DNA of 64,000 bases, taken from positions 1 through 64,000 of the forward strand of contig JANWWO010000004.1 in NCBI GenBank assembly GCA_025057375.1, read 5' to 3'. The notes under the pieces were generated by a model. That model had not been told where the DNA came from. It searched no databases and saw only the letters and a list, made by a program, of their open reading frames with translations. The translations under genes were made by a program, and so were the position numbers. Position 1 is the stretch's first letter. Each line of letters begins with the position of its first letter. The stretch is from Candidatus Absconditabacterales bacterium (GTDB lineage Bacteria; Patescibacteriota; Gracilibacteria; Absconditabacterales; Absconditicoccaceae). This document shows positions 1-64,000 of the stretch, in pieces.

Positions 1-728
1 GATGAGCATCTCGAGATCCTAATGCTATCATTACACAAACACCACCAAAAAACACACAAACATTACCATCTACAACACCAAATCCTACGCCACAGCCTCG
101 TTCTACATCATCATCAGGTTGATGATCTCGTGGATCTGCTCCCAATGTGACGATATCATCACAAGCACAGCAACGCTTTGGATCAGAACAAGTAGAAGCA
201 TTTATACGAGCAAGAGCAAATGGTATCACAACAATAGATGATATGGATGTCTCTAGACCAAATGGTGAACTCCTCAGAAGGGATCTTGCAAAAATGCTGG
301 TAGAATTTAATCGCAATGTCCTCAATAATGATGAAACTATTAATGAATCATGTCGTTTTTGAGATATTGCATGACAAACACAAGAAATGAAAGACTTTAT
401 CATTCGTGCGTGCGAAATGGGATTGATGGGTCTCAAAGCAGATGGAACACCAGACACATTATTCAATCCAAATAATATTGTGACCAGAGCGGAATTTGGA
501 ACTACATTATCAAGAATCTATTTTGGCGATAAATACAATATTGATCTTGATGAACTTCAGAGATTAAATGATAGTGGCGTTCGTCGATATACGCGCCACC
601 TTGAAGCGTTGCAAACACATGGTATTATGAAATTTATTACTCCAGAACGAGCAAATGCATCAGAAAAAAGATGATTGACATGGATTGTGCTTCAAAGGGC
701 AAGCACGCTGCTTACATTCAATAAGTAG
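1..728 (+). CDS. SLH-type surface/secreted protein, C-terminal part (5' end outside window)
   Basis: The reading frame is open from the left edge (first full codon at position 3) to a TAG at 726-728. It opens with a Thr/Pro/Ser-rich stretch, then Ser-Gly repeats spelled partly by TGA codons, then a folded region. That region contains TRAEFGTTLSRIYFGD near base 485 and a second helix pair ending HLEALQTHGIMKF, which is the pattern of an S-layer homology (SLH) module: a conserved R-A-E-F followed by a helix, and a later G-I-M. SLH modules usually tether exported proteins to the cell surface; that is family knowledge. The extracellular location is inferred because the signal peptide lies outside the window. 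The next gene starts 113 bases downstream, so this is probably the end of its own transcript. Confidence 0.7.
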
Positions 729-841
729 TCAGTCATTGTTCTTTTCTTTTGTTGGCATCATAGTCGTTGTGATTATGATGTTTTTTTTGCTTTTTTGAGA
801 AAAGTATATATACTTTGGATGTGTTTTTATGCTTTTTGTAT

Positions 842-1372
842 ATGATGTATCGCTCGCCTTATAAAACTGTTTTTGATTTTTTTATTGTTGCTACTGGTCT
901 TGTTATTGTCTGATCAATTCTTGCACGATGATATGAACGAAAAGTGCAACAAGATATTGCTGAATCTGAACGTACGCTTCAGAGGATGCAAGCTCAATTA
1001 GACCAGATTGGTCAAGCAGATGCTTTTAATAAACTCGAATTTGCAAGAAGCGTAGTCAGACAACAGACTGTCTGAACAAAACGATCAGATCGTATTCAAA
1101 GTATTATTACTATTATTCAACAGTTGCAGTCAGTGAATTTTGGGGGTGATGTGATTCGCTTGTATGATTTTTCGATCAATGCCAACGAATTGGTTATTCA
1201 AGGAGAGACTGTAAATATCGCATTATTGTACCATACAATTCCTGGTTCTCATACGTCACTTTTTGATACATTTAAGAATTTGGATTTTGTACGTCGTTTA
1301 TCTGTCCGTGAATATGAAAGAGCTGGAACGGATAGTGTATGATTTACTTTGACAGCAGAGATTAGTTTTTAG
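842..1372 (+). CDS. PilN-like type IV pilus assembly membrane protein
   Basis: A 176-residue protein beginning at ATG 842 (doublet ATGATG) with a short cytoplasmic tail, one transmembrane helix at about residues 10-25, a helical and probably coiled-coil stalk (residues about 25-85) and a compact C-terminal domain. The topology (single N-terminal helix, coiled coil, small ferredoxin-like domain with a motif like LVIQGETVNIALL) is that of PilN, the inner-membrane alignment subunit of type IV pilus machines. The primary sequence is only weakly informative. The assignment rests on this architecture and on the genes that follow (PilO-like, then PilC). Four TGA codons are read as Gly inside it, one of them in the membrane helix. 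It ends in TAG at 1370-1372, 26 bases before the next start. Confidence 0.55.
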
Positions 1373-1398
1373 ATGCAATTTTATTTTTTCTTGACGGA

Positions 1399-2301
1399 AT
1401 GTTTTGATTTGGATCAAATGATAGTATGCAGATTGCACATACGCCTTTGGATACCGATGGTCAGCTTAATGTAGATAAAAACAGCGCTCACTCATCACAA
1501 ACAATGGCACAAAAAATTTTATCCCAAATTGGGAAAAAGGGAGATGCTCGTAATGTTCCAAGATTCCAAGATGTGAGATACAAAGTTTATAGTTTTTTGA
1601 TGTTTTTGGTTTTTTGGATGGTGACATTTGGTTATGCAGGGATTGGTGGATGGTGAGAAAAAGCATGGATGAGGGTAGAAAATATTTCTACACAAAAACA
1701 GTTGATTATGAAACAAATTGCTGATATTGCTGATACACGTGCAAGGTATAATGCCGATATTGATTTTATAAAATTGTTGGCATGAGTATTGCAACAAACA
1801 GATGGAATCCCTCCTATTGTTTTGTGTCTCAATCGTGAGCAGTCATGTGATGCACTTCCTGCTCAGATCCAAAATAATCTTTCCCTTGTTCGTGCGTTTG
1901 CACAACTTCAGTCTTTGGATAGCCCTAAAATGCTTATTGATGAATGAAAAATTCTCAAAAACATCAATGAGTTTCTTCTTCAGCGTGATCCTCTTGAAAG
2001 ACAGGTTATGTACAATGGGAAAATGAGATCTCTCTCTCTTGGAGAACCAGAACGTATTGAATGATTGCTGTACAAGCTTCCTGTAACAATAGATATTACA
2101 TTCCAATCAAAAGATGATGTGTTTGCATTTCTTCACAATATCGAAAAACGTCTTCATTATACACAAGAAGAATGATTTCAAACCAATCTTATCTATCATA
2201 TCAAAGACTTTACGTACGATGTTCTCAATTTTCAGTCTCCCCAAGATGTAAGAGTTGTTCTTGAGATGTTTTATTACAATTCGAAAAGATTGATTTGGTA
2301 A
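1399..2301 (+). CDS. PilO-like type IV pilus assembly membrane protein
   Basis: A 300-residue product if started at ATG 1399; ATG 1426 is an alternative nine codons later. It has a cytoplasmic segment of about 60 residues, one transmembrane helix (about residues 60-78), a long helical region and a C-terminal domain beginning with PVTIDITF and a helix containing FLHNIEKRL. This is the layout of PilO, which pairs with PilN in the pilus alignment complex. Its position between a PilN-like gene and pilC supports the call. Oddity: the frame stops at TAA 2299-2301 right after YYNSK, while the +2 frame across the same bases continues with a plausible acidic tail (FEKIDLVIDVVIDCDYDE, to a TAG at 2352-2354). 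The true C-terminus may therefore lie in another frame, or a small frameshift is present. Confidence 0.5.
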
Positions 2302-2414
2302 TAGATGTGGTGATTGACTGTGACTATGATGAGATAAGCGTATGGTTGTGATAGGACTGTTTTTATGTGGTTTCTTATGTATCAATCTTGTTCTTTACTC
2401 TCTTTTTACGTTTA

Positions 2415-3503
2415 ATGGATGAATTGATTTATCGTACGCTAAGGAGAATTGATGAAGATAGTTTTGATCTCCAAAAAAAAATTCTTTTTTTTAAAGAGCT
2501 TGGCTTTCTCTTACAGTGAGGTGTAGGTGTTGCTGATGCTCTTGCGTCACTTTATCACAATAGTGATAATTTTGCGGTCAAGACAATAGCAGAAGATATG
2601 CTTATTCATATCAATGCGTGAAAATCATTTTCCTATGCGATATCTCGTCAGCCTAAATTTTTTGATGAAACAGATAGTGCTATTCTCAAAGCTGCTGAAA
2701 AAACCTGAGAACTTGCAAAAATTCTTACACTACTTGCAAAAGAGTATGCTTTTTTGGCAACAGTAACCAATGAAGCAAAATCAGCACTGACATATCCTGT
2801 TGTTTTGATTGTGATTGCTTTTTCGGCCGTGATTGCGCTTTTTGTTTTTGTGTTGCCGGGGATTTTTTCTATTTATGAGCAGTTTCCGAATGTTGATTTG
2901 CCATGGACGACACAGATACTTCAGGCGATATCGTCATCACTGATCAATCATCGAAAAGGACTCCTGATATGGGGATGATTAGGTCTTGTTGTTTTTTCTA
3001 TTTTTCTATCGACACCCCAAGGTCAAAAAATTTCTTATCGTGTTTTGTATCATACGCCTGTTCTTGATAAGATTATCCAAGCCTTTTATTTGATCAAAAT
3101 TTCTAGATACGCAAAAATACTCCTCAATGCTTGACTCAATTATGTCCAAACATTTGCTATGATCAAACAGATTATCAATCATGCATTTTTTGATGACTTT
3201 TTTCGTGATGTTCAAAGGGTAGTTAGTACAGGACAACAATTGGTTAGTTGACTTCAGCTCCATCCTGACATTTTTCCTACAACAGTGACGGCTCTGATTG
3301 CAGTATGAGAGCAAACAGCAAATGTTGCCAATAGCTTTGACGCTGCATTGGAAATGTATGAGGAAGAATTGCGTACGTCTATTAAATCAATTTCCAAATT
3401 GATTGAACCACTTTTAATGGTTATTATTTGAGGACTGATTGTTATGATTGCTCTTGGAGTTTATGGAGTGATTATGAATATCATGGATGTTGTCCAAGTA
3501 TAA
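2415..3503 (+). CDS. pilC: type IV pilus inner-membrane platform protein PilC/GspF
   Basis: A 362-residue polytopic protein of the GspF/PilC family, the inner-membrane platform that couples the pilus motor ATPase to pilin insertion or extraction. It shows the duplicated GspF domain: a cytoplasmic helical half (residues about 30-110), a hydrophobic hairpin starting YPVVLIVIAFSAVIALFVF (about residue 130), a second cytoplasmic half with TVTALIAVGEQTANV, and a C-terminal helix pair LMVIIGGLIVMIALGVYG. The length is close to the usual 380-400 residues. Nine in-frame TGA codons sit where glycines are expected, for example the G before EQT. ATG 2415 is used; an unused 39-codon frame (2342-2461, hydrophobic) overlaps the start. 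Stop TAA 3501-3503. Confidence 0.85.
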
Positions 3504-3960
3504 GGATAGATTTGTGTCATTGGTAGTTTTTATGATGAGATTCGTGCAGATCCTTTTTTGGTGTGGTGTGATTTATCGCTATTATAAAAATTGCAAGAAA
3601 AATCCATTACTATGCATATTCTATCAATAATTACGTGAATTACGTTGCATCTTTCTCTCAATGAATGATCGTATAGTGATGGGTAGGTACTTGTTATATT
3701 GCATGACAGACGTCACTTTTCTTGCAAGCTATAAATCTGGATTTTTTCCTTATATGCCGTGTGCTTGAAATTTGTATGTTGTATTATTTTTTTGCATAAC
3801 CATGATTTATTCTAGGATATAAAGATTTTTATTATGATTATAATTATTGGTGGTGCATGTTGAAATATAATAATATAATTAAGATGATTATTTTTTCTCT
3901 TGCAAACGGAAAAGAAAAGTATAGTGTGAGTGCTTAGTTTTTTATTTGTTTCTGTTCCCT
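3504..3960. other. intergenic region, 457 bases
   Basis: No recognisable gene. It contains one short hydrophobic frame (3532-3630, 32 codons, Met-Met-Arg-Phe start) with no support beyond openness. Near the right end is a TTGCAA box (3900-3905) in a TTTTTTCTCTTG context with a TATAGT at 3920-3925. The spacing is only 14 bp, so it is a poor match to the 16-bp promoters seen elsewhere, but it is the likeliest promoter for the SulP gene that starts at 3961. Confidence 0.4.
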
Positions 3961-5601
3961 ATGATAAAAGAGAGCATTATACACTCCTTGCGCACTAACC
4001 GAAAATCATGATTAGCAGTTTCTGTCGTGTCCTTATGTTTATCTATTCCACTGGCTCTTGCAAGTGGCGCAGCTCCTTTGCAGGGTATTATTGCTGCGAT
4101 GCGATGATGATTGTGTGCCGCAATCTGGTGATGATCTCGTTATAATATCATTTGACCAGCATGAGCGTTGACATGATTGTTGTTTACATTCGTTCTTTCG
4201 CATGGTTCCCATCTACTTCCTTTATTGACAATATGTGTTTGATTATGGATTTTTCTTTTTTCATGGTTAAAGATTTCGACAGCGATTACCTCGATCCCTT
4301 CTCCTGTTTTGCATTGATTTATGATTGGTGTGTGAATAACAATTTTGTTGACACAACTCAATAATGCATTGGGATTGGTTGATCTGCCTCAACACATGCA
4401 TCTCATCCCAAATCTTATTGAAACGATCATGCATCGATCATCCATCAATGCTGTCAGTCTGGGGATTTTTCTTTTCTGATTATGATTTTTGGTGGTACGG
4501 AAAAAAATGGGATGGAATATTCCTGGTGTCTTACCCCTTTCTCTTTTTGGTATCATTTGATGATATGTTGCCAATTGATCCCCAGGACTTGTCCTTTTAG
4601 CATCTCAATTTCCAGAGCTACATTTTTCACTTTGGACATGATGGTTCACTTCTCTAACTTCGTGGACTGATCTGCATATGTGGTATGTAGTCCTCACTTC
4701 TTCGTTTGTGATTGCAGCAGTTGCCTTGCTGGAAACGATTATTTCAGCAAAAATTGCTGACCAGAAAACACAGACACAGCATCATCAATGAAATGAGATT
4801 CGTGGATTAGTTCGAGCAAATGTTGTTAATGGTATTTTTGGAGGGATGCCTGTAACAGGAGTTTTTTTGAGGACAGCACTTAATATTGAAGCCTGAGCAC
4901 AATCGTCGTGGTCGCAAGGGATCAATGCAGTCTGTATTATGATCATTGCTTTTTTTTGATTTCAGTATTTTACCTATATTCCTGTAGCGATTGTTGCTGC
5001 CATTTTGATCCATTTGGCATGGTGAATGATTCGTACACCACATTTTTTTGATTTGCGAAATCGTGATCGTTTCGCACGGGGTATTATGTGTACGGTAGCT
5101 CTAGTGACTGTTTTATATGATCCTATGTATGGTATTCTTGCATGAACTAGCATTTCATTGTTGTCATTTTTGAGTAAAGCAAAAAATGGACAGGCACGTG
5201 TTATTGTGTTTCGTCAAGGAATATTTTATAACAAACTGTTATTGGCAACATACAAAAAAAATCCTGACGCTAATGACTGTCTGATTATTAAAATTCCTGA
5301 TTCTTTGTCATTTCTAAATGTATCAACGTTACGTGACGAACTTCGATCTCTTCCCAACACGTACGTGATTTTGTCGTTTTCTCAAGTGTATTCACTTGAT
5401 ATTGATGGGAATGATCTGATAACGTCATATTTGATGATGATGAAAAACAAAGGAAGAGAAGTGCGAATTACTGGTGCCATCTGATGAGTTGAGCATTATG
5501 TTCAGCAGTATGTTATCCAAGGTCTTATTAGTGTTGATCATATTTTCTCATCTACCGCACAAGCATTAAATCAGATTACTTTATTCTCTTGCCCTGTATA
5601 A
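3961..5601 (+). CDS. SulP-family anion transporter with C-terminal STAS-like domain
   Basis: A 546-residue membrane protein of the SulP (SLC26) superfamily. The family signature begins around residue 30 with LALASGAAPLQGIIAA, then NIIGPAGALTGLL, where several glycines are TGA. About ten to twelve hydrophobic helices follow, including LHGFMIGVGITILL and VALLETIISAKIAD. The last 140 residues form a soluble alpha/beta region containing DSLSFLNVSTLRDEL and VILSFSQVYSLD, which fits a STAS domain. Family members move sulfate, bicarbonate or other anions; the substrate here cannot be read from sequence. Start ATG 3961 follows a CT-rich tract. Stop TAA 5599-5601; thymidylate kinase follows after 79 bases. 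A second, more divergent SulP-like gene lies at 56375. Confidence 0.8.
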
Positions 5602-5625
5602 GTATTGCGAGGTTTATATTTTCTC

Positions 5626-5653
5626 TTGTATTCGTTTTCAAAATCAGTACATA
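5626..5653 (+). promoter_or_regulatory. predicted promoter for tmk
   Basis: TTGTAT (5626-5631) in a TTTTCTCTTG context, 16 bp spacer, TACATA (5648-5653), 27 bases before the tmk start. It matches the layout of the other promoters in the window. Confidence 0.45.
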
Positions 5654-5680
5654 TACATATTCTGGTTTATTACTCTCATT

Positions 5681-6337
5681 ATGATGGGAATCCCACGTTT
5701 TTTTGTGTTTGAGTGAGTGCATGGTGCTGGTAAGTCTACACTTGTGTCCGCATGTGCCGATGCTCTCATCGCAACCTGATATCCTGTTAAAACATTTACT
5801 TTTCCTGATAGATCAACCGATTTAGGTAAAAGCATTAGATCATTGATTACTGATCCTCGTGTGGTAGGGGAGTGGCGTATTGTTGGCTCACTATATGCGT
5901 GATTTGCCAATCGGTTTCATACATGTATTGATGATGGGAAAACAGTGTGGTTGTGTGATAGGCATTCGGTGACAAGTGGGTTAGTTTTTCAGGATGATAT
6001 TCCTGATGCGATACGTGAAGAATTGTACTGACCCAGTCTTGGTGCTCTCCGTGATGAGGGTCAAATTATTTTTTGTGACTGTGATGATGAAATAGCAAGA
6101 CAGAGATGGTCGCAGAGAAATATGAAATTGCATGATAGTGATGAATTCGAAAAAAACAAGGCACGTGATGCGTTTTTTGCTCACTATGAGGAGTTCACGA
6201 AAAAAATGAGACATTATTTTTTGCCAGCGTGCGCAGCCTGGTGACTGTCTTCATGGACAATTGATTCTTCCTCTGTACTTGCTGATACCAGGGATGCTGT
6301 GTGTGCTTTTATTATTTCACGCTTATCTCGTCACTAA
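5681..6337 (+). CDS. tmk: thymidylate kinase
   Basis: A 218-residue P-loop kinase that phosphorylates dTMP to dTDP, the last specific step of dTTP synthesis. The N-terminus shows FFVFEGVHGAGKSTL, a Walker A in which one Gly is TGA, followed by TFTFPDRSTDLGKSIR, which carries the DR(S/T) nucleotide-binding element of Tmk. WLCDRHSVTSGLVFQ corresponds to the conserved DRY/DRF motif region. The lid and the C-terminal helix bundle follow at the expected distances. Start ATG 5681 is the first of two tandem ATGs; the stop is TAA 6335-6337. It is divergent (DRHS where many family members have DRY), but the length and order of motifs are normal. Confidence 0.8.
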
Positions 6338-6373
6338 TACATGCGCACGAGCTTTTTTATTCTTTTTTTATGT

Positions 6374-7285
6374 ATGAAAATTACTGTTGATCTCAATCGT
6401 CGTCGCTCATTGATGAGGGCTCATACTGCTACGCATCTTCTTCATGACCAACTTCAGCGTTTTTTCCCTGACACCAAACAGGAATGATCATGGGTTGGGA
6501 CTGATGCTTTGAGGTTTGATTATCGTGCTGATCGTTTTTTGACGACAGAGGAAGTTGATGAGATTGTTGCGACAATCAATGCGTGTATTATCGCTGATTA
6601 TGCTGTTGTGGTCGAAGAGATGTCGTTTGATGATGCAAAAAAACTTTGAGCAAAAGCCTTTTTTGCTGATAAATACGGGGATCGTGTTCGTGTGGTGCGT
6701 ATTGATCAGACAACAAGTATTGAGTTGTGTGGTGGGACCCATGTAAACCACACAGGAGAGATTTGAGCTTTTTTGGTAACTGGACAAGAGAGCGTGAGCG
6801 CTGGAGTAAAGAGAATTCATGCCGTTTGTGGTCCAGCAGTTGCAGAATATGCACAATCACTTGAACATCGTCTTGTTTCATACGCACGTAAACTTGATCT
6901 TGCGTCCTGGTCACAAATAGACGAAAAAATGACAAAAATGATCATAGATATGCGTCAGATGACTACGCAACGTGAAACCCTTTTCCATGCATTAGTCGCT
7001 CTCCTTGCGCAGACCAATCCTGATGTAATATATGACGGTTGCTATGGATATCGTTTACAAGGATGATGGACATTGATTCCCTTAAAGGATCTTGCATCTA
7101 TCCTCAAAAATCTTTCTTTGGCGTATCCTCTGTGTGTATGGGATGAGACAGGATCGTTTGTCCTGGTGGGGACAGATATAGTGTCAGCAAAAACGCTTGC
7201 TCAAACATGGTGAGTACGTGGTGGCTGATCTGATCGTTGTATTCAAGGGAAAGATCAACGTATTGTTGCTCTTATGACATCGTAG
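6374..7285 (+). CDS. stand-alone C-terminal half of alanyl-tRNA synthetase (editing domain + DHHA1/C-Ala)
   Basis: A 303-residue protein that covers only the editing and C-terminal parts of AlaRS. The zinc-binding and deacylation motifs are intact: HTATH at residues 17-21 and CGGTH at 119-123. The surrounding text ([46 protein letters not shown]) is of AlaRS type rather than small-AlaX type. The C-terminus has a DHHA1-like glycine-rich element near residue 280 ([16 protein letters not shown]). The adenylation core and tRNA-recognition domain (about 450 residues) are absent, and an in-frame start at ATG 6374 follows the tmk stop by 36 bases. It is therefore either half of a split AlaRS whose catalytic half lies elsewhere, or an AlaX-L type trans-editing enzyme clearing Ser- and Gly-tRNA(Ala). 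Confidence 0.8.
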
Positions 7286-7433
7286 TCTTTGGTTTTTGTT
7301 TCCGATGTTGGGTGTGATGATGGTTGTTGATGTGATCATGAAGGCACGATATATAATAAGGATCTTTTTTATTATTCTGTGTAGTGTGGATTATCCTCAT
7401 TACGCGGGGATGATGTGTTAGGAAACATAACTC

Positions 7434-8687
7434 TTAACGAAGAATCTCTTTGAGCCGTTGTGCAGGTGTTCTTCTAGTAATCAATTGATGGGAGGGGACG
7501 ATATTATATGTTGGGAGGATGGTCATCAATGCTTGACGATAGGTAATGACTCATGCATCATTGTTTTGTTCACCTGCTACAAGTTCAGATACCATGCTGG
7601 GTGAAACGAATCATGATGAATGATAGATTGCATCAATTGTGGATCATGACCAAACACGCGTCAGTCAAAGATTTTTTGCCTGATCGAGTAGTGCCATTGT
7701 TTGATTATTGCGATAGCGTGGATCGTCAGAATAGGCTGGAATATGAGGATTGGCTTGATGATTGGCAAGGACAAGGAGTGCAAGAAAATCACGTGGCGTG
7801 ATAGGTTTATCCAGTGTTGATGAGGAAACTGTCGTGAGTCAAAGTGATTGAGCAGATGTAATCATGACTTGTTCAGGTGTTTGTTTAGTCGGTTTGGAGG
7901 GAGATGATTGTGATGGCGTTGCACTTGCATGGATACGGAAAAGATGATCAAGATTTGTTTTGGGTTGTTCCAGATTGATGATGAGAGTATGAGGTCATGA
8001 TCTATACAAACGACTCAAAATAAATGCTCGTTCTCCTCTACTGATATAAGGATTGGCGCTGCTATCGAGAATAAGAAGTCACGAGCTATCAAATCCAGGA
8101 ATGATGATTGTGAGTAAGCCAACCAAACGTCTTGCCTCACGACGTGTGACTAAGTCATCTTTGTTTTCAAGTCGTCCTGATCCAAGTATTCTTTCTACCC
8201 TCAAAAGTCTGCGTCGATCGTCGTCTTTTATTGTGCGTCTTGTCAAGAGTTTTTCGATTGCTGTTGTATTGTGTATTGTAATGATTTGTCTTGCGAGGAG
8301 ACGTTGGATTGTTTGTCGGATGTCGTGACGACGAATATAGTTGGTTGGGAAAAAAGATCATTCTCTGATTGTATGAAACATCAAACAATGACTAGCAACA
8401 TAGAGAATTGATTGACGAAAGGGATTTGTTGCAATATCGCCAAAGTTTGTATCGCAGTCTCATTGAGTCAATGAAGAAGTGGATGCTTGCATTTGTGTTC
8501 AGGAAGAAGTAGTCTGACGTGATTGTGATCCTGTTTGATTTGATTGTGCTTCTGTTCATGATTCCGTTTGGTCAGTGTGTTGTGCTCTGAGTGTCAGGAG
8601 AAAATCTACCAAGGGACGGTCTTGGGCAGAAACGCTTCCATACATACTGGTCAAAAGAATGGTTATGATCGCTCATAGCACAAACAT
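7434..8687 (-). CDS. exported SLH-like protein
   Basis: A 417-residue minus-strand protein from ATG at 8685-8687 to TAA at 7434-7436. The N-terminus is a clear signal peptide (FVLGAIITILLTSMYGSVSAQ, cut near residue 22). A Ser/Thr/Gln-rich linker follows (residues about 30-85), then a domain starting near residue 88 with CDTNFGDIATNPFRQSILYV. The motif FGDIA..PFR.SI and the later RR.DIRQTIQRLLAR fit S-layer homology repeats. A second, similar segment near the C-terminus (VITYRQALMTILPTY) suggests at least two SLH-like repeats separated by a variable middle. It is probably surface attached. It converges on the AlaRS-C gene with a 148-base gap and diverges from the large membrane protein downstream. 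Confidence 0.6.
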
Positions 8688-8795
8688 GGAGTTTGACAAG
8701 TGATAAAAATGTATTCTTATTATAATAAAAAAATATACAATGTCAAATATTATATATAAATGTAGTGAGTGGTTGATGATGTATTGGATGTTTGT

Positions 8796-11324
8796 ATGTG
8801 TATCGTACTTTTTTGGGTGAGTAGCATATCTTTCTGGTTGTTCTTTTTTCGTGAGAAAATTTGCAAAATAATCGTCTTTTTTTTATACTTATCCAAAGGT
8901 TTTTTATTCTTTTTTGCGTTGATGCATCTGCTTCCTACCAATGATGATATTCAATCAACGATACAAACCTACAAAACATTTTTTTCTTTGGTCTATATGT
9001 ACGGGTTGCCTGTGGTGTATCTGGTTGTTTCACTTCTGACTATACACTATGTGTTGGGGATGGATATTGATGTTGTGGTTGCCCAGAGAACTGATGCAAT
9101 CAGACTCCAAGAAAGAACCAAACGTGTTGCGTTTGATTCCTATTTTGAGCAGGGGATGTCATTGTCGGGGCTCTCATTAATTGCTAAATGAGGACCGATG
9201 ACGATCAAAGATTGAGTTATCGAATCATTCAACAATATAATGACCTATAATGGGATGATTTTGCCCAGGGTTGTTTCTATCAAACAAAATATCCCATTGA
9301 GACACGCAGAGACTTTTTCTGTCCCAGGGTATAATCTTAAAGATCTGCAAGTATATCTTGATAATGTTATTTATACGCTTTCCAATAGAGTAAATAAAAT
9401 AGATGATAAGCCTGCTCTTGAGACTATTCCGTGAGATCCAATTCGTTTTTGGTCATTGACGTGTTTGTTTACTGCGTGAGTTGTTCCTGGTGTGTGTGAT
9501 GGATTTGTTCGTGATTTTTTAGACAGTTTTTGGCTTTATGAGTTGCAGCCTCATGCTCAAATGATTCTTGATATTTTTAGAAAAATAGAACATAATAAGC
9601 AATTCACATCACTTTTTTGTGAGGGATTGATCAACCATATCAGGATTAGTCTCAAGGGTGATGTTGTTTTTTCTAACCTTGCCAATCGTTGTGGTGAGAA
9701 GTATTTTTCAGCATATGAAATGCTTGTTTCTCTCCAGACAGTGAATAATGAAATTGATGGATTGGGGATAGGCCCAAGGGTCTTTAGGAATCAAAGTCTC
9801 AATATCTACAAAGTATTGTCTGCACAGCAAAGAATCTTTGTTGATCTCCGTCAAAAAAGATTCAATTCGATGCGTATCGACTCCTATCTTACTTTTATTG
9901 AAGAATTGCTAAAACATGGAAGTTTGCCACCGATTTATCGAGATGTTATTTTCTTATTTAATAATGATATTTTAGCAAAAAGGCTCTTGTCCGCTGATAT
10001 TGCATCTGTTGTGACAGATATTGCGACGATCAAAAATCTAATCAATAGGATAGAAATGATTAATCTTGGGAATCCTGCGTTGTGATATCCTTGAGTGCGT
10101 GCCAAGCTTTTATCTTCAAAATTACAAACGCTCTTTAGCGATGAGATTATGCAAGAAAATGATCAAAAACTTCCTTTGGATCAACGTTTTTTGAAAAGAT
10201 TTTCGTTCCCTTTTTATTCTATCTTGGATGTACGTGTAGGTGATAATGATACTATTGTGACCAATGGCGTCTTGAGATTTGATGAATTGGAAGCAGAGCA
10301 GATCTCTTTTGATGTCCAAATTGAATTTTTTGAACAATGAAGCACCTATGTTGTTCGTTCGTTTAGATTTCTTATGCCAGATGGCCTTACTCCACTGCAG
10401 GCTTTGGAAACAGTCAGACCACAGGCAGCTCGTTATGGTCTAATGATTGATGAAGCTGTGACACAAGAAGAGATTGTGCTTGATCCACAGGCGAGCTGAT
10501 TTGACCAACAGCGTTTTGATGACTATATGAACGTGATCGAACGTTTAGAGCTTATTCGTGGGTTCCAAGAACTCAATGAAGTTATGACGCTGGTTCTTGC
10601 AAAAAATACTATCAATCTCAACCAGCTCTATCCTGTTCTTTTCAAGAATCTCGACTTTATGTTTCAAGAATCTAGTGACATTACACTCTGTGAGCGTCTT
10701 ATAGAACTTGAGATTACGCCGTCATCATGTGACGATACAACGATTATAGTCAGTCAAGACTTTTTTGGTAAAACATATACGTATACATTTGGTCATGATA
10801 AGTGAGTCTTATTGACGTATGAGGTGGATAATCAAGAGTTACAGGCTCGTATTTTCCGTGAGATGTGATTGCCCAATACCAATGAAGTGTCTCTTCCTCC
10901 CGTTATTGCCCAAATTCTTTCTATTCCTCCAGAGATGCCTCGTGAGCCAACCATTTTTGATGATGATGAGACACCATCTGATGTCAGAGTCCTGATTGTT
11001 TGATTTGTAACCAAATATCTTGGGAGAGAACCCCTTGCTGTCTTGACCAAATGATGAAAAACTCTTATTGGAGTGCAATTGTGACAAGAGTGAGATGAAA
11101 CGATTATCTTTGAGTATGATGTCGTTACCAATCGCCTTGTACATGGCTACTTTCCTGAATTGGGAACGAGATTTATGATGGAAAATATCAATCTTGCTTT
11201 TACTGATGACAATGCATGACGTTTTCGTCTGATTGCAAGAGAACCTCTCCGTTATTTTCAGAGAGATTTCCCTTCTATCATATGACTTTTGGAACAAAGA
11301 CGTAGTGCCCAAGAGCAAGAGTAA
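8796..11324 (+). CDS. large membrane-anchored protein of unknown function
   Basis: Not recognised. Read from ATG 8796 it is 842 residues (GTG 8769 is an alternative start; TAG 8763-8765 bounds the frame). Two or three hydrophobic helices occupy residues 1-95 (FWLFFFREKICKIIVFFLYL; VYLVVSLLTIHYVL). The remaining 750 residues are soluble, mixed alpha/beta, with no Cys clusters or nucleotide-binding motifs that I can see. About 14 in-frame TGA codons were read as Gly without a single TAA or TAG, and codon use matches the neighbours, so the frame is real. An AT-rich TATATAAATG lies just upstream. A terminator (11365-11400) follows its TAA at 11322-11324. It could be a scaffold or envelope protein; its location next to a VWA membrane protein is the only contextual hint. 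Confidence 0.65.
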
Positions 11325-11364
11325 TACAATGATTTTTGCTTGAAAACCTTGTGAAAAAAACTAT

Positions 11365-11400
11365 ACTGACCTTTAGTGTACTGTGTGGTCAGTTTTTTTA
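11365..11400 (+). terminator. rho-independent terminator
   Basis: Stem ACTGACC (11365-11371) pairs with GGTCAGT (11387-11393) and is followed by a run of seven T. It is placed 40 bases after the stop of the large unknown gene. Confidence 0.75.
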
Positions 11401-11418
11401 GTCTTTCTTGGTGGTGTG

Positions 11419-12378
11419 ATGCGAATGAGTGGTCTGATCATTCTTTGTTGATGTGTTCTGGTCGCGAAGTGGGTATATGGACGTTTGGTTCTAATGCCAT
11501 GAATAGTTTGGACCACACAATTCGCAGTACGTGTAGGCCTTGCAGTCAGTGCGTGTATCTTTTTTGTCTTCGCCGCTTTGCAATTGTCCATCCCTACCCA
11601 AAGAACTATAACAATTCAAAAAGAATTTCCTCTTGTTGTTCTCTTTGATGTTTCGTTATCAATGGCGGCACAAGATATTAAGCCCAATAGATTTGCTGTT
11701 GCGAAGTGAGCAATTAGTGATTTGGTCGCGTTTTTGGATTGATTTCCGATATCATTTATTGCATATTCTCGTTTGCCTGTTGTCCTTACGCCGTTTTCTC
11801 GTGATACAGAGGGAATCATTGACATTTTGGATGATTTTACACTTGCAACATTGATTCCAACCGATGAATTTAAGGGGACGGGTATTGGAGATGCGTTATT
11901 GCTTGGGCTGCGTGAATTGCTTGCATATGGTCATGATGGTGATGTGCCAGGTGCGATTTTACTCTTGACTGATGGTGATTCAAATGCGTGAGTAGACCCC
12001 AGGGAGGTATTGCCATTAATCAAAGAAAAAAACATTCCTCTCTTTACCATTGCTGTTTGAAAAGACGAAAATCTTGTTATTGGAACTGTTCCTTGATGAC
12101 AAAATGTTGATGCCCCATTCAATATTTCTTTGCTCAATCAGATGACATCTTCTATTCCGTGATTTTTTGTACATGTGCAGAGTGCCCGTGATTTTGATCA
12201 GCCGATTAGAAAAATAGCACGTGCCATCGATATGACGTCAACCAAGTCAGTCACGATTACGTCACACTCATTGACTCCCTATTTTTTGTGGCTTAGTGCT
12301 CTTTGTGTTATACTTTTTTGCTTCCATAGTCGATGGTATGAGTGGTATCAAGTTCGTCTCGTCGTTCGTGATAGGTAG
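11419..12378 (+). CDS. VWA-domain membrane protein (BatA/BatB-like)
   Basis: A 319-residue protein with two N-terminal hydrophobic helices (residues about 4-20 and 35-55), a von Willebrand factor A domain (about residues 72-270) and a final transmembrane helix (YFLWLSALCVILFCF, about residue 290). The metal-ion-dependent adhesion site is intact: DVSLS at residues 77-81 is the DxSxS element, GTGIGDAL supplies the conserved Thr, and LLLTDGDSNAGVDP the Asp. This TM-VWA-TM layout is that of BatA/BatB (aerotolerance operon) proteins, which usually work with a MoxR ATPase; no moxR is adjacent here. Start ATG 11419 (GTG 11416 precedes it). Stop TAG 12376-12378, with rsmH 29 bases downstream. Confidence 0.75.
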
Positions 12379-12407
12379 TTTGTATGTTTCATTTTTTTGG
12401 GTTTGTT

Positions 12408-13265
12408 ATGCATATTCCTGTGTTGGTTGAAGAGGTCGTATCATTCCTCCGTCCTACGGATCGTGTCGTGGTAGATGGGACATTGGGTCATGGATGACAT
12501 ACGAGAGCCATGCGAGATGCGTATGTTCAGATGGGTGTACATCCTCAGATGATAGGATGTGATATTGATCCTGCTATGTTTGCCAAAGCAGTTAGTAATC
12601 TGTCTCATATTCCAGGTCAATGGTACAACCAATCCTATCAAGATATTATCACAACAATGAAACACGATAATCTCGTCAGTGACTTTTTTTTGATAGATAT
12701 TGGAATAAACTGGGATCATATTCTGGATGCAAATCGTGGATTTAGTATTCATCATCATGGTCCGTTAGATATGAGATTTTGTCCTCACCGTATCAGTGCA
12801 GCTGATCTGATTGTCTCGTCATCTCGTCATGATATTGCCTATCGACTTCATGCCTATGGCGATATTGGTGAAAAAAAAGCTTATGAAATTGCATGACTCA
12901 CCAAAAAACTTTGTCCACAAACGACAACTGAACGAAAAAAAATTTTGTCTGACTGTGGTCTGGGGCAGCGTGTCTATCCACAATGTTTCCAAGCATTGAG
13001 GATTGCGGTTAATGATGAGCTATGATGACTGCATCGCTTTTTTGATCAGATAGGAGAGGTGATTGCACCAGGAGGGCGTCTTGCATTGATCTCGTTTCAT
13101 AGTGGCGAAGATCGTATCATCAAACATCGCATCAAAATGCGAACCACACACTGATGACGACAGTTATGTGGCAAAACACTGTCTCCACGTTATCAGGAAA
13201 TACAAAAAAACCGTGCCAGTAGATCGGCAAGGCTAAGGGTGATAGAGAAAGTCAGTCATGACTAA
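12408..13265 (+). CDS. rsmH: 16S rRNA (cytosine-1402-N4)-methyltransferase
   Basis: A 285-residue RsmH (MraW). It opens with HIPVLVEEVVSFL, then the SAM-binding element VVVDGTLGHGGHTRAM (two of its Gly are TGA) and IGCDIDPAMF. LIDIGINW, FSIHHHGPLDMR and ALRIAVNDEL follow in the usual order, and the C-terminal GGRLALISFHSGEDRIIK carries the FHS(L/G)EDR signature. It methylates N4 of C1402 in the ribosomal P site. An in-frame ATG at 12384 would add eight residues; 12408 fits the family N-terminus better. The usual partners of the dcw cluster (mraZ, ftsL, pbp) are not next to it. The stop TAA is embedded in the loop of a perfect 12-bp hairpin. Confidence 0.92.
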
Positions 13266-13286
13266 TCATGAGAAGACTGACTTTCT
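13246..13286 (+). terminator. 12-bp hairpin overlapping the rsmH stop
   Basis: AGAAAGTCAGTC (13246-13257) pairs perfectly with GACTGACTTTCT (13275-13286) around a 17-base loop that contains the TAA stop of rsmH. There is no long T tract, so it may be a weak terminator or mRNA-stabilising hairpin. Confidence 0.5.
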
Positions 13287-14247
13287 CGTGGAGATGTGGT
13301 GTGATTGTCAACCTTCCCTGTAATGAGCGACAAAGATCGTGATGATATTTGTTTTGGGTGTTTAGCAGAGGGTTGATTGTGTTGCCGCATCATTTATCCG
13401 TAAAGCAAGTGATGTGCTTCAAGTTAGGCATTTTCTGGATGAAAACGGTGGCAAATATATCAAAATTATTTCCAAGATAGAGAATCAAGAAAGAGATTGA
13501 CAATTTTGACCAGATTTTCGAGGTAACGGATGTGGTCATGGTAGCCGAGGAGACTTGGGAGTCGATATCCCTCTTGAAAAGGTCCCTGGTGCACAAAAAA
13601 CCATAATTCATGGGTGTAATAGTGTCGGGAAACCTGTCATTACGGCGACTCAGATGCGTGAGTCAATGATCACCAAGCCTCGTCGTCCGACCAGAGCAGA
13701 AGTCACCGATATCGCCAATGCAATCCTTGATGGGACAGATACGGTGATGCTGAGTGGTGAAACAGCCTGATGAAGTTTTGCGTTCCAAAAGTTGTCCAGA
13801 CGATGAAAGCGGTGTGTGTTAGTATCCATACTAGTGATATTCCTACCTATCGTCCAGATTCGTATGCAATAACATTCCCTCTAATTGAAGCAATTACCAA
13901 AGATGCAGTGAAAACTGCACAACAATTGGGAGCCAAAGCGATTGTTATCGCATCAGAGAGTTGAACCACAGCACGTGCTGTGCGTAAATGTAGTATTTCT
14001 ATTTCCTTATTAGGTATCATACAGCATAAGGAAACGTGGAGGCACGTACAACTGATAAGAGGGGGTGATAAGTATCTACAGCGGTCATCTTGCATCGTTG
14101 GATGAGTACTATGATTTTGTTCTTCGCTGTGCACATGATCTATGGTGATTGCATAGGGGTGATTGTATCGTCGGTGTAGGATGAGGAAGTGTGGGTGATT
14201 TATGACCCACAAAAACACTCTCTGTCATGACGATAGAGAGTGCATAG
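13266..14247 (+). pseudogene. pyk: pyruvate kinase remnant, 5'-truncated, with about five frameshifts
   Basis: Conserved pyruvate kinase motifs occur in the right order but in shifting frames. VMSDKDRDDICFG lies in frame 3 (13323 on). VDCVAASFIRKASDVL and IKIISKIENQE are in frame 1. [17 protein letters not shown] is in frame 2 (13493-13546). [46 protein letters not shown] and MLSGETA return to frame 1. VPKVVQTMKAV, GAKAIVIASESGTTARAVRK and LLGIIQHKETWRHVQLIRG are in frame 3. LDEYYDFVLRCAHDL and VGDLGPTKTLSV are in frame 1 again. The shifts lie near 13374, 13491, 13546, 13780 and 14085. The first 180 or so residues (start of the barrel) are missing and no start codon is usable. Neighbouring genes are intact, so this looks like genuine decay rather than poor sequence. 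Confidence 0.9.
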
Positions 14248-14280
14248 ATTGATACATTGAGATAGATAGAGGGATATGTT

Positions 14281-14802
14281 TTATGATTGATCTGCTTTAT
14301 CCACGCCCATCCAAAGATTTGGCGTTGCAAGTTCTGATCTCCCTGCTTGTTTGAGTTGAAGAAAAAGTTGCATTTTGTATGCCATTAGTTGGCCAAAACA
14401 CCATTCTACGAGAAAATTGATTCTGGTATTGCTAAATCTTCCAAACAGCGTGACAGTTTCATTGAGTTGGGTATCAGATAGTCATTGGATGAGTCATTTG
14501 ACATGATTCCAATTTGCATCAATCGTTGCATCAAATGTTGCTGGATCAAAGGCTTGCATCACTGCATCAAGATCAGCAAAGAGACTCATATCACCAGTGA
14601 TAACCAACTCTGCTTGTCTCCATGAAGAATGCGCAAGATAAGTAAGCAGTTCTTTGGTTGATCTTTGGGCAGGAGTGAGTCTATATTCCAAAATATCCGT
14701 CGTTGTTGTTTTGGAAGCGAGATGTTTGAGGATACCGACTTCTTTTGTCGAGAGCGGAAATGAGCGAGGGGAGTGTGCACATGAGAGAAAAGAAAAAGAC
14801 AA
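14281..14802 (-). CDS. unrecognised small protein, possibly DinB-like helical bundle
   Basis: A 173-residue minus-strand protein from ATG at 14800-14802 to TAA at 14281-14283, with two internal TGA-Gly codons. It is mainly helical. A segment near residue 55 reads LLTYLAHSSWRQAELVITGD, and another near 125 reads TLFGRFSNTRINFLVEW. The long amphipathic helices and spaced His residues loosely resemble DinB/YfiT-type four-helix bundles, but I cannot identify a metal-binding triad, so function is left open. Its start lies 23 bases after the stop of the gene at 14826-15263, so the two are probably co-transcribed from the promoter at 15305-15332. Confidence 0.55.
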
Positions 14803-14825
14803 AAAGGAATAAGTTTTTTTGTATT

Positions 14826-15263
14826 TTAGTTTTGCTGGTTATATTGCTTGTATATGTCTGGATACATGGCCTGGAAATAGTTTTTTACATCTCACCACGT
14901 TGGTTCTTGTATGGATTGTTTTTTTAGCCACTTAAAAAACTTTGTATGTCACTCCATATTAGATGATTCACAGTATTGACGGAATGCTGTATATGCATTA
15001 TCAATACATGTTTGTTGTGATTGATCAGCTTTGGGATCGGTGATTGCGATGACGACTTTTGCAACACGATACTCTCGACGAGTAGACTCTATACCAAATG
15101 CTCTTGCAAATCGTCATTTTATCTGTCTTCCTAATCTTTGGAGCCCAGTTCCGTAATTAGTTAAAGTATCTATCTCAAGAGTTCTCTTATCGAATTGTGA
15201 TGCATTGCTAGGTGATGGAAGATTATCACTAACGCGAAACATTTGTTTCCATACATCTCACAT
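14826..15263 (-). CDS. unknown 145-residue protein
   Basis: Not recognised. The minus-strand frame runs from ATG at 15261-15263 to TAA at 14826-14828 with four TGA-Gly codons, giving a basic, soluble protein with no membrane segment. The start lies 40 bases from the -10 box of a well-formed promoter (15305-15332), which supports that it is expressed. Central sequence YRVAKVVIAITDPKAD suggests an alpha/beta core; the C-terminal part is rich in Gln, Tyr and Trp. It precedes the helical protein at 14281 in an apparent two-gene operon downstream of htpG. An opposing 48-codon hydrophobic frame on the plus strand across its 3' end is probably a shadow. Confidence 0.6.
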
Positions 15264-15304
15264 AGTCAGGATGGTGAAAAAATAAAACAGTTCAAAATGA
15301 TTGT

Positions 15305-15332
15305 CTTATACTGATATTTGGTCCTTTTGCAA
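15305..15332 (-). promoter_or_regulatory. predicted promoter for 15263/14802 operon
   Basis: On the minus strand TTGCAA (15332-15327, preceded by TTCTC) lies 16 bp upstream of TATAAG (15310-15305). Confidence 0.6.
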
Positions 15333-15371
15333 GAGAAAAAATGCCATATCTATTCGTACGACCCACTTTCT

Positions 15372-17318
15372 TTACACCACCAATTGATTGACTCTGTCAA
15401 GAAACTCTGTCACATTGACATCACCTCCTTCCAGCATTGTTGCTTGATCAGCGAGCAATTTGGCCATCATCTCTGTTTTGGGATCATGTGGTTGTTCTTG
15501 ATGCATCGCCTCGAACTTTTTGACCACATGATGATTGGGGTTGAGCATCAAAGTTTTTTTTCCTTCTTGGACTGCGTGCCCCATCGCTTTGAGAACTTTT
15601 TGCATCTGGGCAGATTGAGAAGACTCCTTACTGACAAACATTGCAGGGACAGTACCGAGTTTGGAGCTATATTGGATTTTTTCGACATTGTAGCTCGTGA
15701 GTTTGCCTTGAAGATACGCAATAATATTTTTTTGCTCTTTCGTGAGATCCAAAGACTCATCTTCAAACAAGGTCGCATCACTTGCAAGTTTGAATGGATG
15801 TCCTTTGTGTTCTCTGAGTTGTTGGAGGACATACTCATCGATGGGATCAGTGACAAAAATCATTGGCTGACCAGTGTTTTTTCTTGCATACGGACTCTGG
15901 TGGAGTTCGGAAATCGATGTTCCGACAAGATACAAAATCGGTTTTTTGATGTTGTCAGTATCTTTTTTTTCATTGTTTGTCTCATTTTTACTCGCACTCT
16001 CTCCCTCGCTTTCTGCAGGGACAAACGCATCCAAATCGGTAAATTCTTGCTTGTCTGCGTTGTAAAATAATGCAACTTCTGAAATTTTTTCTCTATTTGA
16101 CCAATCGTTTGCCATTCCCTCTTTGAGATGACGTCAGAAATTGTCAAAAAATGTTTTATAGTCAGCAAATGCTTTTTTCTTTTTCCATGCCAGCGATTTC
16201 ATCACTTCTTTGACGAGTGATTGTTGGAGTTTTTGGATGACGGGAGAATCTTGCAAAATCTCACGAGAGACATTGAGATCGACATCATTGGTTTCGACTA
16301 CTCATTTGACAAATCTCAGCCAATTAGGAAGCAAATGCTTACATTTTTGCATAATCAAAACATTTTGGACATAGAGGTCTGGTCATCGAGAATCTGGGTC
16401 ATTATCAAACATAAAAGCAGGTTTTTTTTTCGGAATATAGAGTAAGCACTTGTAGCTCAGTCATCCTTCGGTATGGACATGAATGATATCAAGAGGTTCA
16501 TCATCACTCCAAAATAATGATTTTCCAAATTCCTTGTATTCCTCTTCTTTAACATCCGCTTTACGCTTGGTCCAAATTGCTTGCATTGCGTTTACTTGTT
16601 CTCGTTGGTCTTTTTGTACTTTCCCGTCTTTGTCTTTTGCGTTCATAAAAATCGGCGTGGGTATGTAATTGCTGTGTTTTTTTATAATAGATGAAATTTT
16701 CCAATGATTAGCAAATTCTGCTGATGCTTCATTGAGATAGATGGTAATGGTTGTTCCTCTGTCTTTTCTTGTTCCATCGCTAATTGTATATACACCTTTT
16801 CCATCACTTGTCCACAATTTTGCATCTGATCCGTGTTTTTTTGAGTCTACTTCGACCTTGGATGCAACCATAAAGACAGAATAAAACCCAATTCCAAACT
16901 GTCCAATCAAATCATGTCAGGCAGGATTTTTTTCGTCTTTTTTGTCTTTGTTGATCTCAGCGAGTTTGGAAAGAAAGGCTTTGGTTCATGAATTTGCAAT
17001 TGTTCATAGATTTTTTTGCATATCGTCTGCATTCATTCAGATTCCATTATCCATTATCGTTATCGTTTTCGCTTCTTCATCTACGCTAATACGAATTTCT
17101 GGCTCACCTAGTTCGCCGACTTCGTCAGTATGGAGGGACAAAATTTTGGCTTTTTGGATAGCATCGTTTGCATTGGCAATGAGCTCTCTGAGGAAAATTT
17201 CTTTGGTCGAATATATCGAATGCGTCACTAATTGGATCAATTGTCCTACATCAGCGGAAAAATCAAACTGATTAGAATGTGATACATGTTTGTCATCATG
17301 AGAAGTTTTTTTTGCCAT
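15372..17318 (-). CDS. htpG: molecular chaperone HtpG (bacterial Hsp90)
   Basis: A 648-residue ATP-dependent chaperone, close to the 620-640 residues usual for HtpG. The GHKL ATPase domain is plain: FSADVGQLIQLVTHSIYSTK at residue 18, LRELIANANDAIQKAK with the catalytic Glu and ATP-binding Asn, TIMDNGI, and later IGQFGIGFYSVFMVA. The middle domain shows DEPLDIIHVHTEG and the C-terminal domain ends with the dimerisation helices (LADQATMLEGGDVNVTEFLDRVNQLVV). The N-terminus carries about 15 extra polar residues before the ATPase domain. Expression is probably heat-shock controlled: the promoter 40 bases upstream has a CIRCE-like inverted repeat across the start region. ATG at 17316-17318, stop at 15372-15374. 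Confidence 0.95.
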
Positions 17319-17337
17319 GGTGATATGATAAAATAAA

Positions 17338-17387
17338 AGCACTTTATGTTTGTAGGTGCTATATACTAATTTCGAGATGAAAATCAA
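17338..17387 (-). promoter_or_regulatory. htpG promoter with CIRCE-like operator
   Basis: Minus strand: TTGATT (17387-17382), 16 bp, TATATA (17365-17360). Overlapping the -10 edge is an inverted repeat AGCAC-N13-GTGCT (17338-17360). The HrcA operator CIRCE has the same AGCAC/GTGCT cores with exactly 13 bp between them, although the outer bases here differ. Confidence 0.6.
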
Positions 17388-17488
17388 GAGAAAATTTGCA
17401 CTTGTTTTTTGTTTGAGAAAGTATATATAGAGATAATAATCTGATTGCTGTCTCTTCATACGCTCCTCTGTTGTGGTACAAAAAAATT

Positions 17489-19558
17489 ATGTATAAGAAA
17501 AAAGAGCGTTATCACTTTATTGTTTATCGTATTGCTGCCATGCAAGATTCTCTCCTCAATGGTGTTTTTGACACTGATTATACAGGGTATGTTCCTGATG
17601 GTGGCTATCCTATTCTACCAACATGAAAACCAAGCGACAATCGATGGGATCGTATCGTCAAAGCTTGGTCAGCAATGATTTTTTCTACTCCAAAAAAAAC
17701 AAGCAATACACCATCCAAGGTCAATACAAAAGCTGTTGGCAAGCAACCTCTTGCGGTTCAGATCCAGACATTGCTTGCTCTTCCTGATGATGAATATAGT
17801 GATTCGTTGCTAACAAGCGAGATGAGAAAATATATTCTTGATACTGAGCGTCAGTATGCTGCGACGTTATCATCGTACAAATCACATATTGCACCATCTT
17901 ACTGGCAAGTCGAATGATCCAAAATGCAGATATCCTGAATGTTTGCCAAGTCGTATTATGTGCATGATTTTCCTAGTTATGTCGAAGCGTTGTGGACGAG
18001 AGAGGTGATTGGTTTTGGGTGAAAATTTGATCGAAGCTATTTTTTGTACAAAAATGATAACTCAAGTATCCAAACTACAATGAGAGCAAAAGCAACGATG
18101 ATCAAAGCAGAAATTAATGAAGCAATGAGAAAGGGGATTACCTTGGATTCTGAACTTGAACTGAGGTATAGAGATATTGAAATGATCAGACAAAAGCTTG
18201 CAACGCATGAAGAATCATATTTTGAACTTGGTATGTATCTAACAATCTATCATGAGGAACAAGATAAACTGACTGAATTGGGGAAAAGGCTTGAACAAGT
18301 ATTTTCGTGAATTGGTATTCTTATCAAACCTGCAATCCAAAGAATGGATGAGGGCTTTAATGCAACATTAGCATTATGTAAAGATGACATGGGCGTGACG
18401 AGATCTGCTATTACATCATCGATTGCAGGTAGTTTTCCTTTTGTATCATCAGATTTGATGACCAAAACAGGTATTTTGTATGGAATCAATTTACATACGT
18501 GATCATTGGTGATTTTTGATAGATTTAATTCAGATCTTCCCAATATGAATAGCATTGTCCTTGCAACATCGTGAGCTGGTAAATCATTTACTGTCAAACT
18601 AGAAATCATGAGATATATGATGAATGGGGTATATGTAATGGTTATTGATCCAGAAAATGAATACAAAGCTTTGTGCGAAAAGCTCGGTGGAACGTATATT
18701 TCACTTTCAACTAGCTCAACTGACTATATCAATCCCTTTGATTTACCTCCAAAAATAGACGACAGAGAATATGGACCTGGTGATCTTTTGAGAGGAAAGA
18801 TCTTAGATTTGATTTGATTGATCAAAATTTTGGTATGAGGATTGGATGCGATGGAAGAGGCATTGATGGATAAAGCACTCCAACTAACCTATCAACTCAA
18901 AGGAATCTCTTTGCAGGATGAAGATCCAACGGGGAAAGAAATGCCACGTATGGTTGATTTGTATAACGTGTTGGACGGGATGGATGGGGGAGAACAGATG
19001 GCAATGAAACTTTCCAAATTTGTTACCTGATCATTTGCGAATATTTTTAATAATTTTACGACTATTGATGTCACGAATCAGTTGACAGTCTTTTGTATCA
19101 GGGATTTGGAAGATGTTCTCAAAACACCAGTGATGTACAATATTCTCAATTTTGTCTGGACCAAAGTGAGAGCGCAAAAAAGAAAGAGACTTCTCGTATG
19201 TGATGAGGCACGGATTATGCTTCAACATGATGTCAGTGCCAATTTTTTGTTCGGATTGGTCAAAAGAGCAAGAAAATATTGACTAGGAATCACGACAATT
19301 AGCCAAGATATTGAAGATTTTATGAGAAGCCAATATGGAAAACCAATTTTGTCCAATTCTCCTTTCCAGATTCTTCTGAAACAATCAACTACATCGATGA
19401 AAGTGTTGAGCGATATGTTGGGGTTATCAGAAGCAGAAAAACATAGATTGGTTTCAGCCTGAGTAGGGGAGTGACTTATGTTTGCTGGTAACCAACATGT
19501 AGCAGTTAAAATTCTGGCTTCACCAGGAGAAAAAGATTTTTTGACAACTGATGTCTAA
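17489..19558 (+). CDS. VirB4-type T4SS/conjugation ATPase
   Basis: A 689-residue protein of the VirB4/TraE ATPase family that powers type IV secretion or DNA transfer. The N-terminal half has a proline/lysine-rich linker (residues about 65-95) and a helical region. The C-terminal half is a RecA-like ATPase: Walker A LATSGAGKSFT near residue 355 (Gly as TGA), VMVIDPENEYKAL just after it, Walker B RLLVCDEARIML near residue 568, and GLGITTISQDIEDFM plus ILSNSPFQILLKQS, the usual VirB4 tail motifs. Start ATG 17489. The final bases ATGTCTAA overlap the start of the glycosyltransferase gene by 8 bp, indicating translational coupling. No full virB cluster is present; a TraC-like N-domain protein lies at 27778. 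Confidence 0.82.
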
Positions 19559-20816
19559 ATTTTACTTCCGTCATACCATGTATCAGTATTATTTTGCAGG
19601 AAGACCAACGCAAGAAAAAGGCTGGCAACATATTCTTGATATTCTCTCTCTAATCAAACATGAGTGACATACGTGTCATATTCATTTATGTGGTCCGTGA
19701 CAGACTCACCCTGATCTTCAACCATTTGTATGATTGCCACGGGTGAGTATTTACGGTCGATTGGATAATAAAGAAATGAGTGATGTCAGAAAGCAATGTC
19801 ATTGGTGTTTGATGCCATCACTCTTTCTTGAAACATTTGGTCGTAGTGCACTAGAAGCATGTGCTGATGGTATTCCTGTTCTGGGTCCTTGTGAGTGATG
19901 ATTAACTGCGTTTGTTCATCCTGATTGGTATTGGAAGAAGGTAGGTGGAGAGGAGACAAGACGTGAATCATGGAAGACATATTTTCTCCGGTCATTATCA
20001 TGTCAAAATACACAGTATCATGCTCTTCGTCAATGGTCATATGAGCAAGCAAAAAAATTTTCTTATCATCACTGGATAAAAGAGAAAAATAAATTGATAC
20101 ACTGATCACTTATGATTATCACTGATTATGCTGTAAAAATATGATGAATAGAAAATCATGTGTATGAAATTGTATCTCATACAAAACCAACCCCTATTAT
20201 TGTAGGAGCAAGTCTCTCGCCCAACATATGGTGAAGGATAAAAAAGTATCGGTGAGTGATAACAAATTTTTTTCTTCCTTTGCAATTGCTTTGATTTCCA
20301 CGAAAACGTAGTTCATTATATGATACATTGTGGGTACATGGATGTTCAAGATTTTGGTGACCATGGCTTGTATGGCTTTTGCCTCGTGTTCACTATCGTT
20401 TGGTTAGCATTCATGATTATTCATTTGTTGCTCCTTTTGCTCATTGTGTATGGAGTGAGGAAGATATTCCAGCTACACCACAACGAACCTCATGGATAGA
20501 AACAATGCGAAAAAAAACAGCGTCAAGACGATGATGGTGAAAAAGAATCATGTTTACCTTTTTGACATGCTATAAACGATTGGTAATGTGGCTGATGCGA
20601 CAAGGAATCAATAACTGGGCACGTATGATTATTATTCCATCATCAAGTATGCTGCCTTTTGTTCAACGTTATACACAACTTCCCATTACTATTTTTGCAC
20701 CATGATTTACTACGCAGAATCAGGCTGGTCACGTTGAGACTGATCATGTTTCTGGTGAGATTGATCTCAAGGAGAAAAATGATGGTTATGATTGAGAATA
20801 TCATGAGTTTGTTTAA
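19551..20816 (+). CDS. GT-B glycosyltransferase with donor domain placed first
   Basis: A 421-residue protein. Residues about 10-165 form the C-terminal type domain of a family-4 glycosyltransferase: [38 protein letters not shown]-like strand, [19 protein letters not shown] with the conserved E-x7-E arrangement, [14 protein letters not shown]. From about residue 185 a second region begins like the N-terminal domain of the same fold: [20 protein letters not shown], then [17 protein letters not shown]. The two halves are therefore in reverse order relative to a normal GT4 enzyme. This is either a circular permutation or a fusion of half-domains from different enzymes. Start ATG 19551 overlaps the VirB4 stop. 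Its last 107 bases overlap the 3' end of the convergent Xer recombinase gene. Confidence 0.7.
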
Positions 20817-21663
20817 GATGTTGGTCATCGATATGAGTGTAAATCTGTGTGGTAGTGATACTTGAATGTCCAAGAAGAATTTGGACAGATCTGAGGTCTG
20901 CTCATTTTTTGAGAAGACTTGTTGCAAAGCTATGTCTGAGTGTATGTGGTGTGACGCGCTTATTTATCCCAGCAAGACGGGCATAGTCGCGAACGAGAGC
21001 TTCAATGCTATTCCTTGATAGTTGTTTTCCTTTGGTGTTGTTTGCAAGTGAGACAAACACGTAGGGAGATCATCATGGGTGGTGGGGGAGTGCTGTTTGG
21101 ATTGCATCAAAGGCTGCACGTGTTAAAAAAACGCTCCTCATTTTTCTTCCTTTCCCTATTATACGGATCTGTCATGCCTCACTTCCTATTTGATCCAGGC
21201 GAAGAGAGCATAATTCACTGACTCTGAGTCATGTTCCATACAGACAGTACAAAATTGCTGTATCTCTCGTTCTTTTTGCTTCATTGCGTTGGTATATATT
21301 GGGTGCCTGTAAGAGACGATCGATATCTTCTTGATCCAAAAAATCTACTTCTCTTGGATCGATGTTTGCCAAATCGAGCGCATCATAATCAAGACAAGAA
21401 ATACCATTTTTTTTGCAAAACTTGAGCATTGATCTCATTGCAACAATGTGATAATTAATAGTTTTTGGTGACAGTCATTGATTCTTCAGTGCACGACGTC
21501 GCTGTAGTAATCACAGCTGTGTCAAATCTTGGACTGTACATGATCAAAAAAACTCGATTGCTCTTCCAAGCCAGAGGGTATAATTTTCTGATGTTTTGGG
21601 ACTGGCGTTTTTTGCATCCTGTAGATGATGCAAAAAGAGGTCAATACAAGATGCTAATTGCAT
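20710..21663 (-). CDS. Xer-type tyrosine recombinase
   Basis: A 317-residue site-specific recombinase of the XerC/XerD family. The N-terminal SAM-like domain begins [19 protein letters not shown] with later [18 protein letters not shown]. The catalytic domain shows [17 protein letters not shown] (first Arg), [21 protein letters not shown] (His-x-x-Arg), [15 protein letters not shown] (His and the nucleophilic Tyr). All catalytic residues are present, so it is probably the chromosome-dimer recombinase rather than a phage relic; no attachment-site repeats are visible around it. Start ATG at 21661-21663. The C-terminus past Tyr is longer than usual ([17 protein letters not shown]...), and this His/Gln/Asp-rich tail is the part that overlaps the opposing glycosyltransferase gene. 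Confidence 0.88.
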
Positions 21664-21776
21664 ACACGAAAAAAGAAAGTAAAAAAACTTTTATTGTTTG
21701 ATGATAATGGTATAGAGAAATATGCATATTTTGCAAGCAAAAGTATAGCATAAGCTAAAAAACCAGTTATCTGCAC

Positions 21777-21806
21777 TTGCATTTTTTACAAAATTTCCTA
21801 TATAAT
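21777..21806 (+). promoter_or_regulatory. predicted promoter for HTH/MNT and ATP-grasp genes
   Basis: TTGCAT (21777-21782), 18 bp spacer, TATAAT (21801-21806); the gene starts 53 bases further on. Confidence 0.65.
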
Positions 21807-21859
21807 ACGAAAACTAAAAGATATCAGATCTTTTTCTGTCTTTATTTTTTTATGAAGAT

Positions 21860-22393
21860 ATGAATCTCAATAAGCTTTTTGCCTCAAAAACGAAAGTTGA
21901 TATTCTCAAATATCTCATTTTCAAAAGGCAAGGAGTATCAATGAGGGCTCTTGAGACAGATTTGACATGGACATTCCCTGCAATCAAAAAACAAGTTGAT
22001 GCTCTCAATGAAGCTGATATTCTTATTACCGATAAATCACAACAGAAGCGATCAATTGAGTTATCTCCTTATGCTGCCCCCTGGATTAAACAAGTTTTTC
22101 TTGCAGCTCTTGCTCATGAAATCAGAATGGCAATGGGGGAGTATTGAGAAGGGATTGAAAGAGTTTTTTTTGGGAAAATCTTTGGAACAGAGATGGATGT
22201 TGATCTGGTTTTGATTCATAGTGTTGAAAAAGAAACTCTTGAGACCATCAAATCAGTAGTGTCTGACATTTTTCGTTCGTACTTTATTGAGCAAGTTGGA
22301 GTTGCTATTATGAGCTCTAAAGAGTGGGAACAGAGATATAGGCTTGCTGATAAATTTGTTTTATCAGTTCTGAGACATCCGCAAATTTTCTAA
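21860..22393 (+). CDS. winged-helix protein with nucleotidyltransferase-like C-terminal domain
   Basis: A 177-residue protein in two parts. Residues 1-85 look like a winged helix: NLNKLFASKTKVDILKYLIF, then a recognition-helix type segment SMRALETDLTWTFPAIKKQVDALNEADIL. Residues about 95-177 contain RVFFGKIFGTEMDVDLVLIH, which is reminiscent of the minimal nucleotidyltransferase core (G-x..-D-x-D) but with weak conservation, so catalytic activity is doubtful. Such HTH-MNT proteins act as regulators or antitoxin-like modulators in other bacteria; here that is only a possibility. A good promoter precedes it, and the ATP-grasp/peptidase fusion starts 27 bases after its stop (TAA 22391-22393), so the pair is probably one transcript and this protein could be its regulator. 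Confidence 0.6.
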
Positions 22394-22420
22394 TCATTCT
22401 TTATGTTTTGATAAAAGACA

Positions 22421-24760
22421 ATGTTTGGTGTTTTGTGATTAAATACAAGGAATAGTATTATTGCTGCTAATCCTGCAAATGAGAAAAAAATTGCCTTTAT
22501 CAAAAATAAAGAAAAAACAAAACAATTTTTGTATGCGAGAGGGATCCCTGTCCCGAAAACATTGGCATTTTTTTCTACCAAACATGAATGTGAAACGTTT
22601 AATTTTTTTTCTCTTCCATCATTGTTTGTTATCAAGCCGAATAAGGGCTCAAAAGGGAATGGTATTTTGATCAATAAAGCAGATCTTGTAACAGACGACG
22701 ACTGCGGAAAAATTCGTCGTCATTGTCTTCAGATTCTTTCTTGAGATTATTCTTTGTCATGACGTCCCGATTCGGTATTGATTGAGTCATGTATCATTCC
22801 TGGATCATGATTTGATGTTTTCTGTGAATGGTGATTAGCTGATATCAGAGTCATTTCGTATCGTAATGTTCCTGTATTGGGTATGGTGAGAGTTCCAACA
22901 CAAGCATCGTGATGAAAAGCGAATCTTGCTCAAGGAGGATTATGATTGGGAATTGATCTTAGCTCATGAGTAGTTACATCAGTTGTGTCATCACAGTGAT
23001 ACTATACAGAACAAACAGCACCAGATGAGTATCGTATCTTTTTTTGACAGCAGGTACCTTATCGAGAGATGATTTTGGAGTTATCTAGTCGTATTCAAAT
23101 TTTTCTTGGAATTGACTATGTGTGATTTGATTGGGTGGTTAATGACCAAGGACCAATGATTCTTGAAATTAATGGTAGACCATGACTCGAAATCCAAAAC
23201 ATTACGATGACGCCTCTTCTCACCCGTCTCAATCAAATAGAAACAGTAAAAATTGCATCTCCCAAAAAAGCTGTTGCTCTTGCACAAATGCTTTGGTGAG
23301 AACGTGATGATGCTGGAGGAACGAATGCGTATGATAAGCCTTTTTTATATCTTAGTCAGCAGGGGAAACTAATTGCTTCAACAGGAGAATACGATGTTAT
23401 TGTTCAGATTGACCTCAATCGTGTCAGTTCATTTTGTTCTCTTTCTTTTTTATCGCTTCTTCAAGGAGAGACATTTCTTTTTTTTCCTCATCTCAAAAAA
23501 AAATTTCCTCTTGTTCTTAAACGTGAAGCATCCTTGAAAGATATGACGATCGTTGTGGGAAGAAAATTTTGTTCGTGATTTTTAATTATTCCCAAAAGAC
23601 AAGAAGATCTTCAAAAAAGAACAGTCTTTTGGTCAACATATAGTCATGAAATGACTGCGTTAACGGTGTGGGATCTCAAAATTAGTAAATACTATCAAGC
23701 AATATCCTTTAAAAATACACTCTTACCAACCAATATGGATCATGAACTTGATCTTTTTGTTCGTTATGAGGGAGATTATGAACCTACATTTTCATATACA
23801 TGGCAATATGACAAAATTGTACGTCGTTATGATTATGGACTTAAACTTTTGGCAAAATTCGATAAGGCATGATTGCAATCACCATTTGCCAGACTCTTAA
23901 GAGAAAAGCTTTTGCGTTGAATACATAAACGTGCTTTGCTACTCGCTCTTGATACATGCAATTATGATGAAGCGATGGCATTGCAAACAGGATGGATTTT
24001 GCACGTTGGTGATATGTATCGTGCGTCTGCGCATGAGCGTGTACAGCATATCAAACGTTGTGATACACAGCTACATCGTCGTCTCACCTCATGACAGGCT
24101 CAAAAGTATCTTGTTGATCATCTTGCACGTCTGTGATATAATGATATTCCTGTGCTGACTCGTTATTCTTGATGAGCAAAAATTTCATTGGGATATACAA
24201 GCAAAGGTGCATGTATCTATATTCAACCACGTCGCCTTCATAACCAAAGGGAACATATCTGGATATCAAAACTTATTCATGAACTTGATGTTCATTTGGT
24301 GAGATATATGAAATGATTTGAGAGTGGTTGGAAAATTTTGACGATTGGGACTGCAGACTATAAAACTACCGAAGAGTGACTTGCTATTTATTGTTCGGAA
24401 CAATATCTGTCGTCAGTTACAGATGGTCAGTGGAAAAATACAGATAGCGCTCGAAATTATCTGTTTGTTGACTATGCTCAAACACATTCATTTGCTCAGA
24501 CAGCAAAGTATATTGATGAATCCCATAAATGTATATATTCGAGAACAAAAAAATGGGCTACACTTTTTGCAAAAACATTAAGAGTAAAAATGGGTGTCAA
24601 AAACGGTGCTGACCCACGTTATACATTTGGACAGGATAGTGTCTATCGAGCAGGATATCACAGCATTCTTGCATTTCTTGCACAGGGACATGATCTTTCT
24701 TCTCTTTTTAAAGGAAAAATCGGCATTCATGATAGAGAGATGTTAGATCATCGTGAATAG
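22421..24760 (+). CDS. fusion of ATP-grasp (alpha-L-glutamate ligase-like) and DUF1704/MATCAP-type metallopeptidase
   Basis: One uninterrupted 779-codon frame. Residues 1-290 are an ATP-grasp ligase of the alpha-L-glutamate ligase-like (RimK-related) type: FGVLGLNTRN at the start, ARGIPVPKTLAFF, IKPNKGSKGNGI near residue 74 (ATP loop), ANLAQGGLGLGI, and LEINGRPGLEIQNI near 248 (metal-binding E-x-N). Residues about 400-779 match DUF1704, a zinc-peptidase family related to the tubulin tyrosine carboxypeptidase MATCAP: HELDVH at 620-625 is the HExxxH motif and TEEGLA at 650-655 the family Q/T-E-G-L-A motif with the second-shell Glu. An N-terminal amino-acid ligase and a C-terminal carboxypeptidase on one chain could add and remove a peptide tag or process a peptide. 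That role is inference. At least 25 TGA codons are read as Gly, including the key G653. Confidence 0.8.
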
Positions 24761-24769
24761 TGCATATGA

Positions 24770-25228
24770 TTATAACTTCAGAAATCTTCTTCGGTATACA
24801 ATAGGTTGATGTTTGATATTTTGGATATAGGGAATTACTTGGTAGAGATTTTCAAAAAATTCTTTGGTTGTTACTGGATCAATATCTTCTACAATGGTAT
24901 AGTACACAGGTTGATTATTGATCACGAAAATAATTGTGCGCAAATCTCATGTACCATCCACACTAAATCATTGGATGAGGGAATAAGGTTTTTTTTCTGG
25001 TCCAAAACTGATTCATTCTGGTTCTATAACGATAAACATACGTACATATTGCTGGGATGAGAAAAAAAAATAGGCTCAGATAATAAAGATAAAAATAATG
25101 ACTGACCGATATTGGCCATATAAGAGTCAGACAATGACGATTCCTAGTGTGATTGTCCCAAATAATGCATACCATAATGCACTTTTATGATAGATTTCTC
25201 ATTGATACACATGAAGTTGCATATACAT
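24770..25228 (-). CDS. small membrane protein with C-terminal beta-rich domain
   Basis: Unrecognised, 152 residues. Two adjacent transmembrane helices (SALWYALFGTITLGIVIVGLL and VIIFIFIIGAYFFF, residues about 17-55) precede a soluble domain that starts QQYVRMFIVIEPEGISFG and continues with YSLIQGFSV and RTIIFVINNQPVYYTIVEDID. The order, two helices followed by a beta-rich domain beginning with a V/I-E-P-E-G-I turn, recalls bacterial PH-domain membrane proteins, but I would not name a family. ATG at 25226-25228; TAA at 24770-24772, only 9 bases from the stop of the convergent ATP-grasp fusion gene. It follows the DUF192 lipoprotein by 26 bases and is probably co-transcribed with it. Confidence 0.6.
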
Positions 25229-25254
25229 AAGAAAAAAATAAAATATTCCTTTTG

Positions 25255-25722
25255 TTAGTAACGAGGTACAAAGCGTGATCATCATGTTAATCCAAGCTCA
25301 TCAATGAGTCATGCATTGATTTCAAGCACATATCTACTTGCAATCCCTGGTCATTGACTAGGACATTGAATTGTGTCAGAAGGGCAGGGCTGTGCATTGA
25401 GCCATGTGCCTACGATAGTCCATTCATCATCTAGTCGTATAATGTCTAAAGGTATCAAGGTATTTTTCATCCAAAAAAAGGTTATCTGTGGCTCTCAAAA
25501 ATCAAAAAGCATTCCTTCATTGGGGGGGAGATATGATACATTCATAAGACCTTGTTCTCTTTCTTGTGGTGTCGTTGCATAACGAAGAAGAAAGCACCTA
25601 TTACCACTACATAGTTCGCGAGGAAGAGTGTGAGTTATGTGACTAGTAACAAGAGGGTCAGTATGGTGAGACACACATCAATGCATAAGAAAAACAATAA
25701 CAAAGCATAAAAAATATCTCAT
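25255..25722 (-). CDS. DUF192-family lipoprotein
   Basis: A 155-residue protein with a lipoprotein signal peptide (RYFLCFVIVFLMHGC; lipobox Leu-Met-His-Gly-Cys, Gly as TGA, Cys at residue 17). The mature part is a DUF192 domain: RYATTPQEREQGLMNVSYLP, EGMLFDFGEPQITFFWMKNTLIPLDIIRLD and GIASRYVLEINAGL. The F.M.NTL.PLD.I motif is the family hallmark. The biochemical role of DUF192 is unknown; it is usually exported and anchored. Promoter boxes at 25758-25785 lie 35-60 bases upstream of the start at 25722. The membrane protein at 24770-25228 follows in the same direction. Confidence 0.85.
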
Positions 25723-25757
25723 CAATGATGATGGAATAAAAAGATTACCATTGGATA

Positions 25758-25785
25758 AATATAGTTTTTTTTTCTCAAATTGCAA
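25758..25785 (-). promoter_or_regulatory. predicted promoter for DUF192 lipoprotein
   Basis: Minus strand TTGCAA (25785-25780), 16 bp, TATATT (25763-25758). The rest of 25723-25991 holds no convincing gene; one open minus-strand frame with His-rich text is unsupported. Confidence 0.55.
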
Positions 25786-25991
25786 GATCAAGCTGAGCTA
25801 TAAGAGAATTGTGCGTATCAGAAGAGGAAGGGAAGGAGAAGTAAGGTATTGATACATGATTTAGGTGGGGAACGATGATGATGTTGATGAGTCCAAAAAG
25901 TAGCTATGGGTTGTCTTGTGATCAATTAAACACGATTATATTAATTGTAGTAAAACACTGCATTATCACGTAAAAGGGGGACAGCATATGT

Positions 25992-27197
25992 TTATGTATG
26001 TGTTTCATCAAGTGGATGAAGAGAAGGGAATGCGATAAGCTCATTGATACACAGACATCGCTTTCTCAGAGGTCGTGGAATACGCTGCGAACGTGCATAT
26101 TCAGTCAGTGTATATTTTTTTCCTTTGATGGTAATTGATGAAGCATGATATCGTTGTCGTCATCACCATACAGAAGGAAGTCAGGGGAAAAACGCAGAAA
26201 TTTGTGTTCGAAGTGTTTGATCAAGAACTGGTGGCGTGATCCAGCAGGGAGTTGATGAGCGGAGTATCCATCGATTATCATGCATACGGAGCCAGTAAAG
26301 TTTTCCTTGATGGAATCGTTTTCCTATACGTAGACGAGAGAGAGTATTACGCAGTGTCTGGAGCATAGCACGAGAAAGATTGTGATATGAACCACATCGA
26401 CGCATGATGCGAACTAATTCATCAATAGTATCCCATGGTCCAGAGAGCGGAACTGTTCGAAGGAGAATATCATGTCCAAAAGGATGTGTTCGAGCAGTGA
26501 TGGATGAGTGGGGGAGTATAATGTGATCGTATAGTCCATCTATATCGTGGCGTAATCTTATCAGAGCATCTTTGAGGTTTGGTTTTATGGTGTTTCTGAG
26601 TCGATTTCTTTCGCTGACGCTACTATCTGTGTTTGTTGGATCATAATGATAGGGCAGTTTATGATAGTCACAGTAGGAGACAAGCTTGTGTTTGGGGAAA
26701 AAAATAAATGGTCTGACAATAATGATACGAGGATCCAAAAAGTGACGATCGATGAGGGGGAGAGCAACGAGTCATGCAAGTTTACAGCCACGCATGAGAT
26801 GAAGAAGCATTGTTTCACATTGGTCATCTTGATGGTGCCCTATCATGAGGAGTGATGAGTTGTGCTCCTGCATTGTTGTCATAAAACACTGGTGTCTTCG
26901 TATTCTCAACGATCTTTCATCTTGTGACAGTGTTGGATCACGATAATGGGAATATCGATTGATATGATGATCACGACATCGCTGAGCAACATCGGCAAGC
27001 TCTTTGTCCGCAGAGGCTCTTCCATGATGGCAGCTTACTACGAGTAACGTAACCGGAAGATGTTCTGTCCTAATAAGATGTGTAACTCGATGCAACAAGG
27101 CAAACGAATCAGGTCATCATGAGCATCCTATCGTCCAACGTGTGTATTTACTAGCAAGGTCGTGACACAAGGGAACAAGTCTTGGATCAGACAGCAT
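25992..27197 (-). CDS. tilS: tRNA(Ile)-lysidine synthase
   Basis: A 401-residue PP-loop enzyme that converts the wobble C34 of tRNA-Ile(CAU) to lysidine so that it reads AUA, an essential step. The ATP-binding motif SGGPDS is at residues 26-31, with both Gly written as TGA. VSCHHGRASADKELADV, LRIRRHQCF, MIGHHQDDQCETMLLHLMRG and, later, KLPYHYDPTNTDSSVSERNRLRN follow in TilS order (the last contains the N-rich motif before the C-terminal domain). The start is placed at ATG 27195-27197 (Met-Leu-Ser-Asp), 25 residues before SGG. The frame stays open further upstream, but that region is occupied by the divergent ruvX. Stop TAA at 25992-25994. Confidence 0.9.
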
Positions 27198-27331
27198 GTG
27201 TATGACCAAAAAGTAAAAGTATCCAAAGATAACTATGAATGTAATGATTTCTATACAAAATGCAATCTTTTTGCTTGCATTACTAGATTTTTTTCGTATA
27301 GTCCTTTGTGTTTTATCTTGCACAGTGGTTG

Positions 27332-27727
27332 ATGGAGTGATGAAAACGTCGTTTTTTATGACTTGATCGATGAACCTCGTGCATTGGACGAGCGCATGCA
27401 TGGGAGGATTGATTAGTGTTGCTGGGTGGATGTATTGATAATGATGAAACAGCATTTCCAACGATAGGATCAATCCTTGTATCATGACACTATACTGACA
27501 TTGTCATTGGGCAACCCAAAGAACATAATAGACTTTCGAGGCGTTTTGAAAAATTTGTTCATGATTTGCAGTATCTTGGGTCTGAATTGACGATTCATCG
27601 TGTTGATGAGACGTACTCGTCTGTCATGGCAAGAGATATTCTTGCCTCTTACCAAAAGTCAATTTATGATGACGCGGTCAGTGCGATGGTTATTCTTCAG
27701 CGTTTTTTTGATCATCGTCCATCATAA
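27332..27727 (+). CDS. ruvX: YqgF/RuvX Holliday-junction resolvase-like nuclease
   Basis: A 131-residue RNase H-fold protein of the YqgF family, proposed to process pre-16S rRNA. It begins with RRFLGLDRGTSCIGRA (the GxDxGxxxxG motif, catalytic Asp at residue 12). Then come VSGHYTDIVIGQPKE, matching the conserved GxP strand, VDETYSSVMA (D-E-x-x-S/T) and DDAVSAMVILQRF (D-x-x-A/S). The length is normal for the family. The start ATG 27332 is reconstructed across four TGA glycines (Met-Glu-Gly-Gly; GLDRG). It diverges from tilS with a 134-base gap and is followed by the TraC-like gene after 50 bases. Confidence 0.88.
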
Positions 27728-27777
27728 GAATCATACCAGGTCTTTCATGGGTGTTAATTTTTATTTTTTTCTTTTCT

Positions 27778-28497
27778 ATGCTTTTTGATAAAGAAAAATC
27801 CAAAATCAATAAAGGGAAAAAAGATCAAAATTATAACACCGAAACGATGCTCCCAATAACGGATATTCATCATGATACGATTGTGATGAAGGATGGATGA
27901 TTGAGGGGAATTATAAGAGTTGATGGTCTCAATCTTGATCTCAAAAACGATGATGAAATTGGTATGGCTATCGAACAATTCAAAAAAATGCTCAACTGAC
28001 TGCAGTTCCCTATCCAAATCCTCATTCGCAATACAAGCATTGATTTGACTCCTTATATTAGCTACATGAATCAAAATATTGACGCGATTGACCATCCAAC
28101 ACTTCGTAAACAAGCAGAACATTATCGTTCGTTTCTTGATCAAATCCAACTCAAAAGCTCAATGATTTTTGTCAAAGAATTTTTTATTATTGTGCCTTTG
28201 TATTCTGCGATGATTGGTGATGAAGATGGTGTCAAAACACCATGGCGAGTAAAAATGTTGAGAGTGTTTGATGCAAAAGAAGGAGCAGAAAAAATTGTAG
28301 CAAAATATAGAACATTTCTCAAGCAAAAAAAAGATCTTGACTCAAGATGTTCACTTATCATCTCTAGCATCCAATGACTAGGCACCAATGCAAAAAGGGT
28401 TGTATGATCAGATCTTGTATCTCTACTTTTCACTCAATACAATCCGACACTCCAACAATCTCAGAGTATCAAAAAAACTGATTATAGTCCACTTTAA
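27778..28497 (+). CDS. TraC-like N-terminal VirB4-domain protein (T4SS component)
   Basis: A 239-residue soluble protein. Its core (residues about 25-150) reads HHDTIVMKDGGLRGIIRVDG, NDDEIGMAIEQFKKMLNGL, QFPIQILIRNTSIDLTPYI, then FIIVPLY. This is the text of the N-terminal domain that precedes the ATPase in TraC/VirB4-like proteins and that patescibacterial genomes often encode as a separate TraC-type gene near prgI and virB4. It lacks any Walker motif. Together with the VirB4 ATPase at 17489 it indicates a T4SS-like DNA transfer or uptake machine whose parts are scattered. Start ATG 27778 follows a TTTTTTTCTTTTCT tract. Stop TAA 28495-28497; the M16 peptidase begins 25 bases later. Confidence 0.7.
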
Positions 28498-28521
28498 GGT
28501 ATTTTTATTTCTTTTCTTTCT

Positions 28522-29742
28522 ATGCTCAATTATACAACTATTGCATGAGTTCGTTGTTTGTTTATTGATCTTCCTGATGCAAATTCTGTGACGACGCTTA
28601 TGCTTGTCAAAGCAGGATCGCTCTATGAATGAACAACGCATCATGGTATTAGCCATTTTCTCGAACATATGTTTTTTAAAGGGGGGAAAAAATGGCCAAC
28701 GCCCAAAGCTGTTGCTCAAGCTATTGAAGACTTTGGTGGAGAAACAAATGCCTTTACGAGTAATGAATATGCAGGATATTATATCAAAGCGGCTCCACCT
28801 TATCTTCGTCAGTCGATGGAAATCTTGGCAGATATGCTTCTTGAAGCAACTTTTATGAACGAAGAAATCGAAAGAGAAAAAGGTGTGGTTTTGCAAGAAA
28901 TTGCCATGTATAATGATGAACCCCAGGAAGTCCTTGCTGATGCACGACAATTGCGATATCTAGGGAATAATGTTTTTGGGCGTAATATTATTGGGACCAA
29001 TGAGACGGTGATGGCAATTAGGCGTGAAGACCTTTTTTCTCATCGTGATGCTCTTTATACCAAAGACAATTCTCTCCTCGTGATTGCAGGGAGATTACCA
29101 TCGCACGCAGAATGTGAGGCTATGGTCAGTGATTTTTTTTGACCTATGAAACAATACTGCTCTGCATCATTACCATCATATGTTCATCAACGTCCACTCA
29201 CATCGTCGTATCATGTTGACCATCCAGCCCAACAAAATCATATGATCATGTCCTTTGATGGAATGCCGTATCACCACCCAATGAGAATGACAGCAAATAT
29301 AGTGATGACTGCTTTTGGAGGATGTATGTCCTCTAGGTTGTTCCAACATATTAGGGAACAACGTGGATTGTGTTATTATATTGGTTGAGGTCATAGTACG
29401 TATCGTGATTATGGATATTTTCGTGTTAGTGCAGGACTTGATAAGGTGAGATTTGAAGAGTGAAGTCAAGCAATCCGTGACGAAATTGAGTGTCTTTTTC
29501 TCTGATGATTGACTGATGAAGAGTTCATGCGTGCAAAAAGGTATACCCGTGGGCAGTTGCAGATGGGCTTAGAGGGGACTGACTCTTTTGCCAATTATTA
29601 TGGGAAAAAAATGCTTTTGTATGATGATACTTGTTCTTTGGATGAGGTTATTGACCAGTATGAGGCTGTGACGATGGATGAGGTTCAGTCATTTCTTTCG
29701 ACATGGAAGCCTCAAGCTGTGTATCAGGCGGTTATTTGATAA
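28522..29742 (+). CDS. M16-family zinc metallopeptidase (processing peptidase-like)
   Basis: A 406-residue single-unit M16 peptidase. The inverted zinc motif HFLEH is at residues 45-49, and the distal Glu lies in a segment ending REKGVVLQEIAMYNDEP (near 118). The C-terminal half contains RLFQHIREQRGLCYYIG, the conserved R/Y pair that shapes the active-site clamshell, and FMRAKRYTRGQL. The length fits one subunit of the dimeric or heterodimeric processing peptidase type, in which it may act as a homodimer. No signal peptide is evident, so it is probably cytoplasmic. The stop is TGA-Gly then TAA 29740-29742. It is followed by a terminator and by uppS. Confidence 0.9.
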
Positions 29743-29758
29743 TCTCTCTATCTTTCTC

Positions 29759-29786
29759 TTGCATCGCGACAAAAAAAAACTACACT
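29759..29786 (+). promoter_or_regulatory. predicted promoter for uppS
   Basis: TTGCAT (29759-29764) in TTTCTCTTG context, 16 bp, TACACT (29781-29786). It abuts the terminator below, so one of the two assignments may be wrong, or the hairpin sits in the uppS leader. Confidence 0.4.
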
Positions 29787-29818
29787 GACGTGTAATCCTG
29801 TCAGGAGTCTTTTTTTTT
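29785..29818 (+). terminator. rho-independent terminator after the M16 peptidase gene
   Basis: CTGAC (29785-29789) pairs with GTCAG (29800-29804), followed within 6 bases by a run of nine or ten T (to 29818). Confidence 0.6.
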
Positions 29819-29836
29819 ATTCTTGTGTTCTCTCGT

Positions 29837-30538
29837 ATGCAGTATCCTTCGCATGTGTGATTTATTCCTGATGGTAACAGAACATGGGCTCGTCAAAAAG
29901 GTTTGCCTGAGCATGAATGATATCGTCATTGAATGAAAAAAGCTTTTTTGATTGTTCGTCATCTTTTGAAGACAACGCCTATCTCTACTATTACATGACG
30001 ATTTTTGAGTACTGAAAATGTCAAACAAAGGCAGGGGAGTGTGCTTGAGACGTTAATGCGTTTGGTAAGACATGAGTTTGGAACGTACGACCGTTTACTC
30101 CGTGAGACACAGGTCTCGTTTGATTGGGTGGGATCTTCTGTATGATTGCCTGATGATTTTGTTTCATGGCTCAATGAAAAAAAACAAGCGCTTCAGTATA
30201 ATTCTGGAAGAACAGTCATTTTTGCTGTTAATTATGGATGACAAGATGAGATTGTCCGTGCATCCAAAAAGATTCTTGCTGCATGATTGCGTCCTGACGA
30301 GGTGACAGCTCAGCTGTTTCATCAGTATACTGATTTTGCTGCTTATCCTCCTTTTGACCTTATTATCAGAACAAAAGGAGATACATGTCCCAGATTGTCA
30401 TGATTTGCAAGTTGGTCATGAGGATACGCACAGCTCTATTTTTCTGATCGCTTATGTCCAGATTTTTCCGTCGATGATTGTGATGAAGTAATGAAGCGAT
30501 ATGATGAACACACGACGGGAATCAATTTTGGTAAATAA
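29837..30538 (+). CDS. uppS: undecaprenyl diphosphate synthase (cis-prenyltransferase)
   Basis: A 233-residue cis-prenyltransferase making the C55 lipid carrier for cell-wall and surface polysaccharide synthesis. The first conserved region is HVGFIPDGNRTWARQKG, with the catalytic Asp in PDGN; others include HEGYRHGMKKAF and TVIFAVNYGGQDEI. The last signature is present but altered: DLIIRTKGDTCPRLSGFASWSGGYAQLYF-like, where the family normally has RTGGE-R-LSNFLLWQ.AYAE. The diphosphate-binding Arg is retained, while the Gly-Glu pair is Lys-Gly-Asp. It is slightly short compared with 245-260 residues. ATG 29837; TAA 30536-30538. Confidence 0.85.
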
Positions 30539-30571
30539 TTATTTCTTCTGAGAGAAAAACCAATATTTCCC

Positions 30572-30599
30572 TTGTTTTTGGGTCGAAAATTTTTATAGC
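30572..30599 (+). promoter_or_regulatory. predicted promoter for secA
   Basis: TTGTTT (30572-30577), 16 bp, TATAGC (30594-30599), 39 bases before the secA start. Confidence 0.45.
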
Positions 30600-30637
30600 C
30601 TTATAAGCTTTCGTCCTTTTATTTCTGTCTTTCTTTT

Positions 30638-33600
30638 ATGCTATCACGACTTCGTTCTTTTTTTGGTGGTGATTATAATGCACGTCAAATAGCTCGCTAT
30701 CGTGCAAAAATTCCTGCTATTCATCATGCTCGTCAGTTATTTTCTTCTCTTTCTGATGCAGATTTTCCTGCTCAAACACATGCCTTTCGCGAGCGTGTTT
30801 TGGCAGGGGAGTCACTTGATGATCTTTTGCCTGAAGCATTTGGGCTGGTTATAGAAGCCTGTCGTCGCCTCTGTGGTCAAGAATTTCTTGTCAAGTGACA
30901 GAAAAAACTATGGAATATGGTTCCTTATGATGTCCAATTGATTGGATGAATGGTTCTTCATGATGGGATAATCGCTGAGATGAAGACAGGAGAAGGAAAG
31001 ACGCTTGTCGCCTCACTTCCTGCCTATCTCAACGCTTTGAGCGGAGAGCGTGTATTTGTTGTTACTGTCAATGACTATCTCGCTTCACGTGATGCAGAAT
31101 GGATGGGTAATTTGTATCGTTTCTTGGGCTTACAGGTAGGATGTGTCATTAAATCTGTTCCTGTCGGAGCAAGGCGTCAGCAGTATGAAAGCGATATTAT
31201 TTATGTTGAAAACGCAGAGCTTGGTTTTGATTATCTAAGGGACAATTTGGTAACAAGTATGGATGAGAGATGTTTGCTTTTCAAACCACTAGCATTTGCT
31301 TTGGTGGATGAAGCAGATAGTATTTTGATTGATGAAGCAAGAACGCCCCTTATTATTTCTGAGCCAGATAGAGAACCAACAGATAAGTATGTTGCCTACG
31401 CAAAAATTATTCAAACTTTGATTCCAGCCAAAGGAAAGAAAAAAATTTCCAAATGATTCCTTGGTGACATCATGGAAAAAGCAAAAAAAGAAGCATCTGA
31501 CCATGATGACGAAAACATCGATGATGATGGCGACTACCATATTGACGAAAAGACCAAGTCAGCACTTTTGACCGGGAAAGGGATAGAAAAGCTTGAAAAA
31601 ATGCTTGGGGTTAATAATCTGTATATGGATTTTGGGTTTGATGAGATTCATCACATTGAAAATGCGCTCAAAGCTCGTGCGTGTTATATACGTGACAAAG
31701 ATTATATTGTTCGCAATGGTGAAGTGCTTATTGTGGATCAAGGAACAGGAAGAACAATGCCAGGAAGAAGATTTAGCGAATGACTTCATCAGGCAATTGA
31801 AGCAAAAGAATGAGTTAAAATCCAAAATGAATCCAAAACACTTGCGTCGATCACTTACCAAAACTTTTTCAAAAATTTCAAAAAATTGGCATGAATGACA
31901 GGAACTGCGTTGACTGAAGCAGAAGAATTTGATACAATTTATAAAATCCAAACACTCTCTATTCCCACAAATAAACCAGTGATTAGAGTCGATCTTCCTG
32001 ATAAGGTATATTTTGATCAGCAAGCCAAATGGTCAAAAATCGTTGCAGATATTGAATTTGCTCATCGTCATGGTCAGCCAATTTTGATCGGAACATCAAG
32101 TATTGATACCTCAGAATATGTATCACAGCTTTTGACCAAAAAAAGCATCAATCACTCGGTCCTCAATGCTAAATATCATGAACAAGAAGCATCTATCGTC
32201 CAAAATGCTGGTAAGTTTTGATCAGTCATGGTTGCTACCAATATGGCGTGAAGATGAACAGATATTCAACTTGAAGAAGGCTTAAATGCCAAAATTGCCG
32301 CCAAGTATGCATGATGGATAAAAAAACAGCTTTCTGCCTTTACTGCTTATCGTGATACAAAATCAAAGACCGATAATATCGATTATGCAACAGATAAAAC
32401 ACATCGCAAATATGGTATTGCGTGTCATGTCTACTCCCAGGTAGAGTATGATTTGATGCTTGATGCCTTGACATCTGTACTCGATCTGACAGCGGAGCAG
32501 CGTACTCAACTTACCAATCCCAAACAAGGAATGCATCGTGAGTCGGTTCACTGTGTTTTCTTGACTCATTGATCAAGATCATCATCTCATGATCCATTTG
32601 CAAGTTTTGTTTTTGTATCATATGAAGCGTGTGATCAGACACCTCAGAGTATTGGTCCAAAACTAAAAAAAATCGCAACTGATTCGCTCCGTCTTTTTCA
32701 TCAACCTCTTCACTTTGGGCTTTTTGTCCTTGCAACAGAAAAACATGATAGTAGAAGAATTGATAATCAGCTTCGTGGTCGTTCATGAAGACAGTGAGAT
32801 CCATGAGTGACAGTGTTTTATGTGGCTCTTGATGATGCGATTATGAGAAAAATGTGAGGAGATAAAATCCAAGCAATGGCAAAATTTTTGCTTCCACAAA
32901 AAGAATTGGGAATCTTTGAATTGACTCAACCGCAGTTTTCTGATGCAATTGCTCGTGCACAAAGGCAAATGGAAGCATGGCATTTTTCGATAAGGAAACA
33001 TCTTTTTGATTATGACTCCGTTGTCGATATCCAAAGAAAAGCTATCTACAAAAAAAGAGATGCTCTTATCAATGCACTTCATTCTTGTACTGATGATGCT
33101 ATGCCAGCGTTTTTTGAGGAAACAATTGCAGCGTATTGCCATCCTGCTGTTTCTCATTGTTTTGCGTTATCATATGCGCAAGAAGAAAATACAGATGATT
33201 TGTGATCTGTTATTACAGCCAATCTTGGATTGGTTATGCCTGATACACTGAGTCATACACAAGAAGCTGTACATGATCGACTTCATGGACTTGTTATCAA
33301 TCAGTGCGTCCAAGCAGATGTGTCTCAAATGAGACAATTTTTGCGTTTTGTGGTGATGAGAACAATGGATAGATTGTGGATTGAACATATTGATGCGATG
33401 CAATCATTGAGAGAAAAAGTGTGATTGATGGGATATGCACAGCAGGATCCTCTTGTTGCTTACAAAAAAGAATCGTTTGGAAAATATCAAGCATTAATTG
33501 GCAATATTGCTTGCTTTGTGATTCGTGCGTTATGTCAGCAACAAACGATTTCAGATGATCAGTCTACACAGTCCGTTATGATCGAGCATCTTCGTCATGT

Positions 33601-33868
33601 TGCGGGGTCGCTCAAGTCTGCTGTCATACCGACCACTCACGTACAGTCTCCGTCCTCATCTTCAGTGTTTGAGTCAAATGCGGAATTTGAGGTATTTGAA
33701 GATGGTGAGAAAAAAAATAAGATCTGACAGTCAGTGTCGACCAGATCGAAGTTGAGACCTAATGACAAAGTGACTGTTCGCTATCATAATGGAACCTATG
33801 AGTATGATATCAAATACAAAAAAGTAAAAGACGATATTGAACAGGGGAAATGCGAGATCGTATGATAG
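30638..33868 (+). CDS. secA: preprotein translocase ATPase SecA
   Basis: A 1076-residue SecA motor, long for the family (about 900 in E. coli). NBD1 shows [25 protein letters not shown] (the second Gly of LIGGM is a TGA codon) and [34 protein letters not shown]. After a charged insertion ([20 protein letters not shown], about residues 275-310) the protein resumes with [42 protein letters not shown], and NBD2 motifs including [12 protein letters not shown] and ATNMAGRGTDI-type text. The helical scaffold and wing domains follow ([29 protein letters not shown]). The tail is extended by a linker and about 50 residues without the zinc-binding Cys motif. The acidic insertion and long tail account for the extra length. 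Confidence 0.95.
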
Positions 33869-33890
33869 TGCTTATACCCACATATTTTAC

Positions 33891-33914
33891 TTTGCACAAT
33901 ATATCTTGTGCAAA
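33891..33914. repeat. perfect inverted repeat downstream of secA
   Basis: TTTGCACAA (33891-33899) and TTGTGCAAA (33906-33914) around six bases, 22 bases after the secA stop. It has no T tract, so it may be an operator or an mRNA 3' hairpin. A weaker pair TCACATGC/GCATGTGA follows about 25 bases later. Confidence 0.6.
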
Positions 33915-34066
33915 TCAATCAATTTATGTCGTCTGTTTCTCACATGCTTGCTATATAGTATTTGTACTTGCATGTGAAACAAAAAAAAGTATCATAAACA
34001 ATAGTTTTTGGTGTCTAGTCTATCCATTATGATAATCTGTACAATTTTTTAGTTTTTTTTCTTCCT

Positions 34067-35551
34067 ATGACTCAATCTTCGTCTTCCTCTACACTTCATG
34101 TGATCATTGCTGTTTTGGTGGTGATTATTTTGGCAATGACATGAGGATTTATTTATATGATACAATCATTCCCCTCTGATGATACTCCTCAAGAGTCTCA
34201 AAAAAAAACCTATCGTATTGATCAACGTGTCACTTTTACATGAACAATTGTAAGATCAGTCTATCCTCAATTTACTTTTGGGTTTGAAAATGAGGCAGGG
34301 GAGTATTTTTGAGTGAGAAGCCGTCTGTTTTCTCTCAATACCTTTCTTGGTCGTCGTGTTATTATCGATGCAACAGTGTCAGATATTGTTGGTGATTTTT
34401 ATTTACTGACGATTATAGCTATTCGTGAAGAACCAACAGCCCCTCTTGCAGAAGAACCAACACAGTCCACAGGAGCACTGTTGTCTATGAGAATGGTGTA
34501 TGATGCAGGATTGTTTTTTTCACATAGCCAAGGACGAACATTTCGTCTTGATCAAGTAGCACAATCACTCACCATCACTGATGAAACATGAAAGGATATT
34601 CTGTTTATTTCGTATTTTCTCTGTGCTCAACAATCCGCATCCAACTCGTGTGCATGACTTCAAAGAAGTTTTTCATCAATTAGTACATCACGTTTGACGG
34701 CAAGTGATGGTACTCAGGTAATTCCTGTTCCTGACTCTAACCGTTTTTTTATGACCAATGAAACGTGGTGACGATATCTTACTCCCGCAGAAAATGTTGC
34801 TATGGCGACTCTCCTTCCTCATCTTGCTCCTTTTGGCGAAGAAGCTGTTCGTCTTATTTTATGACAAGATCCTCGTCGTACTGAATGTCCTATTCAACTA
34901 TCACGTGCGACAATCTGACTCACCTTTTCTGATACGATGGTTGTCAGAATCCAATGAACTGGTGATAAGACAATTGTTTCATGCACAACGAGATTGATGG
35001 ATGATGGAACGGCTCTCATGCGTGAACCTTTTATTATAACCCAGACACCTCTTCCATCTCAATCTTCTCTTTTTACCTGAACAACGCTACCAACAAATAC
35101 TGGCACAGTTTCAACGCAGACTCCTTCATCACCTATAACATGATCATTCCCTGTACAATCATCGCTTATTAAGGATGAGACAGTTCGTCAAATTCCTGTG
35201 ATGACTACCTGACTGACATTTACAGCACGTGCATGATTTACCATGGTGATACCCACGATGAGAGCACAGTTTGCGTGAGAAGCAATCGATGATGATCGTG
35301 GAATTGAAGGACTTCGTTGTCGATCCAAAACAGCAATTGCAGCATTTGATCGTACTGATGAGTGGACAGAGACACCAAGTATCACTCACTATCTATGTAC
35401 GTATCGTGAAACGCTTCTTGATCAGCTAGCACAAGACTATCGTGTTCTCCCCTTCCCAGATCAAAAACATATGCATTTGATCCAAATCAATGATCCTGCT
35501 CGATATGATATCGCATTTTGAATTACGATTAGTTATCCAGAAGCAGAATAA
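34067..35551 (+). CDS. membrane-anchored exported protein of unknown function
   Basis: A 494-residue protein with a single N-terminal transmembrane helix (LHVIIAVLVVIILAMTGGFIYMI, residues about 9-33) and a long exterior part. A domain of about 290 residues is followed by a Thr/Pro/Ser-rich linker (residues about 325-375: LFTGTTLPTNTGTVSTQTP...), then a second domain ending near the stop. The second domain contains TMVIPTMRAQFAGEAIDDDRGIEGLRCRSK. The layout of anchor, domain, low-complexity linker and domain fits a cell-surface protein. I recognise no enzymatic motif. It sits 27 bases upstream of ftsX and in the same direction, so a cell-envelope role alongside FtsX is conceivable. ATG 34067 follows a T/C-rich tract; TAA 35549-35551. 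Confidence 0.6.
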
Positions 35552-35578
35552 TTATTTTTTACTTGTTTGTCTTGTGAT

Positions 35579-36562
35579 ATGAAAAAAATTTCTCGTCATT
35601 CGATTATTTCTCAATCCTTGATAAAGGATGATCTTCTCTCTCTTGTCAAGTATTCCTGGCAGTCATTTTTGGTCACAAGCGTGATTATTGGTCTGTTGCT
35701 CTTTTTTCTCAATATTTTGATTGGGGTAGCGAACAATGCCAACAATTTTACTCGTGCTATTGAAGCAAGGCTTGGTATGTATATTTATTTGGTTGATGAT
35801 ATGGATCAATCAGAGAGATACACGCGTCTTTTAGCATTACAAAAAGATCTCGATGCTGCCTGACTAGTATCACGCTATATTTCTCAATCAGAGGCACAAG
35901 CAACACTGGCGCAAATTATTCCTGATGTCATCGAAAGATTTAGGCAATACAATATCTCCGATCCTCTTCCTGCTACGCTTCATATTAAACTTCGTCGTCA
36001 TGAAGATTACCAAAAAATGTATCAAATTGTTCTCCAATATCGCGAGTTGATTCGTAACCTTGATGAGGTTGCCAATGGAGAACAAACATTGAGAGCACAA
36101 GAGCGTAGAGTTTCTCAATCCCTCAACTTTATTTCTTTGATCAGGAATGGAGCGATTTTTCTCATCACACTTTTTGTGTGTATTATCATCATTATCTTGA
36201 TTTATTTGTTGAGAATTCTATTCGCAAAATTTCGTGATATTATTGAAATCAAAAAACTTTTGGGCTCTAGCTATACACAGATCGCGCTCCCCTTTTTGTT
36301 GGCATCAATGATTATCCTCATAGCGGGGTTTGGTGTGATGGCTATAGCAATGGGTGGACTTGACTATTTTTTTCATATCCAACAAATCCCCCCTTTGATG
36401 TTCAATGTAGATAATTTCTCTCTTCCTATCATTCCTGAGACATGGTTTGCATCATGGAACGTCTGGCTTATGCTCGCTGCCCAAGCAATCGTGATTTGTG
36501 GGTGAGTTTTTTTGTGAGCTCACTATTTTCTGCTCAAAGCAGTGAAAAAAGCAGGTGAATAA
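35579..36562 (+). CDS. ftsX: cell-division ABC-transporter-like permease FtsX
   Basis: A 327-residue protein with FtsX topology: one N-terminal helix (FLVTSVIIGLLLFFLNILIG, residues about 33-55), an extracytoplasmic domain of about 130 residues, then three C-terminal helices (AIFLITLFVCIIIIILIYLL; LLASMIILIAGFGVMAIA; WLMLAAQAIVICG). IIEIKKLLGSSYTQIALPFL is the conserved cytoplasmic coupling loop (E-I-x-x-L-x-G-x-x). With FtsE it activates peptidoglycan hydrolases at the septum. No ftsE is adjacent, so the ATPase must be encoded elsewhere. TAA 36560-36562. The terminator downstream points the other way. Confidence 0.85.
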
Positions 36563-36591
36563 AAATGTTTGCTTTTTACATATTTCGTACG

Positions 36592-36620
36592 AAAAAAGCC
36601 TTAGAATAATTATCTAAGGC
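36592..36620 (-). terminator. rho-independent terminator, minus strand
   Basis: GCCTTAGA and TCTAAGGC (36598-36605 and 36613-36620) form a perfect 8-bp stem with a six-T tract on the minus strand (plus-strand A at 36592-36597). A second palindrome, AACGTTTGG...CCAAAACGTT (36632-36653), precedes it. Both lie downstream of the tiny minus-strand gene at 36839. Confidence 0.75.
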
Positions 36621-36839
36621 ATGATAATCAAAACGTTTGGTAACCAAAACGTTCAAATTTGTCAACTATTGAGCTCGTCCCAGCGCCTTCTGATTTCCCG
36701 TTTTTCTTCCGGTGTTAGGTTTGGACGCATAGTAACAAACTTTGTCGGATTGTCTTCTCTAACTTGGACAACTTTTCTTAACAGAGGTGTTACAATGTAG
36801 CATTGATCCTTGTAACGAACTACTCTACTTTTTTTTCAT
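36614..36839 (-). pseudogene. tiny gene out of frame at an A8 tract after its start
   Basis: On the minus strand ATG at 36837-36839 is followed by eight A and then TAG, giving four codons. If the A tract were seven (or ten) long, the frame would continue MKKSRVVRYKDQCYIV, LLRKVVQVREDN, KFVTMRPNLTPEEKREIRRR, WDELNS. At 36662-36664 it meets a TGA that would end the protein sensibly under the standard code; read as Gly the frame runs on into the palindrome to TAG at 36614. Codon use (CGG, CGC, CTG, CCG) is richer in GC than neighbouring genes. A strong terminator in the same orientation follows. Possible readings are a recently acquired standard-code gene, a phase-variable gene, or a pseudogene. 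No function is recognised. Confidence 0.45.
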
Positions 36840-36933
36840 ATGCATTTTTATCTGAGGGGTTTAAGTTTAAGAAAGTAATTTATCCTCAAACGTAACGAAT
36901 ATATTTTTTTACAAACAAAAGTCAAGAGAATTT

Positions 36934-39177
36934 TTATATTTTCTCCTCCCCTACTTCCTGTAGTAGATGCATTTCTAGTCTTCTGACGCTAAATTTCGGG
37001 TTATCAAATTTGACGATACATACGCCTTTCCACGCCTCAATCACTGTCCCCTTCCCAAATAATGCATGTTTGACTCTGTCTCCTTCCTCAAAGGTTTTTT
37101 TGGTATACTTGCTTGATCATGAGGTCGATGCACCCTGAAGATCGTAGGATTTGATGAGATCAGCAGGAATCTCTTTGATAAATCTGGAGGGAGGATTGGA
37201 TATAGTGCGTCATCGTGTCATTCTTGTATTAGCATACGAAAGAAAAAGATAGTCTTGGGCCCTGGTGATGGCAACATACATCAATCTTCTCTCTTCTTCC
37301 ATTTTTTTATCATCCAATCTGGCGTCTTGCATCGGGAACAAATTATCCTCCAATCACACGATGAAGACGGTCGGAAATTCCAATCATTTGGAGGCATGGA
37401 TCGTCATCAATTTGATCGCATTGACGTGATCTCACTCTTGTCCGGCAATATCAGTCAAAAGCGTGATTTCATCAAGATAAGACTCCAATGCAGTCAGTCA
37501 TCATGCTGTTTCTGCTTCATCACGAAATTTTTCGGCCATGTTGATCAACTGCCCAATATTCTCAAATTTTTCTTGTCCTCATTCTTCTCATTCGTGTTTG
37601 ATCAAATACTGTTTGTAAGCAATATCTGTTACTATCCTGTCAATAATATCTCAGGGTGCTGTATTATGTGCGACCATAGCAAGCCAACGATTAGCCATTT
37701 GTGTCCATTGTTCTAGCGCAGACGTGGCACGAGTGGTTATACCGAGAGAAAAATACGATCACTGACTGATCAGGTCTCGAACAGATTGGTTGATACGTTT
37801 TGCTTCCTCACTTAGTAGGGTTCGTGTTGTATCGCTGATCCCGCGTGTAGGAAGATTGATAATTCTTTCTAGTGCCATATTGTCCTTCGGATTACGCACA
37901 AAACGAGCATACGCAAGAATATCTTTTACTTCTGACCTCTCAAAAAATTTGTACGCTCCAAATACTTTGTAGGGAATTCCTTCTTGGATGCATATTTTTT
38001 CAAATATAGATGATTGAGCATTGGTCCTATACAATATCGCAAAATCGCCCCGGTCACAACCTTTGTCGATCTTCTGCGTGCGAAGTTTACGAATCATCGC
38101 TAAAATATTGATCGCTTCAGCTGTTTCGTCAGGATGATTGAGTAAAACTAGATGATCACGCCCCTCTCTATGAGCGTGGACTGTTTTGTCGTATTGATGA
38201 CGATTGTTTTTGATGATCGTATTCGCTGCTTCGATAATATGCGGACGAGAACGATAATTGGTGACGAGCAAAAAAGATTTCATATCAGGCCAGTATTTTT
38301 GCAGATTAAGAAAATGGTCCATGACAGCTCATCTCCAGCCATAAATCGATTGAAAATCATCACCAATAAACGTGATATTCCCTGTGTCACCTGTCAACAT
38401 TTTCATCAAAAGAAATTGGATCTCGTTGGTGTCTTGTGCTTCATCGACGAGAATAAATTTGAAACGTTCTTGCCATTTACGCAACACATCAGGATGTAAA
38501 CGAAACAACAAAAACGGCAAAAGCAGCAAATCATCAAAATCAAGAGAATTTGCTTGGATGAGTGTATGTTGATATTCTTGGTAAATGAGAAAAATGGTTT
38601 GGTCATAGTCGTTTTTGACATCTTTTTTGTAACTTGCTGGATCTTTTCCCTCATTTTTTAGTCTACTAATGATATTTTTGATTTCCCTGGGTTCAAACAC
38701 TGTTTCTGCATGTTGATTTTTGAGAACTGTTTTGATAATTTTGGCTGTATCAGTTGTATCATAAATCCCAAAGCTTTTTGTATAGCCCAATCCTAGCTGT
38801 TCGATGTCGTGTTTGAGAATTTTGAGAAAGAGCGAGTGGAAGGTTCCAATCCATGGGAAACGAATATCGTGATATTTGTGCATCAAATCTTGGGAAATTT
38901 CCGCAGGGAGACTGTCGATAATTGTACGTAATCTTTCGCTCATTTCCTTTGCAGCTTTGTTCGTAAATGTCACTGCCATAATTTGGGATGGAGATGCGTG
39001 ACCATCAATTACAAGGTGGGCAATCTTGTAGGTCAGTGCTCTTGTTTTTCCCGATCATGCAGCAGCAAGAATGAGTGATGATCATGCTGTATATATTACA
39101 GCGTTGTATTGTTCATCATTGAGGAGGGGACGAAAGAGCGAAGACATAGGCACGGGTGAATAAAGGAGATAATTCAT
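36934..39177 (-). CDS. UvrD/PcrA-type superfamily 1 DNA helicase
   Basis: A 747-residue 3'-5' helicase. Walker A is [19 protein letters not shown] (residues about 38-56), followed by [14 protein letters not shown] (motif Ia), [28 protein letters not shown] (motif II), [11 protein letters not shown] (motif III), [13 protein letters not shown] (motif IV), and [12 protein letters not shown] with later [14 protein letters not shown]. The C-terminus has a small Tudor-like domain ([20 protein letters not shown]) that PcrA uses to contact RNA polymerase. The start is ATG 39175-39177, immediately after the TAA of the upstream minus-strand gene (TAA-T-ATG), implying coupling. Stop TAA at 36934-36936. 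Confidence 0.93.
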
Positions 39178-39178
39178 A

Positions 39179-39529
39179 TTAATCAGAATGTCTATGGTGA
39201 GGAGCTTGTCATTGCATATAAATATCAGGATCGCCAAAACTTAGACGATCTGATAAGGGTTGATCTAATCCAAAGGAGGCGCATTGATGCTTCCATTGAG
39301 TAAGGATATCATGTCGATGCAGACGAATAAGTCTTTGAAGGTGAAAGTGATGGGTAAGGATGCGAATTGTCATTGTTTTGCATTGGACAAAGAGATGAGG
39401 ATAGGGAATGTGTGGATACAGTGATGCAAGATGCGTGATAATGATTTTTTGGAGAAAAAGTGCAGCGATATGACGCTGTCAGCGTTTTTTGATAATAGAG
39501 GAAACAACTGTCTGAGCGAGTGTTTTCAT
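39179..39529 (-). CDS. small protein of unknown function, faintly DciA/DUF721-like
   Basis: A 116-residue basic protein from ATG 39527-39529 to TAA 39179-39181. The first half is a helix rich in Ile/Lys/Arg (VVSSIIKKRGQRHIAAL), and the middle has a short beta-type segment LFVQCKTMTIRILTHHFHLQRLI. A basic helical start followed by a strand-rich middle is how DUF721/DciA proteins (helicase loaders) look, but the resemblance is weak and I do not assign it. Its stop is one base from the uvrD start, so the two are almost certainly translated from one mRNA. The next gene upstream (HupE/NicO fusion) ends 34 bases away. Confidence 0.55.
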
Positions 39530-39563
39530 CAAAAAAACTTTCGTATAAGTAAAAGTAGATTGG

Positions 39564-41057
39564 TTAGAGTTGTGTTCGCATTCCCCACATTAGCCATAAA
39601 CTAATCAAGACCAATAACCCAAATGATAGTACGCCTGACCGTTGAGCGAGTGTCGTCAGACGAGAGTGAAGAATTGTTTTTGTTTGGATGATGATGATAG
39701 CGATGACTTGCAGTGTGATATAAATTCCTAAACAGAGTGCTCCCAAAAAAGGGAAAAGTAAATCCAAGCGTCATAATGAAAAGAGAAGAAAAAAGACTGA
39801 CCATCAAAATGTGCAGGGAGCAAGTCACGACACAAAAGCGACTCAGAGTGTATGTCGAATTGATTCGCCTTTTTTGAGATCATTATCGTCATCACTCTCC
39901 TGCCCAAAGTGTCTAACAGCACGAATCAACATCCAGATAGCATAAAAAAACAAGATAATCGTAGATCAAAATTGGATATAAGGAAGGTAGGGTGCTGGAT
40001 CCATTAACCATTGAAGAAAATATACAAAGATAACCAAAACGAAGAGATCAGAAATATGGGTGATCGCGAATGCAAGAGAAAACAAAAAACCATGTCGGTG
40101 CGTTTTTTTTCCATCTAAAAGATAACTTGCCATAATATTTTTTGCATGTCAGGGACCAATTGCATGAATCATGCCAAGGATAATCATTGCTAAAACAACC
40201 TGTCGTCGAGGAAGCGAAGACGATTGGGTGAAAGCATAGATTTTTTGGAGGGTTTGTGTGAGATAAGCTGTTCCTACTTCAGTTGATGTGATGAACTGCG
40301 AAGGATCAAAGGTTCATTTGGTTCATGATGAAGAGGCTGTTTGGAGTGGTATTGGCGCAGCACATTCTGTTCTGCTGGCTTGTCAGGGACTTGGGTCAGT
40401 AGACAGAGGATCCCGTGAGTTATAAATTTCTTCATAATCAGAATAACAGTCTCCATCTGTATCTCGAAGTTTAATTTTTGTCCCAAAAATTTCTTCATCA
40501 CCATCACAAAGACCATCACTATCAGTGTCTGTACAGCTTTCTTTTTTTTGAGAAAAATCAAAACTTGCCTGTGTTCTTTTTGCAGTTAAAATTCTATAGC
40601 CAAATGGCTCAGTTTGCAAGCCAACACCAGCAAAGATAGTCAGTCTATTTGTTTGAAGGGGGAAATTATTAAATAACGTATTATCCATCATAAGAGCGCG
40701 AATCGTCGTATCACATTTTGCAAAAAGACCAAAATCTACACCCTGGGTAATTAGTGTAGGGATGTCTTTGGGAATGAGCGACACGCTAACAATCGGACAG
40801 GGATTGGATTCTTGATCACGAAAGCTGAGACGATCAGAGATATAGGATTGAAAAATTTGTTCATGATCAAAAAGCCTCTCCACTCATCAAAAAGCAACAT
40901 CATTTTCGGACAGAAGTCGTTGGGCTTGATAGCTATGAAGTGTGAGTGTGCCATTGATATGTTGACCTTGGATAAAGAGATTGAGCTGAGAGATATCGAT
41001 TGGATGCCCAAAGGTAACCAATGGGAGTATGAAGAGAAGAAGAGAAATGATTATCAT
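39564..41057 (-). CDS. HupE/NicO-type metal transporter with exported N-domain and Ca-binding repeats
   Basis: A 497-residue protein in three parts. A signal-anchor (IIISLLLFILPLVTFGHP) leads into an N-terminal exported domain, HPIDISQLNLFIQGQHINGTL, typical of HupE/UreJ-2 proteins. Near residues 170-215 are acidic repeats DTDSDGLCDGDEE and DTDGDCYSDYEE, matching thrombospondin type 3 calcium-binding loops (DxDxDG). From about residue 285 a six-helix membrane domain contains MIHAIGPGHAKNIMASYLL, the NicO/RcnA H-A-x-G-P-G-H-x-K motif, and SGLAPCTFGWSVFF. NicO proteins move nickel or cobalt. The frame is also open upstream to an ATG at 41220-41222 (55 more codons, another hydrophobic helix); 41057 is preferred because the HP-D-S segment normally follows the signal peptide directly. 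Confidence 0.72.
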
Positions 41058-41565
41058 CCATATCACAAGAATAAAAATACAACCATTATAAATATAAGGA
41101 AATCATCACGAATAATCAAGTGATTTGTAGAAAATAGTCAGGTTGTGTGCATATGTGTATAGTGAGCAGAGACAAAAAATCACGAAAAGTCTTGATATCC
41201 AGACGGACAGCAAATTCTTCATAATTATTCGTTTTTTATTATTGTTGTTTTGATTGCCATTACTCGAACTTAACTAGTGGTGGTCATCATCGTGCATTAT
41301 TATGTTGTTTTGTCTACCGTTTTTAGGTGTTTGTTAATCTGGAGTTATTATCCCACTGACACAACTTATCAAAAATTTATACATCAGATTATTTAATAAC
41401 AAAATATTTCAAAGCTTGCTAACCACTTACTCCCCTACTTTTATATATTACAAACACACTTGTGGTTTTTTTGCATTATTGTTTCTCACTTTTTATGTTT
41501 TTTGATATTTGTTATGTGTTTTTTGCTCATTCCTCCTCTACCTTCTCCTCTTTATCTACAATTGT
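41058..41565. other. intergenic region, about 500 bases
   Basis: AT-rich and without a convincing gene. The left part is in frame with the HupE/NicO gene (possible extension to 41222). The right part is full of T runs and ends with a weak GTG/CAC palindrome near 41448-41470 followed by seven T. I see no RNA gene. Confidence 0.4.
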
Positions 41566-42180
41566 ATGATCATACATACTTTCAATAGTACGAAATTATT
41601 GTACAAAGAACGACGTACGTTACATTCTTCTTATCCAAGCAATAGTAATTATGAAAAGGCAGTTATGCTGATGGAAGAAATTCGTTTTATTCTCGCACAA
41701 GATAATTCTCCTAAGATGAATATGTTCGATGATTAGTATCGTTTGATCAGTTCACTTTGTACAAGTGCAAGCGACATGCACCGTTACGTAATAGAAGATA
41801 AGATGGAAGAATGATATACTTGATAAGGTGTACGATATTCTCGTTTCTTCCTAGATTGATGATTGAGCACATGCTCTATTATTTGTATGTGAATAGGTGA
41901 TATATCTGCTATGGGAGTTCATAGAGGGATACATCGTCTTATCAATCAGTTTGATTGTTCATTAGTTCATCGTTGCCAAAAAACCAACATTATTGAACAT
42001 GGTGTGCTAGATGTGACGACTACACAGTGTACAAAACGTGTGGCGTTACACAACAAAACACAATCAAGATGATATGATGGACGTGTTGATAGTGGATATG
42101 ATAAACATTGTAGAGTCAATCATAATAAAAATGACTGTAGCAATACATCATGAGTTCATATCAAGCGAATTGAAACATAG
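41566..42180 (+). other. possible decayed gene or small ORFs
   Basis: A single plus-strand frame is interrupted by TAG (41734-41736) and TAA (about 41825) but otherwise open. 41566-41736 encodes 56 residues (SSYPSNSNYEKAVMLMEEIR...), a short middle piece follows, and 41911-42180 encodes 89 residues from ATG 41911 (MGVHRGIHRLINQFDCSLVH..., later Cys/His/Asn-rich). The protein-like composition of the pieces suggests either small independent genes or one gene with two in-frame stops. No family is recognised. From 42181 to 42512 I see nothing coding, only a stem of TTCTCC...GGAGAA type near 42309-42345. Confidence 0.3.
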
Positions 42181-42512
42181 CGACGTTTTTCACAAAGGAA
42201 ATGAGCAGCGTCTCATCGAGTAAACGTCACTTTCTCCCTACACGTGAAAGAATGTGAACGAAGAGAGAAAAAAACTGATCGTGCATCTATCAAAACATTG
42301 TATACAATGATATTCTCCCCTTAAAAAGAAAAAGGAAGGAGAACATATATTATTTTTCTTCTTTCTCTGGGTGAAAAACCTATTCATTTCACATGTGACA
42401 ATTTGTATTTTTGTATATGTTTGCTAGTCTAGAGCCTTATTATTTTTATTCATAACTATCAAAAATTTACACATAATCTTTGCTACATATCGAATATCAT
42501 CCAATCTCTGAG

Positions 42513-43175
42513 ATGATTCATTCATATTTATCAATTATCTCTTGATATTCAGATCGAAATCGTGATAATTATTTTTCTCCACTAGTTGATACTGATGAAA
42601 ACGTTGTGTACTCGATCATGTCTTTTGTATGAAAGCAAGAAGCACCATAGAAGTACGTCGTTATTTTACTACCTATTTTCAAGGTCGCATAGCAGTTATT
42701 TTATTCGTTGTTGTTTGATGAAAATTGAAAAAGTAACTATTTTTTCGACTTATTTTTGGGACTATGTTGCTGTCGTGTGGCGTGAATATAGACGATGAGT
42801 CATTGCCTTGATTTTTTTTGCTCTTTTTTTCCTCATACGACGATTGTTTTACTATGCCATGGTGCTGTTATTTGATGACTTTTCGCCTCTAAGCGAAACA
42901 AACCAAAAAATTTTTTGCAACATCTGCGTTTTGTTCGGTATGCGCAAATTCATAACCTTACCTATCTATCTTTTGTTGTTGTGGATAAAACCCATCGCTG
43001 AAACGGTTTAGGTACATTTCTTATCACAGAAAGTTTACGTCGTTATCATCCTACATGGTATCTCTATCCACGTACCCAAAGCCTCATTGATTTTTATAGA
43101 AAAATGGGTGCTTATCCAATTTATACTGATATGCCATGATCTATTCCTTTCATGAAGCTTAGTGCATCATCATAA
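42513..43175 (+). pseudogene. GNAT N-acetyltransferase, probably broken by frameshifts
   Basis: The last 126 codons from ATG 42795 form the catalytic part of a GNAT acetyltransferase: IVLLCHGAVIGGLFASKR, then LSFVVVDKTHRGNGLGTFLI (acetyl-CoA loop H-R-G-N-G-L-G) and SLIDFYRKMGAYPIY (the usual C-terminal Y-x-K-x-G element); TAA 43173-43175. The N-terminal half is missing from this frame, which is closed by TAG at 42789. It seems present in pieces in other frames: 42513 on (YSDRNRDNYFSPLVDTDENV) in the same frame up to TAG 42648, IEVRRYFTTYFQGRIAV in the second, and MKIEKVTIFSTYFWDYVAVVW from 42718 in the third. T8 and T7 tracts near 42810 are likely slip sites. The substrate cannot be told. Confidence 0.5.
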
Positions 43176-43250
43176 ATGTCAGTCCAACGTCATACAAATA
43201 TAATCAACAAAAAGATTACCATAATGGGTAGTCTATTTTCTGCTTCTTCA

Positions 43251-45212
43251 CTATCTCACAACAGGATAAAAAAGAAGAGGAGAAAATTGAGATAATTGTG
43301 ATGTAACAATGCTATCGGTCAGTGCAAGTCAGCTTGTCACTTCAACAGCATTGTTTCGGACATTCCCCAATGTCACAAATTGCTGAGTAATACGATTACC
43401 AGACCGTAACGAAACAAATCAGAGATTTGGTTTAGTTATTGTTACAAATTGGAGAGGCAGCAGAATTCCTGAGGTTTGGATAGGAAATTCAACACGAGCA
43501 AATTGTCATAAAGACAAAGAAAGTCCTGGATTGGCACGAATAGTGACTTCGTGTTGTAGGTTTCTATTTGCTTGAGGAGCAATGGTTTGAATTGTTCATG
43601 ACGATGTTTGATTGATTGTGACTATTTGTCCTGGACGAAGGTATTGGAGTTCACGCGATGCCACTCATACAACGACATCAATATGGTTAGTATCAACAAC
43701 TCTTGCCAGAGGCGTACCAGGACTGATATTTTGTCATTCTGAAACAAGAATAGCGTCAATACGGCCATTTATGGTAGATCTAACCTGCAATCTTGCTACT
43801 TGATCTTGCAATTCTCTATAGGCAATATTTGCCTGGTCAATCGCATTTCTTGCCAAACTAAGTTGAATTTCTTTTGTCGCCAAAAATGTGTCGAGCGCAT
43901 CTTGTGCTGCTTTGACAGCAGTTTGTGCTTTAAATAATGCATCTTTTTGTGCAATCAGTGAATTTTCATATGCAATTTCTGCTTGTCTTTCTTGGAATGC
44001 GAATTGTGTTTTTTGAATTTCTAAATCTTGCTGTGCTAGTGATCAACTTCAGACTGGTGTCAAAAGATTTCTAATTTGACTTTCTGCTGCAAGTAATGAT
44101 TGATTGAGTTGTCTTCTTTGTGTATTATACCCGATATATTGATTTATTAGTGTTGTGATTTGGGTACGAGGAAATGATTGTGCTTCGACCGACGCTCTAA
44201 TAACATTTGTCACTTGGGTAATATATCTATCAAGCAGATTATAAGCATTTTTGAGATCATCAAGACGTTGGAGGATTTGCTCTTCATTACGTCATTGCAA
44301 TGATCACGATAACGTTGTTCTCAAGCGATCCATGATATACCAATCACGTTTGACTTGGGTTTTTCCGATAGGATCTTTTGCTCACAAAAAAGAATCGTAT
44401 GACTGAATTCTTGATTGATTACGTCATTGTACATCAAATAAGAAATCCACATCAAAAAGTACTGTTTCCAAAAAAGAAAAAAATTGTTCTGACTGAGTTG
44501 TAAGTATGTCTTGGACAGTCAAGAGCTGATTACCAATTAATGCCTCCGTTCTAGCAAGTGTAAGTGATGCTTGAGATCATGTTCATTGAGCACGAACATT
44601 GGTAAGGTTTTCGAGTGCAAGTTTGACTTGTTGTTGTGTTTGTTCGGTCACAATTTGAAAATTTTCTTGTGCTTGAGTCAATGTTCTTTTAAGATCAGCT
44701 TCTTGTTTTTCGAGATTTTTTGCTAGTTGTTCATATTGTAAAAGAGCATTTTTACGTCACAAATCAGCTCTTTCAAGTTGTAATCAAAAGTTTGCACCAT
44801 CATCATCAAGAGACATAATGATTGTATTTGTATTGACATTTTGTCACTCACGAAAGAAGATTGTTCTTACTCTTCATCTTACTTGTGCTACAATATCAAA
44901 TACTCTGGCACTTTTGATTTGTCCATTTTTTGCTAATGATGCTGAGCGAGGGAATGTTCATACAGAGCGAACGCTGATAAAGTACGGATCCTTCCCATCA
45001 ATTTGTGGCAACATTGATCATGTTACCAATCATCATGATAGAGAAACTGTCCCTGTACCATCAGCGAACGATTCATCAAAGGAGACAGTGAGCGAACCTT
45101 GTTCTCCTGTAAAAGATGTCAATGTTGATGATTCTCATGATGGTGATGAGCTGCATCAAGAAAGAAAAATACTGCTTAAGACAAGAACAAAAAACATTCA
45201 TATATAAAACAT
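43251..45212 (-). CDS. RND efflux periplasmic-adaptor lipoprotein (HlyD/MFP family)
   Basis: A 653-residue membrane-fusion protein. It starts with a lipoprotein signal (FFVLVLSSIFLSGC, lipobox L-S-G-C with Gly as TGA). After a Ser/Gly linker, the first half-lipoyl region reads VFDIVAQVRGRVRTIFFREGQNV. A very long helical hairpin follows (residues about 130-460, rich in Gln, Glu and Leu), then the returning lipoyl strand VRSTINGRIDAILVSEGQNISPGTPLARVVD and the beta-barrel domain. The hairpin is unusually long, and no outer-membrane channel gene is visible nearby. It diverges from the HxlR regulator and RND pump genes, which form the rest of the locus. ATG 45210-45212; TAG 43251-43253. Confidence 0.85.
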
Positions 45213-45254
45213 GTATAGTATAGGAAGTGACAAATAAAATATAACTGTTTTCTC

Positions 45255-45285
45255 TTGCATTTTTTCAAAAAATATTTAGTATAAT
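45255..45285 (+). promoter_or_regulatory. predicted promoter for HxlR regulator and RND pump
   Basis: TTGCAT (45255-45260) after TTTTCTC, 19 bp spacer, TATAAT (45280-45285), 31 bases before the regulator start. Confidence 0.6.
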
Positions 45286-45316
45286 TTTTGTAGCACTTTT
45301 ATTTTTGTAGTGAAAA

Positions 45317-45706
45317 ATGACAAAAAAGCAAGAGAAAATGCATACAAACATTGTTCGTTGTGACAATAGTGGACATATTCGCTTCATTCATGGACTGTTT
45401 CAAGAAAAACTTAAATTGATTGGTGATTTTTGGTCGCTCCTCATTTTGATGGATCTCAAAGACTGACCAAAAAGATTTAGCAGTATTTTGAGTCAGACTG
45501 ATGCATCTATATCACCAGCTACCTTATCACATCGCCTCAAAAATCTTGTCCAAGCAGGATTTCTTTTCCGTAGAGAAAAAACAGAGGACAAACAGTCTGT
45601 TATGTATGAATTGACACCTATGTGAAATGCTTTTCTTCCCATCCTGCATTCACTAGAAACATTTGTCAGGCAGTATTTTTGTTCCGATCAGCAGCACAAA
45701 TCCTAA
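45317..45706 (+). CDS. HxlR-family winged-helix transcriptional regulator
   Basis: A 129-residue HxlR-type regulator: an N-terminal arm with IVRCDNSGHIRF, the motif KLIGDFWSLLILMDLKDGPKRFSSIL (the family W-x-L-L-I-L-x-x-L-x-x-G-x-x-R-F), the recognition helix SPATLSHRLKNLVQAGFL and the wing VMYELTPMGNAF. A second ATG at 45338 would shorten it by seven residues; ATG 45317 is used. It lies between the divergent adaptor gene and the RND pump, 45 bases before the latter, which is the usual place for a local repressor of an efflux system. The single Cys in the N-terminal arm could sense redox or electrophiles, as in some family members; that is speculation. Confidence 0.88.
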
Positions 45707-45751
45707 TTATTTAGTATTGATTAATTTTTTTATCTCTCTTGTCTTTTGTGT

Positions 45752-48700
45752 ATGTCATTTATTGTTCGTTTAGAAAATACGTTTTTATGATTTTGGGTCA
45801 AACAACGAAGAGTCTCATTTTTGGTTCTTCTTCTTGTGCTTATGATCGGGATATATTCCCTTATTGTCATACCTAAAGAATCTTCTCCAGATGTGTCAAT
45901 AGGTATTATTGTTGTCACGATTCCTTACAGATGAGTGGATCCCATTACTATTGATACGCTCATTACTCAAGAGGTGCAAACTGAACTCGCTGATATCGAA
46001 TGAATAAAAAAAATTACATCCACATCAACCCAATGATCTGTACGTTTTTCCATTGAGTTAGAAAATGAAACAGATGTGCGCGATGCTCTGAGTGATGTTA
46101 GAGAAGCTGTCAATAGAGCTAATCTTCCAGTTGATGCCGATGATCCCATCATTGTTGAAGCAAAACCCGATAAAAGACTTTTCACTCTTGTTCTCAAAGC
46201 ACCAGCAGACCTTTATGGACCACATTTTTTCAAAGAGCAAGCAAGAAAAATCCAAGAAGAGCTTGAAGGAAAACTAGGAATAAAAGAAATTCAAATCGCC
46301 TGATGAACAGATATTGATCTTGTTGTTATGCTCAATCAATGACAGATGGAATTGATGTGACTAACTCTCGCTAATATTGCCTCTCAGATCCGTTCGATGA
46401 ATGCAAATCAGGCACTGGGAAACTATCGTATCGATGATGTTCGTTATGATATAAGAATTGATGGTGAAATAAAAACATTGGATGAATTGCGCCAGCTACC
46501 TATTGCATTGCCTGCATGAGGTACAGTCACTCTGTGATCTTTAGGAACAATTGCATATGAAGATGCTGACAGATCTCTTCGCTTTGCATGATCATATCAA
46601 CTGAGCTGACTTGCCCAAATTGAACTTACATTTATCAAACAGGATGGCCCAAGTATTTTTCGTGTTGCAGACGATGCAAAACTAGCGATTGAAAACATTA
46701 TGAAAAGACAAGAGTTTGCTATGTTTAGTTATGATTATATTCAAGATCAAGCAGAAACAATTAAGAAAGACTATGTCGATCTAGCGAATAATGGTCTCTC
46801 AACGATAGCACTGGTTTTTCTTTGTATGTTAATTTTTGTCTGATTCAAAGAATCTGCGATTGCAGCAATTTCTATTCCACTTGCCTTTTGTATCACCTTC
46901 TTTGTATTATGGCAACTTGGATTGTCGATGAATTTTTTGACCAATTTTAGCTTGATTATTTGTTTTGGTATTGCTATTGATACAACACTTGTTATTATCG
47001 AATGAGCTCATGAAAATCTAAAGCTTGGGTTCAAACCTAAACATGCAGTTCTTCTGGCTGTTCATGAGTATAAGTATTCACTTATTGCGTGAACTGCAAC
47101 AACATGTTTTGCGTTTCTTCCCATGTTGACTTTGCCAGGCATTTTAGGAAAATTTCTTGCATATATTCCTATTACCATTTTCGTAACCCTCCTTGCCTGA
47201 CTTGCAGTCTCTCTGACACTTAACTCTGCTCTCTATTACAAACTCACAGGGAAGCAAAAATATTACGTACCCAATCCAGAAAGAGAAGCATTTTTTGATA
47301 ACGAAACAAAAGCACAACTTTCTATAGATAGACAATGACTTGTATCAAAAACACAGTCGCTTGGTATAAGAGAACGTGCTCTTGAGTTTGTATCACAAGG
47401 TTACCAAAATGTCTTGAGATGGATTACAGAAACATCAAAAAAAAGAGTGATCTTTTTTTCAATTCCTTTTTTGATGCTTGTGATGTCTTTTGTTCTTATT
47501 GCGAGATTTGGAAAGGGATTTGAGCTATTTCCTGCATCAGATGCTGATTTTTTTACTATTTCTATCGAAGGTAGGCAAGGAACAACAACTGATGCAATGA
47601 TTCCTTATGCAGAACGTATTCAGGAGATTCTCTCACAATATCCATCGATAGAGACACGATCAATGACGATTCTTGATCAATCAATCAGCGTCAGTATCAA
47701 TCTTTTTGAAAAAAAGATTAGACAAACTAAAGAGTTAGGCACAGTATTTAGTATTCAAGATCGTCTGGCAGATGATCTTGCTTGGGTATTGAGTGAAGGA
47801 CTATCTCTTGATATTAGAGTACCAAGGTGATGACCTCCACCATCGTGATGAGCTGCATGAATCAAGCTTATTGCCCAAAGCTCACAACAACTTGATGAGC
47901 TGATTCGCGTATCCAATGATTTTGAGTCGTATCTCAAAACACTCGATACCGCAACCAATGTTGATAATAGCTCTAAACAAACTCCGGGTGAAGTCATCTT
48001 TCGTTTTGATAAAAATCAATTGGCAAATATTGGACTTACACAACAAGATTTCTTTTGAGAATTGTTTGCAATGACGAGGTGAATCCAAGCTTGAAGCATC
48101 AAAGATACCCAAAATGATTATATCATATATCTTCGCTTAGAAGAGTTTGATGATCGTATCAATCTTGATAATCTGGTCAATGCTCGTATCAATACAAGGG
48201 CCGGTCAGATCAGATTAGGTGATGTTGCTAGTTATACCTTATCAAATGCTGTTCAATCTGTATCAAGAGAAAATCAAGCACTGACAATCACAGTGAGTGC
48301 AGATCCTATTGTATGATTGACGCCTGATAAGGTTCAAACACCTCTTATTACTTTTGCATCAACTTATGATTTTCCTGAATGAATAAGTTTTTCTGCTTGA
48401 TGAGAAAATGAAGAAAATAAAGATTTACTGATTGCTATGGGAATAGCATTTCTTGTAGCAGTTATTTGTATTTATGGTGTATTAGTTCTACAATTCAATT
48501 CATATTTTCAACCATCTGTTATTATGTATAGTGTCCTTATGTCATTGATTGGGGTCAATATAGGATTGGTTGTTACAAATAATGCCTTTGGATTGCCAGT
48601 TATTATCTGATTTATTGCACTAACAGGGATTGTTGTAAATGATGCTATCGTTTTTGTCGAAAAGTATAATACAAATCGTGAACGTGGTATGGATACGATC

Positions 48701-49429
48701 CAAGCAGTTCTTGAAGCAGGAAAGTCAAGACTTCAACCTATTATTCTTACGACTATTACAACTGTTCTGGGGCTTGTATCGGTAGCAAGGCAAGATGAAT
48801 TTTTTGCTTGACTTGCATATACAATTATGTTTGGTCTCTTCATGGGATCATTTATGACACTTATTGCTATACCTATTCTGCTCATTGATGCAGAAAAATT
48901 GAAGCTTATGCTAAAGAGAAGTATTATCAAATGTGTTGTTTTTCTCTCTTTTATCAGCATTTGCTCTATCCCTTTTAGTCTAATATTATTTCTTGTGTGA
49001 CAGCCATGGATAATTGGCATTGTTGGGTGAATTATCATTTTTTTTGTTCTTAATACACGATGGTTTACACGTACACATACATTTTATCTCCAATCACTTC
49101 TTGGATACAGAGTGCTATGATCACAATCCTCATCGTCAAGTACGAAAGAATCTGCTATGCAATCAAAATGACATATACATGAATCACATAAATGACGAGA
49201 TTGACAATATCATCCATGACTATATGCACTTATGAGTCAGGTGCTTATTATTTTCCCTTTTCTACTCTGATTACTTGTCGCATCACGAAATCGTAGTGTA
49301 GGGATACTGCTTATTGTATTATACCTACTTGCCAATATGATTTCTGTCTGGCTTTCTCCTAGCAATCAAGCACTACACGATAGAATATTGAAGACGAGAA
49401 TTACTCAACATCATCTTGATGACGATTAA
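45752..49429 (+). CDS. RND-family efflux transporter permease
   Basis: A 1225-residue RND pump with two repeated halves. The first helix (VSFLVLLLVLMIGIYSLIVIPKES) leads into porter loop 1 (DVRDALSDVREAVNRANLP, typical HAE/AcrB text), then helices 2-6 (IALVFLCMLIFVGF; FLTNFSLIICFGIAIDTTLVII). The second half begins ISKKRVIFFSIPFLMLVM and ends with NDAIVFVEKYN, the TM10 motif, and GMDTIQAVLEAGKSRLQPIILTTITTVLGL. In TM4 the classic Asp-Asp proton pair is Asp-Thr (GIAIDTT), so one of the two relay acids is missing. About 180 extra residues follow the last expected helix, including a Ser-rich patch and two more hydrophobic segments. ATG 45752; TAA 49427-49429, sharing bases with the stop of the opposing gene. 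Confidence 0.88.
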
Positions 49430-50562
49430 AAAAAGACAGTAAAATCTCCTGCGATTGCCATATCAAACGCAGGTTTTTTATAACGAAAAACAACATTATA
49501 CGCTCCGACTTTTCCTTGTGTTGTAATTGTATAGTACAAATCAGCAAGTTGAGCACCTCATGCTTCCACTCTATATTCTGTAAATGGATAAATATCATTT
49601 GACTGAGATACAGGCATCGCAATTCATGCAAGAGAAAGAGAAATATCGGTAAAACGACTATCAGCAAAGAGCTGATTCCACATCAGTGATCTGATACTAT
49701 CTGCCTGTTGTGATGCGACATTGTGTCACGTTCTTTCTGATGCAATCGTTGTCTGGAGAGGTTGAAAAGTATCACGAAAGCGCAGACTTGGTCAGGCATT
49801 CGTTGGTGTGATAGGATTTCTTGCATTTAACAGACTTTCTCTAATTGCCATGTCTTGAGGATTCATCGATGGAGCTGAACCAAAATATGTCATTCCATCA
49901 TATTTAAAAATCCTAAAATACGAACGATTGGAGCCATCAAGCATAAAGCCATCAACTGACCAACCTATCAACTCATCATCAGGAAAAGCACCATAGAGTC
50001 AGTCATTAGTATTGAGTGCTGGTCAAGCAAATCTTGCGGCAAGTGTTGGATTGAGCCTTAGCCAAATATCAAGTGTTGAAGGAGAAACTTTTTGGAGAGA
50101 AGGAGCTGAGGAATAAAAATCGTTGGGGGATGTTGTCCTGTCTATCATGAGAGGAATTCTAATGCGTTGATTCGTACGAAGTCAATTCCATCATTTGCTT
50201 TGGTCAGCGAATAGACGATTGATATCGGTATCTCATGAACGAGGGATTTGTGTTGTTCTTGAGGAAATCGATCGTGTGGTCCCATTCCCTGGAAGCGAAA
50301 GAAAACTCATTGTCCCTGCTTGATGATCACTACGAGGTCATACATTAGTATCGCCAAGCCATCATCATGATCACTCAAATCACGGATCACGATGTCTGAG
50401 GATGAGCATTGCTCTTTCCATCGATCCATATGCACCATAGTAGGCAATATTATAGCCTTTAATATCGCGCATTTGAATAATAAATGGGGCATAAAGGGAA
50501 TAAATTGTTAGGACCAGCGATGTTCCTAATAAAACCATAAGAATTGTAAATCCAATAAGCAT
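49426..50562 (-). CDS. pilus-type or surface membrane protein (PilX-like N-terminus)
   Basis: A 378-residue protein starting at ATG 50560-50562 (TTG 50619 would add 19 residues). One hydrophobic helix (residues 2-24, LIGFTILMVLLGTSLVLTIY) is followed by ALFIIQ-type text and AYYGAYGSMERAMLIL, which looks like the beginning of a PilX/minor-pilin-like protein with its helical spine. Many Gly-rich loops follow (GWLGDTNVGP, spelled by TGA), then a long beta-rich domain with LNPTLAARFAGP, IGWSVDGFMLDGSN and ending AYNVVFRYKKPAFDM. Probably exported and assembled or anchored outside. Its TAA (49426-49428) overlaps the RND stop by four bases in convergent orientation. The coiled-coil gene at 50634 is just upstream and probably co-transcribed. 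Confidence 0.55.
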
Positions 50563-50633
50563 ATGAGAACACAATATCAATAAAAAGGAATACGTAGAAA
50601 AGGTATACCGGTTATGCAAACAAAATGCAAATT

Positions 50634-51386
50634 TTATTGAATCGCTTCATTATATAATGTCGGATCTTGGATAAACGAACGCGTATTTTTGAGCATCATT
50701 GTATACTGGTTTTGTAAACGATCTGATTGAGCGAGCAGAGATTCTCTGGTCTGTCATAATGTACGAAGTGACAATCTTAAGGCTTCTGCCTGTTCACCAA
50801 AACGTTCTCAAAAAATACGTGATGAAACAATCATTCACTCATTGTCTCATGACAATGCTCATAAAAAATCACGATCAGCTTGTTTCCTTTGATGATCTAC
50901 TTGATAAAAATCTCCTTTTTGATTGATGATCGCAAGATCTAGTCAAATACCAACCTGTCTTGCTTTTGCCAAAAGACGTTGCATTCTTCTCATCAAACGA
51001 TCAACTTCCACTTCACGTTCATTGATAGTCTGTCCGTGAATACGTGTCAGTGATAACCTTCTCATTTGTTCGATAAGAATAAGGATACTGTCGATATCCC
51101 CTGCAGATATTATTCCATCATACGTTTCAAATCCTTTGGTTCCAAATTCGATACCTGCATAGACGATTCATACACTTTGCTGTCAGATGGCTCTTCTTGC
51201 AAGAATAGTTTTATGATCTCTTGGTTGTTCTGCATTGACGGTTTGTGTGATTGTTGGAAGTGGGAAAGAAAAAAAACGTTCAGTCCATGGACTTAGTACG
51301 TCGCTAAATCCATACAGCATCACAAATCAGCCAATAAATCATAGTCCAAATCGTCGTGTTTTGATAAGACGAAAGATGAATTCCAT
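50634..51386 (-). CDS. membrane-anchored coiled-coil protein, unknown
   Basis: A 250-residue protein with an N-terminal helix (FGLGFIGGFVMLYGFSDVL, residues about 13-30; several Gly are TGA) and a mostly helical remainder with heptad-like stretches (DIDSILILIEQMRRLSLTRI; REVEVDRLMRRMQRLLAKARQ) and a Gln-rich end. No family is recognised. It stands directly upstream of the PilX-like gene and downstream of the 76-residue gene on the same strand, with gaps of 71 and 27 bases. This suggests a small operon for an envelope or pilus-related structure. ATG 51384-51386; TAA 50634-50636. Confidence 0.6.
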
Positions 51387-51413
51387 GAAGCAAGAAAGTA
51401 AATAAAAGATCGA

Positions 51414-51644
51414 TTATTCTAAGGATGAAGCAATGGAATTCATAACAGATCAAAACTTTTGATTGATACGTTTTTTCTTTTGCTTGGTTTTATCATCCCC
51501 TCATCCTCCCCCACCCCAATCACCAGGATTAAAGCTATTGGCTATCATCTCGACTACACGTGACTCATCAGGACTTAAATCTCATGGATTTTCTGGACCA
51601 CGCAACGATTCCGGAGCTTTGATAGGAGATGTTTCGTTTGTCAT
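51414..51644 (-). CDS. small Gly-rich/basic protein, unknown
   Basis: A 76-residue protein: polar N-terminus (NETSPIKAPESLRGPENP), a Gly tract (DWGGGGGGDD, one Gly from TGA) and a basic tail (KQKKKRINQKFGSV). It has no signal or membrane segment. The openness of the frame, ATG start at 51642-51644 and tight spacing (27 bases) to the next gene make it plausible. The function is unknown. Confidence 0.5.
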
Positions 51645-51812
51645 GAGAAATCGATAAAATAAAACTATTAATAGTATACAGATGTTTGGGTATGAGACAA
51701 AAAGCATCAATTCTTTTTTATGTATTCTCTTGACAAAAAAAAATGATATGACAACCATATCGTGACAAAAAAAACTGACTCATATCGCGTTCCTTATCTA
51801 ATTATAGATCTG

Positions 51813-52103
51813 CTACAAGTCATGAATACTTGTAAGCATAGCATCCAGGTCATGTGCTTCTTGTTTTTTTTCCTCTTCCTCTTGATGTTTGAGCTTTTCG
51901 AGAAAATTGAGTCACTGATATATCTTGGCTGTTTTGGTTTCATCTTTGACTCCATTGAGTGCTTGTTGGGATATGCTAACTAGTTCATCAATTATATCAT
52001 CAGTTAACTCATTTTGTACAATAAGATGTTTGATATTTTGTCCTTCTGGTCGGACATCATTGAGTGTATCAAGAAAAGCAATTAGATACTCTTTTTTAGA
52101 CAT
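51813..52103 (-). CDS. small helical protein, unknown
   Basis: A 96-residue helical, acidic protein beginning SKKEYLIAFLDTLNDVRPEG and ending with a charged coiled-coil (LEKLKHQEEEEKKQEA) and DAMLTSIHDL. No cofactor motifs. The ATG at 52101-52103 is chosen over an in-frame TTG/ATG nine codons upstream because the latter adds a Cys/Tyr-rich unlikely leader. It lies between clpC (67 bases) and the next small gene (168 bases) on the same strand, and may be co-transcribed with clpC. Confidence 0.55.
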
Positions 52104-52170
52104 CGATATACACTGATAATAAAAACACAATCAACAATGATAGCAAGATATCTTTCATATCAAAGAAATA

Positions 52171-54732
52171 TTATTTCATCAGCTCTGCAATAATTTTTGG
52201 TTCAAGTGTGTTATGGATATAGGCAGAAATTGGTCTTGCTCCAAATTGTGGATTATAGATCTCATCAATAATTGTATCGATTTCCTTTGATGACAGTTTG
52301 GGCAACGTTAATGTTGGATGTGCCTGTTTCCATAGATGCAAAAAATTTTTTCGTTGTGCCTGAAAAATTTCTTTCATTATCAATTTACTCAACGGACGAA
52401 ACACAATTTTGTAATCAATTCTATTGAGCAACTCTGGACTAAGTTTGTCTTTGACAATATCAAGTATCCTTGTTTGTATCGCTGCAAATTCTTTTGTCTC
52501 AGCATCTGCCACTGATTTTTTGGTTGTACCAAACCCGATGCTGTGTTGTTTTTTTGCAAATTCTGTATGTCCTATATTTGATGTCATAATAATAACTGTT
52601 GATTTGAATGAAATAAGTCTTCCTTTTGAATCTTTGAGATGTCATTCATCGAGAATTTGAAGAAGAATATTGAGAACATCGGGATCTGCTTTTTCAATCT
52701 CATCAAAGAGAACGACAGAATATGGTTGTCTTCTGACAGCTTCCGTCAGTACTCATCATGATTCAAATCCTACATATCATGGTGCAGATCAAAGAAGTTT
52801 AGACACTGAGTATTTTTCCATAAATTCTGACATATCTACTCTTATCAAGGCTTTTTCATCACCAAAATACTCTTTTGCCAGCATTTTTGCACAAAACGTT
52901 TTCCCGACTCCTGATGGTCCCAAAAAAAGAAACGATGCAATGGGTTTATTTTTTGGAATTACAGAAAGTCTATTTCTCTGCATTGTTGAAACAATTGCTT
53001 TGACAGCTTCATCTTGTCCTTTGATGGCAATACTCATTTGTGTATGGAGTCTTTTGAGTTTTGCAATTTCATCTTCATTGACAATAGATGTAGGTAATCA
53101 CATTTTGTCAGCAAGGACTTGACCAATATCAAGTCATGTCACAACTGGCCTCAAGTGATGAGGTACGGTATGAGCCTGTTTGAGGTCCAAGAGAGATTGT
53201 TTAAGGCTTTCTTGTTCTTTTTTGAGTGTTGCAGCTGTATAATAATCTTGATCTTCGACGCACTGTGCAACACGAAGATCAATTTCTTCTATTTTTTTGA
53301 CAATTTCTTGATATTGATCGTCTATCTCTGTTTTTGCAAGAAGTGTTGATTTTCTTGCTCCTGCCTCATCAATAACATCAATTGCTTTATCAGGCAGAAA
53401 TTTGTTGAGTACATATCTTGATGTCAATGCAATTGCCTGATCAATAGCTTCGTCTGTAATACTCACGCCGTGAAAATCCTCATATCTTGAACGTAGTCAG
53501 AGAAGTATTTTTTTTGTATCAGCATGAGTAGGTTCATTCACATGGATTTCTTGAAATCTTCTTTTGAGAGCAGCATCCTTTTCGATATGTTTTTGGAATT
53601 CATCAAACGTCGTGGCCCCAATAAGTTTGATTTTCCCCCTTGCAAGCATTGGTTTGATCAACTGTGCTGCATCATCAGTTCCATTTGCTCCACCAGCACC
53701 AATAATTGTGTGTAACTCATCAATAAACAAAATAATATTATTAACTGGATCGGCGGCCTCATCGAGGATAGTCTTAAACCTTGTTTCAAAATCACCTCTA
53801 TATTTGGTTCCTGCAACAAGCGTCCCCATATCCAACGTAAAAATTCTTTTGTTTTTAAGTTTTTCAGGGACATCGCCAGCAACAATCTTCATCGCTAGTC
53901 ATTCAACAATCGCTGTTTTCCCTACTCACGCCTCCCCTATCAATAAAGGATTGTTTTTAGATTTACGCAAAAGCGTATAAATCACTTGATCAAGTTCTTT
54001 ATCACGTCATATACAGGGATCCAAACGTCCATGACGAGCATCATCAGTAATATCTGTCCCAAAATATTCACAGGCAAGCTTCGTGTCATCTTTTTTACCT
54101 TTTTTCTTAGACGTCGATGATCACCCACTATCGTTTCCTACTTCAATAACATCAACATCATCACTACTTGATCAGATCACAACTCACGAAATACCATCGG
54201 TGCCAACCATGTCAACAAGTTGAACCATATCAACAGCATCAATGGGTAAATTGAGTGATGTAAGAATAGTTCCCATTTTGTCCATAAAAGTATAAAGAGG
54301 AATTTCCATTTTTGCTAGACGTTTGATAAGGTTTGTGAGACCATAGAGTACTTTATCAAAATCATTATTGACGAAAAGATCGTGTTGTAACGACGGTGAA
54401 AGATGATGAGCAGAAACATACAGCAATGCTGCAACATCAACAAAGTTTTGGTATTCAAGAAGAAGATTGAGAACAACACTATCAATAGGAAGACTTGTAT
54501 AGTCATGAATCTCAGGAAGAGAAAAATCACCGATATGGCATTTGGCAGCCAGAGAATCTTTGAATGCATGAAGGTCCTGAATACCAACCATTTTCCATAA
54601 CATATCAGCGTACGGATGAGCTGTGATTTTCCATGCTGATGACAAGAAAATGTGATCAGCAGAAATAGGATGTCACTCAGTCATGACCGTTGCAAGATTG
54701 AGAACATCACGTGCATGAGGAGTATAATTCAT
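52171..54732 (-). CDS. clpC: ClpC/ClpB-type AAA+ unfoldase
   Basis: An 853-residue double-AAA+ chaperone. The N-domain (residues about 1-150, [22 protein letters not shown]) is divergent. AAA-1 begins [41 protein letters not shown] and includes [20 protein letters not shown] and [25 protein letters not shown] short middle domain of ClpC length (not the long ClpB coil) follows. AAA-2 has [63 protein letters not shown] and [15 protein letters not shown]. The C-terminus shows [14 protein letters not shown] (sensor-2). It unfolds proteins for ClpP if a tripeptide loop is present; I did not confirm a P-loop of the (L/I)GF type. ATG 54730-54732; promoter at 54762-54789. Confidence 0.92.
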
Positions 54733-54761
54733 GAAGTACACAAAGGATAAAAATCGTCTTT

Positions 54762-54789
54762 AGTATAGTGGTTTTTTTTTAATTTGCAA
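54762..54789 (-). promoter_or_regulatory. predicted promoter for clpC
   Basis: Minus strand TTGCAA (54789-54784), 16 bp spacer containing A9, TATACT (54767-54762). Confidence 0.65.
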
Positions 54790-55034
54790 GACAAATATCA
54801 TCAAAATTAGCACGTATAAAAAAATGGTGCTATGTTGTCAGTTTTTTATGAGCATGTAATTTATTCACATGCAGAATACATACATCCTCTATTTTTTCTT
54901 GATTCTCAAACAAAAACCCGTACATACAATAATGTGCACCTCTCATGTGCACGGCCGTCGCTTTTTTGTTGATTATGATACTTCTCTTGTTTCCATCATA
55001 TACGTGGTTCCTTTTTTATTCTTCTTCCTATATC
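54790..55034. other. intergenic region between clpC and the rRNA methyltransferase
   Basis: Contains short palindromes: GCATGT...ACATGC near 54852-54872 and GTGCAC...GTGCAC near 54933-54951, the latter followed within 15 bases by six T, and a hydrophobic 74-codon frame (54869-55090) that runs into the methyltransferase in another frame. I regard the frame as chance. Confidence 0.4.
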
Positions 55035-56183
55035 ATGATTCGTTTCGTCTGTCACTGTGCTTTCGGAACGGTATGAATGCTTGCACGTGAATGCAAAAGA
55101 TTATCCTTGACAGTTGTCAGTTATAACCACTTTTTTGTTGTATGTGAAGGAACAAGCGATGATCTCCTACGTGCACTCCTATGGTTGAGAATTGCTACCA
55201 GAATTTGTGTGGTTGTCGCGTCATGTGTTGCATTATCATGGGATGAACTCTATGATAATCTTAAAGCGATTGAACGATCATTGTGGATTCTCCCTCGTAC
55301 TAAACCTGTTATTCGCGCAAAAGCTAATGGATGTCTGCTTTCTTCTATCCCAACAATACAGTCAATCTCGCAAAAAGCTGTCATGACCAAACTTTTTGGG
55401 AATCAGCAGTGTCTGTATGAAGAAACATCCACGATTGTTGTCACGTGAATACATAATAAATGGACCATCAGTATTGATGTCATTTGATCAATGACTGATA
55501 GATGCATTCGTCCTCGTCACGGGATAGCTCCTTTGAGAGAAAATCTTGCATGTGCTGCATTACTTCAGTCATGATGGCGTTTTCGCGAATCGCTCATCGA
55601 TCCTTTTGCATGATCAGGAACGATTATCATCGAAGCATATCTCCTTGCTCGTAATCTTCCCCCAAGAATAGTACGAAAACAACCCTCACTTTCATTTCCT
55701 TGGTTTACACCAACACACCAACGGCACGATCTGATTGACCATGCATATAAAAATTCATATCCCTGACCCTTTCGTTTGATTGCTGCCGATCATGATGTAT
55801 CTATGGTGAGATTGATGAATGACATTTTTTCTCACCCGATCTTTAGTGATATGGTTGAAATAAGACATGCAAATGCTTTTACATCTCTAGATCCTACAAT
55901 CCGCCGATGCGTTACCAATCCTCCATATGGCAAGAGAATTGATCGTTCTCGGTCTTTTGCTTCATTGATTTCATGGTTTGATAGAGCACAATTGCGTGGT
56001 GCACTTGTGTATGGTGGTGATGATGATGGATACGCTTCAACATCTCAATGACACAACAATACATCTCAGCAAGACCATCGTTCATCAATCCATCGTCGTC
56101 CTTCACAATCACGCTATCCGTGACGAATCGCACATCATCGATATAATGGATCTGACCGCTGTCGTTTGTGGTGTAAAATCTAG
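55035..56183 (+). CDS. RlmL/TrmN-type 23S rRNA (guanine-N2)-methyltransferase
   Basis: A 382-residue SAM-dependent methyltransferase with an N-terminal THUMP-like half (residues about 1-120: MIRFVCHCAFGTVGMLARECKRL, LLRALLWLRIATRIC) and a UPF0020-type catalytic half. SGTDRCIRPRHGIAPLRENLACAALL precedes the SAM motif DPFAGSGTIIIEAYLLARN, and RRCVTNPPYGKRIDRSRS is the N/D-P-P-Y catalytic motif. The C-terminal strand RYNGSDRCRLWCKI corresponds to the usual L-Y-N-G-x-L-E-C-R-L ending and requires reading through three TGA codons after 56050, which confirms the end at TAG 56181-56183. Family members methylate N2 of guanine in 23S rRNA or in tRNA; which RNA is not decidable here. Confidence 0.85.
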
Positions 56184-56374
56184 TGTATTCCTCCTTTTTT
56201 GTATGTTCATGAACCAGATAGAAGTATCTATCTCGTACTTTTTTGGCATACAAGAGAACATAAAACAATTATAGCATATATCGTGCAGAGATTGATGATT
56301 TTCCGAATTTCAATTGAATATACCATAATCTACACTAATCTGTTAATCGTTTTTTTTATTTTCTTTTTATAGAG

Positions 56375-58009
56375 ATGTTCGGTAGACGCGTACGTCTATG
56401 ATGGTTCAGAACTATTTTTTCTCTCATCTATGAGATTTGTATAAGTTTTTTCTTTGCTGTTCTTTTGTATATTATTGTTGTTCCTTTGACTATTCCTTCA
56501 TGATGAACTATTCTTCATGGACTCATTTCGACAACAGTAGGGTTGATTCTTACTCTTATTCTGATTGTTAGACATAAAAATGATCAGTATTTTCTATGAT
56601 TAGCTCCAACTAGTATGTTTGCATATGGCTGAGCTGTTCTTTTGTATTGACCAGGAATTATTCCTGCTATTACAGTGTGGGTAGGAGTATTATTGCTCAT
56701 CATCAGTATTGTGCGTGCAATTCATTATATTCTTGTTCTCCCTCCGTCATTAGTTTATGGGTTTTTATGATGATTGGGGATCTTCATGGGACGAAAATTC
56801 ATTGAAAGATATGTATGGGGTCCTATACGTATGGTTTTTACTATTCCTTGATCTGTACAATGAATTATTATTCATTGTAGTGTTTTCATTGTATCACTTT
56901 TTATCCTTTTTTTAGCAAAAAAATATTTCCCGCGTATACTGTGATTTGTATTCATTTTTTGCCTCTTTCTCTTTATGCATTTAATTCCGTGGTCTCTCGA
57001 CTCCCTCTCAACAATTTGATCATTTTTGCCCTCTATTACAATCGAAACCTTAACACAACATCGATTGGTAAGTTGGAAATCAGCAATATGATTGATGACA
57101 GGCACTATGCGAATCAACGCTTTCCTCGTTGCTTGTATCATTACTCTTACTTCATTATTTGAAAGCTCAGTACTTCATCAATATCTTATAGAAAAAAAGA
57201 ATACTGATGAATTGTCATATGTTCTTTTTCTTTCATGACTAGGCACGCTTGTGTCTGGATTCTTAGGAGGTCTTGTTGTCTCCCCTATTTTTGCAAGATC
57301 AAATCAATTCCACACACTCAAAAACAGTTGATCATCCTCTCGTTTGATTGGTTTCATTAGTGTATTTTTTCTTTTCATCCTATTTTCTCAATGAATATGA
57401 CTACTTCATAGTTTTCCTATTGTTTTGATTGCAAGCATGATTATTGTGTGATCTTATGATCTTGTTAGAAAGGTCCCTTTGATGAGGCTCTATCGCTTAG
57501 ACAAAATCATTTTCATCAAAATCATTATTCTGATTACAATGATGGTCTTTTTCAATCCTTTGCTTGTTTTTTTTGCCTGACTTATTATGGAAATGATCCA
57601 TATACTCCATCAACAATTTCATCGTCCTCGATATGTCACTATTTTTCGCAAAAAAAAATTTTTTAGAAAACTTCGTCTTGATCAACGAAAAGACTATCAT
57701 GCACAACCATCAGATATCGTTATTTTGAAAGGAGTATGAACATTGTCATACCTTCATGTATCACGCTTTGAAGAACAACTCCGTACTATGCCGTATATAA
57801 AATATTTGATTATTTCTTTTTGATCTAGCACTATCACAGATATTAATATGTATAACTTTTGTGATTTATTATGTCAATGGAGAAAAAAATCACAATCCAC
57901 TATTATTCTTAGCTGATTGTTTAGTGATGATCAACGTCTTCTTTCTCAATTTATCTGCGTCTGATCAAATTCAGAAGCGCTTGATTATATTTGGGCACGC
58001 TCATCCTAG
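56375..58009 (+). CDS. divergent SulP-like membrane protein with STAS-like tail
   Basis: A 544-residue protein, nearly the length of the SulP gene at 3961. About eleven hydrophobic segments fill residues 10-400 (FFFAVLLYIIVVPLTIP; LVYGFLGGLGIFMG; VSLFILFLAKKYF; IIILITMMVFFNPLLVFF). The last 140 residues are soluble and contain SDIVILKGVGTLSYLHVSRFEEQLR and YIKYLIISFGSSTITDINMYNF, the pattern of a STAS domain (strand, helix, strand with a G-S-S turn). The conserved SulP signature (G-P-x-A-x-x-(S/T)) is not visible, so it is either a very diverged SulP or another STAS-bearing transporter. ATG 56375; TAG 58007-58009. The MgtC-like gene follows after 70 bases. Confidence 0.65.
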
Positions 58010-58079
58010 TCAGACATTTTTTGACAAATAATTCCTTTTTTTATATACTTATGGTACATCTTTTATTTTCTGTGTCATA

Positions 58080-59315
58080 ATGTTTGATATTAACTTATTG
58101 TATTGATTAGCTCTTGCTTGATCACTATGAATCCTTATTTGAATAGAAAGAGAACGTACACAATCAAGCACCTGATGAATAAGAACCTATACCATAACAG
58201 GCATCCTGTGATATCTCGCAAGTTTAGAAGAAACTCTTTTATATTTGATTTGATGATGTCTTATTTTACGAGTTTGAGCAAGTTATGTAGGTGATTTTTG
58301 GAAATTGGGACGCACAAAATTGACGTCAGAGCTTTCGTTAATGATGACGTGGGTTGCTGGTGTGTTGGTAGGATATGATTATACAATGCTTGCAACTGTT
58401 GCTGTAATCTGTCTTTTTCTTCTTTTATATAATTTCCAAGAGCTCAAATCATTTGCAACATCTCTCAATAATGATGAGCTTTTGGGAACAGTAAAACTTG
58501 CTATTATTTCCTTTATTGTGCTTCCCCTTTTGCCAAATGAAGCCATGGGTCCTTTTGATGCATTCAATCCTCAAAAGATACGGAAGATTGTTGTTTTCAT
58601 CTCATGAATAAGTCGGATAGGCTATATCCTCTCCAAACTACTTTGAAATAAATATGGCATAGGATTGACAGCTATTGTAGGATGATTGGCATCATCGACA
58701 GCAGTAACAAGTTCACTCAGTAATTTATCAGCAAAAAATTCCTGATCATATCTACCCTATACGTTTGGTGTTGTGATTGCATCAAGTATTATGTTTTTTA
58801 GAATGCTTGCAGCACTTTATGTTTTCAATCAAAACCTTTTCTCTCTCCTCCTTCCCTCACTTGCATGAATGGGCATTGCAGGATTTGCTGCCAGTGGTTA
58901 TTGGGCACGGAGAATGAGTCGTGATCAATCAGATCGTGATATTACCGTTGATGTATGATGATCACCATTTGAGCTTAAACCTGCGCTATTTTTTGCGATT
59001 ATTTTTAGTCTTGTTGGTCTCATATCCAATATAGGGTTAGCGTATCTTCCTGAACAAAGCCTCTACCTGATTGCTATTATCTCATGACTCTCTGATGTGG
59101 ATGCGATTACACTTACGATTGCAACATTACCCACGATTTCCGCAACCGTTGCCATTGGAGCAACACTCTTTGCAGCAACAAGCAATACTATCGTCAAAGG
59201 AGTGCTTGCTTGGAGAATGGGGTCTCAACCATTTTGACATGGTGTTGCGTATTCGTTTTGATTTATGATTCTTGTGTGATTTCTCATTCGACTAATACCT
59301 TTGATCCTGGGGTAA
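58080..59315 (+). CDS. MgtC/DUF4010 family membrane protein
   Basis: A 411-residue protein. The N-terminus is MgtC-like: LLYGLALAGSLGILIGIERERT (G-x-x-x-G-x-E-R-E), followed by GGIRTYTITGILGYLASL. The rest is a DUF4010-type helix-rich domain with KIRKIVVFISGISRIGYILSK, GLASSTAVTSSLSNLS, GLSDVDAITLTI and AATSNTIVKGVLAWRMG, all well-known in this family. It includes a conserved S-T-A-V/D-V-D-A pair in the membrane domain. The physiological role is unknown. About 20 in-frame TGA codons fall at glycines, among them the E-R-E motif's preceding Gly. ATG 58080 overlaps the TAA of a 10-codon upstream frame. TAA 59313-59315, then a terminator. Confidence 0.85.
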
Positions 59316-59345
59316 GCATACTTCTCATCTATCATATACAAAAAC

Positions 59346-59372
59346 AATCCCCTTTCAATGAGGGGATTTTTT
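59346..59372 (+). terminator. rho-independent terminator
   Basis: AATCCCCT (59346-59353) and AGGGGATT (59361-59368) form a perfect 8-bp stem with a seven-base loop, followed by T6. It ends the 58080 transcript. Confidence 0.88.
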
Positions 59373-59413
59373 CTACAAAAAACGCATCAAGGATATTCTT
59401 TCTCTATATAATA

Positions 59414-60709
59414 CTATTCGAGTCAAAGCGATGTTATCAATGATTTTCACCCCAAAAAAGGACACAAAACATGAGGTATCACAACAGTACCATTTTCTTG
59501 TTGATAGTTTTCGAGAATAGCTGCGATTATTCTCCCCAACGCCAAAGCCGTTGCATCATTCATATGAACAAATACCTTAGATCCGTCAGCCATCTTCGTT
59601 TTGATTCCTAGTCTACGTGCTTGATAATCGGTCATATAATCTGCTGTGTGTGTTTCCCTATATGTCTCTTGTGCAGGGAATCGCGTCTCGATATCATACC
59701 CAGAAAAATTCATAATTCCTACATCAGCAGTACATTTATTGATCACACGATAAGGCAACCCCAGTGATCATACCAGTGTTTTTTGAATTTCGATCAAAAG
59801 ACGATGTTCATTCATTCCTTGATCAGGGGTCGAAAATGTTTCCATTTCTAACTTATGAAATTCGTGAGTTCTCAAGATTCATTTGGTATCTTTGCCATAC
59901 GTGCCTGCTTCTCTTCTATAGCTTGACGTGACGGCTATATATCTTTTTGGAGCTTGATCTAGGTCAAGGAGCTGATCCATATGCAACGGACCCAAGGAAT
60001 GTTCAGCACTTCAAATAAGCACTTGATTATCATCATCAAGACAATATCTGTCATCTTTTGGATACAATCTTCCCATTTTATGCATGGTATCTTGTGAAAT
60101 AATGGTAGGAGGAATAACAATCGTAAAAGGAATAACGGGCATTGAAAGTCCTGTTCTTGCAATACAGTCAGCTATCCATTGTTTATCTGTCAAACATGAA
60201 AAGACTCGATTGATCAAAGCATATTGAAGTTGTGCTCATGCACCAAGAAGATAAAAAAAACGGGAACCACTGACCTTGGATGCTTGTTCTTTATCCAAAA
60301 TTCCAAGTTTTTCACCCAATTCTTGGTGATCCAATGGTTTAAACGAAAACGAACGAGGATGTCACACAACAGCTTCTACCACATTATCATTTTCTGATTG
60401 TCATGAAACGACATGATCCGCAACCAAATTGGGAACAGACCACAAAAGTTCTGTATATTCATCCATGACACGTTGATATTCAGCCTCAAGATTGTGGATG
60501 ATCGTCTTGATCATTTTTGCTTCTTCAATTGTATCTTTTGATCATGATAATTGTTTTTGTTGAAATCTTTGTTCATCAATTGTTTTTTGGATTATTTTTC
60601 TTTTGTCATCCAAATGAACAAGACGATCAATATCACATACAACACGTTTCTCACGAATTAAACGACGCAATACTTCGATATTATCACGAATAAGATTTAT
60701 ATCAAGCAT
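59414..60709 (-). CDS. serS: seryl-tRNA synthetase
   Basis: A 431-residue class II synthetase. The N-terminal coiled-coil arm ([20 protein letters not shown]..., residues about 1-110) is intact, and the catalytic core shows [41 protein letters not shown] (motif 2 region), and the C-terminal motif 3 region [26 protein letters not shown] followed by L-x-P-F-L-G. The tail extends past a TGA-Gly at 59447-59449 to TAG 59414-59416, adding about ten residues. ATG at 60707-60709. gmk lies 33 bases upstream on the same strand. Confidence 0.93.
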
Positions 60710-60742
60710 AGTAATCAAAAAAGTAAAAAACTATAATCATAT

Positions 60743-61330
60743 TTATCCTCGAGTAGGATCGGCCATGAACGTATGAATAGCATGGTCTACCTGTTTTTTG
60801 ACATCTTCTAAAGACTGACGTGCATCAATCAAATAATGACACAAATTTCTTGCTTGATTTCTTTCATATTCTGCACTTTTAAGACGCGATTCAAGCTCTT
60901 CCATTGCCATATCAGGTTGACGTTGAAGCATTCTTATAGTCATAGTCGTATCGTCAATATCCAAAAAAATCGTACGACATTTTGGGCCAAAAAAACTGTC
61001 ATGTCTGACTTTTTCTCGTCCCAAAATTTCCAATTCTTTAATAGCAATTTTGTTTTGTTCCCATGTTTTAATTACACGATCACGTTTGGTTCAATAATAC
61101 CAACGATCATGTACCAACGCATATTCCAAAAACTCATCTGCAGCAATTCATGCACGAAATTCGTCTTCAGTCAAAAAGTCATATTTTTCTCCTTGTTTTT
61201 CTCCTGTTCTCATGGGTCTCGTCACACATGAATTGATATATGCAAACTGTGTATTGGTTAAAATATGACTCATGATAGTTGTTTTTCACGATCACGATAC
61301 TCCCATAAGAAAAAGGAGACGATTAGGCAT
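60743..61330 (-). CDS. gmk: guanylate kinase
   Basis: A 195-residue GMP kinase (GMP + ATP to GDP + ADP). P-loop GVSGSGKTT at residues 10-18, with two Gly written TGA, then SCVTRPMRTGEKQGEKYDFLTEDEF (the S-x-T-R-x-x-R/G-E GMP-binding strand) and EYALVHDRWYYGTKRDRV (E-x-x-x-V-x-x-x-Y-G-T). The C-terminal helix bundle ends YLIDARQSLEDVKKQVDHAI. The standard-code reading would hide the P-loop altogether. ATG 61328-61330; TAA 60743-60745. It is sandwiched between serS and the Ser/Pro-rich gene, all on the minus strand with gaps of 33 and 26 bases. Confidence 0.93.
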
Positions 61331-61356
61331 ACGATGGCATGATAAGAGCTAAAAAT

Positions 61357-61857
61357 TTATGAGGACTGTGGTGGTATTGGCGGCGTAGGTGGTTCAACAA
61401 TAGGCTCAGGGATAGATGACACAGGTGATGGTTGAGTATCAGCCACAGGACGAGTCATATGGGCAGAGGATGAAGTAATAGGAGATGTAGAGACATCAGA
61501 ACGATCACTGTATTGATACTCAACATGAGGCACTGATGTATGTGTTTCATCCATACGAGTGTTGATTGGTTGGGGATTATCCATCACGATAGATGACTGT
61601 TCCTGCACGTAAGGAGCAACAGATGATGGTTGATGAGTAACCATGTGAGCATCAGATAACGTACTTGATGCAGATATTTCATTTTTCTCACCTGAAGATG
61701 AGGGAGTACGTATGGAGGCAGGATGTTGGGGAATATATTTTTCGATCATCGTCATTGCTTTAGAAACATATGTATCAAGTCATGTTTTGGCAAGTATTCG
61801 TTGTACACTTTTTTCGAACATTTGTGCTCATGTATTTACTCGTTGTGAAAAGTCCAT
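61357..61857 (-). CDS. Ser/Pro/Thr-rich low-complexity protein, unknown
   Basis: A 166-residue protein. The first 45 residues are helical (DFSQRVNTGAQMFEKSVQRILAKTGLD, KAMTMIEKYIPQHP). The remaining 120 residues are a disordered-looking Ser/Thr/Pro/Val/His-rich tail ending with poly-proline (EPPTPPIPPQSS). There is no signal peptide. Such tails occur in adaptor or surface-display proteins, but I cannot propose a function. ATG 61855-61857; TAA 61357-61359. Probably co-transcribed with gmk. Confidence 0.55.
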
Positions 61858-61891
61858 AAAAAAGAACAAATAAAATAAAAAAATGATCTAT

Positions 61892-61916
61892 TAGACAACA
61901 CACATTGTCTCTTTTT
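61892..61916. terminator. hairpin between dnaN and the next gene
   Basis: AGACAA and TTGTCT (61892-61897, 61904-61909) form a 6-bp stem. T6 follows on the plus strand; on the minus strand the stem is followed, after nine bases, by T7, so it may end the dnaN transcript. Confidence 0.5.
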
Positions 61917-61934
61917 TCACATGCAATTTAACGA

Positions 61935-63080
61935 CTATACTTTGATCGGTCTTGCAATCGCAACAAAGGCAGGATCAGCAGGATCAAGCATCTTGACAGG
62001 AGTTGTTTCATCATTAAATCCAAGGATCATGCGCCCATTGATGATTTTGCATACGTCAGCAAGATGCTTGGTAAAGAGGCATATATGAGGAATATCTCAC
62101 TCCTGTGTACATGTTACATATGCAACAGAATCTCCTTTATCAACCTTTCCCGTACTCAACTTCAATAAACCTTCATCAATACTCAAAAAGACATGTTTTT
62201 TGTTATCTTTAGCGAGAATATCGATCTTACGGAGTTGTTTTTCAAAGAGTGCTGTCTCAAGTAGCAATGAGCTACGATAGGTGGGCGGCATAATTTTGGG
62301 ATTGTGATAGTCAGGAAAATTACCTTGAATTGTAATCGTTGAAATATAAATTGTTGTCTGACCAATACTCGTTTCTCGACCCAATAGATTAGAGCCAACA
62401 TGTAATGTAGAAAGCGGATCAATATCATCACTTACCAATCATGCGGCAACATGAGCAATATCAAGAGCAGATGATTTTGGAATAGAGACTTTGATAGATG
62501 TTGTCGAATCCAATGTCAATGAATACTCAGCCAAAAGTTGCGTATCTGTTCCTACAAAATACAAACGATTGGTTCCCTGATCATCAGTTTTGGTCCACAA
62601 ATAAATTCCCCCGTAAATGGGCGTATATGATTTTTCTATACAAGCAAATCAAACCTTATTGATCCCACGAGCAAGAGAAGAGCAAGAAATGTTTATATGT
62701 TGTGCCTCAGTAAGGGTAGGCAAAGCAACATAGTCAGACGCTGGGAGTGTTTTGATACTAAAAGTATCTTTTCCGGATGAGATTATCAGTGTTTCGGTAT
62801 CAGCATTATATGCAATACCAATATCTCCATCGGCACATGCATGCAGAATATCAACCAAAAGTTTTGCATTCACAGTCCATGATCAAGTGCCCTGAGCAAC
62901 GACTGGCGTTGTTATCAAACAATATTTTTCCATATCAGTTGCTTTGAGTGTCATAACACCATCCGTAATATCTCGATACATATTTTGGAGAATAGGAAGT
63001 GTCGAGTTTTTTGAGGCAAATCTCATAACTGTATCACACAAAGGACTAAGAACAGACAAAGGAAGACGAAACTGCATCAT
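61935..63080 (-). CDS. dnaN: DNA polymerase III beta subunit (sliding clamp)
   Basis: A 381-residue sliding clamp, the usual length for the family. The three-domain fold is recognisable: domain 1 LPLSVLSPLCDTVMRFASKNSTLPIL with later ATDMEKYCL and VVAQGTGSWTVNAKLLVDIL; domain 2 SCSSLARGINKVGFACIEKSYTPIYGGIYLW (the L-x-x-x-I-x-K-x-x-F-A-x-x-x-x-x-x-P-x-x-x-G-I motif); domain 3 GRETSIGQTTIYISTITIQGNFPDYHNPKIMP. It ends with a short tail, KMLDPADPAFVAIARPIKV. ATG 63078-63080 (a GTG and a second ATG flank it); TAG 61935-61937. The promoter at 63123-63150 lies inside the 3' end of the rluA-like gene. Confidence 0.93.
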
Positions 63081-63122
63081 CACACCGAAAAGATAAAAGT
63101 AGCACTACATCTCTAATGAAAA

Positions 63123-63150
63123 TCTATAAGAAAAATTTAGTCTGATGCAA
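63123..63150 (-). promoter_or_regulatory. predicted promoter for dnaN
   Basis: Minus strand TTGCAT (63150-63145) in TTTTCTC context, 16 bp, TATAGA (63128-63123). The -35 lies within the last codons of the upstream gene. Confidence 0.65.
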
Positions 63151-63844
63151 GAGAAAATGCCACGGGTATTGCATCAGGGAGATTTGTGTATCACATACAA
63201 CTCAAAGATATGTGATCTGGTTCCTGACGATGGAGATAGGCTGGATGATTAGATGGGATATAGAGATTGTCTCCAACAATAGGAAATCCTAGTAGTTGAA
63301 GATGGCAACGAATTTGATGCCTAAATCCGCGCTGAATTTCACAGCGAATCAGTGAAATATTGGTTGATTGATCATAATCACAGACTTCATAAAGCGTTTC
63401 TGTCCAATATCGTTTTTTCCCTTGCTGACGATTTTTTGCTGTTTGAACAATAACACGGACTGGGTCATCACGATGCTGTGCCAAAAAACATGCAATAACT
63501 CCATACGAACAAGAAGGACGTCAATAAACCGTAGCATAATATATTTTGGTTATCAATCAGGCATCTTGTTTTTCTTTGTAGGTATGATATGCAAGACGAT
63601 TTTTTGCAAATAACACAAGTCATGAGGTACAGACATCTAATCTGACGACCAGTCATCACTCAGGAAGTGTCCGATCAAGAAGGGTCTGTGGGTGCTTTTT
63701 TTCTTGTGGTGTATACCAAAAAAGATCAAAGAGACTGACACGTTTTCAAGGCACGCTTGCTATTCAAGAAGGCTTCCAGACATAGTATCGATTGGATGTC
63801 TCATAATATCTAAGAGGATGATGGGAAACGGGATCAGCACGCAT
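63137..63844 (-). CDS. RluA-family 23S rRNA pseudouridine synthase
   Basis: A 235-residue pseudouridine synthase of the RluA group. The catalytic motif RLDVCTSGLVLFAK (Asp in R-L-D-x-x-T-S-G) occurs near residue 73, preceded by PEGGLVV. The C-terminal part shows IRCEIQRGFRHQIRCHLQLLGFPIVGDNLY, the conserved R-H-Q-I-R and G-D motifs. No S4 domain precedes it. The start is ATG 63842-63844; the frame is closed upstream by TAG. It overlaps the end of the zinc-ribbon gene by 35 bases on the same strand. TAA 63137-63139, next to the dnaN promoter. Confidence 0.9.
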
Positions 63845-64000
63845 GGCAATAACGGACGTCTAAAAAATTGGCTGCTTGACAATGATGACATGTTTTTTTT
63901 ACATGATAGCCACATGATCCACAATAAGATACTTGCACAGCATGACTTGTCTGACATGATGGACATATAAGACGATCCTCACCGTCACGATCCCATTTAT
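63810..64000 (-). CDS. double zinc-ribbon protein, C-terminal part (5' end outside window)
   Basis: A minus-strand frame open from the window edge to TAG 63810-63812. The last 50 residues contain four C-x-x-C knuckles: CPSC, CGSC, CHHC, CHAC, in the spacing of a DZR (double zinc ribbon) domain. Only the C-terminal 60 residues are visible, so the rest of the protein is unknown. The downstream rluA-like gene begins inside its last 12 codons, indicating coupled translation. Confidence 0.65.

Follow-up and report, generated by a model that had tools for sequence, protein, structure and literature searches.

The closest described genetic code is the one predicted for the Absconditabacteria by Shulgina and Eddy (2021; PMC8629427), in which UGA is read as glycine and both CGA and CGG are read as tryptophan. 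NCBI code 25, assigned to SR1 and Gracilibacteria, likewise has UGA as glycine, UAA and UAG as stops and no RF2, but it retains CGA and CGG as arginine, and papers of 2023 and 2026 on the group still annotate with it. Annotation under code 25 turns each CGA/CGG tryptophan of the lineage into an arginine, and these wrong calls corrupt active sites, structure predictions and phylogenies and keep a second code change hidden. We analysed a low-GC genome (38.5%; 1,129,355 bases in 21 contigs; completeness 97%; five small contigs, 4.2 kb, present as N in the data used) together with a 64,000-nucleotide stretch of it (C16:1-64000), hereinafter the window. The code predicted for the Absconditabacteria is the one that we take to be NCBI table 37. 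With it the source genome shares UGA as glycine, CGA and CGG as tryptophan, tRNA(UCA), tRNA(UCG) and tRNA(CCG) of the same type, a tRNA(GCG) for CGU/CGC, and low GC (PMC8629427). As exactly this code was predicted for the Absconditabacteria, both recodings, that of UGA and that of CGA/CGG, are already known for them. The source organism probably belongs to the Absconditabacteria (SR1) lineage; among named relatives of a ClpB/C-type chaperone encoded in the window, the closest belongs to a candidate division SR1 MAG (55% identity; the rest do not exceed 47%), and the genomes sampled include no second family from the order of the source genome.

CGA and CGG in the genome, the window and related families

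We masked TGA, CGA and CGG as X, aligned the resulting proteins to two references, and tabulated the reference residue wherever local identity was good. The references were a large part of the genome of a standard-code member of the same class with two release factors (G039, hereinafter the class relative) and seven regions of Escherichia coli K-12. Codon-by-codon likelihoods marked both CGA and CGG as tryptophan, and UGA, CGA and CGG were the only codons to depart from the standard code. ATG was also flagged, merely because methionine has a single codon and leaving ATG out leaves no model. Against the class relative, CGA (n=162) was aligned to Trp 52, Tyr 18, Phe 17 and Arg 8 times. Of the eight arginine cases, four lie in false ORFs (contig C20, 29.6-31.7 kb, where the sequence matches the 23S rRNA gene of E. 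coli) and one in a broken pyruvate kinase, with the rest being poor alignments; without the false rRNA ORFs about four remain. A first tabulation had given Trp 40 and Arg 31 for CGA, with TGG going to Arg as well, which would have suggested ambiguous decoding of CGA; these were mostly pairings of antisense or rRNA ORFs, and ambiguous decoding is unnecessary because arginine fell to eight after filtering, with half of those in the rRNA false ORFs.

CGA occupies a tryptophan position in a sigma factor (FKFSTYAT(CGA)WI), CGG takes invariant tryptophans in RpoB (QRFGEMEV(CGG)ALEAY) and ribosomal protein L2 (GKAGRQR(CGG)L), and ThyA and MsrA provide further clear CGA/CGG sites, all of these gene names being read from the motifs. 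CGG was aligned to Trp in 7 of 21 positions against the class relative, a small sample; as just 21 and 10 aligned positions carry this rare codon, its reading as tryptophan has fewer sites behind it and leans on the tRNA too. CGA and CGG together account for about half of the inferred tryptophan codons in conserved contexts genome-wide (183 versus 190 TGG). CGA usage amounts to 44 and 30 per 10,000 conserved-context codons in the alignments to the class relative and E. coli, respectively, and to 60 over whole ORFs; the reported ceiling is 37 among Pfam-aligned codons (PMC8629427), but the measures differ, so the known range would be extended modestly at best.

Within the window, conserved tryptophan positions are few, so the evidence there is thin when taken alone and the case is made by the genome and the family. 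The clearest window case is a CGG in the DEAW motif of a VirB4/TraG-like ATPase (Table 1). Changing CGR from arginine to tryptophan raised the Pfam scores of six of ten window genes and lowered those of four, a weak test. Under plain NCBI code 25, UGA alone would have changed and CGA/CGG would still be arginine. It is the code in use in the literature on the group, and the first-pass annotation of the window had adopted it; some window proteins score slightly higher with CGR as arginine (UPF0020, 86.7 versus 80.3 bits; NicO, 39.5 versus 37.1 bits). SulP (Sulfate_transp, 172 versus 161 bits), TraG, UPPS, TilS, MraW and DUF4010 favour tryptophan, and CGA, unlike CGT, is almost never aligned to arginine or lysine anywhere in the genome, falling instead on Trp, Tyr and Phe.

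The isoleucyl-tRNA synthetase (IleRS), chosen for a family survey because it is rich in conserved tryptophans, separates the two readings further. Across 29 genomes of the source family, CGA/CGG was found at 104 conserved-tryptophan cells and at no conserved-arginine cell; the source's own IleRS has 23 conserved tryptophan columns, 11 written CGA and 8 TGG. In contrast, in the Gracilibacteria-like sister families f14, f22 and f24, which resemble the source family in having a single class-I release factor and, in most, TGA at glycine columns, CGA/CGG falls at arginine columns (Trp 2 versus Arg 46 in IleRS). From these counts, UGA as glycine is common to several families, whereas the tryptophan reading of CGA/CGG is a property of the source family. 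Hence, the single code that had been proposed for Gracilibacteria and Absconditabacteria together stands as far as UGA is concerned, but not for CGA/CGG.

The tRNAs of the source family are of the tryptophan type. In its tRNA(CCG) the acceptor end is A1:U72, the discriminator base is G73, and U20 replaces A20. Its tRNA(UCG) has G73 and U20, with an acceptor end that varies (G1:C72 here, A1:U72 in G006 and G1:U72 in G021); the G1:C72 of this genome differs from the weak tryptophan element A/G1:U72 and counts against the tryptophan reading. We had considered that tRNA(UCG) might be unique to the source genome within its family, but two relatives with full tRNA sets also have it, there with G37. 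The tRNA(CCG) of the class relative and of the f22 genomes shows the arginine pattern (G1:C72, A73, and A20 where clear), as do the CCG/UCG tRNAs examined from the sister families, save for the tRNA(CCG) of one f14 genome (G185), which is of the tryptophan type. The arginine tRNAs GCG, UCU and CCU of the source genome retain A20. Given the family-wide IleRS columns and the tRNAs, plain code 25 is very improbable for this genome: CGA and CGG are predicted tryptophan codons in it, and code 25, though right about UGA in the window, is incomplete.

UGA as glycine and the single release factor

UGA was aligned to glycine in 668 of 939 conserved-context codons genome-wide against the class relative and in 296 of 403 against E. 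coli, its residue profile being the same as that of the glycine codon GGA. With TAA and TAG as the sole stops, the window ORFs contain 496 in-frame TGA codons (25.1 per 1000, about 1 in 40). TGA was aligned to glycine in 40 of 52 conserved-context window positions against the class relative and in 11 of 18 against E. coli, and GGA at a similar rate (32/44 and 13/17, respectively). By gene, glycine was found at 6 of 7 such positions in SecA, 6 of 7 in UvrD, 3 of 4 in Gmk, 2 of 2 in TilS and 9 of 10 in ClpB/C. Moreover, 10 of 11 well-covered TGA columns of the window ClpB/C are 92-100% glycine among 79 standard-code taxa, and 10 of its 39 glycine-majority columns are spelled TGA. Full-length family matches of SecA, UvrD, ClpB/C, Hsp90, an AcrB-type transporter, SulP, MraW, guanylate kinase and the DUF192 protein all need read-through of TGA. 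Collectively, these alignments at the level of genome, window and single columns confirm the predicted reassignment of UGA to glycine, which the first-pass annotation had proposed from the window.

Several of its specific proposals hold as well (Table 1). TGA does fall on conserved glycines of SecA, UvrD, Gmk and TilS; the P-loop of Gmk (GVSGSGKTT) contains two TGA glycines, both glycines of the TilS PP-loop are TGA, SulP attains its family score with all its TGA codons read through, and the gene at 25255, said to vanish under the standard code, encodes a DUF192 protein. The gene at 14826, listed beside it, does need TGA to be sense for its frame to stay open, but no family was recognised for it. 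A RuvX reported from the window was absent from the results of two motif scans and of Pfam searches with the larger window ORFs.

Table 1. Window features with in-frame TGA or CGA/CGG codons (positions within the window)
Feature	Position	Strand	Evidence
SulP/STAS sulfate permease family gene	3946..5601	+	24 TGA, 7 CGA, 2 CGG; Pfam Sulfate_transp 172 bits
ORF, no family recognised	14826..15263	-	open solely with TGA as sense; 4 TGA
HtpG (Hsp90)	15372..17459	-	8 TGA; Pfam HSP90 273.6 bits; true start probably inside ORF
CGG at Walker B DEAW Trp of VirB4/TraG-like ATPase gene (17279-19558)	19211..19213	+	RLLVCDEA(CGG)IMLQ aligned to RFLVIDEAWNLMQ in standard-code relative
DUF192 gene	25255..25791	-	6 TGA; Pfam DUF192 97.9 bits
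TilS ORF	25992..27662	-	Pfam ATP_bind_3 124 bits, residues 176-357; PP-loop SGGPDS; 16 CGA; start probably well within ORF
SecA	30638..33868	+	19 TGA; Pfam SecA_DEAD 370.8 bits; 6/7 aligned TGA are Gly in E. coli SecA
UvrD/PcrA helicase	36934..39237	-	14 TGA; Pfam UvrD-helicase 269.6 bits; 6/7 aligned TGA are Gly
ClpB/ClpC-type AAA+ chaperone	52171..54741	-	15 TGA; Pfam AAA_2; TGA columns in 79 taxa
Guanylate kinase P-loop GVSGSGKT, two Gly written TGA (gene 60743-61330)	61280..61303	-	translation; Pfam Guanylate_kin 80.9 bits

Termination is consistent with this reading. Every selected ORF that ends within the window closes on TAA or TAG, as the first-pass annotation had stated, and the C-termini of 121 of 129 genes lie within 15 residues of the reference (stops: TAA 79, TAG 50), so that gene ends at TGA are not required to account for them. 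Only one class-I release factor gene is present in the genome; it encodes a protein with the PAT motif, the mark of RF1, which acts at UAA and UAG. In this gene TGA spells both glycines of the catalytic GGQ; hence, RF1 itself could not be made unless UGA were sense. No RF2 was found in the genome (97% complete), in line with the absence that had been foreseen. All same-family genomes with a match likewise have exactly one class-I release factor gene, as do the families f14, f22 and f24, whereas a second one is present in most of the remaining families of the class. The predicted tRNA(UCA), expected to lie elsewhere in the genome, was also recovered: it has the acceptor strands GCGAGCA...TGCTCGC, U73, and a normal short variable arm, and its sequence agrees with the glycine criteria of PMC8629427. 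ARAGORN labels this tRNA as one for selenocysteine, on the anticodon alone.

The possibility that the in-frame TGA codons reflect pseudogenes, sequencing errors or part-time stops draws some support from a pyruvate kinase near 13270-14150 of the window that looks frameshifted. However, about one codon in 40 is TGA, and these fall on glycine columns, in essential genes, and across both genome and family, with a matching tRNA, loss of RF2, and C-termini that are explained without TGA stops, making this account extremely improbable. Decoding of UGA as tryptophan (code 4), the commonest fate of reassigned bacterial UGA (PMC8629427), or as any other residue has practically no chance of being correct, code 4 being ruled out by the TGA columns, where glycine leads the runner-up residue by 1457 log units in the alignments to the class relative and by 644 in those to E. 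coli, and by a tRNA(UCA) with a glycine-type acceptor and U73.

Predicted decoding and order of reassignment

We are left with little doubt that the genome, from a probable member of the Absconditabacteria (SR1), has UGA as a glycine codon, CGA and CGG as tryptophan codons, loss of RF2, and dedicated tRNAs. The codon meanings, the lack of RF2 and the tRNA set can be read from the genome sequence. With RF2 lost, RF1 alone would be left to end translation at UAA and UAG, and UGA would be decoded by the dedicated tRNA(UCA), which carries the glycine identity elements G1:C72, C2:G71, G3:C70 and U73. CGA and CGG would be decoded by tRNA(UCG) and tRNA(CCG), leaving arginine to the tRNAs GCG (for CGU/CGC) and UCU and CCU (for AGA/AGG). 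Which synthetase charges which tRNA is predicted here from identity rules: the genome has one TrpRS gene, and its product presumably charges tRNA(UCG) and tRNA(CCG), because both lack the arginine determinant A20 and have the tryptophan discriminator G73.

With the source and sister families taken together, it becomes possible to test in which order the codons were reassigned (UGA first, CGR later). On balance, we favour a scenario in which the capture of CGA/CGG for tryptophan has gone to fixation throughout the Absconditabacterial family, with CGA rivalling UGG as the tryptophan codon in some genomes, including the source, and in which CGG was also captured in at least one sister-family member (G185), either independently or by common descent. 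From the family-wide fixation and G185, it would follow that UGA was reassigned to glycine first, with tryptophan then taking over arginine codons stepwise. Besides its tryptophan-type tRNA(CCG), G185 has one CGG at a conserved tryptophan, which matches the remark that CGG may mean tryptophan in some of the Gracilibacteria (PMC8629427).

Release factors and the reading of UGA

The GGQ motif of RF1, the single class-I release factor of the genome holding the window (G000), is written with two consecutive TGA codons, and the synthesis of RF1 itself therefore requires UGA to be read as glycine. The near-complete genomes G038 (family f16) and G065 (family f20), from other families of the class, likewise yielded one class-I release factor match each, and no TGA was found inside their IleRS genes; these genomes could have lost a release factor without recoding, or the gene could have been missed.

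IleRS and the tRNA(CCG) of a sister family

The IleRS of G000 contains a histidine phosphatase domain (His_Phos_1; residues 707-863, 163 bits) flanked by parts of the synthetase, and the stretch holding this insert was also aligned by several other genomes of the class. In family f14, the tRNA(CCG) of G185 (locus L349) is of the Trp type (A1:U72 with G73), and in the IleRS of this genome a single CGG falls on a conserved Trp column, whereas the other members of the family read CGA as arginine.

Broken and shadow reading frames in the window

The pyruvate kinase coding sequence (window ~13270-14150, plus strand) is broken across several reading frames, and is therefore probably a pseudogene or a stretch containing assembly errors. 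A conserved arginine of this sequence is encoded by CGA, among the few CGA codons aligning to arginine. In G000, ORF calling is misled by long TGA-open shadow ORFs, which occur frequently.

Coordinates of the features discussed
Feature	Location	Strand	Remark
IleRS (L105)	G000:C20:6788-11092	-	1435 aa ORF
RF1 locus (L001)	G000:C17 near 42282-42863		
Pfam PK match	window 13366-13869	+	single-frame piece of pyruvate kinase; 169 bits
Antisense ORFs	window 13362-13829, 13847-14257	-	simple ORF calling, in place of pyruvate kinase
HtpG	window 15372-17459	-	real gene
HtpG shadow ORF	window 15350-16288	-	312 aa, other frame

Follow-up and report, generated by a model that had tools for sequence, protein, structure and literature searches.

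A single gene of the window, the 64,000-nucleotide stretch of DNA analyzed here, encodes an ATP-grasp ligase, a degenerate retropepsin, and an intact MATCAP-type carboxypeptidase on one chain, as sequence and structure comparisons show. The gene lies at 22421–24760 on the forward strand and specifies 779 amino acids under genetic code 25 (TGA = Gly), and full-length homologs of about 800 amino acids are present in the class and the phylum. A sequence-only reading of this DNA had described an ATP-grasp ligase fused to a DUF1704/MATCAP peptidase. Both domains are present (matches to TIGR02291, PF14397, and PF08014), whereas a third, inactivated retropepsin domain at about residues 307–392 had been overlooked. 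Among relatives, the type of peptidase and the C-terminal end of the partner protein RloB vary together, which provides a concrete candidate substrate.

The frame is open for 779 amino acids only under code 25, with 23 in-frame TGA codons, and translation of the region with table 11 yields no long frame. At 14 of the 23 TGA sites, standard-code relatives most often have glycine, compared with 27 of 710 non-Gly sites. This glycine excess indicates that code 25 and the frame are right, and the possibility that the frame is an artefact was thereby removed. The AlphaFold2 model of the fusion protein has a pLDDT of 87. The window derives from contig C16 of a 1.13-Mb genome that is 97% complete.

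The ligase domain (residues 3–292; 22427–23296, forward strand) is of the RloC, or rimK_rel_E_lig, type. It matches TIGR02291 (alpha-L-glutamate ligase-like) at 1.5e-52 and PF14397 at 8e-45, Foldseek of the fusion model recovers RimK (4iwx/5zk6, E = 2.6e-8), and both Foldseek and profile comparison with the PDB place its fold close to RimK and cyanophycin synthetase. The metal-site residues D237, E249, and N251 (23129–23173, forward strand) are invariant in 45 aligned sequences and align with the D..E.N of RimK structures. The domain scores 178.6 bits against a TIGR02291 equivalog cut-off of 314.2 (a sister fusion reaches 298.4) and 36 bits against a RimK family cut-off of 143.4; because both are missed, specificity for glutamate stays putative. 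By analogy with RimK, the amino acid added would most likely be glutamate.

The carboxypeptidase domain (residues 433–779; 23717–24757, forward strand) is matched by PF08014 at residues 618–776 with 39 bits, above the Pfam gathering cut-off of 27, and misses the equivalog cut-off of TIGR02421 QEGLA (48.5 bits against 338.65). A profile of the 45-sequence family recovers human MATCAP (7z5g) from the PDB at E = 1.6e-32, in an alignment that also covers conserved residues lying well N-terminal to the zinc motif, and Foldseek of the fusion model recovers the same structure at E = 1e-8. H620, E621, and H625 of the zinc motif HELDVH (residues 620–625; 24278–24295, forward strand) and E652 of TEEGLA (residues 650–655; 24368–24385, forward strand) are invariant in the 45 sequences. 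The third zinc ligand is presumably E652, which corresponds to E364 of TMCP2 by spacing (PMC10499314). A C-terminal region lacking a zinc site would have undone the original description; the invariant motifs and the resemblance of the model to human MATCAP speak for such a site. In humans, TMCP/MATCAP enzymes cleave Tyr and Glu from C-termini, shorten poly-Glu chains, and oppose the TTL/TTLL ligases (PMC10499314), and by this analogy the intact bacterial domain is putatively active on C-terminal Tyr or Glu.

Residues 307–392 (23339–23596, forward strand) form the third domain, a retropepsin of the RloA/RimB type. Folded alone, this domain has a pLDDT of 87, and a structure search of the PDB with the isolated model returns DDI1 RVP, RloA (9g58), and HTLV-1 protease first; the E-values are modest (1.6e-3 and up), and nearly all of the top 50 structures are aspartic proteases. 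When fused forms without DTG are compared with stand-alone RloA-type proteins by hhalign, the probability is 96.9% (E = 1.4e-10), and that of the reversed control is 0.3%. The sequence profile of the middle domain recovers 9g58 from the PDB weakly (E = 0.38), its aspartyl-protease matches in Pfam scans are all sub-threshold, and PF05618, which recognizes the equivalent position in two-domain proteins of other Patescibacteria, has no match in the window's own genome. The middle region of relatives aligns with RimB/RloA, with AKVDTG or MDSG kept in few and the C-terminal VIGRRDLxxFLIDPSK of the retropepsin region kept in many. Alignment of the stand-alone (R), two-domain ligase–retropepsin (AR), and triple ligase–retropepsin–MATCAP (ARM) forms places D331-L332-N333 (23411–23419, forward strand) at the site of the catalytic Asp-Thr-Gly, which is replaced by DLN in the window protein. 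The catalytic D[TS]G is kept in 21 of 23 R and 57 of 62 AR proteins and in 2 of 77 ARM proteins. On sequence and structure comparison, the middle domain is a retropepsin fold that has lost its catalytic site.

The fusion is one member of a series that was surveyed in 380 genomes of the phylum. A search for the same fusion elsewhere had been advised, and full-length ARM was found in 39 of the 380 (39 copies), predominating in the window's class and occurring sporadically outside it. Most other ligase-bearing Patescibacteria carry AR with a live retropepsin; RloB precedes the ligase–retropepsin gene at these loci, and MATCAP, if present, is a separate gene that adjoins it or lies some genes away. 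In many Proteobacterial loci, RloA, RloB, and RloC are separate genes. The ATP-grasp tree groups ARM into one clade (SH-aLRT 96), with a single fragment from a relative falling outside it, and AR into another (SH-aLRT 91). Nested inside AR (99) are four loci (L189, L238, L239, and L242) in which N-T-G or N-T-S stands in the retropepsin and the adjoining gene encodes MATCAP. Retropepsin inactivation goes with close MATCAP coupling in two lineages. Adjacency of MATCAP alone does not entail inactivation, since at three loci (L104, L105, and L108) MATCAP is adjacent, yet the retropepsin is live and RloB has no Glu-Glu end.

Other arrangements were also observed in the series. AR proteins at L112 (6408–9173) and at L155/L229 (a frame of 854 amino acids) have a C-terminal extension of about 400–450 amino acids that is matched by no profile used. 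In other Patescibacteria, another one to three ATP-grasp genes are found near the ligase–retropepsin gene or directly downstream of it (at L120, L208, L109, L121, and other loci), and their recurrence suggests a chain of several amide ligations.

In most relatives, the gene directly upstream of the fusion encodes RloB (PF14402; a 7TM inactive transglutaminase). The ligase is present in 115 of the 380 genomes and RloB in 113, all 113 of which also have the ligase; the two genes are adjacent in 110 genomes, with RloB upstream. RloB–RloC pairing is obligate in Patescibacteria. The neighborhood had previously been read as an HTH gene preceding the fusion; the real partner is not that gene but RloB, which stands immediately upstream in nearly all other genomes. 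The RloB of the window's genome was missed by PF14402 and by a full-length profile, and was recovered by a 7TM-only profile (E = 1.1e-9) as a divergent, unlinked frame of 523 amino acids on another contig (G000:C21). In Pseudomonas aeruginosa, cells that lose the RloA proteases are rescued when rloB or rloC is deleted, and the transglutaminase domain of RloB is predicted to be periplasmic (PMC12239564). With a periplasmic transglutaminase domain followed by seven helices, the C-terminus of RloB would be cytoplasmic. The literature searched does not describe the substrates of RloC-type ligases or the way in which these enzymes work with RloB.

In the first set of loci, RloB ends in Glu-Glu (EE) in 40 of 45 ARM cases, 4 of 62 AR cases, and 0 of 20 Proteobacterial cases, with a background of 3 in 245 among other ORFs of the ARM loci. 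The EE prediction was written down before a set of held-out genomes was read. Among these, EE was found in 29 of 30 ARM cases (18 of 19 when already-seen tails are left out), in 0 of 21 AR cases, and in all three AR cases with a dead retropepsin and an adjacent MATCAP, one of which (G355) carries L242, a locus with a retropepsin state known beforehand. Thus, the EE end of RloB goes with a fused MATCAP, or with an adjacent MATCAP and a dead retropepsin, and is rare elsewhere. It is missing from RloB in three code-25 relatives (G006, G009, and G011) and at L137. The association between a dead retropepsin and EE represents two independent origins on the tree, both concordant, a number that cannot reach significance alone. 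Among 71 distinct RloB tails from ARM genomes, Glu occupies position −1 in 93% and position −2 in 89%, and at positions −3 to −14 no residue exceeds 39%. In tails so deeply diverged, conservation of the terminus only is the pattern expected of a substrate or recognition site of a C-terminal enzyme.

Several code-25 members of the window's family (L082, L083, L085, and L088) have RloB moved away from the fusion with the Glu-Glu(-Glu) end kept, so the motif survives without linkage. At L113 (2708–3394), an RloB homolog has a genome-encoded poly-Glu tail (SEEEEEEEREEE), and the retropepsin of that locus keeps D-T-G. Two other candidate substrates were considered. Ribosomal protein S6, the target of RimK, ends in NIKL, DITL, DIDV, IDKV, and IPGV in five standard-code relatives with the fusion, and is disfavored since none of the five ends in EE. 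The conserved gene of 150–210 amino acids upstream of RloB in two-domain genomes was rejected, as it resembles RuvC by eye (GIDPGTA...).

We propose, with about an even chance of being right, that the Patescibacterial form of RloABC combines a writer and an eraser on one chain for the reversible (poly)glutamylation of the cytoplasmic RloB tail. The ligase would add amino acids, most likely Glu, to the cytoplasmic C-terminus of RloB, and the MATCAP domain would trim the added residues, as human TMCP/MATCAP does on the Glu chains of tubulin. The length of the tail would then set the envelope or osmotic-stress output of RloB. The ancestral eraser would have been the retropepsin (RloA), which may have become a dead structural domain once MATCAP took over. 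The earlier suggestion of a reversible C-terminal modification accords well with these findings. The poly-Glu tail at L113, present despite a live retropepsin, counts against the proposal, as do the loci with an adjacent MATCAP, a live retropepsin, and no EE. A broader form of the proposal, which we hold more tentatively and at somewhat less than an even chance, is a reversible C-terminal glutamylation code on RloB, whose eraser was swapped from an aspartic endopeptidase, the retropepsin, to a zinc carboxypeptidase, MATCAP, and whose encoded EE arose with the swap in two lineages. If true, prokaryotes would have their own equivalent of the TTL/TTLL–MATCAP cycle on tubulin tails, and bacterial envelope control would be linked to enzyme families that edit those tails in eukaryotes.

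The same enzymes could instead add and remove C-terminal residues elsewhere, on a cell-wall peptide or a protein of the envelope, with the EE of RloB serving as a docking motif that recruits them to the membrane. Short terminal motifs are often docking sites, and EE is conserved but short; the RloB partner genes are obligate, and the rlo phenotypes of Pseudomonas concern the envelope, osmotic stress, and cell shape (PMC12239564). However, a C-terminal Glu-Glu is the type of end on which RimK and MATCAP/TMCP act, and EE tracks the carboxypeptidase rather than RloB or the ligase in general, and we consider docking unlikely, at perhaps one chance in four. Alternatively, the chain could make and degrade free poly-alpha-glutamate or a similar peptide as an osmolyte or store, with RloB sensing or exporting the product. 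RimK does make free poly-alpha-Glu, stimulated by RimB (PMC11957791), and the kinship of the ligase fold with RimK and cyanophycin synthetase is in keeping with this. Such a role would leave the conserved Glu-Glu at the end of RloB unexplained, and without regulation, a polymerase and a carboxypeptidase on one chain would undo each other's work in a futile cycle; we regard this role as improbable.

Ligase–retropepsin fusions (RimBK) and the RloABC system are already known. RloABC of P. aeruginosa (PMC12239564) shares with the Patescibacterial system the RloC-type ATP-grasp, the 7TM inactive transglutaminase RloB, and an RloA-type retropepsin. Its RloA is a separate, secreted, and active protease (PMC12239564), unlike the Patescibacterial domain, which is fused to RloC and catalytically dead on a chain that also carries MATCAP. 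RimK and RimB have opposite effects on protein C-termini, the first attaching Glu and the second taking it off (PMC11957791), and the RimBK hybrid of Desulfotalea psychrophila, with an ATP-grasp ligase and a retropepsin on one polypeptide, is a precedent for a writer–eraser chain (PMC11957791). In contrast to the window protein, the hybrid is of the RimK/RimB type and its retropepsin is active, and neither MATCAP nor RloB is described for it. RimK itself, the ribosomal protein S6 ligase, shares the ATP-grasp fold and the catalytic D/E/N pattern, whereas the window ligase falls far below its family cut-off and the S6 proteins of the five standard-code genomes lack EE. Human MATCAP/TMCP1 and TMCP2 (KIAA0895L/KIAA0895; PMC10499314) share with the bacterial domain their peptidase family, the HExxH motif, and the TEEGLA glutamate; they act on tubulin as separate enzymes.

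Neither a triple fusion that includes MATCAP and a dead retropepsin nor the coupled change in the RloB C-terminus was found in the literature searched, and the same holds for any mention of DUF1704 together with ATP-grasp. An earlier description is possible, as Iyer et al. (2009) may describe parts of such systems. A pseudoprotease between a live-looking ligase and a live-looking carboxypeptidase would be a clear example in which, within one protein family, a catalytic class seems to have been replaced by another.

The proposed glutamylation of the RloB tail is a stronger claim for the family than for the window copy. In the window protein, both the fold and the catalytic residues favor the same chemistry; its exact acceptor is uncertain, since the window's own RloB has lost Glu-Glu and ends in KPQ. 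The copy might be diverging or decaying, having lost RloB linkage and EE and now drifting or changing substrate. Its branch (1.33) is the longest in the ATP-grasp tree, and 9 of 74 near-invariant positions are changed, the most among the 45 sequences, none of them catalytic. Against this stand the intact catalytic residues of both the ligase and MATCAP, a frame open over all its codons, and a confidently modeled chain, and we would give decay little credence.

The earlier reading paired the fusion enzyme with an HTH-MNT regulator, whose gene ends 27 bases upstream on the same strand. Such a two-gene unit is very improbable, as the HTH gene, found in 29 of 40 relatives, lies at least 13 kb from the fusion or on another contig wherever it could be placed, and the promoter signal is not above chance. 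The "clear promoter" once assigned to the unit was not borne out: 15 promoter-like sites were seen where 15.3 were expected, with none upstream of the HTH gene. The position of the gene stands; its role as a dedicated regulator was rejected, and it is a conserved family-wide gene. It encodes a winged-helix protein of 177 amino acids (21860–22393 of the window) with a possible nucleotidyltransferase-like half, at most 57% identical to its counterparts in the 29 relatives. A defense system was also considered, for which PADLOC gave weak matches only (the enzyme to Cmr5, 0.03; the HTH gene to PDC-M05A, 1.7e-6, full-length). Near the fusion, the window also encodes a TraG/VirB4-like P-loop ATPase (17279–19558), a tyrosine recombinase (20710–21663), and a glycosyltransferase (19551–20816).
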